Of a stretch of 64,000 nt of DNA, positions 1 through 64,000 are shown piece after piece. The DNA is from Simmondsia chinensis. Lineage: Eukaryota; Streptophyta; Magnoliopsida; Caryophyllales; Simmondsiaceae. Under the pieces are notes generated by a model. It made no database searches. It had not been told where the DNA came from and saw nothing but the letters and a program-made list of their open reading frames with translations. The position numbers were made by a program, and so were the translations under genes. The stretch lies in assembly GCA_018398585.1 (NCBI GenBank), contig JAGTTD010000006.1:2430501-2494500 (forward strand). Reading direction: 5' to 3'. Numbering within the stretch: position 1 is the first letter of the stretch; the number at the start of each line of letters is the position of its first letter.

Positions 1-232
1 TTTATTTTAGTATTATTGCGTACCTTACCTCTTAAGAGTGGGACTAGGACCTGACATAATCTCGAGCAACCCAAGCACATTCTTGGGGCTCCCAAAATTT
101 AGGGCCCTTAGTTTTAGAGATTGTGATTTTTAAAATAATACTTATTGATATTAATGAGTTTTAAAAGAATATTATTATATATATAAAGGGTCATATTTAA
201 AAATTTAATTGGAGCCTCGAGAATGTTAGAAC
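1..232. other. AT-rich intergenic DNA
   Basis: No gene or clear repeat is seen. The last eight bases (225-232, GTTAGAAC) form the left target duplication of the next element. Confidence 0.5.
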
Positions 233-798
233 TAGGGATAGCAATGGGGCGGGGCGGGTACGGGGTGCGTCTCCTCCATTTATACCGGTGCCCGCCACCC
301 AGATTCTATACCCGTACCCGCCCCATTACCCATCACGAGTATGAAATGGGTACCTGTACTCACCCCAGCGGGTACAAATCCATACCCGTACCCGTCCCAT
401 TACTTACGGGTACCCATTACCTGCCCTTGCCAGCCCCTACCCGCCCCCTGTTCACCCGCATCCGCCCTTACCAGATTCGTACCTGCCTTGTTACCTATCC
501 ATATCCAACTTATTAGCCATAAATTTTTTTTTTCCCCTTCAATAATAACCATGAATTCATATTTATAAATTGCATAAGAAATATTTTATATAAAATAACA
601 CGACTGGTAACTCTAATATGTGATTAGAAGGCGGGTAGATGCAGGTACGGGGCGGGGCGGGGCGGGGCGGGGTGGGGTGTGTACAAACCTATACCCGTAC
701 CCTCCCATTACCGGTGACAGGTATTGACATGTATACCCTATCCAAACGGGACGGATACCCGTAGATAATGAGTTTTACCTGCCCCATTGTTGTCCCTA
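233..798. mobile_element. Non-autonomous hAT-like element, GGGTACC-rich family
   Basis: The ends are inverted repeats: TAGGGATAGCAATGGGGC on the left, matched by the complement of GCCCCATTGTTGTCCCTA on the right. They are flanked by 8-bp duplications, GTTAGAAC (225-232) and GTCGGAAC (799-806), which match at 6 of 8 positions. An 8-bp TSD with TAGGG ends is typical of hAT elements. The interior is made of degenerate GGGTACC and GGGGC units and encodes no transposase. Related copies lie at about 19530-19934, 26048-26484 and 28690-30750. The short ORFs across it are chance readings of the repeats. Confidence 0.75.
634..677. repeat. GGGGC minisatellite
   Basis: A short run of GGGGC units inside the hAT-like element. 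It is a local G-rich island in otherwise AT-rich DNA and could form G-quadruplex structures. Confidence 0.7.
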
Positions 799-1483
799 GT
801 CGGAACCGATGCTGGGTGGGACCCGGGGGCAATAAATAAATGAAAACTGTAGGGTTGTCGGACAAAGCCGTATGGAACACTCCGTGTGCGGCCCCTCCTT
901 CAAAAATAAATTCATTTACTTTTGTTGATTTTAAATATTTAAATTTATTCAATTACTTTTATTTAAGTATTTATTATTATATTAGAAATTTATTTTATTA
1001 TAAAATAAAAATCTATAGTAAAATAAAATTGCTTATGGTTTATTCCATAATGTCAAATTTTATGCCACCAAAATAAAATAAATGTTCTATGAATTATCTA
1101 TTTATTAATTAAATTACATAAAAATTTATCAATAAGATAAATAAACGGTGTTTGCATTTACCCTTTTTAACAAGCCGTAGTTGAGCTCTTAACTAGCAGT
1201 GATCAAATTGTTCAAAATTGTTAACGAGTCAAGTATTTCCGTATTTAAACTCGACTCATTAAGCTATCGAGCTCATATAACAAACGTGAACAAGTAGTAA
1301 TCAATTTCTGTCACGAATAGTTCATCAAATATTCAGTTCGTTTATATTCCTAGGTAAATCTTACCTTCCATTAATCCTAGTTACCCTAAAAGTTATCAAA
1401 TAAAGGCAAGAAATTATCCTTTATTACCTTCACCCCTCACTCAGTTACCAATCCCGAAGGATGGATGATACGATCCAAACAAG
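799..1483. other. AT-rich spacer with a decayed GAGCTC-type repeat
   Basis: 807-1140 is AT-rich with no gene. About 1150-1355 resembles the GAGCTC-rich hAT-like family seen intact at 22192-22600: strings of GAGCTC/TCGAGC end in TTTATATTCCTAGG, an eroded form of the TTTACACCCCTA end. No target duplication was found. Confidence 0.4.
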
Positions 1484-1487
1484 AAAA

Positions 1488-1543
1488 AGTGGCTAGATTG
1501 CTCTCTTCGAAGGTTAACGAATTGCTCTCTTCGAAGATTAACC
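1488..1543. repeat. Short tandem duplication
   Basis: A unit beginning GATTGCTCTCTTCGAAG occurs twice in tandem with two or three differences. No gene is associated. Confidence 0.6.
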
Positions 1544-1712
1544 AGAATTAATAATAGATATTGAGGGAGAAATAAAGTAGAATACAAGGAAGCACAAAAT
1601 AATCGAGGAAAAGTGAGGATTCAACTTATCATTAATTTTCATTTTTTCCATTACAATTACAGTGCCCCGTTTATTGAGTTTGGGGTAAGGGGACTACTAG
1701 TTAATATCCTGA

Positions 1713-1962
1713 TATATAGGATTCGAGATGGGATCTTATCCAATCAATCAATATCTACTCAAATCCACACACTCCACTCAATCCGATCACAACCCGATTA
1801 GCATGAGAGAGAATTTGGGGGAGAGAGAGAAAATCATCACTTCACAATTATTATAAGAGAGAAAACCTAACTACCCTATGTATATATACTAGAGGGTAAG
1901 GGGATGGGTAGTGATGAGATGTCCCTGATGAGGTAGCGGTGATGATGTGGCAAGGGAGGTTG
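1713..1962. repeat. Dispersed repeat interrupted by a solo LTR
   Basis: This segment resembles 56565-56965: both hold a GGATT(C/T)GAGAT(G/A)GGATCTTATC block, GA-rich runs and a GGGTAGTGATGAG block. The similarity resumes just after the solo LTR, at about 2347-2365, so the LTR inserted into it. The class of the repeat is not recognised. Confidence 0.5.
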
Positions 1963-2342
1963 TGTTAAGATTGGAGACCGATAATATTCTAAACCATTAA
2001 TTCATGACTGGATTTATTGGAGTTTAATGATGGTGACTTTTAGACTGCCGGGAGTTATGAATGTAGAGGCCTATAAATAGGGACCTCTTGTGTATGGTTT
2101 AGGTATGGGGTTGAAAGCAAGAGACTAAAGATGTAGTCCAGTGGAAGGTAGAGTGTGAGTGAGAAACTCTGTTGTAATATCTCTGTTATAATAGTGAAAT
2201 TATGTTGCTCCCCCTCTGTGGATGTAGGCTTCTGCTGAACCACGTAAAATTCCGGTGTCTAATATTTTTTCCCCCATTCCCGTTTAATTCCGCATTTGCT
2301 ATTTCAATTTAAGGTTCAGTAAATTCGTGGGTGGTCCTAACA
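1963..2342 (+). mobile_element. Solo LTR of a Copia-like retrotransposon
   Basis: The segment begins TGTTAAG and ends CCTAACA, with flanking 5-mers GGTTG (1958-1962) and AGTTG (2343-2347). It has a TATA motif (CTATAAATAG, 2071-2080) in U3 and a pyrimidine-rich R/U5. No primer-binding site or internal region follows, so recombination between two LTRs probably removed the rest. The 56.9-kb repeat copy shows the uninterrupted target. Confidence 0.7.
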
Positions 2343-2778
2343 AGTTGATGATGCGGCACGAACATGCGTATAAAAAATAATTGTATTATTATTAAAATAA
2401 AGTTACATACGAAAGTACTATTTAATCTTATATCTAACATATAATTAATTTATTTTTTCTGTACATGCGAGGACCCAGGAACATGGCTGATCGAGGACAC
2501 CTACGTGCATGGCTTTTTTAATCTATATTACATTTGTAAAATTTAACTCGTGACAAAATTGCGGCTAAAAACTCAATTATAAAATGTGAGTTGTTAGAGT
2601 AAAGTCATCTTTGCATGGTTTGATATTTGCTTTCGTAAATCACGGAAGAAATTCAAATATTATAGCCTTGGCACTAAAAATAGCCTTCACTTTGAGTGGT
2701 TTAAATTAAATGGTTATTTTTTGGTTTGGGAGGATCATGTGTGGAGGACATGAGTTTGCAAAGGCTATATATACTTAG
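2343..2778. other. AT-rich spacer
   Basis: Apart from the resumed repeat at about 2347-2365, no gene or repeat is recognised. Bases 2774-2778 (CTTAG) are the left TSD of the Copia element. Confidence 0.5.
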
Positions 2779-3126
2779 TGTTGAAATTAGTATTTCATAT
2801 TCATGTCTTCGTATTTGTATTTGTATACTTTAGCATCTGTATTTATTCCTAGCATATTCTTTATGTAATTAGTGAGTAGGTAGATATTTATTCCTCTAGA
2901 TATTTAGTCACTTGCTCTCCCTCTTCTCCCTCTCCTAACCGGCCCCTTGATGGCCATTACTACTAGCTTTTATTTTGTTTTTCCTTTAGTAACTCTTTGC
3001 TTGGGAAGATGATTGGGTTTGTCCTTCATCTAGTATAAATAGGTTGTATTGTTTCATTTCTTAATCATCCAATACAATTGTCTTATCTTGAGCTTAATAT
3101 TTCTTTATTTTTAAGTTATTTTTACA
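2779..3126 (+). repeat. 5' LTR of the Copia element
   Basis: 348 bp, TG...CA termini. Compared with the 3' LTR it lacks 13 bp (TTTTCCCATAG region) near its 3' end. A TATA-like TATAAATAGG lies in the second half. Confidence 0.93.
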
Positions 3127-3138
3127 TGGTATCAGAGC
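3127..3138 (+). promoter_or_regulatory. Primer-binding site, initiator tRNA-Met
   Basis: TGGTATCAGAGC directly follows the 5' LTR. It is complementary to the 3' end of plant initiator tRNA-Met, the usual Copia primer. Confidence 0.92.
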
Positions 3139-3271
3139 AAGTTTCGTTCTTGCATTAAGTGGCATTTTTTTCCCCCTCTTGCTGCTGCAGCACTGTTGCA
3201 GTGCTATTTTGTGAGTTGTTCTTTTCCCTTTGCTTCTTGTGCTTGTTTTTTGTGTTTTGGTTTGGTAGAAT

Positions 3272-4192
3272 ATGGCGGGTGTTAATAATAACGAGACAAC
3301 TCAAGCAAATAATGACCAAACTATCATGCCGGCTCTCCCGACAAGGGGAGTCATTGATGTTAACTCACCGTTTTACCTACATCCCTTGGATAATCTCGGC
3401 TTGATTTTTGTCCAAAACACTTTAACAGGACCTAATTATCCTTCTTGGAGAAGGGCCATTTTAAAGGTTTTTAAAGCAAAGAGAAAAATTATTTTCTTGA
3501 TGGTAGTATTACCGAACCGGATGAAGATTCACCGGACTTTGAAACTTGGAGTGCTTGTGACTCCATGGTTGCGACTTGGCTCTCAAATTCTGTGTCGAAA
3601 GAGATTAATGAGAGTATTACTTATTTAAAAACTGCACATGATATTTGGCTTGATTTGCATGAGAGATTTTCTCAAGGTAATGTCCCTCGTATTTACGAAT
3701 TAAAACGCGAGATCTTGCATTTGAAGCAAGAAAATTTGCCTGTTTCTACTTATTTCACTAAGTTGAGATCCTTTTGGGATGAGTTATACACACTAGTCGA
3801 GATACCGCCATGTACTTGTGGACACGCCAAAGCTTTCTTGCAAATTCGTAATATGGAAAAATTGTTGGACCTTTTGATGGGTCTTGACCTGTCCTTTTCA
3901 ACTGTGCATTCACAGCTTATGAACACTAAACCTTTAACCTCTGTGGGAAGTGCCTATTCAGTGTTGTATCAGGAAGAGAAGCAGCAAAGCGTGGCAGCAG
4001 GCTCGTTCGTGACACCCGAAGCTGCGGTTTTGGCAGCGAAGGGACCGGGAGGTTCTTCAATGGGAAATAATTCCCGTCGCACTAACCGTTTTACCTGTCT
4101 CACTGTAAGAAACAGGGACACACCAAGGAGAGGTGTTTTGAATTGATTGGATACCCCCCAGGTTGGAAGAAGCAGGGGCCTAAGGCGGCCGG
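3272..4192 (+). pseudogene. gag: Copia gag remnant
   Basis: Begins with an ATG at 3272 and an N-terminal NSPFYLHPLDNLG-type stretch common in Copia gag. The frame shifts near 3490, after which the UBN2/Retrotran_gag region continues (WLSNSVSKEINESI, then LPVSTYFTKLRSFWDEL). A second shift near 4095 breaks the zinc knuckle: HCKKQGHTKERC remains, but the first cysteine is out of frame. Gag would form the virus-like particle around the element RNA. Not functional as read. Confidence 0.88.
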
Positions 4193-4925
4193 GACAGCCA
4201 GAAATGCAGCAGCAGCCGCGGCTCACTGCAGCAGTGAGGAGCCGACTGGTGACAGCCCAATTGTCGGGCTTTCCGCTAGCCAATATCAGCACCTCTTGTC
4301 GCTACTTGGACAAAGCTCGGTCTCTCCTAGTATAAATCTGACAGGTCGAGTTTTCATTTCAAATCAAAGTTGGATTATTGACACCGGGGCTACTGATCAT
4401 ATGGTTTCTTCTCTATCACTCATGTTTGATGTTGTGCCAAACAAGGTCATTAAACCCGTTAAATTGCCAAACGGAACAACATTGGCGGTGTCTCACATTG
4501 GGAAAGTTCGGATTTTTGATAATTTTATTCTCCATGATGTGTTATTCGTGCCGGGTTTTTATTGCAACTTGTTGTCAGTGAGTAAACTCACACGTTATGA
4601 AAATTGTACGTTAACCCTTTATCCTGATTTTTGTTACTTTCAGGACCGACACTCGAGGAGGTTGATTGGAGTGGGTAGAATGAGAAATGGGCTATATTTG
4701 CTCGAGTCGCAGCCGGTTGCTCCCTCGGCTCACGTGGTTCAGAATAATAAAGAGGCAGTTTTGTGGCACTGCCGTTTGGGTCATGTTCCTTTCAACAAGC
4801 TTTCATTTTTTCCGCATTTAAACATTAAAAGGACTAATGTTATTTGTGATACTTGTCATCGTGCGAAACAAGCACGATCCCCTTTCCTTTATCTGTTTCT
4901 GAAACTCGGGTTTGTTTTGAGTTAA
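4143..4925 (+). pseudogene. pol: Copia protease and GAG-pre-integrase region
   Basis: Carries SWIIDTGATDHM, the aspartic-protease active site (D-T-G) with the flanking pattern usual in Copia, then FVPGFYCNLLSVSKL. The GAG-pre-integrase/zinc-binding region of integrase follows: HCRLGHVPFNKL and CDTCHRAKQ give the H-H-C-C ligands. The frame closes at 4925, before the integrase catalytic core, because of a frameshift. The role would be polyprotein processing and the start of integrase. Confidence 0.9.
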
Positions 4926-5777
4926 TTCACTGTGATATTTGGGGACCCTATAGAATGGTTTCTTTGAGTGGTGCACGTTTTTTTTCGTACCATTGTTGAT
5001 GATTATAGCCGGTGCACATGGGTGTATCTTATGAAAGAGAAATCCCAAGCACATGGGATTCTCATGAATTTTTGTCATATGGTAGATACTCAGTTTGGTT
5101 TGCAGGTCAAACAAGTAAGAAGCGACAATGGCCAAGAGTTTAAGTATGGCCCGTTGTTAGACTTTTATGCGAGACATGGAATCCAATATCAAACTTCATT
5201 GACCGGGATACCTCAGCAAAATGGAGTTGTTGAACTCAAGCATAAGCATTTGTTGGAAGTTGGGCGAGCACTTCGATTTCAGGCAGGGCTTCCTAAGAGG
5301 TTTTGGGGTGAGTGTGTTTTAACGGCTGCCTACTTGATTAATTTGATGCCTTCTTCATTGCTTGGTCATAAGAGTCCTTACGAATTGTTAATGGGCAAAC
5401 CCCCATCTTATAATCATTTGAGGACTTTTGGATGCTTATGTTATTATCATGTTAAAAATCGCACCAATGACAAACTCGATAAACGTTCTTCACCAGGAAT
5501 TTTTGTGGGGTATCCCCATGGTCAAAAAGGGTATAAAATTTATAGCTTAGATGAATGTAAAATCATTGTTTCTAGGGATGTTCGGTTTTATGAGGACAAT
5601 ATGCCCTATTTAAAAATTGATACTTCGGGGCATACACATGAAGGACATCACAGGGTCCTACGAAATGATTTTTTGGCCACCGACGGGGCAGCACCGGCCC
5701 CGACTGGACCGGTACTGCAGAAGCACCAGAGTGTGCCAGAACCGGTCCCTGCTAGACCGGTTCTGCAGCAGCAATAG
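4926..5777 (+). pseudogene. pol: Copia integrase core
   Basis: The core shows all three catalytic acidic positions: HCDIWG (about 4939-4956, just before a frameshift in a T run near 4980), RSDNGQEF, and NGVVE. The last is followed by LKHKH where most Copia elements have RKHRH. The C-terminal GKPPSYNHLRTFGC and PGIFVGY motifs are present. The frame ends at a stop at 5775-5777 in a GC-rich linker rich in proline and glutamine. In an active element this protein inserts the cDNA into the chromosome. Confidence 0.9.
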
Positions 5778-5927
5778 CAGACCGGCCTTCTTCGGGCCTG
5801 TCCAACTGAACGAGAACCGGTCCTCGGAGGACCGGATGACAGTCTGGCCGAGTGGCCTGCAGCACCGATTGAGGGTGTTCCCCTCGATGAAGAACGGGTC
5901 GAAAGAAGAAGTGCTAGGGTTCGGTCC

Positions 5928-7629
5928 ATGCCCGTCAGATATCAAGACTATATAACAGAGGTTCCGCCTTCTATAGCCCATTCTCCCGCTCCCACTCCGT
6001 CAGTCAACTCTGGTATTTTGTATCCTCTCTCAAACTTTATTTTTAACGTACAATTTTCTAACGCTCACTCGACACTTTTAAATGCCATCACTTCATGTGA
6101 TGAAAATTTCAATCAGACCGTACAATATGAGGAATGGAGAGAGGCCATGGAAAAGGAGATCAAAGCTCTTGAACAAAACAACACATGGACGCTTGAGGCT
6201 TTGCCAACTGGAAAGAGAGCTATAGACTCAAAGTGGGTCTACAAAGTCAAATATAAGTCAGATGGGACGATTGAGAGGTACAAGGCTCGTCTTGTTGCAA
6301 AGGGTTATACTCAGGTAGAAGGTATAGACTATCATGATACTTTTGCTCCTGTAGCTAAACTCGTTACTGTTCATTGCGTTTTAGCCGTAGCCACGGCTCG
6401 TAGTTGGATAATTCAACAATTGGATGTAAATAACGCTTTTCTTCATGGGGACTTGGATGAAGAGATTTACATGAAATTACCACAGGGATTTGAGCGTAAA
6501 CATGAAGGCAAGGTTTGTCGCCTTCGTAAGTCACTTTATGGACTTAAACAGGCCTCACGGAACTGGAATCAGAAATTCTCCTCAACTTTAATTAAACTTG
6601 GTTTTCAACAATCCCGAGCTAACTATTCTTTATTCACTTTTGTGCGTGGGTCAACATACACTGCTATTCTTATTTATGTTGACGATGTCCTTATAACTGG
6701 AAATGACATGGATCATATTGCAGAAATCAAAAATGTTTTGAATAAAACATTTGGGATAAAAGACTTGGGTTCAGCAAAGTACTTTTTAGGGATTGAGGTC
6801 GCTCGTTCCAAAAGGGGGTTGATGTTAAGTCAAAGAAAATATGTCCTTGACATTATTAGTGAGACCGGACTCCTAGAAGCAAAACCTGTTTTTACACCGA
6901 TAGTGCAGAATCATGGGTTAGCAGATGGGGTAGGCAAGCCCATGGAAGACGGGGGTCAGTATAGGCGGTTAGTAGGGCGGTTACTGTACTTAAAGATCAC
7001 TCGTCCTGACATTTGTTATGCTGTTCGCATTTTGAGTCAGTTCATGCATGATCCTTGTGTACCCCATCTTGATGCCTTTATGAGGGTCCTTCGTTATCTG
7101 AAAGGGACTCCGGGTCAAGGAGTTTTTTTTCCATCTGCTTGTGATCTTAAACTCCGTGCTTACTGTGATGCTGATTGGGCTGGTTGTCCCACCATCAGAC
7201 GGTCTACCACAGGTTTTTGTTTTCTTGGGTAATGCGCCTATTTCATGGCGATCCAAGAAACAAACTGTTGTTTCTCGCTCTTCAGCAGAAGCCGAATACC
7301 GATACATGGCATCCACAACTAGTGAAATAACTTGGTTACGTCGACTGTTAAATGATCTTGTTGTTCCCACTAACGAACCAGTTTTGCTCTTTTGTGATAA
7401 TCAGGCAGCTCTCCATATTGCTTCTAATCCCGTGTTTCACGAAAGAACAAAGCACATTGAAATTGACTGTCACTTTGTCCGAGACAAATTGCTATCCAAG
7501 GAGATCGCCACAGCCTATGTTCACACCGAGGGACAAATAGCGGATATCTTCACTAAAGCGCTTGGCAGTTCGACACATGGTTCAGTTCTCGGCAAGTTGG
7601 GCATCGTGAACTTGCATGCTCCAACTTGA
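5928..7629 (+). pseudogene. pol: Copia reverse transcriptase and RNase H
   Basis: The reverse transcriptase is readable over 5928-7232: WREAMEKEIKALEQNNTW, LDVNNAFLHGDLDEEIYM, SLYGLKQASR, and the catalytic LIYVDDVLITGND. A one-base shift near 7230 separates it from RNase H (to 7629), which keeps SAEAEY and [27 protein letters not shown]. The enzyme would copy element RNA into DNA. The stop codon (7627-7629) overlaps the start of the polypurine tract. Confidence 0.93.
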
Positions 7630-7636
7630 GGGGGAG
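7628..7636 (+). promoter_or_regulatory. Polypurine tract
   Basis: GAGGGGGAG lies directly before the 3' LTR, the expected plus-strand priming site. Confidence 0.9.
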
Positions 7637-7997
7637 TGTTGAAATTAGTATTTCGTATTCATGTCTTCGTATTTGTATTTGCATACTTTAGCATCTGTAT
7701 TTATTCCTACCATATTCTTTATGTAATTAGTGAGTTGGTAGATATTTATTCCTCTAGATATTTAGTCACTTGCTCTCCCTCTTCTCCCTCTCCCAACCGG
7801 CCCCTTGATGGCCATTACTACTAGCTTTTATTTTGTTTTTCCTTTAGTAACTCTTTGCTTGGGAAGATGATTGGGTTTGTCCTTCATCTAGTATAAATAG
7901 GTTGTATTGTTTCATTTCTTAATCATCCAATACAATTGTCTTTTCCCATAGTCTTATCTTGAGCTTAATATTTCTTTATTTTTAAGTTATTTTTACA
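7637..7997 (+). repeat. 3' LTR of the Copia element
   Basis: 361 bp, identical to the 5' LTR except for about five substitutions and the 13 bp absent from the 5' copy. Followed by the TSD CTTAG. Confidence 0.93.
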
Positions 7998-8002
7998 CTT
8001 AG

Positions 8003-9014
8003 TCTTGTTATGATCTCATATCATTAAAGCATTTGGTGAGGCATTCCACGGCAGAGACAGAGTCTTAATTGAGAGAGTTGTTTCTCCTATTACAAGAGGG
8101 ATTAGAATTGTTATTTCCTTGCATTTAGAGAGAAGGTGTTGTAATCCCTATTTTACAATAGTGAAATCCTCCTACACTTACCCATGGTTTTTTTTTTTAC
8201 CCAAATTTGTTAGGGGTTTTTTTCACGTAAAGCATTTGTGTTCATTTTATCTTCGTTTTTCTTATTTTCGCTTTAGTTGTGTGTTAGCTTCGACCCATAA
8301 ATTTCCCAACATAAAATTATTTAAAGTTTAATTTTCTAATTGGTGAAGTTAAAAAATAGTATTTTTGATACGAGTTAAAATAGAATTGGGGGTATTCATA
8401 CAGATATTCTTGAGCCTAATCCCGAGGTCACTTAGATGTCTACCACGTATCCCTAATGAGGTTGCTTGCCTAATCATCTCATTATAATATATTACTATCT
8501 TTATGTTTTTATGCTCGGATACCCTGATCCGATTATGGATCGTATCAGTTTTAGATTTTTCTATTTCTTTGAAAAATTTGAAAAATCGTTACAATGTTTT
8601 TGGCCTCTATATTTTCTATGAATTTCTTCCGGTTCTTTTTTATTCTCGGCTTGAATTTCTCTCTTTTCACTCCACCTTCTCTTTCTATTTCTCTCGGTCT
8701 CATATACTCTTGTCATCAGGCATTATGAGTAGGTGCTCTAAAATTTAAGAACGTGTACATCAAAGTGGTATTTTTACCTAAACTAATATTGGATTTCATA
8801 AATTAGATATATTCAAATCGTAAATTTCAGGATCGATTATCCTAATCAGGTTGATCGTGACATTTTAAAACCCTGAAACAAACATTTTAAATGAAGCCCT
8901 TTATATATAACAATATTGCCTTTAATAACATAAATACTAATATAATAAAAAAGTATTATTACTTGGATACTCTTAGGTTTGAACTTTTATCACCTAGCTG
9001 CCCTGGCATATCAA
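8003..9014. other. AT-rich spacer with a possible old LTR end
   Basis: 8003-8315 resembles the 3' half of a Copia LTR (a TTGTAATCCCTATTTTACAATAG-type R region, pyrimidine-rich U5), but no full LTR was delimited. 8330-9005 shows no gene. Bases 9006-9014 (GCATATCAA) are a TSD. Confidence 0.4.
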
Positions 9015-9609
9015 GAGTCGGTTCTGAAAATAATGCTTAAAAATAAAAAAATAAAAAAAATAATGCTGGAAAAAAAATAATTCCAAATGTACTGTTGAAC
9101 CGCGTTTATAAAATGCGGTTATATTAAACCGCGTCAAAAAAACGCGTTTCAACTAAAACAAAACCGCGTGCCCTTTTTTCACTAAACCGCATCATAAAGA
9201 TGCGGTTATACCTCAATAAAACCGCGTCTTTATGATGAGTTTTATCTTAGCATAAACCGCGTTCTTGAGACGCGGTTTATGGGCGTTCCCCTCCCGGGGT
9301 TCCCCTCTCCTCAATTTGTTAACGCGGTTCACTATAAAACCGCATTTTGTTAACGCGGTTTATCCATATAAACCGCGTTTTGATAATGCGGTTCATTTCA
9401 TAGTGAACCGCGTTTTGTGAATGCGGTTTATTCAAATGTAAACCGTGTTTTGTAAACGCGGTTTTTGTTTATTTTAAACGCCTCACGTTGACACGGTTTA
9501 GTATAGCCGCATTTTGTAAACGCGGTTCAACAGTAGATTTAGAATTATTTTTTTTTCAGCATTATTTTTTTTATTTTTTATTTTTCAGCATTATTTTCGG
9601 AACCGACTC
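9015..9609. mobile_element. Mutator-type MITE packed with CpG palindromes
   Basis: A perfect 9-bp duplication, GCATATCAA, flanks it (9006-9014 and 9610-9618), the TSD length of Mutator-like elements. The inverted repeats are about 90 bp, starting GAGTCGGTTCTGAAAATAAT on the left with its near-complement ATTATTTTCGGAACCGACTC on the right. Between about 9100 and 9530 are a dozen or more AACCGCG/CGCGGTT blocks, many paired as AACCGCGTTTTGTAAACGCG units that are each palindromic. It has no coding capacity. Confidence 0.85.
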
Positions 9610-9618
9610 GCATATCAA

Positions 9619-10044
9619 TATGTACAAAGGTACCTTGAAATTTGAATATTTTGTTATCTAAGTATGAATCTTTGAAAGAAGCTGGGTAATTTTATAATGA
9701 AAATGCTGATATAATGAACGATTATGATAATTTATGTGACCTATGTCAATATTTTCTGTAAAAGTTTAACAAATTACGATAAAGTATTTAGCAACTTTGA
9801 CTTAAACTACTTATGCAGTATTGAAATTATGCATCATATTGGCATTTTTGGGTAAAAATCATCAAATTTTAATAAAGATGCTTATAGGTTGCCGAAATCA
9901 TGTTCCAATCTAATATTTTCTAACAAAAAAAATCTATTGAATTTCAGATGCATGATACTTGATTAATAAAAATTAAAACTTAACGGTACCTAAAATGATA
10001 AAATATTTAAATCTTAAGATACTGTATTGTATATATTGAACATT
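9619..10044. other. AT-rich spacer
   Basis: No gene or recognisable repeat seen. Confidence 0.5.
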
Positions 10045-10228
10045 AGATAAAGGGACAATGGACCCTAACTCAAAATAATTCGGGATTTAGAGTTGAGAAT
10101 ACTGTAGGTGAGAATTTAATCATATTAGAGTTCTGAAAGAGAAAGCTGGATAAAGGGACAATAGACCCTAACTCAAAAGAATATGGGATTTAGAGCGAAT
10201 TTAATCATAGCAGAGTTATGAAAGAGAA
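10045..10228. repeat. Imperfect tandem duplication, about 80-100 bp
   Basis: Two copies of a block starting GATAAAGGGACAATGGACCC/GATAAAGGGACAATAGACCC and ending in a GTT(C/A)TGAAAGAGAAA motif. The second copy lacks about 20 bp. Noncoding. Confidence 0.75.
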
Positions 10229-10429
10229 ATGTTCAACATATATGTTACTTATAGGTTATTCGAATTAATGTCAATCGGTTCTATATTAAAACTGAAACCT
10301 TATTTGAAATTTATATATAAACCTCGTATATGTTAACTCTAAGTCAGGGAAGAGAATTAACTAGGCCCATCTGGTTCAGACCTCAAATATCAAAGCCCAC
10401 ATCAGGAAGAGATGGAAGGGCAGATACCA

Positions 10430-10870
10430 GTATAAATGGGCTGAGTCAAGCAGAGCATCTCTTGTTTGAACTCGAGTTCCAATAAAAGTACAATCTGAGC
10501 TTTATCAAGCACTTGAATGCTTTCTGAACTCAGCTCGATAAGATGTTAGTATGTTCGATACTCAGCTATATAGCCCAATCGACCACGATCATTATGGAAT
10601 CGATTCGAGCTCATAATCGAGCAAGCTTGCTATCGTGTGAATTACTTGAGTTACTATTGAACCGTTGTCAAACCATTTGTCAAGCTAACACCATAATAAG
10701 CTCTTATCAAGCCTTTAACGAGCCCTTATCAAAGTATTCAGGAACGTTAACAACTCTAGCACCCCACGTTCGAACCCAAAAAGCTAAGCTCATCGAGCCC
10801 ACTTGAACTCAGCCTACAAACTATCCAGCCTCCAAAACAAATATGAACGAGCACATAACCCATAATTATT
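10430..10870. repeat. Decayed GAGCTC-rich repeat
   Basis: Runs of GAGCTC, TCGAGC and AAGCTT words as in the element at 22192-22600. No clear ends were found. It lies just downstream of the CASP-like gene's stop codon on the minus strand. Confidence 0.35.
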
Positions 10871-11025
10871 GTAAAAATGTGGGGTGGAACTCTTTGACAA
10901 ACTTGTTTATCCACATAAATACACGAAGAATCAACTACTCCTATTTCATCTATGTTAATTATTTTCCTGTACAAGTATCTCACTTTGACATTCACAAATT
11001 CTCATCCTCCAGCATTATATGCAAG

Positions 11026-14000
11026 TCAAGAAAATTCGCGTTCACAGAGATTGTAACCTGAGATAAGGGAGCTTATAGCGAAGGCGACGAACGCTATGAA
11101 GGACATGCTCACCGACGCACTCGCCTTTTCTGTGAACTCGTCTTTTCCCCAGTTCGACTGCCAGTCGTCGACTCTGGTTGCTGCTGCTGACGACGCTGAT
11201 ATCAATAGATATGCTAGTATCTGCTAAGACCAAAGATTTAACATTATTTTGATATTAGCTAGTATGCGCTAGAATATTATTTTGATATTTTTCGCTTCTG
11301 TTAAATGCAACGAAGAGGTTGTGACATGAGACTCGAGGAACACGAGTGATAACAGGCAAGACAGTGTAAACGAGTTGAGCTAAACTTAGTCAAGTCAAAT
11401 CTAGCATTGAGGTTTGGCTTGAGAACATTTTGCATAGCTTGATCTTGGCTAAGACGCTGTCGAGCTTGGAGACTTTAATCTCAGACTTGGCTCGTCATGA
11501 GCTTGAGCTTGGGTTAAGTCGGTATCGACTTGGACTCATTTGGGTTCTAAACTTGGCTTAAAATTTGTTCATTTAGGCTCACCAATGAAAGGGTCTGAGC
11601 ATCACCAAGCCTGCATTTTACTCGTTCAGCTAAACAAAGCTAGGTTGGCACTATTTGGGCTCGCAATTTGCCGATCCTTTTGAGATACATAGCTAAATGC
11701 ACAACCTCCACCCAGTAATAAGCATCTTCCGGGCGAAACACATCCAACATTTTAACACAACTTTGTTCACGTTGATTTTCGAGTCGACGAATCAGCTCCA
11801 TAAACTATGTGGAAGACACTAATCATGAAATAGACCATGGATCTCTAAGACGCTTCTGGGTATCATTTTTTATTTGCACTTTTTGATTTTTAAGAAACTA
11901 TAAACCAGTTTTCAGTCAAACTAGGAAAAATCCTACAATAAGAGCCAAAAACCAGGAAAAATCGTTTCCAAATTACAATCTTTAGTTTCTGAAAAAGCCT
12001 GAAATTGAGAGCAAAACACAATATCTAATAGACTCAAGTTTACTCGTTGATCAAAACGACCACCGAGGCTAATTTATATAACATCCAAAAATGAACACGA
12101 TAACGAATGTGCTTATCAATCAATAGGATGACAGTGCTACTTACTTGATCCATTATAAAATCAAAGAGATGGCGAAGATGGTGTCTGATAACATGTTTCC
12201 CTGTGGTCAAATTGTAGGCTAAGTTACATGCCTGAAATGCTGCATATACAAATCCTATAACGTTCACTGCCACACAAAATCTGCAATCGAATAAGAGAAC
12301 TCTTAGGGAACTGACAACACGAACAACTAACGTATTGATGTACAGAACTTTGAATTCGACAAAAAAAGAAGCAAGGAACATCTAAGTAGTTTCGTTTTCT
12401 TGCCACTTTTTCGTAAATGTAAGCACACATGACTGAACCACGTAAATTTTATATGTTGTTTTGTTTTCTTGTCGACTCTTTTTGTTGTTCATTTGCATTC
12501 GTTTCCCTAACATACAAGAGGTCCCCACTCCACCTTGTTAAAAGAATAGTCTAGAATCCTCGACGAACTAGACCTTCTAGAGTCCTAGAAGCTTCCTTTA
12601 GGTATTTACATGAATTCCCTACAATATTCTAGAATTCTCTATACATGTATGTACATGAAGCTTCCAGAAACATCCAGGAGTCTATGGCTTTTGGAAATTG
12701 GTTTGTCGTTTGGGTCCCCTAGAGACATAACCTACCGGTAGAGAACACTGGCGGCCTCACATGACACCCGAGTTCAAATCTCCACAATGATACTTGTGGC
12801 TCCCCTTTATAGGGATTTTAAGGGGTATTCCCCCAAACACCCCCCCCCCCCCCCCCCCCCCACCCCCCCACAACCTCCCTCTTCCCCTGCTAACCTACCA
12901 AAAAAAATAAAAAAAAAATTTCGTTGGGTTTTCAACAAAATATTAAGTTGTTTTTAAGTCTTTTTTTGTAAAATTTAGAATAAATAATCATACAATCATT
13001 CACCTTCCACGACTCATATACATTCTAGTATTTAGAAGGGAAATTTTTTCCAGGAGATCTACATTGATTCTGCATTTTGAATGTTATACAACCTGAAATA
13101 TACAAGCAAAAACTACCATTTTGGATTTAATTTATTCAACTTTTGAGCTCCGTTTGGTTCAATGGGAAACATTCTTCTTACAGAAAATTTTCTTCATAAT
13201 ATATTTTCAAATGAATTGCCAAAAATAGGGTTTCAATCTTAAAAATTTGTATGAAATTCACACTTGGTTAAATTGAGGTAAAAGTAAAGCATATGGCATA
13301 AGACAACAATGGAAATCATTCCCCTTTCATTGAGAGGAAGTTAATTTTCCTCTAATGGAGGAAAGCATTTTCAAAATTTATAATTGTTACTAAGAAATTA
13401 TGCCCAAAAAAAAAAAAAAAAGAATTGAGATGGATGCTTTTGTATCAAAACAAACCGAGCCTCAATCACTGGAAGCAATCAATTTTCAAAAGAAAAATAA
13501 AACAGAAATCAAACACACTCCATTATGCAAAACTATCAATTTGAATTATACAATGAAATACAGGATTTGATGTAGTGGTAAAGCTATCCGTTCCCAATCT
13601 CATTGCTGTCATTACCTGCTGTAATCCTTACCAATCTAAAACAAAAGTTGACTGTTATAATCATGCCAATATTCATTTATTTCAACTAAATATTAAATCG
13701 GACTTGGCTTCAGTGGATACGTCAATTTTATCCTGAAGAGCTATCTCTCTAATTATCGGGGGAAAAAAATCAAATAGATTCACCGAATTATTAATTTGTG
13801 CTAATTAGCTTCTATGCTTTAGTTTTGTCCAAATTGAACGTCTTCGGCAATCATTTAGAGAGTCTAGTTTAAATAATAAGTAAACAACAACAACAATAAG
13901 AACCCACTGCCTCAAGAAGGCTCCCGCTTGGGCAGGGTTTGAAAGGGTAAGATGTACATAACCTTACCCCAACAGGTAACATCATGTAGAGAGGCTGTTT

Positions 14001-17000
14001 CCGAAGGGACCCCAACCCTAAAAGGACTCCTATCCCTTCAAATGAAAACAAGTATGTCTAATGCAAACAGGCACTACTTTAATCAAATCAAGTAGCAACA
14101 ATAACAAACATGCAAGCCTAGGGGCATGCAAACAACTGGGTTTGTGACATGTATTTTTAGCCATCATATTGCTTTATCTAAGGTCATTTGTTCAGTTAGG
14201 TTAGGAGGGTAAGGTAATGTCTAATTGTCTCCAACCAGTTTTTCTTTGGCCTGCCTCTACTTCTCTTCCAATGTGTATCATGTAATTGTTCATATTTTCT
14301 AACATGAGCAATAATCGGCCTGCTTCTAACATGTAGATGTCGCTCCCGCAACAATGGTGTCACGACCCTAGCCGTGACAAGGTCTTGTGCAGTGGAAGCG
14401 TGGTGCATCCGGTACCCGATAGCCCAGCAACAGCCAGGACGCGCTCCAGAAGTGGGACCCGGTTCTAGAATATTCTCCAACCGCTTTTCCCGCTCTTTAT
14501 TTGAATTCAAATCACTTTCCCGCCTTTTACTTACTTAGTTATTTTCCGCCAATATTTGAATATTTCGCTTTTCCCGCCAATATTTGAATAGGTAGTTATT
14601 TCCCGCCTAAATGGTTGTTCTAGAATATTCTAGAATAGTTCCCTAGCTTTCTCTATAAATAGAAGGCATTAGCTATTGTAATAATCATCCATCAATCTAA
14701 ACAAATCAATCAAAATGTAAAAGTTAATCTTTCCATCTCATCTCAAGTGTTCTTTCTATTTCGTTCTCTCACCTAAATCCTAATTCTTTTCTCATCTAAA
14801 ATCTATCTCAACTTCTATATCTCATCTCAAATTCTATCTTTCTCAACTCAATTTATCAATTCACGTTCCAAGTCCTATCCGAAATGGAGTCACGAATCCG
14901 AGGAACGTGACAAGTGGTATCAGAGCCATCTTCGATCAGAGGCTCGTTATTAAAAAATCAAAAAAAAAAAAAAATTGCTGCAAAATTCATAACCGATCAA
15001 GCTAGTGATTGCAAACGAGTACTGCACAAGGATACGGTGTTCGATTCAGTTGCTCTCGGTTACCAAGCTTGCTGTCATTGTGTTTTACTTTTTTTTGTTT
15101 TTTTAATGATGGTAAAGACACAACACCAGCCTTTAGCTTTCTCTTCTAAGAGAGGGGCAGCCTAAAGCCTCCGCTCGAGAAATGAGTAGAAGAGTCTCCG
15201 AGGGTTCTAGCAGATCTACATGGAAGCCTCGCCTTGAGTAACCTTCGCTAGCCGCACAGTTCACTAGTTTCACTTAGTGTTTTACTTAGCTGATCCTAAA
15301 TTGCACTAGCTGAATTTACGGTACCTAAGTTGCAGTACATCATTTCAGTGGAAGTAGCATCGAGTGGTTGATATTATTTACAGAGTTGTCGCTATGGTGA
15401 TTAACTAGCTGGACTTTTGCAGTAAATGCACAGATCCAGTTGATGGCTGCAAGAATTGTTCGAGATTCTACACTCCATGTTAAGGTTTCGAATGTTCTCT
15501 ATTCCATTACTAAGGATGTCCTCAACCAAGTCTTCTCTCCCTATGGTTGCATTGAAGAAATTGAAATCTACTCAACGTCTTCCTCGGAAATTGAAGCTCA
15601 AGTGACCTATACTTCAAAGAAAGATGCTGAAAACGCATGCAAATGGCTACACGGAAGAAACATGAGCACTAATCGGCCTGCTTCTAACATGCTCGAATCA
15701 TTGTAGATGTCGCTCCCGCAACAATGGCTATTAAAAAAAACCAACTATTTCAAAAGTTTAAGTTATCGGGAGAAGATGCATGAATGGTTTTACACTCCAA
15801 TATATCCTCTCACGTGAATGTTTATTGGATTTGAATGGTCTAAAACCTAATATAGAAATTATATTAATATTAAGGCTCCGTTTGTTTTGACGGAAAAGTA
15901 GAATCTATGAATTGATTTTTCTTCGGAAAAGGTTTTCCAAGGAAATATAAATTCCGAGTGGGGTTTTCCGTTGTTTGTTTCAAAGGAAAATTTAATTCCC
16001 CATTGTGATGTCTTTGTGTATCTTTTAAAAAAAATATTTTTCACCAATCATTTTATATCTTTTTATAGGACAACATAAGTAATAATATAACATATATAAA
16101 GTAGCAAAATAAAAAGTTAACTATCAAAGCTGTATAAATTAGGAAAATTATTTCTTCGTTATTCTAAAGTAATACCTGGGATTCATGATACACCAGAATG
16201 GTGAAGTGGATGAGGATGTCAGCAACAGGATTAAAGTAGGCTGGCAGAAGTGGAGGATGGCTTCCGGGGTGCTGTGTGATAGAAAGTTCCCGCTAAAGTT
16301 AAAGGAAAAATACTATAGGACGGTAGTAAGACCGGCAATACTATATGGGGCAGAGTGCCGACCAATGAAACAAAATCAAACACAGAGGATGAAGGTGGCA
16401 GAGATGAGGATGCTGCGCTGGATGTGTGGCCACACAAGGAAGGATACGATTAGGAATGATGTGATACGAAGTAAGCTGGGGGTAGCCTCGATCGAGGATA
16501 AATTGAGGGAGCACCGCCTAAGATGGTGTGGACATGTTAGCAGAAGACCGACTACAGCCCCAATCAGGAGGTGTGAACAGCTTCACACGGCGATAAGCAG
16601 AAAAGGGAGGGGCAGACCAAAGAAGAGTTGGCTGGAGATGATTCGTCAAGACTTAACCCACCTAAACCTAAGAGAGGAGATGACCTTAGATAGGGCACGT
16701 TGGAGGGCTAGCATAAGGGTAGCGGAGGGGGCAGAGGTGAGTAGCGCGGGGATTGGCTGGTAGTTTAAGATCTTTAGGCAGGCATAACCTCAAGGGTAGC
16801 ACTTATAGGCTAGCGTAGTCTCTGACCATACTTCTTATTCTTATTCTTCTTCTTCTTCTCCTTCTTCCTTTCTTCTCCTTCTTCCTCAAAATGCTTTGGT
16901 AATTGATTGGTGGTTTATCTGCAGGCACCAAACTACTTCAAGTTGGGGGTCCCCGAAAACAGTCTCCTTTCCAGCCGGAAGGGGTAAGGCTGCGTACATC

Positions 17001-19234
17001 ACCCCCCTAGACCCTGCTTTATGTGGGAGCCGCGAGACACTGGGACTGTTGTTGTATTCTAAAATTTGAGCATTTATCATGTAAATACTCTGTTATTTTA
17101 TTATATACAATGAGGTGCCATGAGATAAGAAATTTTATCACTTGTGTATATACTGTGTCAAAATCTAGTGAATTTTCATTAAAATTCGGGTAATTTCTGC
17201 CAAAAAATTGATGTAGTATAAATATTATATTATCAAAAGATTGTCCATATTCTAACAAAAATTAATTATATATTATCAAAAAATGTGTCATATTACCATT
17301 TTCGGACAAAAGAAATTATTAGATTATGATATAGGATACATATAGATTGCTGTTTTTATTTTAATATATACTAAATTTTAGTAAAAGATACTTGATTTAT
17401 GAAAAAAATTTTAAACTTCAAGGTATATTACTGTATATTACTGAAATATCACATAACCTATGTAACAAATACTAAAATATTACCTAAATAATTTCCTTCT
17501 ATAATATTATGTAACAATTCAACTTGATTAAAATTATTCTGTTGCAACAATAACAAAGTAATATCGAAGCTGCTTTTAATTATTCAGTCTAATTTTTGTC
17601 CGATGTTGACATTAAATGTTTACAGTGCAGTCTGGTTTATTTTGATTCGATCTCGATTTGCATAATGATAACCGTGAAGGTTTTTGAGTCACTTAGAATC
17701 ACGACTTCCCCCATTTTAAAAGGGAAATCATTTTCCCTCAATCCGTCGGAAAACCTTTTCCGTGAGCTAATGGCGCTCCAAACAAAGGAAAAGGGGAAAA
17801 CCACTTCCTAGAATGTGGTTTTTCCCTGAAACAAACGGAGCCTAAGAGTTGGGGCTATTGGGATTCACACTCGACCTTTTACTATAATAAAGCTTTGAAA
17901 CTATATTAAGGAATGAATTGTTATACAATAGAGTGCGAGTTATTTACTCCATTAGATTCGTATTTTTAAGTTTTTCAAAAGGGACCCTCGTTTTTTATAT
18001 TTAAATAGTCGTTTAAAAAATTTTAAATTTTAAATTATAGTTCAAAAAACCATATGTTATACATCTATACTTGTATCTACACTTTATACTTACTATTAAA
18101 AATCCGTTAAAAAAAAAAAATTATACTTGCTATTAAGTATAAGTTTTCCCTCCTCAAAATTGTTTCCTCGCTCATCCTTGAATTTATGAATATATATATC
18201 TATGCATATTAAAAAGTTTAATTTATAATAAGTTTAGCTTCTTTTTTTCAATTTAAATATATATAAGTTATTATATAAATAAACTTTATTTTTATTTATA
18301 TTAATAATATAATTTATTAATTATAATATATAATATAATCATTTAAAATTTAATCACGAAAAAACTACAGTACAAAATGGTATCAATCTCCAAAAGAACA
18401 TGAAGATGGACAAAAATGAAGGGGGAGAGGAGAGAGAAATGGCGGTCACTTCTACTCCCAAAAAAAAAAAAAAAAAAAAAAAGTTATATGAGTGATCGTA
18501 TTTTCAAATTTATTCAAATTAACTTATTATTTTTTATTTAAATTAATCTCTTCTATACTTTGCCTAAATTAGTTTTTTATTTTTATCACTTTAATCAAAT
18601 TATAACATCATCACTTTTTTTCTTAAAATGGTCAACAGGTTTATTTTATAGCGAAATTAAAATACAACATTATAATAAGAGATCAATTTAAACGAATTTA
18701 AAATAAAATAAATTGAAGAACAACACTAAGATAGGTAAAAATGGAGGAGAGAGGAGAGAGAAACGGCGGTTACCTGTACTCTCTGTACCGATCAAACGAG
18801 TCACCGCTCCAACCTTTAGTTTTATCCGACGCCATTATAGCAAACGCGATCAAGCAAACCAAAATTTCCCCAATCCTAAACCCTAGCGCCGCCTTCTCCA
18901 CCGCCTTAATCTCTCTCCCTATCTCCTGCGCCTCAGCCGATTCTCCGCCACCGCGCCACACTAACGCCGACGGCCGCTGTCCCTCCTCTCTCCGGTTGAA
19001 ATTCATGACGTAGCCGTGAGGATCGGAATGATTTAAAGCGGCGGCGGCGGCGGAGGTGGCGGCCTTGGGAGGAGTGAACGGGATCGGCGATGTCATCGGC
19101 GTGTGGAACTTCTCCTTCTCTGGTGCGATGATCGCCGTGGAGGATGGCGAAGTGGCGTGATATGGAGCGTCGGATTCGGATTCTGTGGCCGGTGATGGCA
19201 CCGCCAGTGGTGTTGGATGTCGTGGTGGTTTCAT
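11026..19234 (-). CDS. CASPL4A: CASP-like protein (CASPL4A type), three exons
   Basis: Coding exons are complement(18774..19234), complement(12145..12280) and complement(11026..11220), giving 263 residues. Exon 1 ends REY+AG|GTAACC, exon 2 opens GCAG|ATTTTG (Arg codon split, phase 2) and ends GATCAA|GTAAGT, and exon 3 opens AGCAG|ATACTAG. The protein has a Pro/Ser/Ala-rich cytosolic N-terminus and four membrane segments: GEILVCLIAFAIMAS, VAVNVIGFVYAAFQA, ILAYLLISASSAAA and SFIAFVAFAISSLISGYNL. It keeps the family Arg before TM1 (GFRIGE), the Asp before TM3 (MDQ) and the loop SDKTKGWSGDSFDRYREYR. CASP-like proteins are four-pass plasma-membrane proteins. CASPs proper scaffold Casparian strip formation; most CASPLs have no settled role. 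The start is the first in-frame ATG. Intron 1 (12281-18773) is loaded with transposons. The subgroup comes from remembered similarity. Confidence 0.9.
11221..12144 (-). other. Intron 2 of the CASP-like gene
   Basis: 924 bp with GT-AG ends. About 11335-11700 holds a decayed GAGCTC/AAGCTT-rich repeat like that at 22192-22600. No other gene was seen. Confidence 0.8.
12705..12870 (+). repeat. Possible tRNA-derived SINE
   Basis: An A-box-like CCGGTAGAGAAC and a B-box-like GAGTTCAAATCTCC about 35 bp apart resemble a pol III internal promoter. A homopolymer C tract follows (12840-12862). No TSD was found. Confidence 0.35.
12840..12870. repeat. Poly(C) tract
   Basis: About 23 consecutive C, then A and seven more C. 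The exact length is prone to sequencing error. Confidence 0.85.
13148..13473. mobile_element. PIF/Harbinger-like MITE
   Basis: The ends GAGCTCCGTTTGGTTCAA and ATCAAAACAAACCGAGCCTC are imperfect inverted repeats. Related along its length to 42092-42445: both have paired TTCCTC...GAGGAAA blocks in the centre and end ATCAAAACAAAC. No coding capacity. Bordering trinucleotides TGA/TCA are a weak TSD. Confidence 0.55.
13872..14356 (-). mobile_element. 5'-truncated RTE-type LINE, 3' end
   Basis: Read on the minus strand, 14345-14192 encodes the C-terminal end of a plant RTE reverse-transcriptase ORF, with RGRPKKNWLETIRH. The 3' UTR follows, and then (14040-13880) the tail module with GGAAACAGCCTCTC, GGTAAGG-type and CGGGAGCC-type motifs and a TTGTTGTTGTTG end. 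This one continuous fragment ties the tail found on the 5S-headed SINEs to an RTE LINE. Confidence 0.8.
14358..14912 (+). repeat. LTR of an unidentified retrotransposon
   Basis: Starts TGTCACGACCC and ends GGAACGTGACA (TG...CA, with the two ends inverted to each other). It contains TATA (CTCTATAAATAG, from 14651). A primer-binding site follows at 14915-14927. There is no second LTR downstream and no pol domains, so the element is truncated. Confidence 0.75.
14915..14927 (+). promoter_or_regulatory. Primer-binding site, initiator tRNA-Met
   Basis: TGGTATCAGAGCC lies two bases after the LTR end, complementary to initiator tRNA-Met. Confidence 0.85.
15440..15706 (+). pseudogene. PTB-like RNA-recognition-motif fragment
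   Basis: An 88-codon frame has LHVKVSNVLYSITKDVLNQV then FSPYGCIEEIEI and KDAENACKWLHGRNMS. This resembles the second RRM of plant polypyrimidine-tract-binding protein homologues (the VLYPIT...FSPHG type) by my recollection. It starts just after a TTTTGCAG acceptor-like sequence at about 15413-15420. From about 15664 it runs into RTE LINE sequence, so the last 13 residues are not PTB. It is a fragment, 0.5 kb behind an LTR, and probably a captured gene piece. Expression is unknown. Confidence 0.5.
15664..15726. repeat. Duplicate of the LINE segment at 14308-14356
   Basis: AATCGGCCTGCTTCTAACAT and GATGTCGCTCCCGCAACAAT recur here and at 14314-14356, with about 12 extra bases between them in this copy. 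The two copies flank the LTR plus PTB-like segment. Confidence 0.7.
16169..17054 (+). mobile_element. 5'-truncated RTE LINE inside the PIF element
   Basis: Flanked by TATTCTAAA on both sides (16160-16168 and 17055-17063). It holds the C-terminal end of the reverse-transcriptase ORF, a 3' UTR with a TTC/TTA microsatellite (16822-16886), and the tail module GGTAAGGCTGCGTACATC...GACACTGGGACTGTTGTTG. The same tail occurs on the 5S-headed SINEs. Insertion order is TRIM, then PIF, then this LINE. Confidence 0.82.
16185..16763 (+). pseudogene. RTE LINE reverse transcriptase, C-terminal part
   Basis: 192 codons open from ATG at 16185 to a stop at 16761. It includes VGWQKWRMASGVLCDRKFPL, YRTVVRPAILYGAE, MRMLRWMCGHTRKDTIRN, LRWCGHVSRRP and RGRPKKSWLEMIRQDLTHL, a well-known C-terminal signature of plant RTE LINEs. 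The frame enters in the thumb region. The endonuclease and the catalytic YADD region are missing, so it cannot act as an enzyme even though this stretch has no stop. Confidence 0.9.
17064..18400. other. Rest of the PIF element, then AT-rich intron DNA
   Basis: 17064-17842 is the right part of the PIF element. 17931-18400 is AT-rich with A/T homopolymers and no recognised gene. Confidence 0.5.
18405..18463. repeat. Decayed duplicate of the exon 1/intron 1 junction
   Basis: GGGAGAGGAGAGAGAAATGG and the following CGGTCACTTCTACTC resemble 18741-18780, which contains the 3' end of CASP-like exon 1 and its splice donor. The donor is changed here (plus-strand GTCACTTCTACTC against GTTACCTGTACTC). 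A poly(A) run follows at 18459-18482. Confidence 0.5.
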
Positions 19235-19400
19235 CGTGGTGGTTGGAGAGGGGAGAGAGAGAGAGAGAGAGGATTTTGAAGGGGGCTGATGGAGGAGAGA
19301 GAGAGAGAGGTATAATTATGGAGTCAAAGTGAGGTCTATCCCTACCTACGTAATCCAGATATTCCCATTTCTTGTCGGATTCTCCCCCTATTGTTATAAA
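19235..19400 (-). promoter_or_regulatory. 5' flank of the CASP-like gene with GA repeats
   Basis: On the plus strand GAGAGAGA runs lie at about 19252-19270 and 19299-19309, so the transcript or promoter side of the gene carries CT repeats close to the ATG, a common feature of plant core promoters. A weak TATA-like TTTATAA on the minus strand lies near 19385-19391. Confidence 0.4.
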
Positions 19401-19529
19401 TTGCATAATATTGTTAGGCTCATGACAATAGAACGGATAAAATTTATTATTTTACAGATATTTATTTTAATTGGGGCAAATACGGGTATAAGTAAGACAT
19501 ATAGCACATATGAATGGGTTTACCCATCA

Positions 19530-19934
19530 TAGGTATGGGGCGGTACAGGTATGGTATTGTATCTGTCCTATCCTGCTCCATACTCGGCCGTATACAAATT
19601 ATATCCGCTTTATTTTGTCTCTACTTGACTTTCAAATTAAAAAATGCGTGACTGAATTCAATTATTTAAATTATTTGTTAATATTACAACAAAATATAAT
19701 TGAATTCTAAAAAATAGTATTAAATGATTAATACGAGCGGGCAAGGATAATCGATGGGTATGAGGCGGGTAATGGCTATTTGTTGAGTGCTCGATGGATA
19801 ATGAGGTGGGTAAGGGTATGGGTTTATACTCGCCTCGTAGCGAGTAATGGGGTGGGTATGGATATGAATTTGGATAGCGGGTACGGATATGGAGGAGGCA
19901 CCCCTGTACCCGCCCTACCCCATTGCCATCCCTA
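19530..19934. mobile_element. hAT-like element, GGGTACC family
   Basis: The right end GCCCTACCCCATTGCCATCCCTA matches the family terminus. The left end TAGGTATGGGGCGG is shortened. The interior has GGGTATGG/GGGTAAGGG units. No convincing TSD. Confidence 0.6.
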
Positions 19935-19949
19935 AATGTTAGGTGATAG

Positions 19950-20950
19950 TTTGAAGTATGGAACTAGAGCTTGAAATTAGGGTTAATATTGGAATTGGAA
20001 TCTGAAATGAGGGTTAAAATTGGAATTGGTGTCTGAAATCAAGGTTGATACTAGAATTAAAGCCCAAAATTTCAATTATGTTATTTTCTTCACTTGTTGG
20101 AATTGAATACATTGCTCAGTTCTTTGGGATAGGGGTAAACAATTGCAATTTCATAGTAACTTTGCTGACCTGAAATTCGAAATGACCCCACTTTATTAAC
20201 AAAAACCTAAGATGGCTTAAAACCAAAAGACTTGATGCGAACTATATTTGGCTCGAACCTTGAAATCATCCAACTCTAGTGACTGGAACCTAAAATGACC
20301 CGAATCAACTTAACTTAAAGTCCAAAATGACTTAAAATGATTGGTTCAAAACCCATGTGACTCAAATCCAAAAAATGAAACTAACAAACTTTAATGTGAT
20401 GTAACTAAGCTGAGCCCGAAGTCAAATAACTTAACCAAATTGACCTAAAAACCTAATATGACCCGAACTCAAAATGACCTGACCCATGTCAATCTCAACC
20501 TAAATTTGACGTGACCCAAGATAACTCGCAATTGAAATGATCCCATTTGTTTGACCCAAAACTAAAATGACTCAAGCTCGAAATTACCTAAATCAATTCA
20601 AACCTGATCCATTCTGGCCTAAATCCCGAAATGAGCCAACTTGATATCGAAAATCCCAGATGACTCGAACACAAAATGATCTAACACAACTAAAACTCGA
20701 CCTTGCTCGAATTTCAAATAACTTGAACTCAAAGTGATTCGATGTCCTGGCTGATTCAAAACTCGCAATGCTCTAACTCGATTGACCGAAAACCTATGAT
20801 GACTTGAATTATTATAAAATTATAATTTGGACCTCTAATTTCTTTGATTGACCGAACAATAAATTTTAATTCAATCGGATTCCAATTCCACCATAATTTG
20901 ATTTGGAATTGCATTTCCATAATTCTAATTCTATGTGCCAACCAAAACCT
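19950..20950. repeat. Degenerate minisatellite-like element related to 31166-32022
   Basis: The body is built from words such as CCCGAACTCAAAATGACCTG repeated with drift. The borders are rich in GGAATTGG (left) and CCAATTCC/CCAATTCCAC-like (right) words, ending AACCAAAACCTTAGG. The copy at 31166-32022 has the same plan with clearer inverted ends. Confidence 0.55.
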
Positions 20951-20954
20951 TAGG

Positions 20955-21849
20955 ATAAATTACGTAATAGTACTTGGAGGTTTGATATAGTAATTTTTTA
21001 ATCTATAAATTATATGAAATAATCTTTTACTCTAAGTTACATATATTTTAATAAGATAGTCCAAATAATGGTGTGAAAGGGTGTAAAACTTATCGTATTT
21101 GTTAGTAAATCCACCATCCCCTTATTATTCCTCTCATTCCAACATGCGAACTGTAATGTTATGTCACTGCTAATAAAAAAAAGTTTAGGTGAGAGGCCTA
21201 ATTTAGACCCTTACATATTGTCTAATTTATTAAATACACGTAACTTTTTGGCTAAAATATTATATTCACAAAGTTTGTGGACTAAAAGTTAATACACTAA
21301 ACCTCATGGTACTAATGTGTAATCTACCCGTAACATTATTGTCAAACCAAAAATATTAATATTAGAGTAATGTTGTTAGAATTTATGGTTATTATACGAT
21401 ATAAGTTATATCATTATTCTAATAATAATAATTTATACTCTGAAAATAATAACGCCCTGGAAATCATGTCAGCCCATAAGAACAATACAACTCTGGCCTA
21501 CGTTGCCTCCGGTAGTTCATCTAATGTGTAAAAGTGGGTCAATGCACTAACCATACCAGTCGCTACTAAAAGATCGAGTTAGGTCATGTAATGAGTCATG
21601 TCGAGCCTAGCCTAGTTAGGTTGGGTCAACCCTTGACCCAATCTGTTAGGGGTTTAGTGCAACGCTTTTGATCTCATATAAAGAAAAAAGGGTCCAGATG
21701 ATAAATATTTGATTATCTTTATTTTGTCTACTAAATAAGAGAGAGAGAGAGCAAAAACGTTGCAATGAATTTACCATTAATTCCTTTAACCCACATACCA
21801 TTCATGACTGAGTACATAAGCAGTAAGTGAAATAGCATTACATCCAAAG
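20955..21849. other. AT-rich spacer with one small MITE
   Basis: A small AATGTT...AATAATAAC palindromic MITE lies at about 21365-21452. A (GA)n run sits at 21739-21752. No gene was seen. Confidence 0.45.
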
Positions 21850-21854
21850 ATACT

Positions 21855-22010
21855 AGCTAACTCAATTGGTAAGTCTATAGAATGGTAATCAATACTCGGA
21901 TTCAAATCGAGTCTTCATCAAGGGTGACGGGAATTATTGGGCTTGAGGAGGTGTTCGCTCCCTGTACAACCTATCTAAACTTCTTATTATATTTAAAAAA
22001 AATATAACAT
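21855..22010 (+). repeat. Possible tRNA-derived SINE
   Basis: TAGCTAACTCAATTGGTAAG resembles a tRNA A box region (TAGCTCAGTTGGTAAG) and GGATTCAAATCGAG resembles a B box about 45 bp later. It ends near an A-rich run at 21992-22000. The TSD is unclear. Confidence 0.5.
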
Positions 22011-22191
22011 TAAATTGGACTATTATAATATAGTTACTTTTATTTGTATTATTGATTTAATTTTATATAATTTAGTCTTTGCTTTTCTATTGTTTGGTCT
22101 TGGAAAATTTTGAGTGCTATATCTTTATGGGTGGGTGACAACATAAAACAACGCGGCTAAGCAACAACACATACGTGCTCTATATTGCTAA

Positions 22192-22600
22192 TAGGGGTGT
22201 AAATAAGCCGAGCCGGCTCGTTCAGCTTATCGAGTAGAGCCCGAGCCTAGTGAAGCTCGAGCTCGTAAGCTCGCGAGCCTAAACGAGCCCAAACGAGCTT
22301 TTCTTAATAGTTATTTTTGATTAAATATGACCCATGGAGCCAAATTTGAGCCTAAATGAGCAGAGCTCGAGCTTAAACAAGCCCAAATGAGCCTAGATTG
22401 AGCTTAAAAGAGCCAAAATATTGCAAGCTTAATTCAAGCTTTCCGAGCTTAGATCGAGCCGAGCCCGAGCTTTTGACGAGCCGAGCTCAAGCTTGAACTT
22501 TCCGAGCTCGGCAAGCTTCGAGCCGAGCTTAATGGAAACGAGCCGAGCCTCGAGCCTGGCAGGCTCGGGTTCGGCTCGGCTCGGCTCAAATACACCCCTA
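22192..22600. mobile_element. hAT-like element, GAGCTC-rich family
   Basis: Inverted ends TAGGGGTGTAAATAAGCCGA and GGCTCAAATACACCCCTA. The flanking 8-mers ATTGCTAA (22184-22191) and ATTGCTAC (22601-22608) match at 7 of 8 positions. The interior consists of GAGCTC/TCGAGC/AAGCTT words and encodes nothing. Relatives: 40580-41291, 51825-52279 and decayed pieces at 1150, 10430, 11335, 26650 and 58797. Confidence 0.82.
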
Positions 22601-22617
22601 ATTGCTACTAATAGTGC

Positions 22618-22618
22618 G

Positions 22619-22659
<41 letters not shown>

Positions 22660-22660
22660 G
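22618..22660. repeat. (CT)n(TA)n microsatellite
   Basis: About 12 CT units followed by TA units, between the hAT-like element and a SINE. Confidence 0.9.
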
Positions 22661-22676
22661 CGAGAGCCTGAAATGA

Positions 22677-22926
22677 GGGTTCATTTACCATGTATTAATA
22701 CACCGAATTTTATTAAAACTTCGAAGTTAAACGTGCTTGGACGAGAGTAGTACCAGGATGGGTGACTTCCTGGAAAGTCCTCGTGTTACTAACCCTATAA
22801 GATTGGGGGTCCTCGGAAACAAGCTCTTGGCTGGGTTACACCCTGAAATGGTAAGGCTGCATACATCCACCCCCGGACCCCGCTTAAGCTGGAGCCTTTG
22901 AGGCACTGGGTCTGTTGTTGTTGTTG
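22677..22926 (+). mobile_element. 5S-headed SINE, copy A (subfamily 1)
   Basis: A perfect 15-bp TSD, GAGAGCCTGAAATGA, flanks it (22662-22676 and 22927-22941). The head starts GGGTTCATTTACC and carries 5S rRNA sequence with GAAGTTAAACGTGCTTGGAC (A-box region) and AGGATGGGTGACTTCCTGG (C-box region). The tail carries GGGGGTCCTCGGAAACA, GGTAAGGCTGCATACATC, GGCACTGGGTCTG and TTG repeats. Noncoding; pol III transcription would rely on the 5S internal promoter. Confidence 0.93.
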
Positions 22927-22949
22927 GAGAGCCTGAAATGATGGATATT

Positions 22950-23393
22950 AGGTAAGAAAATGAGAAAATTAAAGCTACACTGTTAAATCTTAAATAAGAT
23001 TGATTAATGGTTCTAATTATAATTCACTTTATTAGCCAAATTAATAAAAGGTTAAAATTTTCCTCCCATACTTCCTCTTTCTCACTCCCCCGCATGCCTC
23101 CTCCCCACCAAGTCACAGGTAGCCGAGTTTTCACCGTGCCACCGCTGCACCGCTGCTCCACTGCCCCTTCTCTTTCTTCCAATACCCCTCCCCAATTTAC
23201 CTCTTTCTTTCTCTCCTGCACGCCCCTTCCCCACCACGTCGCCAGCAAACCCCATTACCGGCAACCAACCATGCTGGTGGTATGGGAGGGAAATTCGTTT
23301 TTTTAAATGCCCAAAAATCTTGGCCCTCCATTACAATCTTACTTAAGATCTAGCGGTGTAGCTTTAATTTTCTTATTTTCTTACATAACTTTC
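22950..23393. mobile_element. Long-TIR DNA element with a GC-rich core
   Basis: 22950-23005 (GTAAGAAAATGAGAAAATTA, AGCTACACTGTTAAATCTTA) is closely matched by the reverse complement of 23335-23393, about 55 bp of inverted repeat. The core, 23075-23290, is C-rich and much richer in GC than its surroundings, which could be a captured host fragment as in Pack-MULEs. No TSD was confirmed. Confidence 0.6.
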
Positions 23394-24000
23394 ATTCTTA
23401 TTCCAGTCTCTCCTTATATATTATTAGGTTTATGTCTCAAATTACTTGTTTTAGTTTTATGGGGTTGCCGTAGGGTCACCGATCGATCGGGAGGGAAGTC
23501 CGATCGATTGGGTGATTTAAGGAAAGATTCGGGATTTTTTAGGCAGTTGAGGGCCGATCTATCGGCTTGTTCCGATCGATCGGGCCCTTCCAGACCTGCG
23601 CCTATAAATTAGGACATAGGGTTACTTCACAATTGCGACCCAAATTAATAGTGAGGCGCTGCCATTAAGAAAATAGGTGATTTTGTAATTTTTCCAAGAT
23701 ATTTTGAGTGCTACGAGAGTTTAGAGAAAGTGATTGTAATTCTTTCATAGATCTCGTTCAGAGGAAGTGTCGTTGTAATTCTTCCATTCAGTATCAATAA
23801 AGAATCTTCATTTCCGCCCGCGGTTTTCTCCCCTCTCGATTGTAGAGGGGTTTCCGCTTAAATATTGTGTGTTTGTGTTTGTTCTTTCTTTCTCCATATA
23901 TTTATTTACTACTCGTTTGTTTGAGACATATTATTTGAATCGAATCAAGTGATTAGGGTTTACGCTTCCGCATCAAGATTTTCCTAACAAATTAGTATCC
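23394..24000 (+). repeat. Probable LTR end with a degenerate primer-binding site
   Basis: A TATA-like CCTATAAATTAGG (23603) is followed by an AATAAAG-type polyadenylation signal (23797), then TTTCCTAACA and TTAGTATCCCAGCATATC, which resembles the CA terminus and TGGTATCAGAGC primer site. GATCGATCGG repeats (23480-23582) lie upstream. The 5' border was not defined. Confidence 0.4.
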
Positions 24001-24043
24001 CAGCATATCAGATTTGTTAAGTTTCCTTACATATATATATATA

Positions 24044-24178
24044 TATGATAATGTTATTGACAGAGCGAAGTTATTATTACAAAGGTAAAATCATAATTTT
24101 AAAGGTAATTTTATGAACCTTATTATTTATAAGTTATATTATTACCCTAAAAATAACAAGTTTTATTCGGAGAATAAT
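24044..24178. mobile_element. Small AT-rich MITE
   Basis: An imperfect palindrome with TAATGTTATTGACAGAGC on the left and TTATTCGGAGAATAATAAT on the right, matching a family also at about 21365, 41668, 58504, 59313 and 59733. Confidence 0.5.
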
Positions 24179-24467
24179 AATTTTATATATATATGTATAT
24201 ATATAAAATAGTATATTATAAAATATTCGTAAAAAGAAGTAAGAAGAAAAGCACCATGATGAGGAAAAGTAAGGGATTAAAGAAAACGGAAGAATTGCTT
24301 TTTGGCTCTTTAATTCCAAAAGTACGCTCACCCACAGCCCACAACACAGCATCCTTTACTTGCTGCTTCTTTATGCTCTCTCTCTCGCTCTCTCTATATA
24401 TATATTTAATATAACATGGACACGTTCAAATCCTAAAAGTAACGTTGAGAAAAGATATAAATTATAG

Positions 24468-24643
24468 CTCATCGTGAGTGTGTTTCAGTTGGTGGTATCT
24501 TTTATTTATGTGGTCATCGTCTAGCGGTTAGGTGCTTGACTTTCGCTGAGAATATACTCATAACTTACCTGCTCATGGAGGCTTGTGAGTTGTTCTCATG
24601 AGCCGGGGTTGGTTGGGGCAACCCAATCTCTCGTCACCAAAAA
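24468..24643 (+). mobile_element. tRNA-Glu-like SINE
   Basis: The flanks AAAGATATAAATTATAG (24451-24467) and AAAGATATAGATCATAG (24644-24660) match at 15 of 17 positions. The internal CATCGTCTAGCGGTTAGG and CTTGACTTTCGCTGAG resemble the 5' half of plant tRNA-Glu; the B box is degenerate. It ends in CACC plus an A run. No open frame. Confidence 0.65.
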
Positions 24644-24689
24644 AAAGATATAGATCATAGCGTTCTTAGAGTTACACTTCTGATGTTGT

Positions 24690-24905
24690 TGTTTTATTAT
24701 TGCTTGCATGATTTCATTCCTGATACTAGTTTATTTGACTTAAATTTTATAGATAATGTATTAGCACTGTTTTGCTTACTTTTTTAGGGTTGCGGATTTT
24801 TTGGAAACAACTTCTCTTTGGGGTTGTACCTTATAGTGTTAAGTCTGCGTATATCTTACCTTTTCCAGACTCTATCTCGACGGGATCCCTTGAATGCCCT
24901 ATTTT
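24690..24905 (+). mobile_element. RTE LINE 3' end fragment
   Basis: 3' UTR-like text (TTTTATTATTGCTTGCATGA) is followed by the shared tail (TTTTTTGGAAACAACTTCTC, AAGTCTGCGTATATCTTACC, GACGGGATCCCTTGAATGCC). The same UTR and tail combination occurs at 35810-36030. It lacks the final TTG repeats. Confidence 0.6.
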
Positions 24906-25116
24906 TCAGCCTCATTTTTCCGTACGATAAAAAAGGGGCTTTATTACAAATTAAAACACTTTCCATCTAGCTGAAATACCATTTTTTGAGCCTCATTTTC
25001 ATATCTTAATGTTATTTTAAAGGTTGATGTTCCTTTATTATTTTAATTATATCAAGATATATGCCGAGGTATCTATAAGTAATATTTAATAATCTTAAAA
25101 AGTAACTCTCGAACAT

Positions 25117-25157
25117 ACACACACACATACACACACACACATATATATATATATATA
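25117..25157. repeat. (CA)n(TA)n microsatellite
   Basis: ACACACACATAC and TATATATA units border the MITE that follows. Confidence 0.85.
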
Positions 25158-25450
25158 AGGTGATATTTTTATGAGAGGGTGAAAGTATGAGAGTGGCGAA
25201 TCCTTGCCTTCATTGTAATGAACGGCCAAAATTGATTGGACATTAAAAAAATAACAATTTATGACTAAAATTTGTTGAGTATTGAAAAAAAAAAAAACAA
25301 ATTTTCTCCCTTACCCCTTCTTTCTTTTTGCTCCATGAAGTGGTATAAGCCGTAAATTATTATTTTTTTAGCATCCAACAAATCTTGGCCGTTTATTGCA
25401 ATGAAGAGCTAGGATTCGCCTATCTTACTCTCTCATAAGAACGCCATCGT
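25158..25450. mobile_element. MITE inserted in a TA microsatellite
   Basis: About 100 bp of inverted repeat: the left TTTTTATGAGAGGGTGAAAG and GGCGAATCCTTGCC blocks match the reverse complement of the right GGATTCGCCTATCTTACTC and TCTCTCATAAGAACGCC blocks. It lies between TA repeats, so the exact TSD is ambiguous. A related element lies at 36762-36945. Confidence 0.65.
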
Positions 25451-25474
25451 ATATATATATATATATATATATAT

Positions 25475-26047
25475 GACTTTTCCTTTTTTTTAAAAAAAAA
25501 AAAGAATTGGAGATTCAAGTAGGGTCAGCACCTGTGAGCAACATTATCAAAATACTGTTACACATAAATTATTGACGATATGATTATCTGAGTGCCCTTT
25601 TTATGTTTCCATGCAAACTCCATTAACACCAATAATGGCACGTCTATCAAATCCGCCCTTTTTTTACATACAGTATATTAATGTAAGTCTAGTTAAATCT
25701 TACATTAAAGTTGTGAGAGAGAAGAAGTTGATATATAAATCTTGCAGGTTAGCCTACTTAATGTCAATTGGTTTTAAGATAAAATCTCACTTGAGTTTAT
25801 ATTTGGATCTCATAAGTGCTCCTTAGGTTGGGCCAAACAGGGTCCAGTGGAATTCTAACGCGGTAAAACAGTCACATGGACTACACAAAGGGCACTTCCC
25901 TAAATCCTTTAACCTTTGTCGCTGAATGATGAAAGTGAAATTTGATCCCAAGTTTTGGACGCCGCCTTTTAAAGAGTTTACTAGTTGAGTTAGCTGATAG
26001 CTTCAAGCAAATCAAACATGCATTAAAATGAGCTTATTCCATTCAAA
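25475..26047. other. AT-rich spacer
   Basis: 25451-25474 is (TA)n. No gene was recognised to 26047. Confidence 0.45.
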
Positions 26048-26484
26048 TAAGGATGGCAACAAGGAGGGGCGGATACAGGGGATGCCTCCTTCATACCCGT
26101 ACCCGCCACCCAAATTTCATGCTCATACCCGCCCCATTACCCGCAGGTATCCATTACCTGCCTCGTACCCGCCTTAATGTGAGTACAAAATAATTATCCG
26201 TATGTGCTCGTATTTATAACATAATTGATAAATAATTTTGGCAACTAAATTTAAGTGTGTATTTTTAATTTGAAAGTTATTTAGATGAAAAGGAGGCATG
26301 TATGGTGGATATAAAGCAAGACAGGGCGGGGCAGGTATGGAGCGCGACAGGATGGGCACAACACCATACCCATACCCACCTCATACCCGTGGCCGGTACG
26401 AGTGCCTCACTTATATCCATACCAGCCCCAAACGGGGCAGATAGCCTCGGATAACGAGTTTTATCAGCCTCATTGTCATCCCTA
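26048..26484. mobile_element. hAT-like element, GGGTACC family
   Basis: Ends TAAGGATGGCAAC and CCTCATTGTCATCCCTA, with the family's GGGTACCC/CATACCCG units inside. The flanking 8-mers CATTCAAA and TATTTTAA match at only 5 of 8 positions. Confidence 0.6.
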
Positions 26485-26649
26485 TATTTTAAGGCTTTAG
26501 GTTGAGGTAAAAAGTAGTACAATTGAGATTTTTGGGATAAGAATCACTTGCCTGTCTAAAAAAGAGTTCTCTACATTCAAATTCCACTTTTTTTTTTTCC
26601 GATTATTAGCGACGAAAGTTGTGATACAATATGCTACAAACTCAACGAG

Positions 26650-27165
26650 TAAGGATATAAAATTGTTGAGCCGATGACAACCTTACTCGAACTTGACCTT
26701 GATAAGGCATTTATCGAGTTTTTGAACCTTTATTCGAGCTCAGTTCAATAAGTTATATGTATGTCTAATGTTCAACTCGACTCAACTCGTTAGCTTGTTT
26801 GACCTAAAGAGAGCTCATTTATCAAGTCGTGTCGTGCTCATTGTTGAGCAAAGTTTACTACTGAGTAAATTAGACTCGCTACTGAGTCAAACTATTCAAG
26901 CTATTATCTAGTCATCATTGATCGACTGTTGAGTTAATATCGAGTCATTATGAAGTTCTTAATTAGTCATGAATGAGCCATTAATGGGCTTTTTAAAGAG
27001 CCTTTTTGAAACTGTTTGTGAACACCGATGAGTTGAGCACTTCGTTGTCGAACTTGGCTAGACATTCTATCAAACATTCAAACTAAAAATGAACGAGCCC
27101 TAATCGATTTCAATAACAAGTAGTTCATCGAACATTTAATTTGTGTACATTCATATCTAGGAGCA
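26650..27165. repeat. Decayed GAGCTC-rich hAT-like repeat
   Basis: TAAGGATATAAAATTG on the left and GTACATTCATATCTA on the right resemble eroded forms of the TAGGGGTGTAAA ends. The interior has GAGTC/GAGCTC words. No TSD. Confidence 0.4.
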
Positions 27166-27221
27166 TAACTTTCCACAAAATTCTTATGTAAAAAAAATAA
27201 AATAATTTGCTTACCTAATAT

Positions 27222-27222
<1 letters not shown>

Positions 27223-27256
<34 letters not shown>

Positions 27257-27501
27257 AACAATAGACTCAGTGCCTCAAAGGCTTCTGCCTAAGCGGAGTC
27301 TTGGGGATAGATGTACGCAGCTTTACCCCTTCAGGGTGTAACCCTGCAGAGAGGTTATTTTCAAGGACCTCTAATTTTATAGGGTTGGCAATATGAGGAC
27401 TTCCTAGGAGGTCACCCATCCTGGTACTACTCTCGTCCAAGCATGCTTAACTTCAGAGTTCTAATGGGATCCAGTGTATTAATTCCTGGTAAATGAACCC
27501 T
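27223..27501 (-). mobile_element. 5S-headed SINE, copy E (subfamily 1, minus strand)
   Basis: A perfect 19-bp TSD, AATTTGCTTACCTAATATA (27204-27222 and 27502-27520). On the plus strand it begins with a long CAA repeat (the TTG tail), then CTCAGTGCCTCAAAGGC, ATGTACGCAGCTTTACC and the 5S head (TAGGAGGTCACCCATCC, GCATGCTTAACTTCAGAG), and ends GGTAAATGAACCCT. It is the copy with the longest tail repeat. Confidence 0.93.
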
Positions 27502-27539
27502 AATTTGCTTACCTAATATATACTCACATTATAATTTTG

Positions 27540-28560
27540 GCCTATAAGTTCTTAGGTCACTATCCAATTATCCAACGCCAACCCCGTTCAGTTAAATAAA
27601 GTAAATGAATAAAATAAGGTCTAATATGTACATGTAATATTTAGTTTTATATATGAAAATATTAGTAAAAAGTTTAAAGACTGAAAGAAAATATAGGTAA
27701 TGATAAACAATAAGTTTATTGAATACCTCAATTATGGAACAAGATTAAGACTTGCCTTAGTGTCTTGCTAGATTGTTTTAGGAACTTGAAGTATCGACTA
27801 AGATGGCTACCAGAGTCCTCTAGGTTTTCCATATTACAAAATCAAGAGTTGAGAATGGTGACTCTAGAGAGAGAGGTGAGTATTGTAGAGTAACTGATTT
27901 CATAATAAGATGAATGAGTTAATTACTAAGGAGAGGAGATGACTCTATATATAGGTACTTAAACGGAGTTCTCCTCTAATCCATTACTTTTTTAAAAGGA
28001 GCGAGGAAATCCCCCCACTACTTAAATGGGGGACATCTACACTATATCTCAACAATTGAGATATATTTAGTGGCTGACCAAGTCAGTGTCCAACAGACAC
28101 ATTCTTTTTTTCCAGGAATCTATCAATCAGAGGAGAACAGTAGTGGTAACAGAAGCACAACATATAGTAAATGATACGGTCTAATCAATATTTTAAGAGT
28201 TAAAGTTACAAATTTAACAAAATATGGAACATCTGTATTGATTATTTCTAAATATCATTTATTTCTTAAATGAGAAAAATACGGGTAATTGTTATAGTAT
28301 GTGCATTATATGAAAAATATTAAGAAAATGCATATTTTACCGTACTACTAAAATTATACGTAAACTCTCTTTTTAAATAGAAAATTATAGATACATATTC
28401 AAAATGTGTAATATACGCGTATTTACTAACAGAGATTCGTATGTTATATTGGGGTTTGAAAACAAAATAAGCCCAAGTACTCAAAGTGGGCTTCATATGC
28501 AGACTTGAACTTTGGTTTCTTGTAAAGTTATTATAGCCCAATTTCTTTTATACTAGTTTA
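27540..28560. other. AT-rich spacer, unidentified repeat at 27715-28030
   Basis: 27715-28030 has a TATA-like CTATATATAGG and could be an old LTR, but no ends were found. No gene. Confidence 0.35.
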
Positions 28561-28566
28561 ATTCAC

Positions 28567-28690
28567 GGGTTATTTACATTTTACTATCCTGACATTTTTA
28601 GGAATAATAAAAAGGATCCCAATCCTTTTGAATTATTAAAAGATCATTTAATTTTTGTCGTATTGATAAAAAGGCTCATCTCAAGGATGA
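28567..28690. repeat. Half of a Mutator-like MITE
   Basis: GGGTTATTTACATTTTACTA and the following AATAATAAAAAGGATCCC, GAATTATTAAAAG and GTCGTATTGATAAAAAGGC match the left inverted repeat of 60952-61458. The matching right half is absent; a GGGTACC-type element follows instead. Confidence 0.55.
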
Positions 28691-30750
28691 GGATATCATT
28701 TTCTATTGATAGAGCAGGTACGAACCGTACCTATACCTACTTCATCAACATGCGAGTATCCAACTGGTATCCATTACCCATCCTGTACACGTCCCCATTT
28801 GTGTATCCAATAATAACCTATATTCACACACGTAGTTATTTAAATTTTTGTAATTTAATTATATTTACCAAATTTTTAAAAGATAAATTGAGTATTTAAG
28901 CCCTTATTTTATGTATAAATTGATTGAATATAAATTGGAGCAAATAATATGAGGTGAATACGAGGTGGGTATGGAGCTAGGCGGAGCACAGTAGTTAATA
29001 ACATTCCCATGCCGGCCCTATAACCGTGGCGCTTAGGGTGCACAATGGGTGGGTTGGGTTGGGTTGGGTTGGGTTTGGGCAAGAACCAAGGTCACCCATT
29101 TAACAGTAGACCAAACCCAACCCAAACCCATAAAGCAATTGTATTGTGGGTTTAAGTTGGGTTGGGTTTGGAACTTAATAGGTCAACCCATTGTCTTGGT
29201 GTACTTAACTTTTGAATATGTTTAAGTTTTAAATTCAAGACAAGATACGTGAATTCTAAATTTCCGATTAAATTTCATTGTCTTTTCAAGTCATGCGTGT
29301 AAACACAAAAAGGCAATCATAATATAAAACGTCAAATTACATTTTACTTCAAGCAATTGTTAAACTATAATAAATTATTTTTTCAATACATCAATTTTCT
29401 CTTATACCGAAACATTTAAAATTAACAATGGATTATATATCCAAACCCACATACGTTGGCTATGGATCCTTAAAAGTGATTTGTTTATAATATTTAAAAT
29501 ACACATTTGTTTTCATAATAATTCAATTTAAATCTGACTTGTTTTAGGGTTATGTTGACAAAAAAATTCTAAACTGTAATCGAGCTCTATCAATATTCCC
29601 GCTGTGGCAATACTCGTGCTGACAAAATATTTTCCATCCTATAGGCCCCCTTTGTTATTGTTACAACTCATGTTTAAAGTCGCGTAATCGAGTAATTACG
29701 CGGGATTTTTAATTTTTTAAGATTTTAATTTGTACAATCTTGCAATAAGGAAATTAGAAGATCAATGTAATTTCAAAGTCATATATCAAACACTCTCTTT
29801 GGGTTGGATGGTTTTGGGTACATTAAGGTTTACCTATTATTAGAGTTATCTAGTTATTTTCATTTATGTATTTTATTTAATTAATTCTTGCTTTTTTTTT
29901 TTTTTTTTTTGGTCTTTCGTATAAAAGATTTTATTTTCTCGGGTAAATATTCAATTCAATAAATATAAAATCGGAAAATTGCCAGACATATTGAAGCTTT
30001 TAACGATTTCAATCTTCTCAGCCTCCTTTGTTTTTCTTGAGGAAAGCTTGTAGAATTGAGTAGGGTTTTATCTACGGAAATCTAAACCCATGGGTAACCC
30101 AAAATCAACCCAAATTACCCATGGGTGTGGGCCATTAGACCCATAAGGAACCAATGCATAATGGGTACCTAACCTAGTCCAACCCAATCACCTTGGATTG
30201 GGAGGATTTTTGGTATACCTATGAGAGTAAGGGAAAACTCTATTAGGTTGGGGTACATGCCACTGGTAACGGCGGATGCGAAGCCAAGGGAGGAGAAGAG
30301 TGGTGGGCCACCGGGCTGGTATTGGGTTTGCTGGTGTGTCAGTGACCACCAATGGAACTGGTGGCACCGGCAGCCAACGACGGGGGGAGTGGGGAAGGGA
30401 GGTGGGGATGCCAAGTTAAAAAAATGAGAAAATTGTGGCCTCGTGGAAGCTAACGAAGTACAAAGGGTGCTCTATTTATAGAGCTCATGAGATGAGGAAG
30501 ATGGCAAACTTTTCTAAATCAATGTGATTGCTAGAATCAAGTAATATCATCTAATTATCTATAACATCATAAAGAATATACTCTAATATCCTCTAATAAT
30601 ACCCATACCCCTGTGCACCTCTACGTGACGCGTATTTGCACCTATTCCCTCCATGTACCCACTGCACGTCTCACTAATATCCATACCAGCTCCAAACAAA
30701 TCGAATACTTAGAGGTAACGGGTTTCACCTAGTCATTATAAAAATAGAAA
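28690..30750. mobile_element. GGGTACC-family element with an internal insertion
   Basis: 28690-29034 (GGTACGAACCGTACC, CCATTACCCATCC) and about 30600-30750 (ATATCCATACCAGCTCCAAA, GAGGTAACGGGTTTCACCT) are the two halves of a GGGTACC-type element like 26048-26484. Between them lies about 1.5 kb opening with a TTGGG repeat (29048-29074). It includes a GC-rich stretch at 30220-30420 that has no recognisable protein. Confidence 0.4.
29048..29074. repeat. TTGGG repeat
   Basis: Five or so tandem GGGTT units; the complement AACCC units occur at about 29103-29130. It is too short and impure to be telomeric. Confidence 0.7.
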
Positions 30751-30759
30751 CGACTCCGA

Positions 30760-31165
30760 TTTTTTATGACCACCCGTACCCTCCTTCCCCTTCTCGAAGA
30801 AATATTTGATTACGATTGCTTGCATCTAATCACTGGACGATTGGCATTAGGAGTGTAATTTGTTAAGGTACGTGTTGTTCTCCTTGCTAATGTATATACC
30901 AATTCCTTAATCTTCGTCTATTGTTTTAAGTTTTTGGAGCAATTAATTATTAGTTTTGTCGACGAGAAGTTGCAAATTTGAATCCTAATAGCGTTTACTT
31001 TTGATTTTAATACAATTGAACATGTGATAGTAGTACAACACCTTGTACGCCAGCTGTTTGTGAAAATGCTTGACTAAGAAATTGTGCTTCCATTTTCACT
31101 TAGGTCATGACAAATGAAATTGAAGTCTGAAATTGGAGCTGAGATTGAAATTAGAGTTTGGAATT
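30760..31165. other. Spacer, nothing recognised
   Basis: No gene or repeat could be supported here. Confidence 0.4.
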
Positions 31166-32022
31166 TTAAATTGTTTGTTTGATTTTAACTGTTGGAATTG
31201 GCATCGCAATTGCATTGTTCAATTTCATGGAATTGAGTACAATTCAATGTCGCCGGGGGGGGGGGAGGAATTGTAATTTTATATTAACTCTATTAATATG
31301 AAGCCCAAAATGATTAACTCAATGAACTCGAAACCCAAGATGGTTTGAAACCGAAGGACACGACCTGACCTAAATTTTATCTGAAATTGAAAATGATTCT
31401 ACTTGGATAACTTGAACTGATATGACCCAACTTGAACATGACGTGATTTAACTCAAAGTTAGGAATATCCAAATCGATAGACCCAAAAACTCAAGAGGAC
31501 TTAAACCTTAAATGAACCTACTCGACTTGAGTATGAGTTGAATGGAACCCAATTGAGCTTCCGAGTAACCCATCCTAATTAATTCGAAACCTAAAGATGA
31601 GTAAAACTAAACATGATGTGATAGGACTTAGTCCAACTTAAGTTTGACCAATGCAATATGATTGATCTGAAATCATTATGTCTCAAGCCTTAAATCACCC
31701 TGCCCAATTCAAACTAGAATCCTAGAATAAATCCATCTAATTAACCCAAAATCCGATACGACTTGAGCACGACATGATTTCGCCGAAGTGAATCTCTACC
31801 CGAGTTGACTAAAAATTTGAAATGATCAGAATCCAAAATGATCTAACTTAATTGACTTAACAACCAGGACGCTTAGCTATGAAATTATAGTTCCAACTTT
31901 GAATTCTCTAGTAAGCCAAACAATGGAATTTCAACTCCATTCTCATTCCATTTCCATCAGAATGGGAATCGGAATTGCAATTCCACAATCCAATTCCAAT
32001 GCATTTGTCAAACAGAGCCTTA
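31166..32022. mobile_element. TIR element with minisatellite-like body
   Basis: The left end (TTGTTTGTTTGATTTTAACT, GTTGGAATTGGCATCGCAAT) is imperfectly inverted to the right end (ATTGCAATTCCACAATCCAA, CATTTGTCAAACAGAGCC). TTA borders both sides, as in PIF/Harbinger. The body is degenerate repeats of words like AACTCGAAACCCAAGATGG. A G run at 31255-31264 marks the left third. It is noncoding and related to 19950-20950. Confidence 0.55.
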
Positions 32023-32425
32023 GGATCCTACTTAGGTAATGTTGTCATGGCTCAGTCAATATCCGATTGATCAGATCAGTCTACACAGAGTTTTCTGTCA
32101 GCTGTTACGTCGTTTTGGCCTCTGCTAGGCGAGAAAATTCATTTTTACCAAATTTTTTATGTATTCTTTATCTACGTACATCTAACTCATCGAATATAGA
32201 CAAAATCAGGACTAATGTGTCCTTCATATTGTTACAACGTGGTGCCTCTGCGTCTTCATGATTGTAAAAGAAATGGTCTTTCATCCTTTCTGGTCCAATC
32301 GGCATTTAGGGTGGTCACCTAAGGCTATATTAGTATTTATAAGGGTAATGTTACTGCAATTATTTTTTGGCTTATCTTTTTTCAGCTTATTTATTTATTT
32401 TTGATATATTTACATGTAATTTTTA

Positions 32426-32798
32426 GGGTTATTTTGTACCAAAAGTCCATATACTTTGTTTATTGTGTTAATTTTTGTATCAATTTAGTCCCTCTACTAT
32501 TTATATTGTGTTAATTTAGTCCTACGATCAAATTAAAGTAAAGTTAATAATGTAATTTTTAATGGTACAGTCATGTTAAATGCAAGTAATTCATTACAAA
32601 TCTACTCATTGACTCAATTTAATCAAAATTGTTGCCGAACCATTAAAAATTTTATAAAAAACTTAATATAAATTTCACTTTAAAGACTAAATTGACATAA
32701 TATAAATAGTAGAGGGACTTAATTGATACATTTAAAAGTACAATGATTAAATTGACATAATGAATAAAGTATAGGGACCTTTTTGATGTAAATAACCC
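32426..32798. mobile_element. Mutator-type MITE
   Basis: A perfect 9-bp TSD, TAATTTTTA (32417-32425 and 32799-32807). The inverted repeats are about 90 bp, starting GGGTTATTTTGTACCAAAAG on the left; the right end is its near complement, CTTTTTGATGTAAATAACCC. Both arms contain a TTTAGTCCCTCTACTATTTA block. Noncoding. Confidence 0.88.
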
Positions 32799-33081
32799 TA
32801 ATTTTTATGAATAAGCAGTGAAGATACGAAACATTTGCATCTTTTTCCGTTTCGTTATAAAATAACTTTTTTATCTTTCTTTTTAAGCCGGAAAAAAGAT
32901 GAAAAAGATCTTTTTGTGTCCACCAAACATAAACTATACGGATACCCTTTCTCAAATAGAAAGAGAAATCATAGGATCAAAACGGGTATCGCATTCACTA
33001 TCATTATCAAAGCTATTTTTGAGATAATAATATCATAACAAGAACTGTCTTTGTGAAGTAAAACCACAATAGGGTTGGAAT

Positions 33082-33242
33082 CCTGTTTTCTCAGGTTGTG
33101 TTCTTGTTTTATTTTGTCTTTTTCTAATACGTGCTTTTATTCGAACTGACTCAGGCCTCGCTTTTGCAAGTATGCTTGTTTTGTATCGTGTTTTCTCAGC
33201 ATCTGTATCGTGAATTTTGTTATAATTATCCAAAAAAAAAAA
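33082..33242 (+). mobile_element. 5'-truncated L1 LINE tail
   Basis: An 8-bp TSD, GTTGGAAT (33074-33081 and 33243-33250), surrounds a T/G-rich 3' UTR ending TTATAATTATCC plus an A run. The same type of end closes the L1 copies at 39964 and 54319. Confidence 0.6.
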
Positions 33243-33508
33243 GTTGGAATTGGAAAATGAAAATATCTGTTTTTTCTTACTCAATTTTTGCCTGAAATCC
33301 CAAGCTTCAACAATAATGATTCATAAGGATGAGGTTGCAGAAGGCATGCCTGACAAGAATTGGCAAAACAGCAAAAAGTATCATCATGTCCTTTTTCTTT
33401 TTATAATTAGGACACAGGTCGAGAAGGCACCATCAGTACTGGTTAGGATTCAACGACAAATAAAAACATATATATGTACACATTAGAAAAGGGGTAAGGG
33501 ATCAAAGA

Positions 33509-33743
33509 GGACACCAACACGCCGTCACAGGATTCCATTAGAACTCTGAAGTAAAGCGTGCTTGGGTGAGAGTAATACCAGGATGGATGACCTCCCGGGG
33601 AGTCCTCATCTTCAAGTTGGGAGCACTGGAAAACAACTTCTCTTCAGGTTAACACCCTGAAGGAGGAAGGCTGGGTACATCCGCCCTCCCCAGACCCTGC
33701 GTAGGCGGGAGCCCTTAAGGCACTGGGTATGTTCCTATATTTG
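33509..33743 (+). mobile_element. 5S-headed SINE, copy D (subfamily 2)
   Basis: Flanked by a 25/26-bp duplication differing by one indel (33483-33508 and 33744-33768, beginning TTAGAAAAGGGGTAAGGGA). Head: ACACCAACACGCC, GATTCCATTAGAACTCTGAA, CGTGCTTGGGTGAGAG and ACCAGGATGGATGACCTCC. Tail: GGGTACATCCGCCCTCCCC, GGCGGGAGCCC and GGCACTGGGTATG. The TTG repeats are almost lost. Confidence 0.92.
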
Positions 33744-34165
33744 TTAGAAAAGGGGTAAGGGACAAAGAACTAGATTTTTGTAGGCCAGTAAATGGAGCAC
33801 ATTGAATAACTCCCAAGTAGGCTGGTCGATGTTGAATCATACATCAAACATACTGACAATTGGGTCATGGAACTCGTAAGCACTTGAGGAAACAACCTCG
33901 ACATCAGTTTGTTAAACCACAAATGTCTCACTACGTATCTTCATGGATCCTTAGACTACTGTATTCTTAGAATAGTGAATATATTAGATTTTTTTTTTTT
34001 TTTTTTTTTTTTTTGTGTACAATCAATACTTCTAATATTTTTTTCTTACTTTCCAATGCTTTTTATAGGATTTAATCTTGATAACTTTGCTACATTAGAT
34101 ATGGTAGGGCCCCATTTTATTTTGGGGGGGGGGGGGGGGGGGATCTACGAATGATTTGCTGTAAG
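33744..34165. other. Spacer with homopolymer T and G tracts
   Basis: Contains a T tract (about 33990-34013) and a G tract (about 34124-34142). No gene seen. Confidence 0.6.
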
Positions 34166-34178
34166 GTCAGTCAAGACC

Positions 34179-34438
34179 AGGGTTCATTTACCAGGTATTA
34201 AGGCACCATATTTCATTAGAACTCCGAAGTTAAACGTGCTTGGACGAGAGTAGTATTAGGATGGGCAACCTCCTGGGAAATCCTCGTGTTGCGAACCCCA
34301 TAAGGTTGGGGGTCCTCGAAAACAGCCTCTTGGCAGGATTACACCCTGAAGGGGTAAGGCTGCGTACATCTAACCCCTCCTAGATCTCGCTTATGCGGGA
34401 GCCCTTAAGGCACTGAGTCTGTTATTGTTGTTGTTGTT
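34179..34438 (+). mobile_element. 5S-headed SINE, copy B (subfamily 1)
   Basis: The TSD GTCAGTCAAGACC (34166-34178) against GTCAATCAAGACC (34439-34451) matches at 12 of 13 positions. Head: AGGGTTCATTTACCAGG, GAACTCCGAAGTTAAACGTG and TTAGGATGGGCAACCTCCTG. Tail: GGGGGTCCTCGAAAACAGCC, GGTAAGGCTGCGTACATC and five TTG units. It sits less than 0.5 kb from copy D in the same orientation. Confidence 0.93.
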
Positions 34439-34451
34439 GTCAATCAAGACC

Positions 34452-35377
34452 CCAAGAAATAGAAGCAGTTGCTTAAAGCGTCCAATTTTGTAGAAACTCG
34501 TTTTAATAACTATTTATCGGTTTGTTTCTATCGTACGACACAAATCAGAATTGGAGAAATAACAATTTATGTGGAACGCATATGGATATATATAATGTAA
34601 CTGACCCGTATATTAACTAATATAATGCTATAGAGTGGACTATTCGAGGTGTGTTTGAGCCGGTTTCCGTACATTGTGATTGAAAATTGACTTAGTGATT
34701 AAAATTTATTTTGAACCCGTAAAATCTCAAGACTAGCTCTCATTCGTTTTTCCCAAAGTCCCATCATATTTGTCTCCATCACAAGATAAATGTAAAATTA
34801 CCTACCTCTTTCTTGCCATCACATCCAGAACAAGTATTGACCTTGAGTTCTTTAGGTGCGTATGATTAAATCAGTATCCTATGCCAGTATTGTCCTTCAG
34901 ATTATTTGTCTCTTAGAAAATATAACAACTAAATAGTAAAAGATCCAGTGAGAAAAATAAAAAATAAACACTTAAATTTACGTGATTCGGCCTAAAATAC
35001 CTACGTTTACGGAGTTAAGGGGAGATTTTATTACTTTAGAATTGTTACAGAAAGTTTTTTTTCTAATTCACTCTACTATCTCAAATTCTAAATAGGGTTT
35101 ATGTAGGCCCACATACTAAAACCCTAAATTCTTTAACTGAAATCATTAACACAGGCTTGAATCTTGACCTGAGCTGGCCGGCTCAATCCTCCACTCCTAT
35201 GGACTTGACCTATAACAGTATAAAATCAGGCTCCACACAGAAAGTCCAACAATTTCTTGGTAACTTTTTGACACATTTTAGTTAGAGTATAAAATTATTC
35301 TTGAGCTTTATTCATCAGTTTATGGGTTTGAGGACTATTGATTCATTGAAACTTCTTGTAAGCCACCCCCTGCCGAG
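34452..35377. other. AT-rich spacer, possible old LTR
   Basis: 34900-35240 contains a TTTACGTGATTCGG motif often found near the end of Copia LTRs on the minus strand. Boundaries were not found. Confidence 0.35.
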
Positions 35378-35655
35378 TAATTAACCATCTAAAAATCTTA
35401 AACTGATGGGAGAATATCCAATAATAGTCTTATACTCTAATGTACCCCCTCACACAAATGCGCAGTGATTTTAATACATGGATAATATATAGGTCCATTC
35501 ATTACTTATGCTTGAAATATATTAATATTTAGAGTTGAGGGCTGTTGGAATTCGATCGAATTTGTGACCGCGTGGTCAACAAGCCTCTAAAGTCTAAACC
35601 ATGTTAAGAAACGAACTATCCCAAAAGTTTAATAAGTTGGTCTTATACTCTTACA
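35378..35655 (-). mobile_element. TRIM copy, eroded
   Basis: The outer repeats (35378-35442 and 35602-35655) match the 72-bp LTRs of the TRIM at 58033-58325 (AACTGATGGG, CTTATACTCTAATG). The inner GTCAACAAGCCTCTAAAG keeps the same order. The TSD is not clear. Confidence 0.6.
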
Positions 35656-35799
35656 TTCTCATCTTATCTTCAAAAGGTATCATCTTCACTTTATTTCGAA
35701 CACGCTCAAATATGATATTATCTTAACACTACACGGGGTCGACACAACAGTAAAGAGAACAGAGCACATGCTAGCGCACAGTACCCCTAGGCCTTCATG

Positions 35800-36033
35800 T
35801 TTGTTATTATTGTTTTATTATTGCTTGTAAGCTTGGTCTTACTTTATTTGATTTTTTCGAAATTGTTCCTTCTTAATCTTTTTCTTTTTAAAGAGTTGGA
35901 GGTCCTTTAAAAACAACCTCTCTATCGGTTATCGCCCTGTAGTCATAAGACTGCGTATATCTTATCCTTTTTAGACCCTCCCTTGATGGGAGCCTATTTG
36001 AGGCACTGAGTTGTTATTATTGTATAAAGTTAT
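35800..36033 (+). mobile_element. RTE LINE 3' end fragment
   Basis: UTR text shared with 24690-24790 (TTTTATTATTGCTTG) is followed by the tail GTTGGAGGTCCTTTAAAAAC, AAGACTGCGTATATCTTATC, GATGGGAGCC and GGCACTGAGTTG, then TTATTATTG. Confidence 0.65.
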
Positions 36034-36428
36034 TTTGTTTTCCTTTTTTGTTGGAAGTACATAGCAATTACTGCAGCATTAATCTGGGTTCAGAAATAAT
36101 TGTACAAAATGTGGGTAGAAGTTTTGGTTTTTTTTTTTTTTTTTTTTTTCATTAAATACCGACGTGTACTATTAGCACAGTTATACACAGTCCTTGTGCT
36201 TTGCAGCTTCACTTCTCTCTCCATTTCTAATTTTTACAAAATTCTCTGATTAAAGTTTGGAACTTTAACTGTACGGATACATCTCAATTTGTCTATATAA
36301 GTTAATAAATTTTTTTAAAGTAAAATAAAATATTATATAAAAGAAGAGTAGAGGATCAGGATAAAACTTGAATAAAAATTTTACTATTAATGTTAAAAAA
36401 AAGAACTTGAATAAAAGTAATATAAAGT

Positions 36429-36505
36429 GGGCACTACCAAGATTTGAACCCACATCCTCATAATTTACATGAAAACTTCTTTATCACTAAAGTACCGGCT
36501 CACTT
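36429..36505 (-). repeat. tRNA-like sequence, probable SINE head
   Basis: On the minus strand AGCCGGTACTTTAGTGATAA and GTGGGTTCAAATCTTGGTAG resemble the A and B boxes of a tRNA promoter. It does not fold as a full tRNA by inspection. Confidence 0.35.
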
Positions 36506-36761
36506 CTGATACTAAAATACATATAATTTTATATAATATAAATTATGCATTGGGGCACATGTTGGTTGTACACTGTTTCAAACGGCATGCAACCCTTGTA
36601 ATCCATTTCAAATGGCCATACATTGAGGAAATTATAGTAAAGTGTGCCATTTTGTTAAATATTTTTTAAAGTATGTCATTTTTTTTTTTTAAACTATGCC
36701 AATTTGCTAAAAAACTCATTGTTTTTTATATAATAATATTTGATTGATATATATATATATA

Positions 36762-36945
36762 TGAAATATATCTGTTTTGAGAAGGTGTGAGAGTAAAAGG
36801 GTGAATTCTGAGTCAGACATTTGGTTGAAGAGGGGGAGGGAGGTGATGTCAAGTGGAACAGAAACGATATCAGCAACTAAATGAATGGCCCAAAAGCCAC
36901 CCTTTTATTGTCACTCACCCTCTTATAAGAGTCATCCCTTATATA
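36762..36945. mobile_element. MITE in a TA microsatellite
   Basis: Inverted segments GTGTGAGAGTAAAAGGGTG and CACCCTTTTATTGTCACTC lie between (TA)n runs at 36748-36762 and 36941-36950. Related to 25158-25450. Confidence 0.5.
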
Positions 36946-36959
36946 TATACACACACATA

Positions 36960-37168
36960 CTATTATGGGGTTAATATTGGTATAAACGTCTCGGTTTCTT
37001 GGGGTAATGCTGCTATAGTTCCAAGGGTTGGATGTTTTGGCAGGCATTCGGGCATTTTAGGGTTTGTTGGGTTTTTTTTTTTTCCGGCTCTTGTGGGCTT
37101 TTTTGGGTTTCGCTTTGGTGTGAACTAAATTTGTACTAAGAATCATTTCTCTAATTATCGAAAAACGA
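36960..37168 (+). repeat. L1 LINE 3' UTR fragment
   Basis: T/G-rich text ends TCTCTAATTATCGAAAAA, like the closing CGCTAATTATC plus A run of the L1 copy ending at 39964. TSD not found. Confidence 0.4.
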
Positions 37169-37880
37169 CACATTGTTGTAAACAGTGACGGAGGTAGGAT
37201 TTAGAGTTACTGCAAGTATTACTATGGGTAATAGGACACTTTTCTAATGCATGACTAGTGCTTGTGTAACACTAGTACAATAAATGATTTCAGTGTGGGC
37301 AATTGTTTATATTGACATATACGTGGCTCCGTTATGGACTGTACAAAATTAAACATAATTATTAATTATTGAGTGATGTTAGATTGTTAGTACATAATGT
37401 TCTTTTTTTGTTTTAAAAAAATAAAAACTGAAGTCAAAATTCAAATAAAGGATCGGGATAAGGAGTAAAATCTCTTAAATAAAGATAACGAAACTTAAAG
37501 TGGAAAAATAAAAGATTCAAACGTATAAAATAGCGACTAACACAGTGTCCCAGCAGTCACCTGCACCTTACCTCTCCCGGCGCGTGGGGGAGTGTGACCA
37601 CCCACCCAGAGGCCGGAGCTCCATTTTCGGGGTCGTCAAGGCCGTCCGCTGCTGGCCGTACAACGCTCGAAGGGTGATTGCCGACTTTCAGAGATTCCAA
37701 CCTCTCGTCTTCCTCCTCTTGGCACCGTGCTCCCCCCAGGTCCGACTATCCGCTTTCAGACACGCACCACCGATAATCTTTCCCCATAATCTCTTTTCCC
37801 TTCTCCCCATTCTCCCTTGCTTTTCCCGCTGCAAAGGCCACCTCCACAACTCCGGTGACCACCAGCACAGTGTCCCGATA

Positions 37881-38654
37881 ATGTCAACTTGTAAGGATTC
37901 AATGTCAATTTTTGTTGACGGTCTCCCGAAGTTTACTTCAAACTTGTGGCTTAAGGCTGTTTTTCGGGATTTTCGATCAGTGTATGACTGTTTTGTCCCA
38001 AAAAATAGAAGAGTCAAAACCAGACTTTCTTATGGTTTTGTTAGATTCCGGCAGCGAAATGAGGCCCTAAGGGCAATCGATTCCATGAATGGTTGTTGGA
38101 TCATGGGATACAAGATTAAGGTTGACTGGGCTAAACAACGAAGTGGGTCGAATAGCAGGCAGTGTCAGAATCAGAATCGCATAAGGGTACACCATTCAGA
38201 TCGAGATAGGAGGGCTGATGATATAGTCATCAATCAAACTCCAGAGGACACCGACCAATCACCTCTGGGTAGGGGTGCATTGGAACTTAGTGGCCCCAAG
38301 GTCATAACAGCTTCCATAAACAAACAGGTGGAAGCTTGGATGTGTAGATCGATAATTGCCCATTCGTATGGGGATGATACGCTTGATAATGTCCTGAGAT
38401 TCCTAACGGAGAACGAACTTTTTGATTTGACTCTGCGAGGTCTGAGCTCAGAAACCTTTATTCTTACATGCGACTCGACCACAGCTATGGATGAATATCT
38501 TGGTGCCTGGAAACATGTACTACTTGGTAAATTCAGAGAGGTGAACCGCTACACAGGACAAACTCTTGGTACTATGAGAAGAAGAGTGTGGATTGAAATC
38601 CATGGTTTACCATTACAGTGCTGGTCGACGGAGAGCTTCACTAATTTTGCGTGA
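37881..38654 (+). pseudogene. L1 ORF1: RRM plus DUF4283-like domain
   Basis: Likely start ATG 37881. The RRM reads MSIFVDGLPKFTSNLWLKAV with RNP-1-like YGFVRFRQ and GYKIKVDWAK. A DUF4283-like region follows with VLRFLTENELFDLTLRGLSS, WKHVLLGKFREV and VWIEIHGLPLQCW. The frame stops at 38652-38654 (TGA), where the match continues as WGNF. ORF1 proteins with an RRM are known from the BNR sub-clade of plant L1 LINEs and bind the element RNA. More lesions follow to 39660. Confidence 0.85.
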
Positions 38655-39660
38655 ATCTGGGGTAACTTCATTTGAGTGGATTCGCAAACTTTGGCAATGA
38701 GATGTGTGGATGTGGCAAGGGTTCTCATTGATACTTGCTCCCTATCTACTATCCAATAGGTTGTGCAAGTCAACTTTAATGAGGGAAGCCGAATGGTTTT
38801 TATAAAAGAAGGGAACTCCGAGCTAATCCCAAGCTACTCTGCAGAAGTTATCCATCTCGCAGCGTCTGCCAGATTAAATAGGAAAGAAGGTCGAACCCTA
38901 TGACAAGCTCCTAACTTGAATACCAACACCAATCCGGATCCTACTGAACGTGATATGTAGGATTGGGTGTATGGATGTGTGTATTGGTAATCTGAGTGTA
39001 GGATACGTTACGCTACATTTTAACTTTCAGGCTTTTGGTAGATGGCCCTTGGGTATGCAGTCTCCTTACTCGTCTGTCTACCTCTCTCCGCCCTGAGCCT
39101 GTGAACAGTTTGTTGTTATACAAGGCCAAGTTAACAGACCGTATGTAAGATCGCAACTGCTTCTGCCTTGGGTTGAGGATAGTGGAACCAGTTCACATGG
39201 GATGCAAATTCAGAGCACATCTCAAGCAGATCGACTTCCAAACACTAATGGTGATTGCGAGTCTGAGTCATCGAGTCCAACCTTTCCACCGGGAGGTACC
39301 GTCTTATAGAGGCTAGTACACCTGAGAACTACCAAGTGCCTGTGCCATTTGGGGAGGGACCTAGCTTAACTCGGAGGAAAAATGGGAAATTGCAGACGAC
39401 AAAAGCGTAAGGCGAAAGAGAAGGAGAAGCGGGAACTTCAGGAATTTCTGAAGGACATGTCGCCCGGTAGTAACTCGCAAAAGCTGACAGAGAACACTAG
39501 AAAGAAGAAGAAGAAGAACTTGATGAATCGGGGCAACCACGTCGCTGATGCTGGTCAAACCGAGGAAGCAGTCCGAGTAATAGAGATGGGAGAAAGATTA
39601 GACTTGGATTTTGAGGGTGTTGATCCGACTATGGTGAGTGTTATTCTTCATGGAAGGCTG
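38655..39660 (+). pseudogene. L1 ORF1, C-terminal remains
   Basis: 38660-38910 still reads as ORF1 in pieces (MRCVDVARVLIDTC, SAEVIHLAASARLNRKEGR). 39382-39660 is in another frame, with a lysine-rich stretch (RKKKKKNLMNRG) and EEAVRVIEMGERLDLDFEGV, the usual end of plant L1 ORF1. At least one frameshift and several stops separate them. Confidence 0.65.
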
Positions 39661-39977
39661 TGAGGGGTTTTTTTTGGCTTCTTGGTGCCCTGTGTTCAGT
39701 TTTCGGTTGTGAGTGTCCTGGTCTTCAGCTGGTTTTTGTGCGTCGGTTTTGCTCCCTGTCCCTACCGTTTGGTTGGTTTTTTGTTTTCGTTGTTTTTGTG
39801 TGCCCGTGTTTGTGGTGCTTTTGTTTTCCCTATTTTTGCTTTTTTTTTTTGTGTTTTTTTGGTTGCCGCTTGTTTTCCCCGCTCTTGTTCGAGTGGATTC
39901 AGGTCTCGCTTTGTCGAGTGGCTTGCTTGTTCCGCGGCTCTGTCGCTAATTATCAAAAAAAAAAAGCGACTAACACA

Positions 39978-40571
39978 TTACTCAATGTGAACAACCTAGG
40001 AGGCTCACTAAAAAATGAAAACCCAAAAGCAAACAACAACGAAACTCTAGAATTAGTGAACTTGGACAAATCAACAATGAGATGAAAACTCCCACAAAAC
40101 TGCCAAACTGAACAACAAGAAGATCACACAACCTCCATCAAAGAAAGCATACACGCTCCTAAACCAAAACATGACCCTTAAACTCTAGTAGCTTTCTCGA
40201 CCAACAAACGCGACTCCTAGAACATAATTAGTAGAACATAAAACTAAATCAACACACAGAGAAAACAATGCCAAGTTTTCATAATTTCTACCAACTTGAC
40301 TTCATTTTCTCCTCAATAATCAATGTCCTTGAGGAGTTGCAATGGCACGTGCTTGGCCTTCTTCTCACACTTCTTTTTGCCTTTTCGATTTTTCATACGG
40401 TTTAATTACAAATTAACAAACTTATGGTTAAAACTTCAAATAACTCATAGTTTTTATGTGTTCATATAACAAGCTAATTAATGTTATGAATACGAGAAAT
40501 ATTATAGTTGAATTTCTGGATTTACCACCAGTTACTTGATTTCCCTATCATATTTTTTCTTAATAGATTTA
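39978..40571. other. Spacer, nothing recognised
   Basis: AT-rich, no gene or repeat supported. Bases 40572-40579 are a TSD. Confidence 0.45.
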
Positions 40572-40579
40572 CTCGAATT

Positions 40580-41291
40580 TAGGGGTGTAAATGAGCCCAT
40601 CCCAACTATAGGCTTTAGCTCGCCAACATTTGGCTCAGCTTGAAGCTCACAAAGCCTTTATATTGAGCTTGAGCTGAGCTTAATCAAAAGCTCAGGCTCC
40701 ACTTAGTTTAGTTGAGCTCAAACGTAGCTTAGTGAGTTCTATATTAAGCTTGGCTCATTTAGGCTCCTTAAAATTCATTATCAGCTCAATTAGGTTCGAA
40801 CTGAGATTATTTTGACTCAAAACTTAGCTCAATTGAATACTACTGTATAAAATATATTGTGCTTGGCTTATATAGGCTTGCTTAGGCTCATGATCCTTTG
40901 AACTTGAGCTTTTAGACACAACCCAAGATATTGACAAAAATAAGGTCCACGTATATGTTTAAGTAAGGTTCTATATTTAATCCAATTGACATTAGGTGAA
41001 ACAGTTGTTACTGGCTGACCATAAGCAAAACTGGCAATCTTTGTCCCCAACTTTGACCGTGTTGCACTTTTAGTTTTAGGATACTGTCTGTTTCTCTCCA
41101 CCCCCTCTTTTTTCTTCTAGCTCTTGTATTCTTGTTAAACTATTTTGTTTCTTCTGAAGATCCTATCCTCATATCTATAAAAATAAAAAAAAATAAAAAA
41201 CTCTTTGTATGATTTTTACTACTATCAAGTTCGAAACAAGCCAACCCTTTCGAGTTTATTGACGAGCCAATTCGACTTATTTACGCACCTA
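40580..41291. mobile_element. hAT-like element, GAGCTC-rich family
   Basis: Ends TAGGGGTGTAAATGAGCC and GACTTATTTACGCACCTA are imperfect inverted repeats. The flanks CTCGAATT (40572-40579) and ATCGAAAT (41292-41299) match at 6 of 8 positions. The left third is GGCTC/GAGCTT words; the middle is unrelated AT-rich sequence. Confidence 0.65.
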
Positions 41292-41667
41292 ATCGAAATT
41301 GTGAAATGATTGGCCTTTTATTATATATATAATATATGCAGATACAACAGTCTAAGCTCTTGTTTTATGTGCATTTTTTTAAATTAATCATGTTGTTTAG
41401 TGAAACTAACACCATATATTATAAAGAAAATAAAATATAAAGCGGCCTTGATTATGTAACCCAAACTTTAATGGCTAATATAATCCCGAGCCAAACAGTC
41501 AAACTATGTCAAACTTTTTCTGAGATACTTTGCTTACAGGTAGGGTAGTGTCTACCAGGATCAGTTAAGATTCTAAGTAATAAAAGTAATTTATTTAAAA
41601 ATTCTAATTTATTGAGAGGTTTTTTTTTAAATTTAGTTATATTATTGATTTGTTTATAGAGAGTTAT

Positions 41668-41805
41668 TAGTGTCATGATAAAATTATTATTGTTAGAGTA
41701 ATAATATAATTTACAAATAATAAAAGCTATAAATTTACCTTGAAAATTACAATCTTACTATGACAATAATAATTTTGTCTTATTAATAACATTACCCTGC
41801 TTATA
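41668..41805. mobile_element. Small AT-rich MITE
   Basis: Palindromic: TAAAATTATTATTGTTAGAG on the left and GACAATAATAATTTTGTC on the right. Family members listed at 24044. Confidence 0.5.
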
Positions 41806-41829
41806 TCATATATCAAATATCATTATTTA

Positions 41830-42086
41830 GGGTTCATTTACCAGGCACTAATACAACCAGATCCCATTAAAACTTCGACGTTAAGCATGCTTGGGCGAGA
41901 GTAGTCCTAGAATGGGTGACCTCCTGGGAAGTCCTCGTGGTGCCAACCCTATAAGGTTGGGGGTCCTCGGAAACAGCCTCTCGGCAGGGTTACTGACGGG
42001 GTAAGGCTGCGTACATCCGCCCCTCCTAGATCCCGCTTTTGCGGGAGCCCTTGAGGCACTGGGTCTATTGTTGTTGTTGTTGTTAT
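41830..42086 (+). mobile_element. 5S-headed SINE, copy C (subfamily 1)
   Basis: The copy whose head looks closest to true 5S rRNA: ACCAGGCACTAAT, GATCCCATTAAAACTTCG, GCATGCTTGGGCGAGAGTAG, GAATGGGTGACCTCCTGGG and AAGTCCTCGTGGTGCC. Tail: GGGGGTCCTCGGAAACAGCC, GGTAAGGCTGCGTACATCCG, GGCACTGGGTCTA and TTG repeats. No TSD was found; a PIF-like MITE abuts its 3' end and may have replaced it. Confidence 0.88.
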
Positions 42087-42091
42087 TGTGG

Positions 42092-42445
42092 TTCAATGGA
42101 AATTTTTTTCACGAAATTTTTTTCTTCATCCTTTATTTTCAGTTAAAAATATATTTCTTAATTTTTTTTTTGTCTTTCTAGCTGAAGAAAATAATTTCAT
42201 TCTATAAATCGTATGAAGTTCATGCTTAGTCAAGTTAAGGTAGAACTAAAGCATCCAACGTGAGATTACGGCAGAAACATTTTCCTCCCTAAGGAGGAAA
42301 TGTTTCCCCTTTTCGTTGAGGCGAGGTCAAGTTATCTTCAACGGAGGAGAACATTTTTTGAATTTATGATTGCTGCTATATATGAATTCGTGCAAAGAAA
42401 CTTAAAATTGAGACAAAAAATATTTTCTATCAAAACAAACACAAC
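42092..42445. mobile_element. PIF/Harbinger-like MITE
   Basis: Related to 13148-13473 along most of its length: GGTTCAATGG start, TTTTCCTCC...GGAGGAAA centre, ATCAAAACAAACAC end. It is directly next to SINE copy C. Confidence 0.5.
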
Positions 42446-42764
42446 ATTAGTAATTGGAGAAAGGATGATATTTGTTTGATAAGTTATAATCGTATATAAG
42501 GACTTGTATTTTAGTTGGTATTATAATATAATGTGATTATTCGAGGTGCGTTTATGTCAATATAAAGAATTTAGTTAGGATTCACTGATCAAACTTTTTC
42601 CCAACTCCTATAATTTTAGGATCGATCCTGTATATTTGTCTGTATTTGTGGCTTTTTTTTGGTTTAGGAAAAGCCTTAAATATGGGATAAACTGAGAAGC
42701 AAAGAATTGAAATTGAAAAGAAAAGTTGGGATCTTTTTTATTGCAAAGCATCTTGCATACATCG

Positions 42765-42995
42765 TGAAGGAATCAATTATTCTCAAAAATTGAACTGATG
42801 GGTGAAGACTGATAAATAATTTTATTTTTTTACATATTCCATTATGTTGTCTTTTGATATCAAATCGTAGATAGTGTACAAACCTACCATATACTTTTTG
42901 TCGAAATAATATTAATATCGAGAGGATGAGCTATTGGGATTTGAAACCCACGACTTGTTAATCAATAAGGTTCATATACATTGTTAAAAATCTAA
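42765..42995 (-). mobile_element. TRIM remnant
   Basis: TGAAGGAATCAATTATTCTC and AACTGATGGGTGAAG match the TRIM LTR. TATTGGGATTTGAAACCCAC followed by ATCAATAAGG matches its internal and primer-site half. The second LTR is unrecognisable. Confidence 0.5.
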
Positions 42996-43204
42996 TAGTT
43001 GTATCAGTACAATGCACCAAGACCCGTAAATTATTTTATATTCGAACAAAAATCATTAGGACTATATTTAAATATTTTCAGTTCTATAGAAAATCTCATC
43101 CCTCGAGACTCTTCAATTATAATTATTATGAAATTATTGTAATTTTATAATATTCCTCGAATGTCATGCTTGCCCATGGATAAGCAATTAATTAGTGTGT
43201 TAAC

Positions 43205-43820
43205 TAATTTTTTTTTTTTTGAACAAAAAAAAAAAAAAAAAATCTAACTTAACTTTCTAAGATACAGCTTGCATTTTCAGAAAAAGTTAAATGTACCTTT
43301 TTTATATATAATTAGTGACAAATTCGTAATTTAAAACAAACACTTCATATAAACGAGACCCGAGTTAACTTGCATCAAAGCGGGGATCAAAACAGAGACA
43401 AAAGTAATAGATCATTTATTTTTTTTAATAAAGAGAGACACAAGTTAGGTACAGACTTTGGGTACCTATTGCGTTGCACTTTTTTTTTTCTTTTTTTTTT
43501 TCCGGTTTTTGGCTTGCAAGCTTGAGGCTAAGTATCAGCCCCGAATCACTCACCAAGTCATTTTTTCGTTGGGACGAAAATGAAACGAAAGAAAAATGAA
43601 AATTTTAACAAGAAAAGTAAACAAGGCACAAGATTTACGTAGTTCAGCTAACTAAGCCTATGTTCAAAAGGTTACAAAGGTTTTTTGCTATCTTTTAGGA
43701 AGAACATACGAGACATTTCCTTCTCTCACATAACCCCTCACAAAACCGAGGGAACAATATATATAGTTATACAACACCTTCAATCAAGCATGTACCCCAA
43801 TCAAGCCGAGAAAGTTTAGG
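43205..43820 (-). repeat. L1 tail and possible LTR fragments, minus strand
   Basis: 43303-43410 (TATAATTAGTGACAAATTCG) resembles the L1 3' end at 57852-58010. 43560-43800 has GATTTACGTAGTTCAGC, an LTR-end motif. A and T homopolymers occur at 43207-43242. Boundaries are uncertain and no gene is seen. Confidence 0.35.
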
Positions 43821-43827
43821 GGTCGTG

Positions 43828-44148
43828 AGGCATAACAGCAACAACAACCACCCCCGCCGAGTGCCTCATAGAGGCTCCCGCCATGGCAGAGTCCGGGTGG
43901 TTAAGATATACGCAATATTGTCCTTACATGGTATTACCTGAAGAGAGGCTATTTCTAAAGGAGCCCCTAACCTTAAAAAGAAAAGAAGGAATAGTATAAA
44001 AAGGATTCAAATAAAACAATACCGAGCATACAAACAATAATAAAACAACAATAATAGACATGCATCGGTGTATTCCTATCTTCTAAAGCAACCAAGTGCC
44101 TCATGAGACATAACAGATTATAAAATACAATTAGGCTCCGGAAAGAAA
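43828..44148 (-). mobile_element. RTE LINE 3' end fragment
   Basis: On the plus strand it opens with CAACAACAACC, then GAGTGCCTCATAGAGGCTCC, AAGATATACGCAATATTG and GAGAGGCTATTTCTAAAGG (the tail module complemented). AT-rich UTR follows to about 44130. No 5S sequence is attached, unlike the SINE just to its right. Confidence 0.65.
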
Positions 44149-44161
44149 GCCAACCATTCAT

Positions 44162-44405
44162 AAAGCAACATTTTCAGTGCCCCAAGGACTCCCGCCTAAG
44201 CAAGGTCTGGGGTGGGTGAATGTACGCAGCCTTCTCCCTTCAGGTTGCTACCTTAAAAGGAGGCTGTTTTCGAGAACCCCAACTTGGGGGATGCAACACA
44301 AGGACTTCCCAGGAGGTCACCTATCTAGATACTGCTCTCATCTAAGCACGCTTAACTTCAGAGTTTTAATTGGATTTAATACTTGCGTGTTGGTATCCTC
44401 CTAAT
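44162..44405 (-). mobile_element. 5S-headed SINE, copy I (subfamily 2, minus strand)
   Basis: The TSD GCCAACCATTCAT (44149-44161) and GCCAACCGCTCAT (44406-44418) match at 11 of 13 positions. Complement of the tail: AGTGCCCCAAGGACTCCCGC and GAATGTACGCAGCCTTCTCC. Complement of the 5S head: AGGAGGTCACCTATCTAGAT, AAGCACGCTTAACTTCAGAG and CTTGCGTGTTGGTATCCTC. It lies about 200 bp upstream of the BURP gene start. Confidence 0.91.
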
Positions 44406-44554
44406 GCCAACCGCTCATGTCACGAGAAAATCATATTATCCTGTCGTATCAAATTTTACCGACTTTTCTCATCACACACAAAAAAAAAAAAAAAAAAAAC
44501 TAAAATGGGAAAATAAAAAAGGAGTCTATAATGGGGGGGTTGGGTTGGGGGGCT

Positions 44555-44562
44555 CTATATTT
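44555..44562 (+). promoter_or_regulatory. Possible TATA box of the BURP gene
   Basis: CTATATTT ends 54 bp before the ATG at 44617, which would put the transcript start about 25-30 bp upstream of the ATG. Judged by position only. Confidence 0.35.
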
Positions 44563-44616
44563 GTCCGCAGTTATGCTGCCAAATTGGATACACACCCAGC
44601 CAAAGCAAACACTACA

Positions 44617-47600
44617 ATGTCCAAACCTTTCACTCTTTTCTTCACTTTGTTCTTTTCCTTCTCCTCTCTTTGTGTAAGTATCTTCTACTTCTCTCCATCC
44701 CCAACACTCTCTAAATTCTACTTCAAATTTATTCTTCTTTGTACTGTTCGGTTGTTTGTTTATCAAGAAGTAATACTCGAATTTAGACTTCATGGAAAGT
44801 GGGTATCTGTTCTCTTGTTTGGTTAGGAAGTTTCAATTCGTTTGTCACGCGGGAATTAACTGCCTACTTACTGGGAAGTTGATACTGGAAATGAATTTTA
44901 ATTCCTGTGTTAACTAAACAAGGCCTATCTTCTTCTTCTATTTTCTTTCTTATTGTTAAGAAATCAACTATTTCAAAAACTTATGCCGGTAGGTGTAGCA
45001 CTGGAAATGGTTTTATTCTATGACATTCCCCTCTATTGAGAATGCGTGGACAATGTACTACCCCTTTCCATTCCCTGTGTTGAAATTATTTCAATATTCT
45101 GAGTAGGTGTCGTTAGATAAAGGTTTATGAATAGTTTTATACTCGAACGGTTCTATTTTTCTGATGAATGCAGGTTTGTCTAGGAGGAGAAAGTGCACCA
45201 AATTTTCAACCCAAAGAAAAGAACCCATTTTCAGCAAAAGCATCTGTGATCCGTTACTGGAACGCCCATGTCTCAAACCACCTTCCGAAGCCAAGTTTCC
45301 TTCTCTCAAAAGCCTCGCCGCTCAATGCAGTTGACTTGGCAGTTTTCTCGAGGTTAGCCTCGCAACGAGCCCTCTCGAGCCAGATCGTTATCTTCTGCAG
45401 ATCAGCTAACTTGATCTGCAACTTGGGTTCTGCTCAGACAAGCCACCGACCTAGCCCGCACCCAAGAGAAGCTAACTTTGTAGGGTACACCAACAAGCAA
45501 TTCTCAAACTATGGACCCTCTAGTGTCCATGGTGTGGACTCATTCAAGAATTATTCATCTGGGGTTAACATGCCCACCAATTCCTTCACCCGGTACTGTT
45601 CATGTCTTGTAAAAGTGGTCCACTAATCGAGTTTCTAATTTTAATAATTGATTTGAGCTTAGCATTATATATAAGTCGATAATTAAGCTAACCAATTAAT
45701 TTGAATTAATTGTTAACCGTTTAAAGAGAATCAAGGAACCACGATGGATGGTTGTATAGATTGATTGTCAGTGTCATAAAAAAGAAAGAAAATTGGTGGA
45801 AATTAGAGACAGAAAAAACAAAGGATCTGTCAAAGAATTAACTTTCTCAAAAACTTAGGCTGATGAATGAAGGCTTAGGGATAATTTTATACTCTAACAT
45901 GCCCCACTCACGCGAATGCCAATTAGGCTTGAAACATGTATAGTGCAAAGACCCACCTTATACCTTGTGTTTAAAATTGTAGTATATTAAAGTGGGAGTT
46001 GTTGAGATTCAAACCCATGACATGTTGGTCAACAAGGCTCTAATATTGTCTCAAGGAATCAACTTTTTTCAAAAGATTAAACTGATGAGTAAATGCTCAT
46101 GAAAAGTTTTATACTCTAATAGGGTCGAAGTCATGCATCTATCTTTTGTATATGTTCTTAAGCTCTGATTGTTCCACATTATCTGAATATTATAGCGATT
46201 ATTCTAACAGATACAGCCCTGGCTCAACCGGGCACGGCGAAGACTTCACCAACTACGCCAACAATGCCAATGTGGGCAATGACAGTTTCTCGAACTACGG
46301 TCAAGGCGCAACCGGTGGCTCAGGTGGGTTCGCTAACTACGAGCCCAACGCGAACGTCCCGAACCTCCGGTTCACAAGCTATAGCCTAAATGGGAACCAC
46401 CATGAGCTCTCATTTGGGTCCTATTCAGATGATACAAACTCAGGGTCAGAATCCTTCACAAGTTATGCTAAAAATGGTAATGGGGTTCCCTCTCAATTCA
46501 CCAATTACGCTGATTCCTCAAACATTTTAGGTTCAAGTTTTTCGAGTTACAGCGAGCTCGGCAATGGCGCAAACGACTCGTTCAAGGGCTATTCTTCAAA
46601 TGCCAACAACCCCCACAATAACTTTAAGAATTACGCGAGTGGGGTGAATTCTGGGGTTGAGAGTTTTGTGAATTATAGGGATAGTGCTAATGTGGGTGAT
46701 GATACATTCTTATCGTATTCGAGAACTTCGAACTCAGCCAAGGCGAGCTTTCTGAATTACGGTAAGTCCTTTAACGATGGGTCGGATACGTTCAAAGAGT
46801 ATAGTACAGGGGCTGTGAATCGCGATATCGAGTTCAAGAGTTATGGTGTTAATAATAGTTTTAAAGGGTATGAAGATCATAAAGGTGTAACCTTTTCTGA
46901 ATATAGGAAGAGAAGCTTAGATATGAAAGGAAAAATGTCTCAAGAACTTGGTGGCAAGATTGTAAATAAGTGGGTTGAGGAGGGCAAATTCTTTAGAGAA
47001 TCTATGTTGAAGCCTGGGAATCAAATGAAAATGCCTGATATTAGGGATAAAATGCCCAAAAGGTCGTTTTTGCCCCGGGTTATTTCGTCAAAATTACCAT
47101 TTTCGACGTTAGAGGTCCAAGAGATGAAGCAGATCTTTCGTGCTGGTGAGAATTCCACGTTGGAGTCTGTTATGAAGAATGCACTTAGTGAGTGTGAGAG
47201 GCCGCCTAGCCCAGGTGAGACGAAATGGTGTGTTGCCTCTATAGAAGACATGTTGGACTTTGCATTATCGGTTTTGGGTGATAATGTGACGGTTAGGACG
47301 ATTGAAAATGTTAATGGGTCTGGTCAGACGGTGGTGATCGGTTCGGTCAGGGGGATCAATGGTGGAAAAGTGACCAAATCAGTGTCTTGTCATCAAAGCT
47401 TGTTTCCTTACTTGTTGTATTACTGTCATTCTGTCCCTAAGGTAAGAGTTTATGAGGCTGATATCCTAGACTTAGGGACTCGAGCCAAGGTGAACCATGG
47501 AGTGGCAATATGCCATCTCGACACAACAGCTTGGAGTGCAGGGCATGGAGCCTTTGTGGCCTTGGGTTCGGGTCCCGGGCTCATTGAGGTTTGTCATTGG

Positions 47601-47639
47601 ATCTTTGAGAATGACATGACTTGGACAACTGCTGACTAA
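44617..47639 (+). CDS. PGL: Polygalacturonase 1 beta-like protein, BURP domain
   Basis: Exons 44617-44673, 45174-45592 and 46211-47639 join to 634 residues. The splices are TGT|GTAAGT...GCAG|GTTTGT (phase 0) and ACCCG|GTACTG...AACAG|ATACAG (Arg codon split). A signal peptide opens it (MSKPFTLFFTLFFSFSSLC). The N-terminal region has YWNAHVSNHLPKPSFLLSKA. About 20 FxxY repeats (FTNYANNANVG, FSNYGQG) follow, and then the C-terminal BURP domain. Its CH-X10-CH-X27-CH-X25-CH pattern (SCHQSLFPYLLYYCH, AICHLD, EVCHWIF) is complete. This family binds cell walls. The tomato member is the beta subunit of polygalacturonase isozyme 1 and affects pectin breakdown; Arabidopsis relatives affect cell size. 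The length is usual for the family. No lesion was seen, so it is probably functional. Confidence 0.94.
44674..45173 (+). other. Intron 1 of the BURP gene, with a TRIM remnant
   Basis: GT-AG, 500 bp. About 44954-45147 matches the TRIM family (TGTTAAGAAATCAACTATTT, GTGGACAATG, AGTTTTATACTCGAACG), with the second LTR heavily shortened. Confidence 0.65.
45838..46121 (-). mobile_element. TRIM in intron 2 of the BURP gene
   Basis: The LTR copies lie at 45838-45899 and 46047-46121, flanked by GGATC (45833-45837) and GGGTC (46122-46126), 4 of 5 matching. Between them are the family's polypurine side (ACATGCCCCACTCAC on plus) and a degenerate primer-site side (AAGGCTCTAATATTG). The intron is 45593-46210, so the TRIM occupies nearly half of it without disturbing the splice sites. 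Confidence 0.78.
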
Positions 47640-47839
47640 GAGTGTTTTTTCTTTACATTTTGATGAGACAGTTGACTGCCTTAACATTTCGTATGATCTA
47701 TTTATTTTCGAGAATTTGATGTTTAGTGTATGGAGAAGGGAATTTGATGTATGATTTGGTTTATCTTTGTGTGTATTATCTTTGTTCAGTGGCAGAGTTG
47801 GGATTTATAGTCGGTAAAGTAATAGAACAAAAGCATTAT
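47640..47839 (+). other. 3' flank of the BURP gene
   Basis: Contains the likely 3' UTR. No strong AATAAA was seen; T-rich and TTTGATGT elements are present. Confidence 0.35.
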
Positions 47840-47856
47840 TTTTAAGCATAATAATA

Positions 47857-48092
47857 GCAATAACATATTTAGTGCCCCAAGGGCTCCTGCCTAAGCAGGG
47901 TCTTGGGGACAGATGTATGCAGGCTTCTCCCTTTAAGGTATTATCCCTGAAGAAGGCTGTTTCCGAGTGCCTCCCAACCTGAGGGTGAGGACTTTCCAAG
48001 AGGTCACCCATCCTAGTACTGCTCTCGCCCAAGCACGCTTAACTTCGAAGTTCTAATGGGATCCCGTGACGGCGTGTTGGTACCCTCTTTGA
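47857..48092 (-). mobile_element. 5S-headed SINE, copy F (subfamily 2, minus strand)
   Basis: A perfect 17-bp TSD, TTTTAAGCATAATAATA (47840-47856 and 48093-48109). Complement of the head: GGTCACCCATCCTAGTACTG, CTCGCCCAAGCACGCTTAAC, TTCTAATGGGATCCCGTG and GGCGTGTTGGTACCCTC. Complement of the tail: AGTGCCCCAAGGGCTCCTGC. The 5S A box and C box regions are well kept. Confidence 0.94.
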
Positions 48093-48311
48093 TTTTAAGC
48101 ATAATAATACATTTATTTAATACACTCTTAATAAATATACAACGCAATTAGAGAGTTTTGATATTTCAGTATAGACAATTACCATTCACATTAATGTCAT
48201 TCTAAAAGCTTTGTTTGTTTTTAAATAATTAGGAGGAAAAAAAATCCTCAAAAGTATACAGGAGGTAGACCTCCAAAATAGACCAATCCAAACAATAACA
48301 ACAAAAAAAAT

Positions 48312-48760
48312 ACAACAATAACAAACCCAGTGTCTCAATGGCTCCCCCTAATACAGGGTCTTGGGGGAGAGTGAGATATACGCAGCCTTAACCCTCCAGG
48401 GTACCACCTCAAAGGGAGGCCGTATTCGGAGACCCCCAACCTATACCTGAAAAGCATAACAATAGCAATAGCAATAGCAATAGCAATAGCACAGAGAGAA
48501 AGTAAAACAGCAATAATCAATAATCAATTAAGTCATAGAACAACAAGCAGTAAGGCAACAAAGCAACAAGCAGCGCGACACAAAAATCCTGGGGGCGCTA
48601 AGACTAACCGCTATATCGGCTACACCTATACTAGCTCTCCTCTCAGCTCTGTCTAAAGCTGTCTCCTCATTCAGGTTTAGGTGAGTGAGGTCATGTCGAA
48701 TTGTCTTTATCCATCTCTTCTTTGGCCAGCCTCTCCTTCTCCTCCCGTGTGTAACAACGA
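48312..48760 (-). mobile_element. RTE LINE 3' end
   Basis: Minus strand: 48750-48600 encodes the RTE C-terminus (EAGQRRDG-side frame RRPKKRW-like, ending before CGCCCCCAGG). A UTR with AGCAAT repeats (48465-48492) follows, then the tail module (48445-48312) with GGGGGTCTCCGAATACGG, GCGTATATCTCACTC and a TTG-type end. No 5S head, so this is the LINE and not the SINE. Confidence 0.7.
48465..48492. repeat. (AGCAAT)n microsatellite
   Basis: About five tandem AGCAAT units within the RTE LINE 3' UTR. Confidence 0.85.
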
Positions 48761-48781
48761 AAGAAATAACAAATGAAAAAC

Positions 48782-50590
48782 TTTACGCATCATGGACAAA
48801 GCCTGGCCAAAGGCATCCAACTTTGACCGTACTAAAAAACAATGGATGATGATGCCGCCTAGGGGGAACTGATGAACATACGAAACGGATTTTCTGATGA
48901 TAGTCAAGCTTTTTGGAAAAGAATTGTGTCAAGCATTCATAGAACACCAACTAACTTTGTTGCGATTGGGAACTACAAAGCTACTAGTCCTTCACTATGG
49001 TTTGATATTCTCAACTTTCATCATGGGTCCCAGCAAATTGAAGATTGCATCAGGGAAGGTTGGACATTCATAATAGGAAATGGCCTAAAAACATCCTTTT
49101 GGGAGGATGTTTGGATTGATGAATTGCCGCTAAAGGATAGATTTCCTAGACTCTTTAGTGTATCAGATCAGAAAAGGAAATGCATTAGTGAAATGGGGTG
49201 CTGGGATGGGCTTTGTTGGCACTGGAATTTCATGTGGAGGAGGCGTTTGTTTTTGTTTGAAATCACAATGAGAGATGAACTCCTCCAACTGCTAGGCCCT
49301 GTTTTCCTTTGCCCTGATAAATCAGACTCATGCTGCTGGAGATTTGATGCAAGAGGGAGGTTCACGGTTAGATCTTTCTGCATGTATATGTGGCAAAGGC
49401 AGGGCATGGATCAAACTCATATAATTAAAGGCTTTTGGAAAGGGGCTGTCCCTCCAAAAGTCAAGCTCTTCACATGGCTGGCTCTACTCAACAAGATAAA
49501 TACAAGATCTAGGCTTGTTAAGCTTGGTATCATTGATGAGCAGCTGAACATCTGCATAATGTGCAACCAGGAAGCTGAAACACCCAACCACCTCTTCATA
49601 CATTACCAAACTGCCTGGAAAGTGTGGAGCGCACTAGCTGACTGGTGGAAGCAAGAAATGGTGACTTCACCTACAATTAAATTGTGGTATGAGCAATGGC
49701 AAGGAGTGTATACAAGCTGTTTCAGAGAGAAATGCTGGTATATTACTTTCTTTGCAGCAATTTGGTCCATTTGGCTTGCTAGAAATGACAATATATTCAA
49801 CGATAAGCGAACATCCACAGAGAGCATCATTGATATTGCAAAGTGCAGAGTAGCTACATGGATCAAGGCAGTGAACGAAGATCTTCCCTACTCTATCCAA
49901 CAAATCATATCAGATATTGATACGACATCCAAGTGGAACAAACCGAAAAGCTCAAGAGCTGAAATTCATTGGTCTCCTCCTGGATTCGGAGCTCTGAAAT
50001 GGAATGTAGATGGATCGTCAACAAGGAAGCCAGGAGATGCAGGAGTCGGTGGTGTCCTTAGAGATTGGCAAAGTAACATTTGTTGTGTGTTCTCGGTTCC
50101 AATTGGGACCAAAGATTCAAACTTTGCTGAGATTGAAGCCATAAGATTAGCACTTGAATACTCATGGCAAGATGATAACATCAAGAGCAACAGACTACTA
50201 ATCGAGTCTGGTTCAAGAAACGCAGTCTCATGGGCGAACAACTTAGATTCGTATCCTTGGAAGATGAACTTCACTATCAATAGAATCTAATTGCTTCGGA
50301 AAGAATTTTCTTGGGTTTCAGTCATACACCAGAAGAGGGAAGCAAACCAATTAGCGGACTCCCTTGCTAAAAATGCGGTTCTAAGAAGCTCCCCATTGAT
50401 TGCTTGGATACAATAGATTAACTACAATTACTTGAGGATTGTTATATATATAGTTGGTGGTCCTCTTTTTGATGTACATGATTATCCACATTTTGTATAG
50501 GTTGGATAGCTTTGTTGTGTTGTATCTGTCCATCAATTTGATTGGGCGCTTGTACAATCTATTTTGATTAATGAAAGTCCAATTATAAAA
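48782..50590 (+). mobile_element. 5'-truncated L1 LINE, ORF2 C-terminus and 3' UTR
   Basis: The flanks AAGAAATAACAAATGAAAAA (from 48761) and AAGAAACAATGAAAAAAC (50591-50608) form an imperfect TSD. The element holds the last third of ORF2 and a 3' UTR to an A-rich end. It inserted at the edge of the RTE fragment. Confidence 0.7.
48872..50415 (+). pseudogene. L1 ORF2: zinc-binding and RNase H domains
   Basis: Open from 48872 to a TAA at 50288-50290, then continuing in the same frame to a TAG near 50415. The zf-RVT region includes WTFIIGNGLKTSFWEDVWI, WKGAVPPKVKLFTWLALLNK, CIMCNQEAETPNHLFIHYQ and IWSIWLARND. The RNase H (RVT_3) region includes LKWNVDGSSTRKPGDAGVGG, FAEIEAIRLALEYS, and, past the stop, KREANQLADSLAKNA. 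The endonuclease and polymerase parts are missing because the insertion is 5'-truncated. Confidence 0.9.
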
Positions 50591-50608
50591 AAGAAACAAT
50601 GAAAAAAC

Positions 50609-51426
50609 ATACATTACTGTCATTTTCATACACCACGCCACAAACATGCTTGTTGAAAAATGAACAGCTTTTTTACACATAAAAGTGGTGGTGGCCAACA
50701 GATTGGTTCGACCTGTTATTCGGTTTGATGAGTCGCATATACGAGCCAACTTAGTTTGGCTCGTGATACTGCAGATCGACTCAATTTGATCCATTTATTA
50801 TAGCATGTCAGCTTACATGTTGAAAAAGTTCAACAAGATAACATGAATCGATGCATTTTTATGTTAATATCCTAACAAACAACATCTTTTGAGTCAAATG
50901 GAAACATTTATTATACGGTGTGAACCGGGTATGACCCATGTAACTTGTCCAATTTGGACCCAACCTCGTGTGGGTCTGATCGGACTCAAACCAACCAACG
51001 TAAAAGACATGTCAATAAGCCAAATCACCTCTGAAAATTTTTCTCTGGACCCCACTCGATTGGACTGTTCCCTAGTTGAATCTAACCTTCATCAACCCGT
51101 ACATATGGACGGGTCGACGAGGCAGTTACTCGTGGGCCACCTCTTAAAAAAGACGAATGGGGGTACAATTATTGTTGAAGACTCCACATGTAAGTTGTGA
51201 GTAGAATCCTACATTAAAATTGTGATAGTGAAGAGATCAATTTATAAGTTTAGTAGACTACTTCACCTATTGAAAAATGGTTTTAAAATGGAACCCTACT
51301 TAAACTTATATGTAGATCTTATATATCCCAACTTTGTAGGTCAGGCCCAAAAATGACCAATTGCAGACAAAAACAATAGAGAAATGTCTTTTTTCTTTTT
51401 TCTTTTTTTTGCATTTGTTAGTGGGA
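50609..51426. other. Spacer, nothing recognised
   Basis: No gene or defined repeat could be supported. The 103-codon frame at 50889-51200 has no recognisable features. Confidence 0.45.
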
Positions 51427-51429
51427 TGG

Positions 51430-52322
51430 CCATATATAGAGCTTAGTGGAGGATTAGTATAGGTGTAGCCAATATAGCAGTTTAGGATTAGTAAAGGTGT
51501 AACCGATATAGCGGTTTAGGATCGACAAGTAGTTCTAAGCTAGTTTTAGTGCCCCGAGGCATTTTACATGCCTGTTTGATTATACGCAATTCTTTCATAT
51601 GTTGGCTGCTTAGTGTTCTTACTGTCTGTCACCTTATTGTTGTATTGCCTCCTCGCTGCTTTATACTCTCTATATGCTTGGTATTTGTTGTGTATGCTCT
51701 TACACCTAGATGCTTGTATGCTTTCATGCTTTTCACACTTTTCAGGTAGGGAGTCCTTGAAAACAGCCTCTCTTTAGGTTATCACCCTAAAGGGGTAAAG
51801 CTCCGTACGTCCCACCCCTCCTAGAGGTGTAAACGAGCCGAGCCGAGCATCCCCTTGTTCGAACTAGAGTTCGATAAGGCTTATCGAGCTCGAGTTCAAG
51901 CCGAGCTCTTATTGAGCTCATTATCGAGCCCAATCGAGTTTGAAACCCAGCCAAGTTTGCAATTGAGTTGAGTTCATTAACGAGCCGAGCTTTTTAAGTT
52001 ATTATCGAACCATTTTTGAACTAATACCAACTATTATCGAGCCGACAACAAGCCCTTAACAAGTTAATATCGAGCCCCTTAACGAGCTCTTATTGAGCCT
52101 TTATCAAACTGTTCGTGAACATTAACGAGCCAAGCACCCCCTGTTTGAACTCGGCTCTTTAAACTTATCGAGCCTGCTTGAACTTGGGTCGATAAGCTAT
52201 CAAGCTCTCCTAATGAAAACGAACAAGCCCTAATCGATTTCGAATAGTTCATCAAATGCTCTATTTGTTTACACCCCTCTACTTATACGGAAGCTCTTGA
52301 GACACTAAGTCTATTGTTGTTG
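51430..52322 (+). mobile_element. RTE LINE 3' end with a nested hAT-like element
   Basis: TAGTATAGGTGTAGCCAATA matches the nucleotide sequence of the RTE ORF end at 48600-48650 (complement). The UTR runs to 51740, then the tail: GTAGGGAGTCCTTGAAAACA, GGTAAAGCTCCGTACGTC, then (after the insertion at 51825-52279) GGAAGCTCTTGAGACACTAA and TTG repeats. Confidence 0.68.
51825..52279. mobile_element. hAT-like element, GAGCTC-rich family, inside an RTE tail
   Basis: Ends TAGAGGTGTAAACGAGCC and TTTGTTTACACCCCTCTA are inverted. The interior is GAGCTC/TCGAGC words. It splits the LINE tail between CCCACCCCTCC and CTTATACGG. An 8-bp TSD is not evident. Confidence 0.65.
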
Positions 52323-52384
52323 TTGTCAGAAAAAAGGGGGATTTTAAGGTTCAAAAAATGGGGAAATGAATTATGGGTCCTGCG

Positions 52385-52840
52385 TCATCGTTTTGCGGGT
52401 ATGTGGGGATGTGGATATGAGAAGTCATTTTTATGTCTCAAAAGAATTTTTCACAACAAAGATTCCCATTTTCTACTTTAAAAAGTTGTTCATGTTATAT
52501 TATTGGTAATGCCCGGTTTTAGAGATGTCTTATATTATGCTGCTTGTCTTAAATCCCACAAGATTATTCTAAATAGTGATAATGGATGAGATTCACATTA
52601 TCAGTTATCAGTGTGTCCAGATCAATTTTAAACATTGTTTTTGGGAAGCAAATAGGTCAACAAATTGGTTGGCAAACTTGGGCTCTACGCCTTTCTGCAT
52701 GTGTGACAGTGCATGTCGGATAGAGGCCTCTCTTCTCTTCTCAGAGCAGATGCTTTAGGTCTCTCAGTCCTTCGTGGACGGTACTAAGATTGTTTGTGCT
52801 TACTTCTTTTTAAAAAATGGGGTATTTTCTTGTTTGGACG
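52385..52840 (+). pseudogene. L1 LINE RNase H remnant
   Basis: 52576-52758 reads NFKHCFWEANRSTNWLANLG, the conserved end of plant L1 RNase H (FREAN..ADWLANLG type), with the catalytic region upstream destroyed. Short 3' UTR after it. No TSD. Confidence 0.55.
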
Positions 52841-53624
52841 GCACCCATAAATGCCAAAACCCTAAGTAGCATGTATAACACCAAAAAAGGAACTTTATAC
52901 GGAAAAATACCTTCATATAAAGACAATTCAATGATATATTGCTCTATTCAATAAGCTAACACTAACATATGTTTTTATCTCTTCATTCTTCGTATTCGAA
53001 AATGTGAAATTACACGTATAACTTCCACAAAAAACTAAACTCGTTAACATAGCTAGTCAATTAAAACATATAAACTTTTGAAAGTGTGTTTCTCAAAATT
53101 TGAAAAGTTATGATATTTAAGTAAAAAGTACTATTTTTTAACTTGGTCTTTGATGTCAAATCTACGCAATCTGGCTGAAACCCAAATCAATGGAGTGGAT
53201 ATAACCATATCCAAGGATGATTAATTACATTAAACGTGTCAAGACCCAAGGCTCCACACTAAACTCTAGTGCATTATGAGCCCAAATCAGACTAAATTTT
53301 CTGCTTCGTAAATTGTTTTAAAATATAATTAGACTCTACACATAAACCGAGTATTTTTTATAAAAAGAGATTCCCCATTTTGTAAAGTGAAAAGTGAACG
53401 AGGGTGGGCATATAAAGACAGAAAGACAGTAGGTAATGGGACTACTTCTGACTGAATTCTTCGCTCTTTTGAGTACTTCTAAAGAAAATGTTCCCTCAAC
53501 ATTGTTCCGTTCACATGTCAGTATAGTTAAAATATTTTATATTAAAAATATAAAATAGATTTGCTTTATAAATCTAGCAGGTTATTTCAATCTAATACTA
53601 ATAAGTTTTAAAATAGAATCTCAT
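52841..53624. other. AT-rich spacer
   Basis: No gene or repeat recognised. Confidence 0.45.
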
Positions 53625-53638
53625 TTAAACTTATATGT

Positions 53639-53863
53639 AAAGCAACATTACCCAGTGTCCCAAGAGCTCCCGCCTAAGCAGGGTCCGAGGGGGTGTGGAT
53701 GTATACAGCCTTCCCCCTTCAGGGTGATACCCTGAAGAGAGTCTGTTTTCGAGAACCCCCAACTCGAGGGGTGCACAAGGACTTCCTAGGAGGTCACCAA
53801 GCACACTTAACTTCGGAGTTCTAATGGGATCCGGTGCTTGCGTGTTGGTACCCTCTTAGGTAC
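53639..53863 (-). mobile_element. 5S-headed SINE, copy J (subfamily 2, internal deletion)
   Basis: A perfect 14-bp TSD, TTAAACTTATATGT (53625-53638 and 53864-53877). Complement of the tail: CAGTGTCCCAAGAGCTCCCG and GGATGTATACAGCCTTCCCC. Complement of the head: AAGCACACTTAACTTCGGAG, TTCTAATGGGATCCGG and CTTGCGTGTTGGTACCCTC. About 25 bp are missing from the 5S head between the C box and A box regions (AGGAGGTCACC joined to AAGCACAC). Confidence 0.92.
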
Positions 53864-53922
53864 TTAAACTTATATGTGAACAGCATAATTCCGACTTTGA
53901 AAGTTAAGGGCCCAAGGCTTAG

Positions 53923-54319
53923 AAGTTTGGTAAAGTAATCCATTTTGAGAAGCTTCGTAGTTTAACTTGATCTGGCTATTGAGGGATTAGTTGGATCCAA
54001 GCAATAATGTTTCATTCAGAAAGCATTTCGGGTTGATGGGAGAAGTTGTCGTTTGGGTGGGCTTGAGTTCCGATACTGGGAGTTTTTTCGGTGATGAGAT
54101 CTTACAGTGTTGTATTTTGTTTGGTGTTTGTTTGTACTCGTTATTGTAGCAGATGTTGATCTGTATCATGGGATGTGACCATAGTAGATCCTATTTTTTT
54201 GACTTTTGCTCTTTTTCCCCTCAACCTCTACCCACTCATATGTGGTCTCGGAATCCGCCTTCACGGGACAATGGATTTTATATTGCAATTATTTCGCTAG
54301 TTATCAAGGAAAAAAAAAA
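53923..54319 (+). mobile_element. 5'-truncated L1 LINE, 3' UTR only
   Basis: A perfect 15-bp TSD, GGGCCCAAGGCTTAG (53908-53922 and 54320-54334). T/G-rich 3' UTR ending TTTCGCTAGTTATCAAGG and an A run, the same closing motif as the ORF1-only L1 at 39964. Confidence 0.82.
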
Positions 54320-54399
54320 GGGCCCAAGGCTTAGGGGTGGATGGTTGAGGGAAGAGAAAAAAATGTGAGGCATTCTTGGGATTTGCAAAGGGGTGTTTA

Positions 54400-54860
54400 G
54401 GGGACACCCGGGCAGAAGGAGAGTAAGAGGTTTAATTAAGAATTGTCTCATGATTGAGAGTGGATGAAAATTTTTATACTTTCTCTTTCCACAGCTACAT
54501 TGTAGGAGGGCTCATGATTCACCGTGTAGAAGTGACATTATAAGAGGGTTGGTGACTCGTCATGCAGCAGTTACATTATGAGATGGTTGGTGATTTATCG
54601 TGCAATAATCAAATTAACGATGATTATTATAAGATAGGGTTTAGGGTTAGAATTGAAGATTACAATTCCTAAATTTCATAGTGGATGAAGCACCTGTTTG
54701 GGTCCAATAGTTTTTCCCTCTGGTTGAGAGAGGATTTTCACATAAATATCGATATTTATTTTATTTTTATTTTTATTTTTTTTTGTTTTGCTTCGTTATT
54801 TTGTTGTTTTTCGCTTTCACTTGGGTTGATTGTGTGAATTTTCTCAACATAGTGGAAGAT
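54400..54860 (+). repeat. Possible decayed LTR
   Basis: GAGAGAGGATTTTCACATAA and a pyrimidine-rich stretch ending TTTCTCAACA resemble the R/U5 end of a Copia LTR, as at 8003-8315. Two imperfect GGTTGGTGA...CGT(C/G) repeats lie at 54545-54605. The 5' border is unknown. Confidence 0.35.
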
Positions 54861-55286
54861 GGTGAGTGTAGCTACTCATGGGGTTAAAGAGATGGTTACA
54901 GATGCAAGTGGCGATAAAAAGTAAAAAGTAGGTCACAGTAATGAAGATTTAATGTTAATATAATCTTTTTAAAATATTTTTCTGAAATAAGTTGTGAAAA
55001 TAATCCAATTCGATATATTTTACTGCTTAGTTATAAAACAATTTTTTTCCCTTTCTATTTTAACTATAAAAAGTATATTTTATTAATTAAATACATTTTT
55101 ACACCGATTTTTCCCAAAGATTTGTAGTGGGCTTTTGTTGGCCCAGCCTTTTAGCTCGGTCCACTTAAGTAACTGGGCCAACTTTAGAATAATTGATTTT
55201 ATTTCCTGGACTCAAATAGTCTAATACCCTTTTTTAAGTATCAATTATTTATACAAAAGGTTCCTGTACTTTTTCATTATATAAAT
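54861..55286. other. AT-rich spacer
   Basis: No gene or repeat recognised. Confidence 0.45.
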
Positions 55287-55289
55287 TTA

Positions 55290-56113
55290 GGCTCCATTTG
55301 TTTCGCGGGAAAAACACATTCTCGGAATTGGTTTTCTCCTTTTCCGTTGTTTAGCGTGAATTTTATGACGGAAAAGGTTTTCCAAGGGAAAAACTTTTCC
55401 CTCAAATGGGGGAAAATGACATTCCTTTTGAAAGAATGGAAGTCAGCATTCCAATCAACACAAAAAATTTCGAAGGTACATGTTAATTCGAATATAAATC
55501 AGACCAAAATAAACTAGACGAGATCTTTGATTCTAGAGGTAAGAATGTCAAACAAAAATTTTAAGAAAAATGATTAGTCAGCTTTAAATCATTGAGTGAA
55601 TTATGTGGTTCAATTTGATTTTTATTCCTGAATGATAATTTATATTTGAAATATTTTTATCTATTAATGCTATGATGAATACTATAATTAAGAAATAACG
55701 TTTACATCAAACTAAGCAACTATTTGTACCTAGATAATAAAATATTCAAATTCAGGGTGCCTCATTGTATATATTAAAATATCAGGATATGTGACAAATA
55801 GTCAAACCTTAGGTATCTTAGTAATGATTTCCCTATTTCTTTATTAAAATACAACTTTTTCACAAGCACTCATAGCCTATATAATTTTAAATATATTATA
55901 TCTCTGCTTATGTTGACCTATGATTAGGTATAGGACAATTAATAAAAGATGTTTTCATTTAAAACAAATAATAAATATCATAAGATGAGACCATATTTTT
56001 CGTTGAAATAAACAACAAAAAATTTAAAGGGGAATTATATTTTCCATGGAAAACCTTTTCCAAAGAAAAATATTTTCCGTGAGAAAAGTAATTCCGCCGA
56101 AACAAACGGAGCC
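55290..56113. mobile_element. PIF/Harbinger non-autonomous element
   Basis: Ends GGCTCCATTTGTTTCGCGGG and GCCGAAACAAACGGAGCC, flanked by TTA (55287-55289 and 56114-56116), the PIF/Harbinger TSD. Subterminal blocks GGAAAAGGTTTTCC are palindromic and occur near both ends. No transposase. Same family as 15874-17842. Confidence 0.87.
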
Positions 56114-56455
56114 TTAGTCTTTAACTTTTAATTATATCAATTTAGTCAATATACAAGTTATACTGTGTCATTTTAGGCCTCCAAGTAAAATCTATGTTGA
56201 ATTGGTGATGGAATTTTAAATATCCGGTCACGAGTTGGTTTAAATTGAATCAATGTAGGCTTCTTTCAGATTACTCACATCTAACATGATTGTGCTTTAA
56301 AAATTACTTCATTAACGTAACTTAACTTTGATCTGTAAGAACTACGCATATAAGTAAAGATCTCAAATCTACGTAGGAGTTGTAGGAAAGAAAAGAACAA
56401 TATACAAGCCTAGTACGTTACTGCACTTAATATCAATTGATTTTAGAGCGGAACG

Positions 56456-56457
<2 letters not shown>

Positions 56458-56488
<31 letters not shown>
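56458..56488. repeat. (TA)n microsatellite
   Basis: About 14 TA units. Confidence 0.9.
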
Positions 56489-56490
<2 letters not shown>

Positions 56491-56564
56491 CATGGTTCCA
56501 ACCTAAAAGACCGAGTAAAATTTATCATGATTATAGGACAAAATTGACATAATGAGTACATGTA

Positions 56565-56965
56565 TGTTAGGATTTGAGATAGGATCTTATCTAACCAATC
56601 AAAACCTCACCAAATCCAATCGAGATAATCATAATCCAAGTATAATATCGAGGCAAAGAGCTACATGATAGCTAGATTGCTATCCCGGATTGTATATATG
56701 TATATAGTATAAGCTAGTACAAGTATACGAAAAGGGGAAATACAAAAGAAGAAGATAAGAGAGAGATAGAGAGAATTAAGGGACCAAGAGAGAATGATCA
56801 ACACATCCCTTATTTATGAGAGAATATCAAATGCCCTATGCATATATGTACTAGAGGATAGAGATTGGGTAGTGATGAGGTGTCATTGATGAGGTGGTAG
56901 TGATGACATGGCCCGGGAAGTCAATGATATGGCATTCGGGCCGGCTCGATACTAATCGGAGCATG
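56565..56965. repeat. Dispersed repeat, intact relative of 1713-1962
   Basis: Starts TGTTAGGATTTGAGATAGGA, has GA-rich runs (56757-56775), GGGTAGTGATGAGGTGTC and GATGACATGGCCCGGGAAG, and ends near GGCATTCGGGCCGG. It is the uninterrupted form of the site occupied by the solo LTR at 1963-2342. Confidence 0.55.
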
Positions 56966-57850
56966 ACCTTTGGTAGTATTCGTATCAATGTATCTTTGAT
57001 ATAAATAATCATTAAACTTTTACTATTTATTGAATTACTCTTATATTGTTAAGAAAAACATTAAAAATTATATTTAAAATATTCACTTAAGGCTACAAAA
57101 ATATTAGAACCGATCCCGAGTACTAAATAAAGAGAGGGTCAAATTTAAGTCAAAGAAATACTAAAGATGGACGGTGTCAGCGCGGGTGGGCACAGTTGCC
57201 CGGGGGCGCGTCACATCAATCTCAATTTCCATTCTATATTTTTATGTTATATGTTAAAATATAGTATTTTTTATTAAAAATTATCTAAATTTTAATTATA
57301 ATTTTAATATCATGTCTTAGTATTAATACAGTTAATATCTGTTAATTTTATTGACATAGTTTTTAAAAAATAATAAAATAATTTAAAATTTACATTTAGA
57401 ATACTTTACAATATTTTAAAAATATTTCTAAGAATATTTTCTTAAATGTCACGTCACCAAAAATTAGTGAATATTAACGATGTTACATAAAGGCATAATA
57501 TTGAAAAATTGTAAAAAATTTAGGCACGATACTAAATAACAATGTAGGTAATTTTTTTTGAAAGTATGCCTAAGATTTATGTGATTTTAGTAAAAAAGAA
57601 AATAAAATAAAATGTGACACTATTAATATCTAATTTAAATATTTAATAATAAATTTAAAATACAAATTATTAAAATAGCATTAAATTAGTTTCTTTTTTA
57701 TAGGTTAATGATGTCACGCTATTTGAATTCAATATATTAAAAGTAAGAATATTTAGTTTTACGTAAGTACATACATCATTGGCTTTAGAATAGTCATGCC
57801 ACTTAAGTCTTTTTACCATCTGTACAAAAAGTGAATACTAACACAAATAC
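56966..57850. other. Very AT-rich spacer
   Basis: Only a short GC island at 57177-57215 (GTGTCAGCGCGGGTGGGCAC) breaks the pattern. No gene. Confidence 0.5.
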
Positions 57851-57851
57851 T

Positions 57852-58027
57852 TTTTTTTTTTTTATAATTAGCGACAAAGTCGTAATATATTATATACAAC
57901 TCGTATAAATGAGGCCTGTGCCAACCTGTATAAAGCAGCGATCAAAATTAGGCAAAAATACAGCAACCCAGTCCGGAAGTACAGGATTATAAAAAACTTA
58001 TTGACAGAATCAGCAGGCCCTAGATAA
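57852..58027 (-). repeat. L1 LINE 3' end, minus strand
   Basis: A T run followed by TATAATTAGCGACAAAGTCG is the complement of the closing TCGCTAATTAT plus poly(A) of plant L1 copies in this window. About 150 bp of UTR; TSD not found. Confidence 0.5.
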
Positions 58028-58032
58028 CTATA

Positions 58033-58325
58033 TGTCAAGGAACCATCTTTCCCAAAAGTTTAAGCTGATGGATGAAGGTTCAGGATTTGTCTTATACTCT
58101 AACATGTCCCCTCATGTAAATGCCCATTTGGGCTTGAAACGTGGACAATGCATAGGCCCACCTCATACCTTATGCTTAATTATTTTAATATTGAAAGTGG
58201 AGGCTATTGAGATTCGAACTTCTGACCTCTTGGTCATCAAGGCTCTGATATCATGTCAAGGAACAATCTTTCCTAAAAGCTTAAGCTGATGGGTGAAGGC
58301 CCATGATTGGTTTTATACTCTAACA
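58033..58325 (-). mobile_element. Complete TRIM (miniature LTR retrotransposon)
   Basis: Two 72-bp LTRs (58033-58104 and 58254-58325) and a perfect 5-bp TSD, CTATA (58028-58032 and 58326-58330), total 293 bp. In its sense direction (minus) each LTR starts TGTTAGAGTATAA and ends TTCCTTGACA. TGATATCAGAGCC, one base from the initiator tRNA-Met primer site, follows the 5' LTR directly, and a GAGGGGACA purine tract ends the internal region. The internal 149 bp encode nothing, so movement would need enzymes from another element. Confidence 0.92.
58241..58253 (-). promoter_or_regulatory. TRIM primer-binding site, initiator tRNA-Met
   Basis: Minus-strand TGATATCAGAGCC begins immediately after the LTR; the usual site is TGGTATCAGAGC. 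Confidence 0.85.
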
Positions 58326-58503
58326 CTATACCATCACTATAGAGGAAATATGAAGTGTAAGGATTAAGAAGGGAGAGTGAGACCAGCGAGCTAAACTGAG
58401 GATAAAGTTGGTAGAAAATAAGGTCAAACCTCAGGAGATTAACACAAATACTAAAGAACTTTCAATTTATATCATTCGTTAACTCACGTAGGGCAATTTA
58501 TTA

Positions 58504-58633
58504 CCAATATAAAATTGTTATTATCAGAGCAAGATCATTATTTCAAAGACAATTATGTGGCTCTCAGTTATTTATAAGTCACATCGTTGTACTATCAATT
58601 ATAATTTTTATCCTGATAATAACAACTCTCAAA
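58504..58633. mobile_element. Small AT-rich MITE
   Basis: Palindromic borders TAAAATTGTTATTATCAGAG and ATCCTGATAATAACAAC. Further copies lie at about 59313-59455 and 59733-59856. Confidence 0.5.
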
Positions 58634-58796
58634 AAATATCAGTAGATTGTGATAGCAAATGAGCAAAATTAGGCCACTAAACAATTTACTCACCCATATC
58701 TCTCTCCCGAATAATCCATCCACTCTATCTCTCTCTCTCTCATATTGCCACTTGGCTCCACCCGGGCGAGGGACTAAACTCCGACCATCAATATAG

Positions 58797-58990
58797 GGTG
58801 TATTTCAGCTGAGTCGACATCAGCTTAGGCTCGAGCTAGGCTCAAAACTCAATAAGCTCAAAAACTTCAAGTTTGAGCTTATCTCGTCATAGACTCAAGC
58901 TCAGCTCGATTTGGTTGAGCTGGAACCCGACTTTGAGAGCTCCAAATGAATCTTGAGTTTTTAGGCTCATTTAAGTTCAACGTAGACTTG
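58797..58990. repeat. Decayed GAGCTC-rich repeat
   Basis: GGGTGTATTTCAGCTGAG resembles the TAGGGGTGTAAA end; GCTCGAG/AGCTCG words follow. The right end was not found. Confidence 0.4.
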
Positions 58991-59312
58991 TACATGGGCT
59001 CTTCTTCCAATTCTTCTTTATTAAAAGTGTCAACTTCGCAATTCGTGTCCGGGATGAGGAGAATACTTGGGGTTACCACTAAACAATGGCATGTTTTAAA
59101 TATCTTTTTATACTGTTATTTGAACTATTTTATTAAATACATGTAACTTTTATACTAAACAATTATATTATAGAGTTTTTTAAATTAAAAAGTAACACAT
59201 CTAATCTCAGGGTACTAATATGTACTAAAGGCTGCGAAGTTGGAAATAATATATATCTCATTTATATGCTTTGTTTTGGGCTTAACTATCTAAAACTTAC
59301 TAAATAATTATT

Positions 59313-59856
59313 AGGATAATGTTATTATCAGACTAAAACTATTATTGTCAGAGCAAAATTGCAATTTCTAAGATAATTTTGTAATTCTCATTGTTCGTCA
59401 GCTACGCCATTGCTCTTTCAATAACAAATTTTGTCCTAATAATAACAACCTAATTACATATTAGGATAGCATTATCCATTCAAAGATTATAAAAAAAAAA
59501 AAAGCAAAAACCAAATTAAAGTATCTAATAAGATGCTAGTCACGATTGCATTATCATCGAATGTTATGATAAAGGATACTTAGAATCATATTTCACATTT
59601 ATCTTTTTTCCATAAAAGTTTAAATGATAAAATTTTTAAATCTTAAAATATCATTTATATATTAAAACATTAAGCAACAAATGATTAATTCTTGGAATAA
59701 GCACATGTTACATTCCCCTAAATAGTTGAAGATAATGCTATTGTTTGAACAAAATTAATATTATCACAATATCATAGTTTTTAAAATAATTTTTATTATT
59801 TTTAATTTATATTATTATTAATAATAATAATTTTTATCTAAATAATAACAACACCC
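59313..59856. mobile_element. Two small AT-rich MITE copies
   Basis: Copies at about 59313-59455 (GATAATGTTATTATCAGACT ... TCCTAATAATAACAACC) and 59733-59856 (GATAATGCTATTGTTTGAAC ... TCTAAATAATAACAAC). The DNA between them is AT-rich and featureless. Confidence 0.5.
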
Positions 59857-60036
59857 GTATTTGACATCAATTGTTGCATGCAGCGGAATTGAGAAGCGCG
59901 GATGCGCAATGCTCTCCAGCATTCCAGGAGCGCGTGGCCAACCATAGTACACGCGCCGTATAAAATTATAAGGTGACTAGCGATCACTAGTGACGTGATG
60001 ACCCCAGGGCCCTTTTAATCCTTTTTTTTTTTTATA

Positions 60037-60420
60037 GATTATTTATATTTTATTATTTTAAGTTTTTTATAATTATAAAAAGAACCCCAATGTAATAAAA
60101 TTATTAAAAATGTCTTGAGGTTTTATTGTTTTAATAAACGGATCATCTCCGGCCATCTGATGTTATTTTGAAAGATTTTTGGGCTATTTGGTTTATTCGA
60201 TTCGATCTGAATTTGCACAATAATTTTCGTAAAAGTTTTTGGGCCACTTAGAATCATGATTTTTATTATTTTAAAAGGCAAGTTATTTACCCTTATTTGC
60301 TGGAGAGGGTCCTTTTTATTAATACGATAAAACCTCAGGGTTCTTTTTAATAATTCTAAAATGTTACAATTTGTTTTATAATTACCAAAAAGGTTAAGGT
60401 AGTAAAATATAAATAACTCC
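60037..60420. mobile_element. Mutator-like MITE
   Basis: Left GATTATTTATATTTTATTAT against right GTAGTAAAATATAAATAACTCC. AGAACCCCAATGTAATAAAA and GGTTCTTTTTAATAATTC pair further in. Flanking 9-mers are T-rich and match at 8 of 9 positions, weak evidence in T runs. Same family as 60952-61458. Confidence 0.6.
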
Positions 60421-60951
60421 TTTTTTTTATTTTTTTTACCCAATAATTTCCAATTATTTATATTTAATTAAATAATATTTTTTTAATTTTTATTTAATTT
60501 GTGCATAAATTAAGCCCCACTTTTTTACTTTCATTGAAAATTGTTACCGGATAGTTATCTATAAATTTAAAAAAATTATTTAAATAATATTTTAATTTTA
60601 AAACTTTCAATTATTTTAAATTTTTATGCAATCTCCTATTATTTAATTAATTAATCTTTTACCAAAATCAAGATTTATTGCCTATTATGAGAGAATTATG
60701 TATGTCCATACTAATTTGGAATCAAGGAGTTTCAAGTATTCCACATAAAGTTTTGATACAAAATACAACATCTACTATGCAAGGTTTGAGTCAGGTAGAT
60801 AAAAACTATATTAAAATTTTATACAGTTTAATTGTGATAACTTATGACTTACAGTTCAATATGTGTTTTTATTATAGAACTCTCATACGCATCTAAGAAA
60901 TAGATCAGAGAGATAACCACAACGAATTGGAATTTATGTCATTTTTATTTA

Positions 60952-61458
60952 GGATTATTTATATTTTAGTACCCCCGATATTTTTGAAAATAATAAAAAA
61001 GACCCTGATCTTTTTGAATTATTAAAAAGCCCCCTAATTTTTTGTCGTACAATAAAAAGGCCCCTCTCAAGCGTGATGACGTCATTTTCTATCAACAGAG
61101 CTAACGTGGCAGTTGCTTTTATTAATGCTATAATAAAATGACCAATAGTACACTTCAACACCCTTATTATTACTTTAGAAGCTATCTATTTTTGCTTAAT
61201 TTGTTTTAAAATGTGGTTATTAAAGGATTTTTTGTCATTTTATTGTATCATTCATAAAAATACAGTTGTCACAGTAGCTGTATTGAGTAAAAATGACATC
61301 ATTACATCAGACATAAGCCTTTTTATTAATGCAGCAAAAACTTAGGAGCCTTTTTATTAATACGACAAAAACTTAGGGGCATTTTTAATAATTCACAAAA
61401 TGCCAGTGTCCTTTTTATTATTTTTAAAAAAATTGGGGTACTAAAATGTAAATAACCC
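60952..61458. mobile_element. Mutator-type MITE with long inverted repeats
   Basis: A perfect 9-bp TSD, TTTTATTTA (60943-60951 and 61459-61467). The left arm GGATTATTTATATTTTAGTA and the right arm TACTAAAATGTAAATAACCC begin inverted repeats of about 150 bp, which include AATTATTAAAAAGCCCCC and GTCGTACAATAAAAAGGCCC. A half copy lies at 28567-28690. Noncoding. Confidence 0.88.
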
Positions 61459-61467
61459 TTTTATTTA

Positions 61468-62100
61468 TTATATGCACATTTTATTAACTTATTTGTGATT
61501 TGATCCAAATCAACTTGCATTAATCTAGTAAAGTTTTTATATTCAATGTATTTTTGTTAAATCATGATTAGAAGGTTATCTACAAATAAGAAGAGAGATT
61601 CTACTTTTTATAATTTTAACGACTTAAATTATGGGCAAATATTTAAATGTTAAAAAATGATACCAAGAGAAAATTTTAAACAAAATATAAAAATTTTAGA
61701 AATATAATTTTTTTAAAATAGTGTCAAAGTATAAAAAAATTAAAAATTAATTTCACATATTAAGGCTAAATTTTGTAAAGGTTGAAAATAAATTAATAAA
61801 TAGTAGGGGATTACTGCATAAAAAAAAATAGAAAATGATAAAAAAGGGCCTGAGTCAATAGGGAATTACAATAAAAATTTTAAAATAATTAAAAGGGATC
61901 TGAAAGCATGAGTCAACAGAAAATTACATTATGTACAAAAAAATACAAAATTATATTAAAAATTAAAAAAAAGTTAAAAAGGGCCTGGGGTCACCACGTC
62001 AGCGGTGACCCCGGGTTGTTTAATAATTTCTCGTAAATTAGAGCTTAACAATTAAATAAAAAGTAAATCATATATTAGTAATTTTTTAGTATCACCAACC
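61468..62100. other. AT-rich spacer
   Basis: Contains the right arm of the larger TIR element. About 61820-61980 shows a weak repeat of AAAAGGG(C/A)(C/T)CTGA...GAGTCAA blocks at about 50-80 bp spacing. No LTR of the following Copia element was found here. Confidence 0.45.
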
Positions 62101-62203
62101 GACCCTCCCTTCGGCTCCCCTACCCATATCGTTTTTCACAAGCCTGGTTACTATTAAACTTGATACCCCAACAAATTATCATGCCTAGCGTGAACAAGTC
62201 TCC

Positions 62204-63090
62204 ATGCTCCTTTGTTCCCATCGCTTAATGGGCTTCCTTGATGGCTCGTTACCTTGCCCTTCTCCTCAAATTCAAATCCCTACTGGTGCCTTCATCTCTA
62301 ACCCTGATCATCAAACTTGGGCTTGTATTGATCAGAGTACTACGACCTGTCTCTCGGCCTCTCTCGCTCGCCCAGTCCTCAATGATGTTATCCATCACCC
62401 AACCTCCAAGGCCATGTGGGATGCCCTAGTTAAAAGATTCCGTGACCACTCTCTAGCCAAAGAATTTGACCTCCGCTCCCAACTTGTCACTCTCCGCAAA
62501 GATAACAAAACCATGACTGCATACCTAACCGAGCTTAAGACCATTGCTGATAACCTTGTTGCCATAGATTTTCCCATCTCAGATCGTGAATTAATGCACT
62601 ATGCCCTCTTTGGTCTTCCACCGGAATATGCGGCCTTCGGTACATTCACTCATTAGTCCTCTCGGGATCTCCCCTTTGAGCGCCTTAAAACTGCACTACT
62701 GGATGAAGAAGCTGCCATCTCCCGGATTCAGTCACGATCTTCCTTCGATCATGCGCATGCCCTTGCTGCGTCAGGTGTGCCATCCAACTCGTCAGGTCAT
62801 GGTCGGGGTCGTGGTGGTCGTGGGCGTAAGGGTCGTGGGTGCAACTCCAATCGCCAAGGGGGTCAAGGGGGTCGTGGTGGGTCATACGGTCAATCGCCAA
62901 CCCCGGAGACAGGCACGGTCAACTCTAAGGCCGCACCCACTCCACTGCAACCTTGGTTCAACAATACCGGCTATGCTCCTCGTCCACCGCAAGAAGGTAT
63001 ACCCGGTTCTGGTCCCATTGTTTGTCAGATTTGTCATCAGGTTGGCCATGCTGCTTTTCTTTGCCCCCACCGCTTCATTCAAACCGATCT
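62204..63090 (+). pseudogene. gag: Copia gag with zinc knuckle
   Basis: The UBN2 gag region includes LMGFLDGSLPCPSPQ, MWDALVKRFRDHSLAKEFDL and MTAYLTELKTIADNLV, then PISDRELMHYALFGLPPEY. A stop at 62654-62656 and a frame change follow; the frame resumed at 62777 has a Gly/Arg-rich stretch (GRGRGGRGRKGRG) and the CCHC knuckle CQICHQVGHAAFLC. The Gly/Arg-rich linker and the knuckle bind element RNA. Broken as read. Confidence 0.88.
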
Positions 63091-63703
63091 CTCCCACTCC
63101 CTCTCTGTCTTGTCGGTCGCGGACTCTGCTGATCCTACGTGGTACCCTAACTCTGGAGCGTCTAATTATACGACCTCTAACCCAGGTATTTTACAAAATA
63201 TTTCACCGTACGCTGGTTTTAAATCTATTCAAGTTGGTAATGAATCCTTGTTACCTGTTACTCATACTGGCTTCTCTAAATTACGAGCTCCCAAGCATGA
63301 TTTAAAACTATCTAACGTCCTTCTAGTGCATGGTCTTACTTATAATCTTTTATCTGTTAAACAACTGTGTCATGAAAATAACTGCTGTGTTGAGTTTGAC
63401 TCTTCCTCCTTTTGTGTTAAGGACAAGGTTACAGGGACGCCCCTACTCAAGATGCACAGTGGCGGTCCTCTATATGGCTTTTCTCCGCACTTCATAGGAC
63501 TTGTTGCCCAAACCGCATCCCCAGATTTGTGGCATCGGCGCCTAGGACATTTAGGTCAATCAGTTTTTGATGTTTTACGTTCACGTTGTTTACTACGTTC
63601 TAGTTCTAGTTCTATTTCACATTGTAAGGCTTGTTGTCTAGGTAAGTCTCATCTTTACCGTTTACTCGTGTTTTACATACAACGACTGCTCCTTTACAGT
63701 TAA
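63091..63703 (+). pseudogene. pol: Copia protease and pre-integrase region
   Basis: WYPNSGASNYTTSNPGILQN stands where Copia proteases usually have WxxDSGASxHxT, so the catalytic Asp reads as Asn and the protease should be inactive. NVLLVHGLTYNLLSVKQL and LWHRRLGHLGQSVFDVL follow, then CKACCLGKS, the H-H-C-C zinc site. The frame closes at 63703 through a frameshift. Confidence 0.88.
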
Positions 63704-64000
63704 TTCATTCTGATGCTTGGCAATCTCCTGTTGAATCAACTTCGGCTTTACGTTATTATGTGATTTTTATTGATGACTATTCTCGCTTCTCTTGGCTTTA
63801 TCCGATGCAACGGAAAGACAAAGTGTACTCCATCTTCTCCGACTTTAAGATTTTTGTTGAAAATCAGTTTTTCACTACAATTAAGTGTTTTCAAAGTGAT
63901 GGAGGTCGTGAGTTTGACAACAGGCAAATGGCGGCCCTTTGTCGCGCTCATGGTATTCACTTTCGTCTTTTATGTCCTAATACTACACAACAAAATGGAG
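63690..64000 (+). pseudogene. pol: Copia integrase core, partial
   Basis: In the shifted frame QLIHSDAWQSPVES, IDDYSRFSWLYPM and QSDGGREFDNRQM supply the first two catalytic Asp residues. The window ends at TTQQNG, just before the expected Glu. Confidence 0.87.

Follow-up and report, generated by a model that had tools for sequence, protein, structure and literature searches.

Copies of a 5S-headed SINE in the window

A search with Rfam has revealed eight gathering-score matches to RF00001 (5S rRNA), and to no other family, in the 64-kb window, which is the whole stretch of DNA analysed in this work. All of them are SINE copies, with scores of 38.3-62.1 bits (E values from 1.2e-10 to 2.4e-4), and they fall exactly on the eight places named in the original prediction, whose number of copies is thus confirmed. 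The homology with 5S rRNA described at that time also stood, but not its length of about 110 bp, because each copy covers model positions 1 to 120 and the whole 5S gene is spanned. As all eight copies pass the Rfam 5S gathering score, the number of 5S genes in such a genome would be overestimated if it were simply counted with Rfam. The units are discrete, short (225-279 bp) and non-autonomous, like SINE3 elements.

Four copies constitute subfamily A, which ends in a TTG array: 22677..22926 (plus strand, 54.2 bits), with a perfect TSD of 15 bp (22662-22676 / 22927-22941); 27223..27501 (minus strand, 62.1 bits), with a long TTG array and a perfect 20-bp TSD (27501-27520 / 27203-27222) overlapping the element by one base; 34179..34438 (plus strand, 53.5 bits), with a 13-bp TSD containing one mismatch (34166-34178 / 34439-34451); and 41830..42086 (plus strand, 52.4 bits), for which no TSD was found. 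The other four, lacking the array and finishing in a short T-rich end similar to TGTTGCTTT, constitute subfamily B: 33502..33743 (plus strand, 51.3 bits; perfect 19-bp TSD, 33483-33501 / 33744-33762), 44162..44405 (minus strand, 38.3 bits; weak 13-bp TSD with two mismatches, 44406-44418 / 44149-44161), 47857..48092 (minus strand, 61.6 bits; perfect 17-bp TSD, 48093-48109 / 47840-47856) and 53639..53863 (minus strand, 45.3 bits), which has an internal deletion in the 5S part and a 17-bp TSD with one mismatch (53864-53880 / 53625-53641). Copies 33502 and 47857 are short of several bases close to the 3′ end of the 5S part. The TTG repeats previously attributed to all the copies are therefore a property of subfamily A, and the earlier coordinates hold except for a start at 33509, now moved to 33502, directly after the TSD.

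The TSDs of the window were scored by a script, with 300 random placements per copy as control. Placements scoring as high as the copy numbered 0 for 33502, 27223 and 53639, 1 for 22677, 2 for 47857 and 7 for 34179, and the TSDs of six of the eight copies are convincing. The TSD of 44162 is flush with the element, yet it is considered weak because 89 of its 300 random placements scored as high, and at 41830 the script gave only a 6-bp match that 186 of 300 placements equalled. A TSD is thus visible at seven of the eight copies, as first proposed; the perfect ones measure 15, 19, 20 and 17 bp, and the 17-bp repeat of 53639 has a perfect core of 14 bp.

Copy 47857..48092 starts 217 bp after the end of a BURP reading frame, whose best named matches (among 120 listed of 1,016) belong to Nepenthes, Saponaria, Carnegiea, Silene and Ancistrocladus (Caryophyllales), at 72-73%.

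Origin of the 5S head and of the common tail

The 5S genes scored in the same genome (47, with 46 on C8 and one on C29) provided a reference for the heads. The best-scoring ones are located in arrays on C8, with a spacing of mostly 420-445 bp, and reach 97.6-112.8 bits, in contrast to 38-65 bits for the SINE copies. The subfamily A head matches them at 109/121 (array 1), 107/121 (array 2) and 109/122 (C29) positions, and its promoter segment (positions 46-98) at 50/53, 50/53 and 49/53, respectively. This alignment, together with the RF00001 matches, upheld the predicted homology of the heads to 5S rRNA, including the A-box and C-box regions. Subfamily B retains 46-47 of 53 positions in the promoter segment and merely 30-31 of 45-48 over 5S positions 1-45, whereas the 5′ part of the subfamily A head shows 37/45 to 40/46 against the present arrays and genes. 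Judged from these alignments, the head is whole in subfamily A and eroded at its ends in subfamily B, a junction of a few nucleotides and a LINE 3′ end of about 130 nt following it, and it is not a fresh copy of the present 5S arrays.

Both subfamily consensus sequences preserve the A-box and C-box strings without change, and that of subfamily B differs by one base in the intermediate element (IE). The SINEs retain a C-box string from which the array genes read differ at two bases. Runs of at least four T are absent from both consensus sequences; among 36 copies they were found inside four and in the tail of four. Neither ARAGORN nor Rfam at the gathering score detected a tRNA-derived head in the window, although a decayed one could escape both. 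An identity with the tRNA-headed plant SINEs (TS, Au, SolS) was rejected, as no tRNA with A and B boxes was found by these programs.

The common tail of about 130 bp recognized in the original prediction is shared by all eight copies, and the alignments identify its source, absent from that account: an RTE-type LINE family of the same genome, whose 3′ end it represents. Positions 125-259 of the subfamily A consensus coincide at 125 of 136 columns (92%) with a consensus of 13 headless tails, two of which (L034 and L049) are possibly truncated SINEs, and the subfamily B body at 109 of 124 (88%); a 3′ part common to the partner LINE is also a feature of SINE3. Single LINE copies show 70-82% pairwise identity to the SINE body, so that none of those compared is close to it (best 82%). 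The window itself contains a 5′-truncated RTE-type LINE (16173..17055, plus strand), in which the C-terminal portion of the reading frame (16173-16763) is followed by a 3′ UTR that ends in TTG and shows homology with the SINE body over its last 115 bp or so (73-77% against single copies). Headless LINE-type tails are located at 13883..14025 (minus strand, LINE coding remnant at 14217-14333), 35896..36023 (plus strand, no coding remnant by tblastn), 48291..48442 (minus strand, coding remnant at 48594-48743) and 51741..52326 (plus strand), the last one split between 51825 and 52282 by an unrelated insert of about 455 bp. A fold predicted from 11 headless tails has 22 pairs, and at 6 of them changes on both sides were observed, a count made without a shuffled control.

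A longer LINE copy (L068) encodes an endonuclease (PF03372, PF14529) and a reverse transcriptase (RT; PF00078) in a frame that lies in two pieces around one stop, and its 3′ end, with TTG, is of the same type as the SINE body (77%). This single copy displays the architecture of RTE LINEs, a short element with endonuclease and RT in one frame and no separate ORF1 seen; an older copy (L038) gave just a sub-threshold RVT_1 match in its RT pieces. In the protein search with the LINE RT, the named matches (120 listed of 3,484) were mostly plant RT proteins, with some from catfish. The partner LINE, for which a first look at the genome gave 17,230 candidates, is provisionally assigned to the RTE clade through architecture, tail and literature rather than a tree.

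Dispersal, insertion sites and alternative origins

A genome search with copy 34179..34438 as query yielded 6,656 first-look candidates, and the 40 matches scored showed 86-100% identity. A random 200 kb of the genome contained three SINE copies, two of them with an RF00001 match, which suggests about 12,000 copies per genome (interval 2,600-36,000); the estimated number in the genome is several thousand. Only the window and the random sample serve as basis for the abundance of subfamily B.

In a set of 36 distinct copies, skewed to one subfamily A query (28 were chosen by likeness to one copy, and the three copies of the random sample are not included), the TSD score was at least 10 in 27 and below 10 in nine, in comparison with 6.5% of 1,000 random placements reaching that score. 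The TSDs of these 27 copies are 10-20 bp long, the variable LINE-type duplications characteristic of SINE3, and in two of the 27 the repeat lies 9 and 24 bases off the element. The T fraction at the insertion sites was 0.53 at positions -12..-8, with a peak at -10, versus 0.355 at -60..-21 (Wilcoxon p 0.005), and a lesser rise occurred near -36 (0.46). The first TSD base was T in 16 of 25 cases (p 0.002), and the second was A in 37% and T in 30%. Plant RTE LINEs and their SINEs are described with T-rich DNA at -10 and a TSD starting with T that has an adenine next to it (PMC13295347). The insertion sites of the 5S-headed SINE carry part of this signature, its adenine component being not clear.

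Divergence from the subfamily consensus amounts to 4-17% in the 36 copies and consists mostly of transitions. These values fit a family that is already dead, with a 5S head that is now a relic devoid of Pol III activity, a reading that is compatible with the proposed origin and differs from it solely on present activity. The intact A- and C-box strings of both consensus sequences speak against it, as do the 24 of 36 copies lying within 7% of their consensus, a proportion affected by the choice of 28 of the 36 for likeness to one copy. We consider the question close to evenly balanced, with extinction slightly behind.

Some similarity was detected in 18 pairs among 74 flanks of 37 copies, and the sole pair both in register and abutting the element (L019/L020) corresponds to a segmental duplication; no copy was found inside a longer element, so the possibility that the copies are fragments of one with LTRs was not borne out. 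Cassandra produces TSDs of about 5 bp. Its 5S-bearing LTRs are widespread in plants (PMC10853983, PMC10886601), and LTRs or solo LTRs of a TRIM of this type could in principle supply 5S-like pieces. This origin was rejected as very improbable on account of the unrelated flanks and of TSDs of 10-20 bp, in contrast to the 5 bp given for the comparable TRIMs Helenus (plants, fungi) and Ajax (PMC10886601); moreover, the units terminate in LINE-type 3′ sequence, and every RF00001 match (eight in the window and two in the 200-kb sample) lies within a copy of the 5S-headed SINE. That the copies are simply scattered 5S pseudogenes or pieces of 5S arrays, a reading to which the 5S homology would equally apply, has a negligible probability and was rejected because in 8/8 copies the 5S part is followed by a homologous tail of LINE origin, the other evidence against it being the TSD visible at seven and the much higher scores of the C8 array genes.

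Proposed mechanism and relation to known elements

The elements very probably represent a multicopy plant SINE family composed of a 5S rRNA head with an internal Pol III promoter and an RTE-type LINE 3′ end, with a predicted Pol III-dependent and LINE-driven spread. The sequences establish both homologies, the discreteness and dispersal of the unit, its TSDs and the bias of its insertion sites. Transcription from the 5S promoter would be carried out by TFIIIA/TFIIIC and RNA polymerase III, the common 3′ tail (hairpins and repeat end) would be recognized by the LINE reverse transcriptase, and the SINE RNA would be inserted into T-rich sites by target-primed reverse transcription. The SINE probably acquired its head through a template switch, in which the reverse transcriptase of the LINE passed from LINE or SINE RNA to 5S rRNA.

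A composite locus (L067, from C29:34924734 on) contains a near-intact 5S copy (111 bits), the 3′ end of which is connected via TTTACAAAA to a B-type SINE. The whole composite is flanked by a 9-bp repeat, TATATTAAA, which lies in AT-rich DNA, and inspection by eye showed none around its SINE part alone. This locus is possibly a snapshot of head renewal. That the plant lineage renews its head from the host 5S rRNA, with the LINE reverse transcriptase changing templates, is a tentative proposal that we regard as rather unlikely. If it were true, the 5S-headed plant SINEs would be the plant SINE3 source postulated for the Cassandra 5S promoter (PMC10886601). A plant SINE family with a 5S head in itself makes the transition proposed between SINE3 and Cassandra testable in plants. 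In Cassandra, too, a captured 5S promoter drives a plant element, but this is an LTR element moved by LTR-retrotransposon machinery.

SINEs with a 5S head are known from animals and a fungus (SINE3 and other 5S-derived families: fish and mammal DeuSINEs, lepidopteran HaSE3 and PxSE, Aspergillus fumigatus); there the same head is taken as internal Pol III promoter and the spread is also ascribed to LINEs. In contrast, the family described here has a flowering-plant host, a tail from an identified plant RTE-type LINE family as partner and no separate central domain. Its 3′ part presumably resembles the 3′ domain of the Angio-SINE superfamily (Seibt 2020), which reportedly has a 37-bp 3′ Angio-domain. 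The head differs, since plant SINEs are stated to be tRNA-derived in a review (PMC9033089). Among the publications listed, no plant 5S-headed SINE was found, and for maize, where SINEs derived from 5S rRNA were specifically looked for by means of A/IE/C-box anchors, the attempt is described as unsuccessful (PMC2774510). Among the rows listed in PMC3747384, the LINE partners of the 5S families are of CR1 type, RSg-1 or BovB, and the springhare Ped-1 is the sole element to combine a 5S head and a tail of the RTE clade (BovB); it has a mammal host, an independent origin is assumed and it is set beside the plant SINE by description. The tobacco TS SINE is similar in its 3′ part, about 100 nt nearly identical to the 3′ end of RTE-1_STu and both ending in TTG (PMC3747384), and differs in its tRNA head. 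A 5S-headed plant family with such a partner suggests that plant SINEs can differ in their heads and still keep a LINE-type tail.

Pattern searches in collections of non-plant origin gave no match for the plant 5S pattern or the LINE-tail pattern among viral contigs, nor for the junction pattern among bacterial and archaeal genome contigs. A tRNA gene was present in two random stretches (L033 and L044), neither of which contained a headless tail. The 62-aa antisense translation across the 5S/LINE junction retrieved 37 proteins at E<=10 from 37 candidates, and the five examined (ranks 1, 2, 3, 5 and 21) all corresponded to a 5S antisense peptide, with the LINE part in none.

Copies and subfamilies of the 5S-headed SINE

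The search with the Rfam 5S rRNA model at gathering score has revealed eight matches in the window, which are exactly the eight 5S-headed copies originally predicted and all span model positions 1 to 120. Alignment and mutual similarity separated these copies into two subfamilies, A (starting at 22677, 34179, 41830 and 27223; 250-279 bp), which ends with a TTG array in its four copies, and B (33502, 44162, 47857 and 53639; 225-244 bp), which ends T-rich instead of carrying the TTG repeats expected in all copies. Target site duplications (TSDs), claimed for seven copies, were visible in seven of the eight (weak at 44162), and the TSD search at 41830 detected none. A long pure G run at about 34124-34142, upstream of a SINE copy, is a possible homopolymer or assembly artefact.

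Behind the 5S head, the sequence matches the 3' terminus of a family of RTE-type LINEs; this is a plant element of SINE3 type whose tail derives from such a LINE. Observation and interpretation of the original prediction were both upheld, and the mechanism can now be specified. The main explanation, a plant SINE with a 5S rRNA head and an RTE-type LINE tail, is held with high confidence, slightly lowered since the search yielded no individual LINE copy closely resembling the SINE tail.

In the portions of the literature covered, plant SINEs are described as tRNA-derived (PMC9033089), a search for 5S-derived SINEs in maize was unsuccessful (PMC2774510) and a SINE3 insertion was speculated as the origin of Cassandra (PMC10886601), with no plant SINE3 named among 12 of the 26 passages of the latter paper. 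Tobacco TS has its 3' end in common with an RTE LINE, and each terminates in TTG; the 3' termini of plant RTE LINEs are (TTG)n or (TTGATG)n (portions of PMC3747384). AnnoSINE classes SINEs by head, 5S included, and excludes near-identical Rfam matches (portions of PMC8825457). No plant 5S-headed SINE was found among the matches listed in the literature searched, which included few subscription papers, so that any claim to priority is tentative.

Origin of the head and the body

In the host genome (831 Mb, 35 contigs), 46 5S genes were scored on contig 8 and one copy on contig 29, with 97.6-112.8 bits (51,838 loose first-look candidates). Those on contig 8 form two arrays on opposite strands (near 4.69 Mb and 6.41 Mb); among the copies read, three positions distinguish the genes of one array from those of the other (L051 versus L063 and L064). 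Comparison with the 5S genes read confirmed the homology of the heads, with 107-109 of 121-122 aligned positions agreeing in SINE A, including 49-50 of 53 in the promoter segment 46-98. For SINE B, the count was 46-47 of 53 in this segment and fell to 30-31 of 45-48 over positions 1-45. In both subfamilies, conservation is therefore higher in the promoter half than in the 5' part, a pattern that would be expected if active copies depend on the promoter. Both consensus sequences retain intact A-box and C-box strings, as delimited here; the array genes depart from this C-box string at two bases, so that the arrays as they now stand are not the source of the SINE heads.

Contig 29 carries a composite of a near-intact 5S sequence, TTTACAAAA and a B-type SINE, in this order. 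This composite may be a template-switch product, in which case it would show how the SINE head is acquired; alternatively, a B element may have inserted beside a stray 5S copy. The composite is bounded by a 9-bp repeat, in AT-rich surroundings where chance repeats are likely.

A truncated RTE-type LINE copy is present at 16173-17055, and headless tails, LINE-type 3' ends lacking the 5S head, start at 13883, 35896, 48291 and 51741; tblastn detected remnants of LINE coding sequence at two of these (13883 and 48291) as well as at 16173. With the consensus of 13 headless tails, two of which (L034 and L049) are so short that they could be truncated copies of either a LINE or a SINE, the agreement was 125/136 for positions 125-259 of SINE A and 109/124 for SINE B. 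Single tails matched single SINEs at 70-82% and L068, a longer LINE copy, matched SINE A at 77%, so that the exact source LINE subfamily was not found. In L068, a single frame interrupted by one stop encodes endonuclease and RT domains, and the 3' end is of the same type as the headless tails, with TTG. First-look candidates for the C-terminal LINE protein numbered 17,230 genome-wide, of which the 150 scored were 85-100% identical. The fold predicted from 11 headless tails contains 22 pairs, 6 of which changed on both sides (raw count). A protein filed under Methylobacterium brachythecii (P0207, 2.2-kb contig), with 56% identity to the plant LINE RT, is probably plant contamination in a bacterial assembly.

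Insertion sites, flanks and abundance

Insertion sites were analyzed in 36 distinct copies (28 genomic and eight from the window, leaving out L001, which lies in the window, and L020, which duplicates L019); the genomic copies were retrieved by their similarity to a single A copy, and A is over-represented. TSD scores of at least 10 were obtained in 27/36 copies versus 6.5% of 1,000 random placements, and of at least 13 in 20/36 versus 3.2%. In plant RTE LINEs and their SINEs, a T stretch about 10 nt upstream and TSDs starting with T and then adenine have been reported (portions of PMC13295347). Here, T was the first TSD base in 16 of the 25 copies with a repeat at most 5 bases from the element (p 0.002), and T content peaked at -10 (0.53 over -12..-8 versus 0.355 over -60..-21; Wilcoxon p 0.005) and was also raised, less strongly, near -36 (0.46). 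The reported adenine was not clear, the second base being A in 37%.

That the copies are discrete units and not fragments of a longer element was borne out by an all-against-all comparison, with low-complexity filtering, of 74 flanks from 37 copies (L002-L030 and the eight window copies; 400 bp either side, 3' flanks beginning 30 bp past the match). Similarity of some kind was found in 18 flank pairs, and only that of L019 and L020 was in register and abutting the element. These two copies, 48 kb apart on contig 34, have flanks 98-99% identical and a TSD in common, and are a segmental duplication, not two insertions. One 100% match is the intervening DNA of two adjacent window copies, L013 and L014 have 46 bp in common (80%) about 100 bp upstream, and the remaining pairs are out of register.

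The genome search scored 40 SINE matches among 6,656 first-look candidates. A random sample of 200 kb (twenty 10-kb stretches from 16 contigs with lengths known from SINE matches, landing on nine of the 35) contained three SINEs and nine headless tails. This density of about 15 SINEs per Mb extrapolates to about 12,000 copies genome-wide (95% Poisson interval about 2,600-36,000), so that the window, with eight in 64 kb, is unusually rich. LINE coding sequence was found by tblastn upstream of five of the nine sampled tails, and ARAGORN found no tRNA at any of them. Copies diverge from their subfamily consensus by 4-17%, chiefly through transitions.

Neighboring genes and elements

A BURP-domain (polygalacturonase 1 beta-like) gene is located at 46089-47639 (PF03181, E 2e-63), with one SINE copy beginning 217 bp downstream and another upstream at 44162. 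The zf-RVT and RNase H-like domains at 48863-50290 belong to a retroelement fragment, probably L1-type, and broken reading frames resembling Copia-type polyproteins were recognized by eye at 3475-7629 and 62189-63703. An insert of about 455 bp within a LINE-type tail (51825-52282), with ends read by eye as GGTGTAAA...TTTACACC and internal repeats of the GAGCCGAGC type, is perhaps a small DNA transposon.
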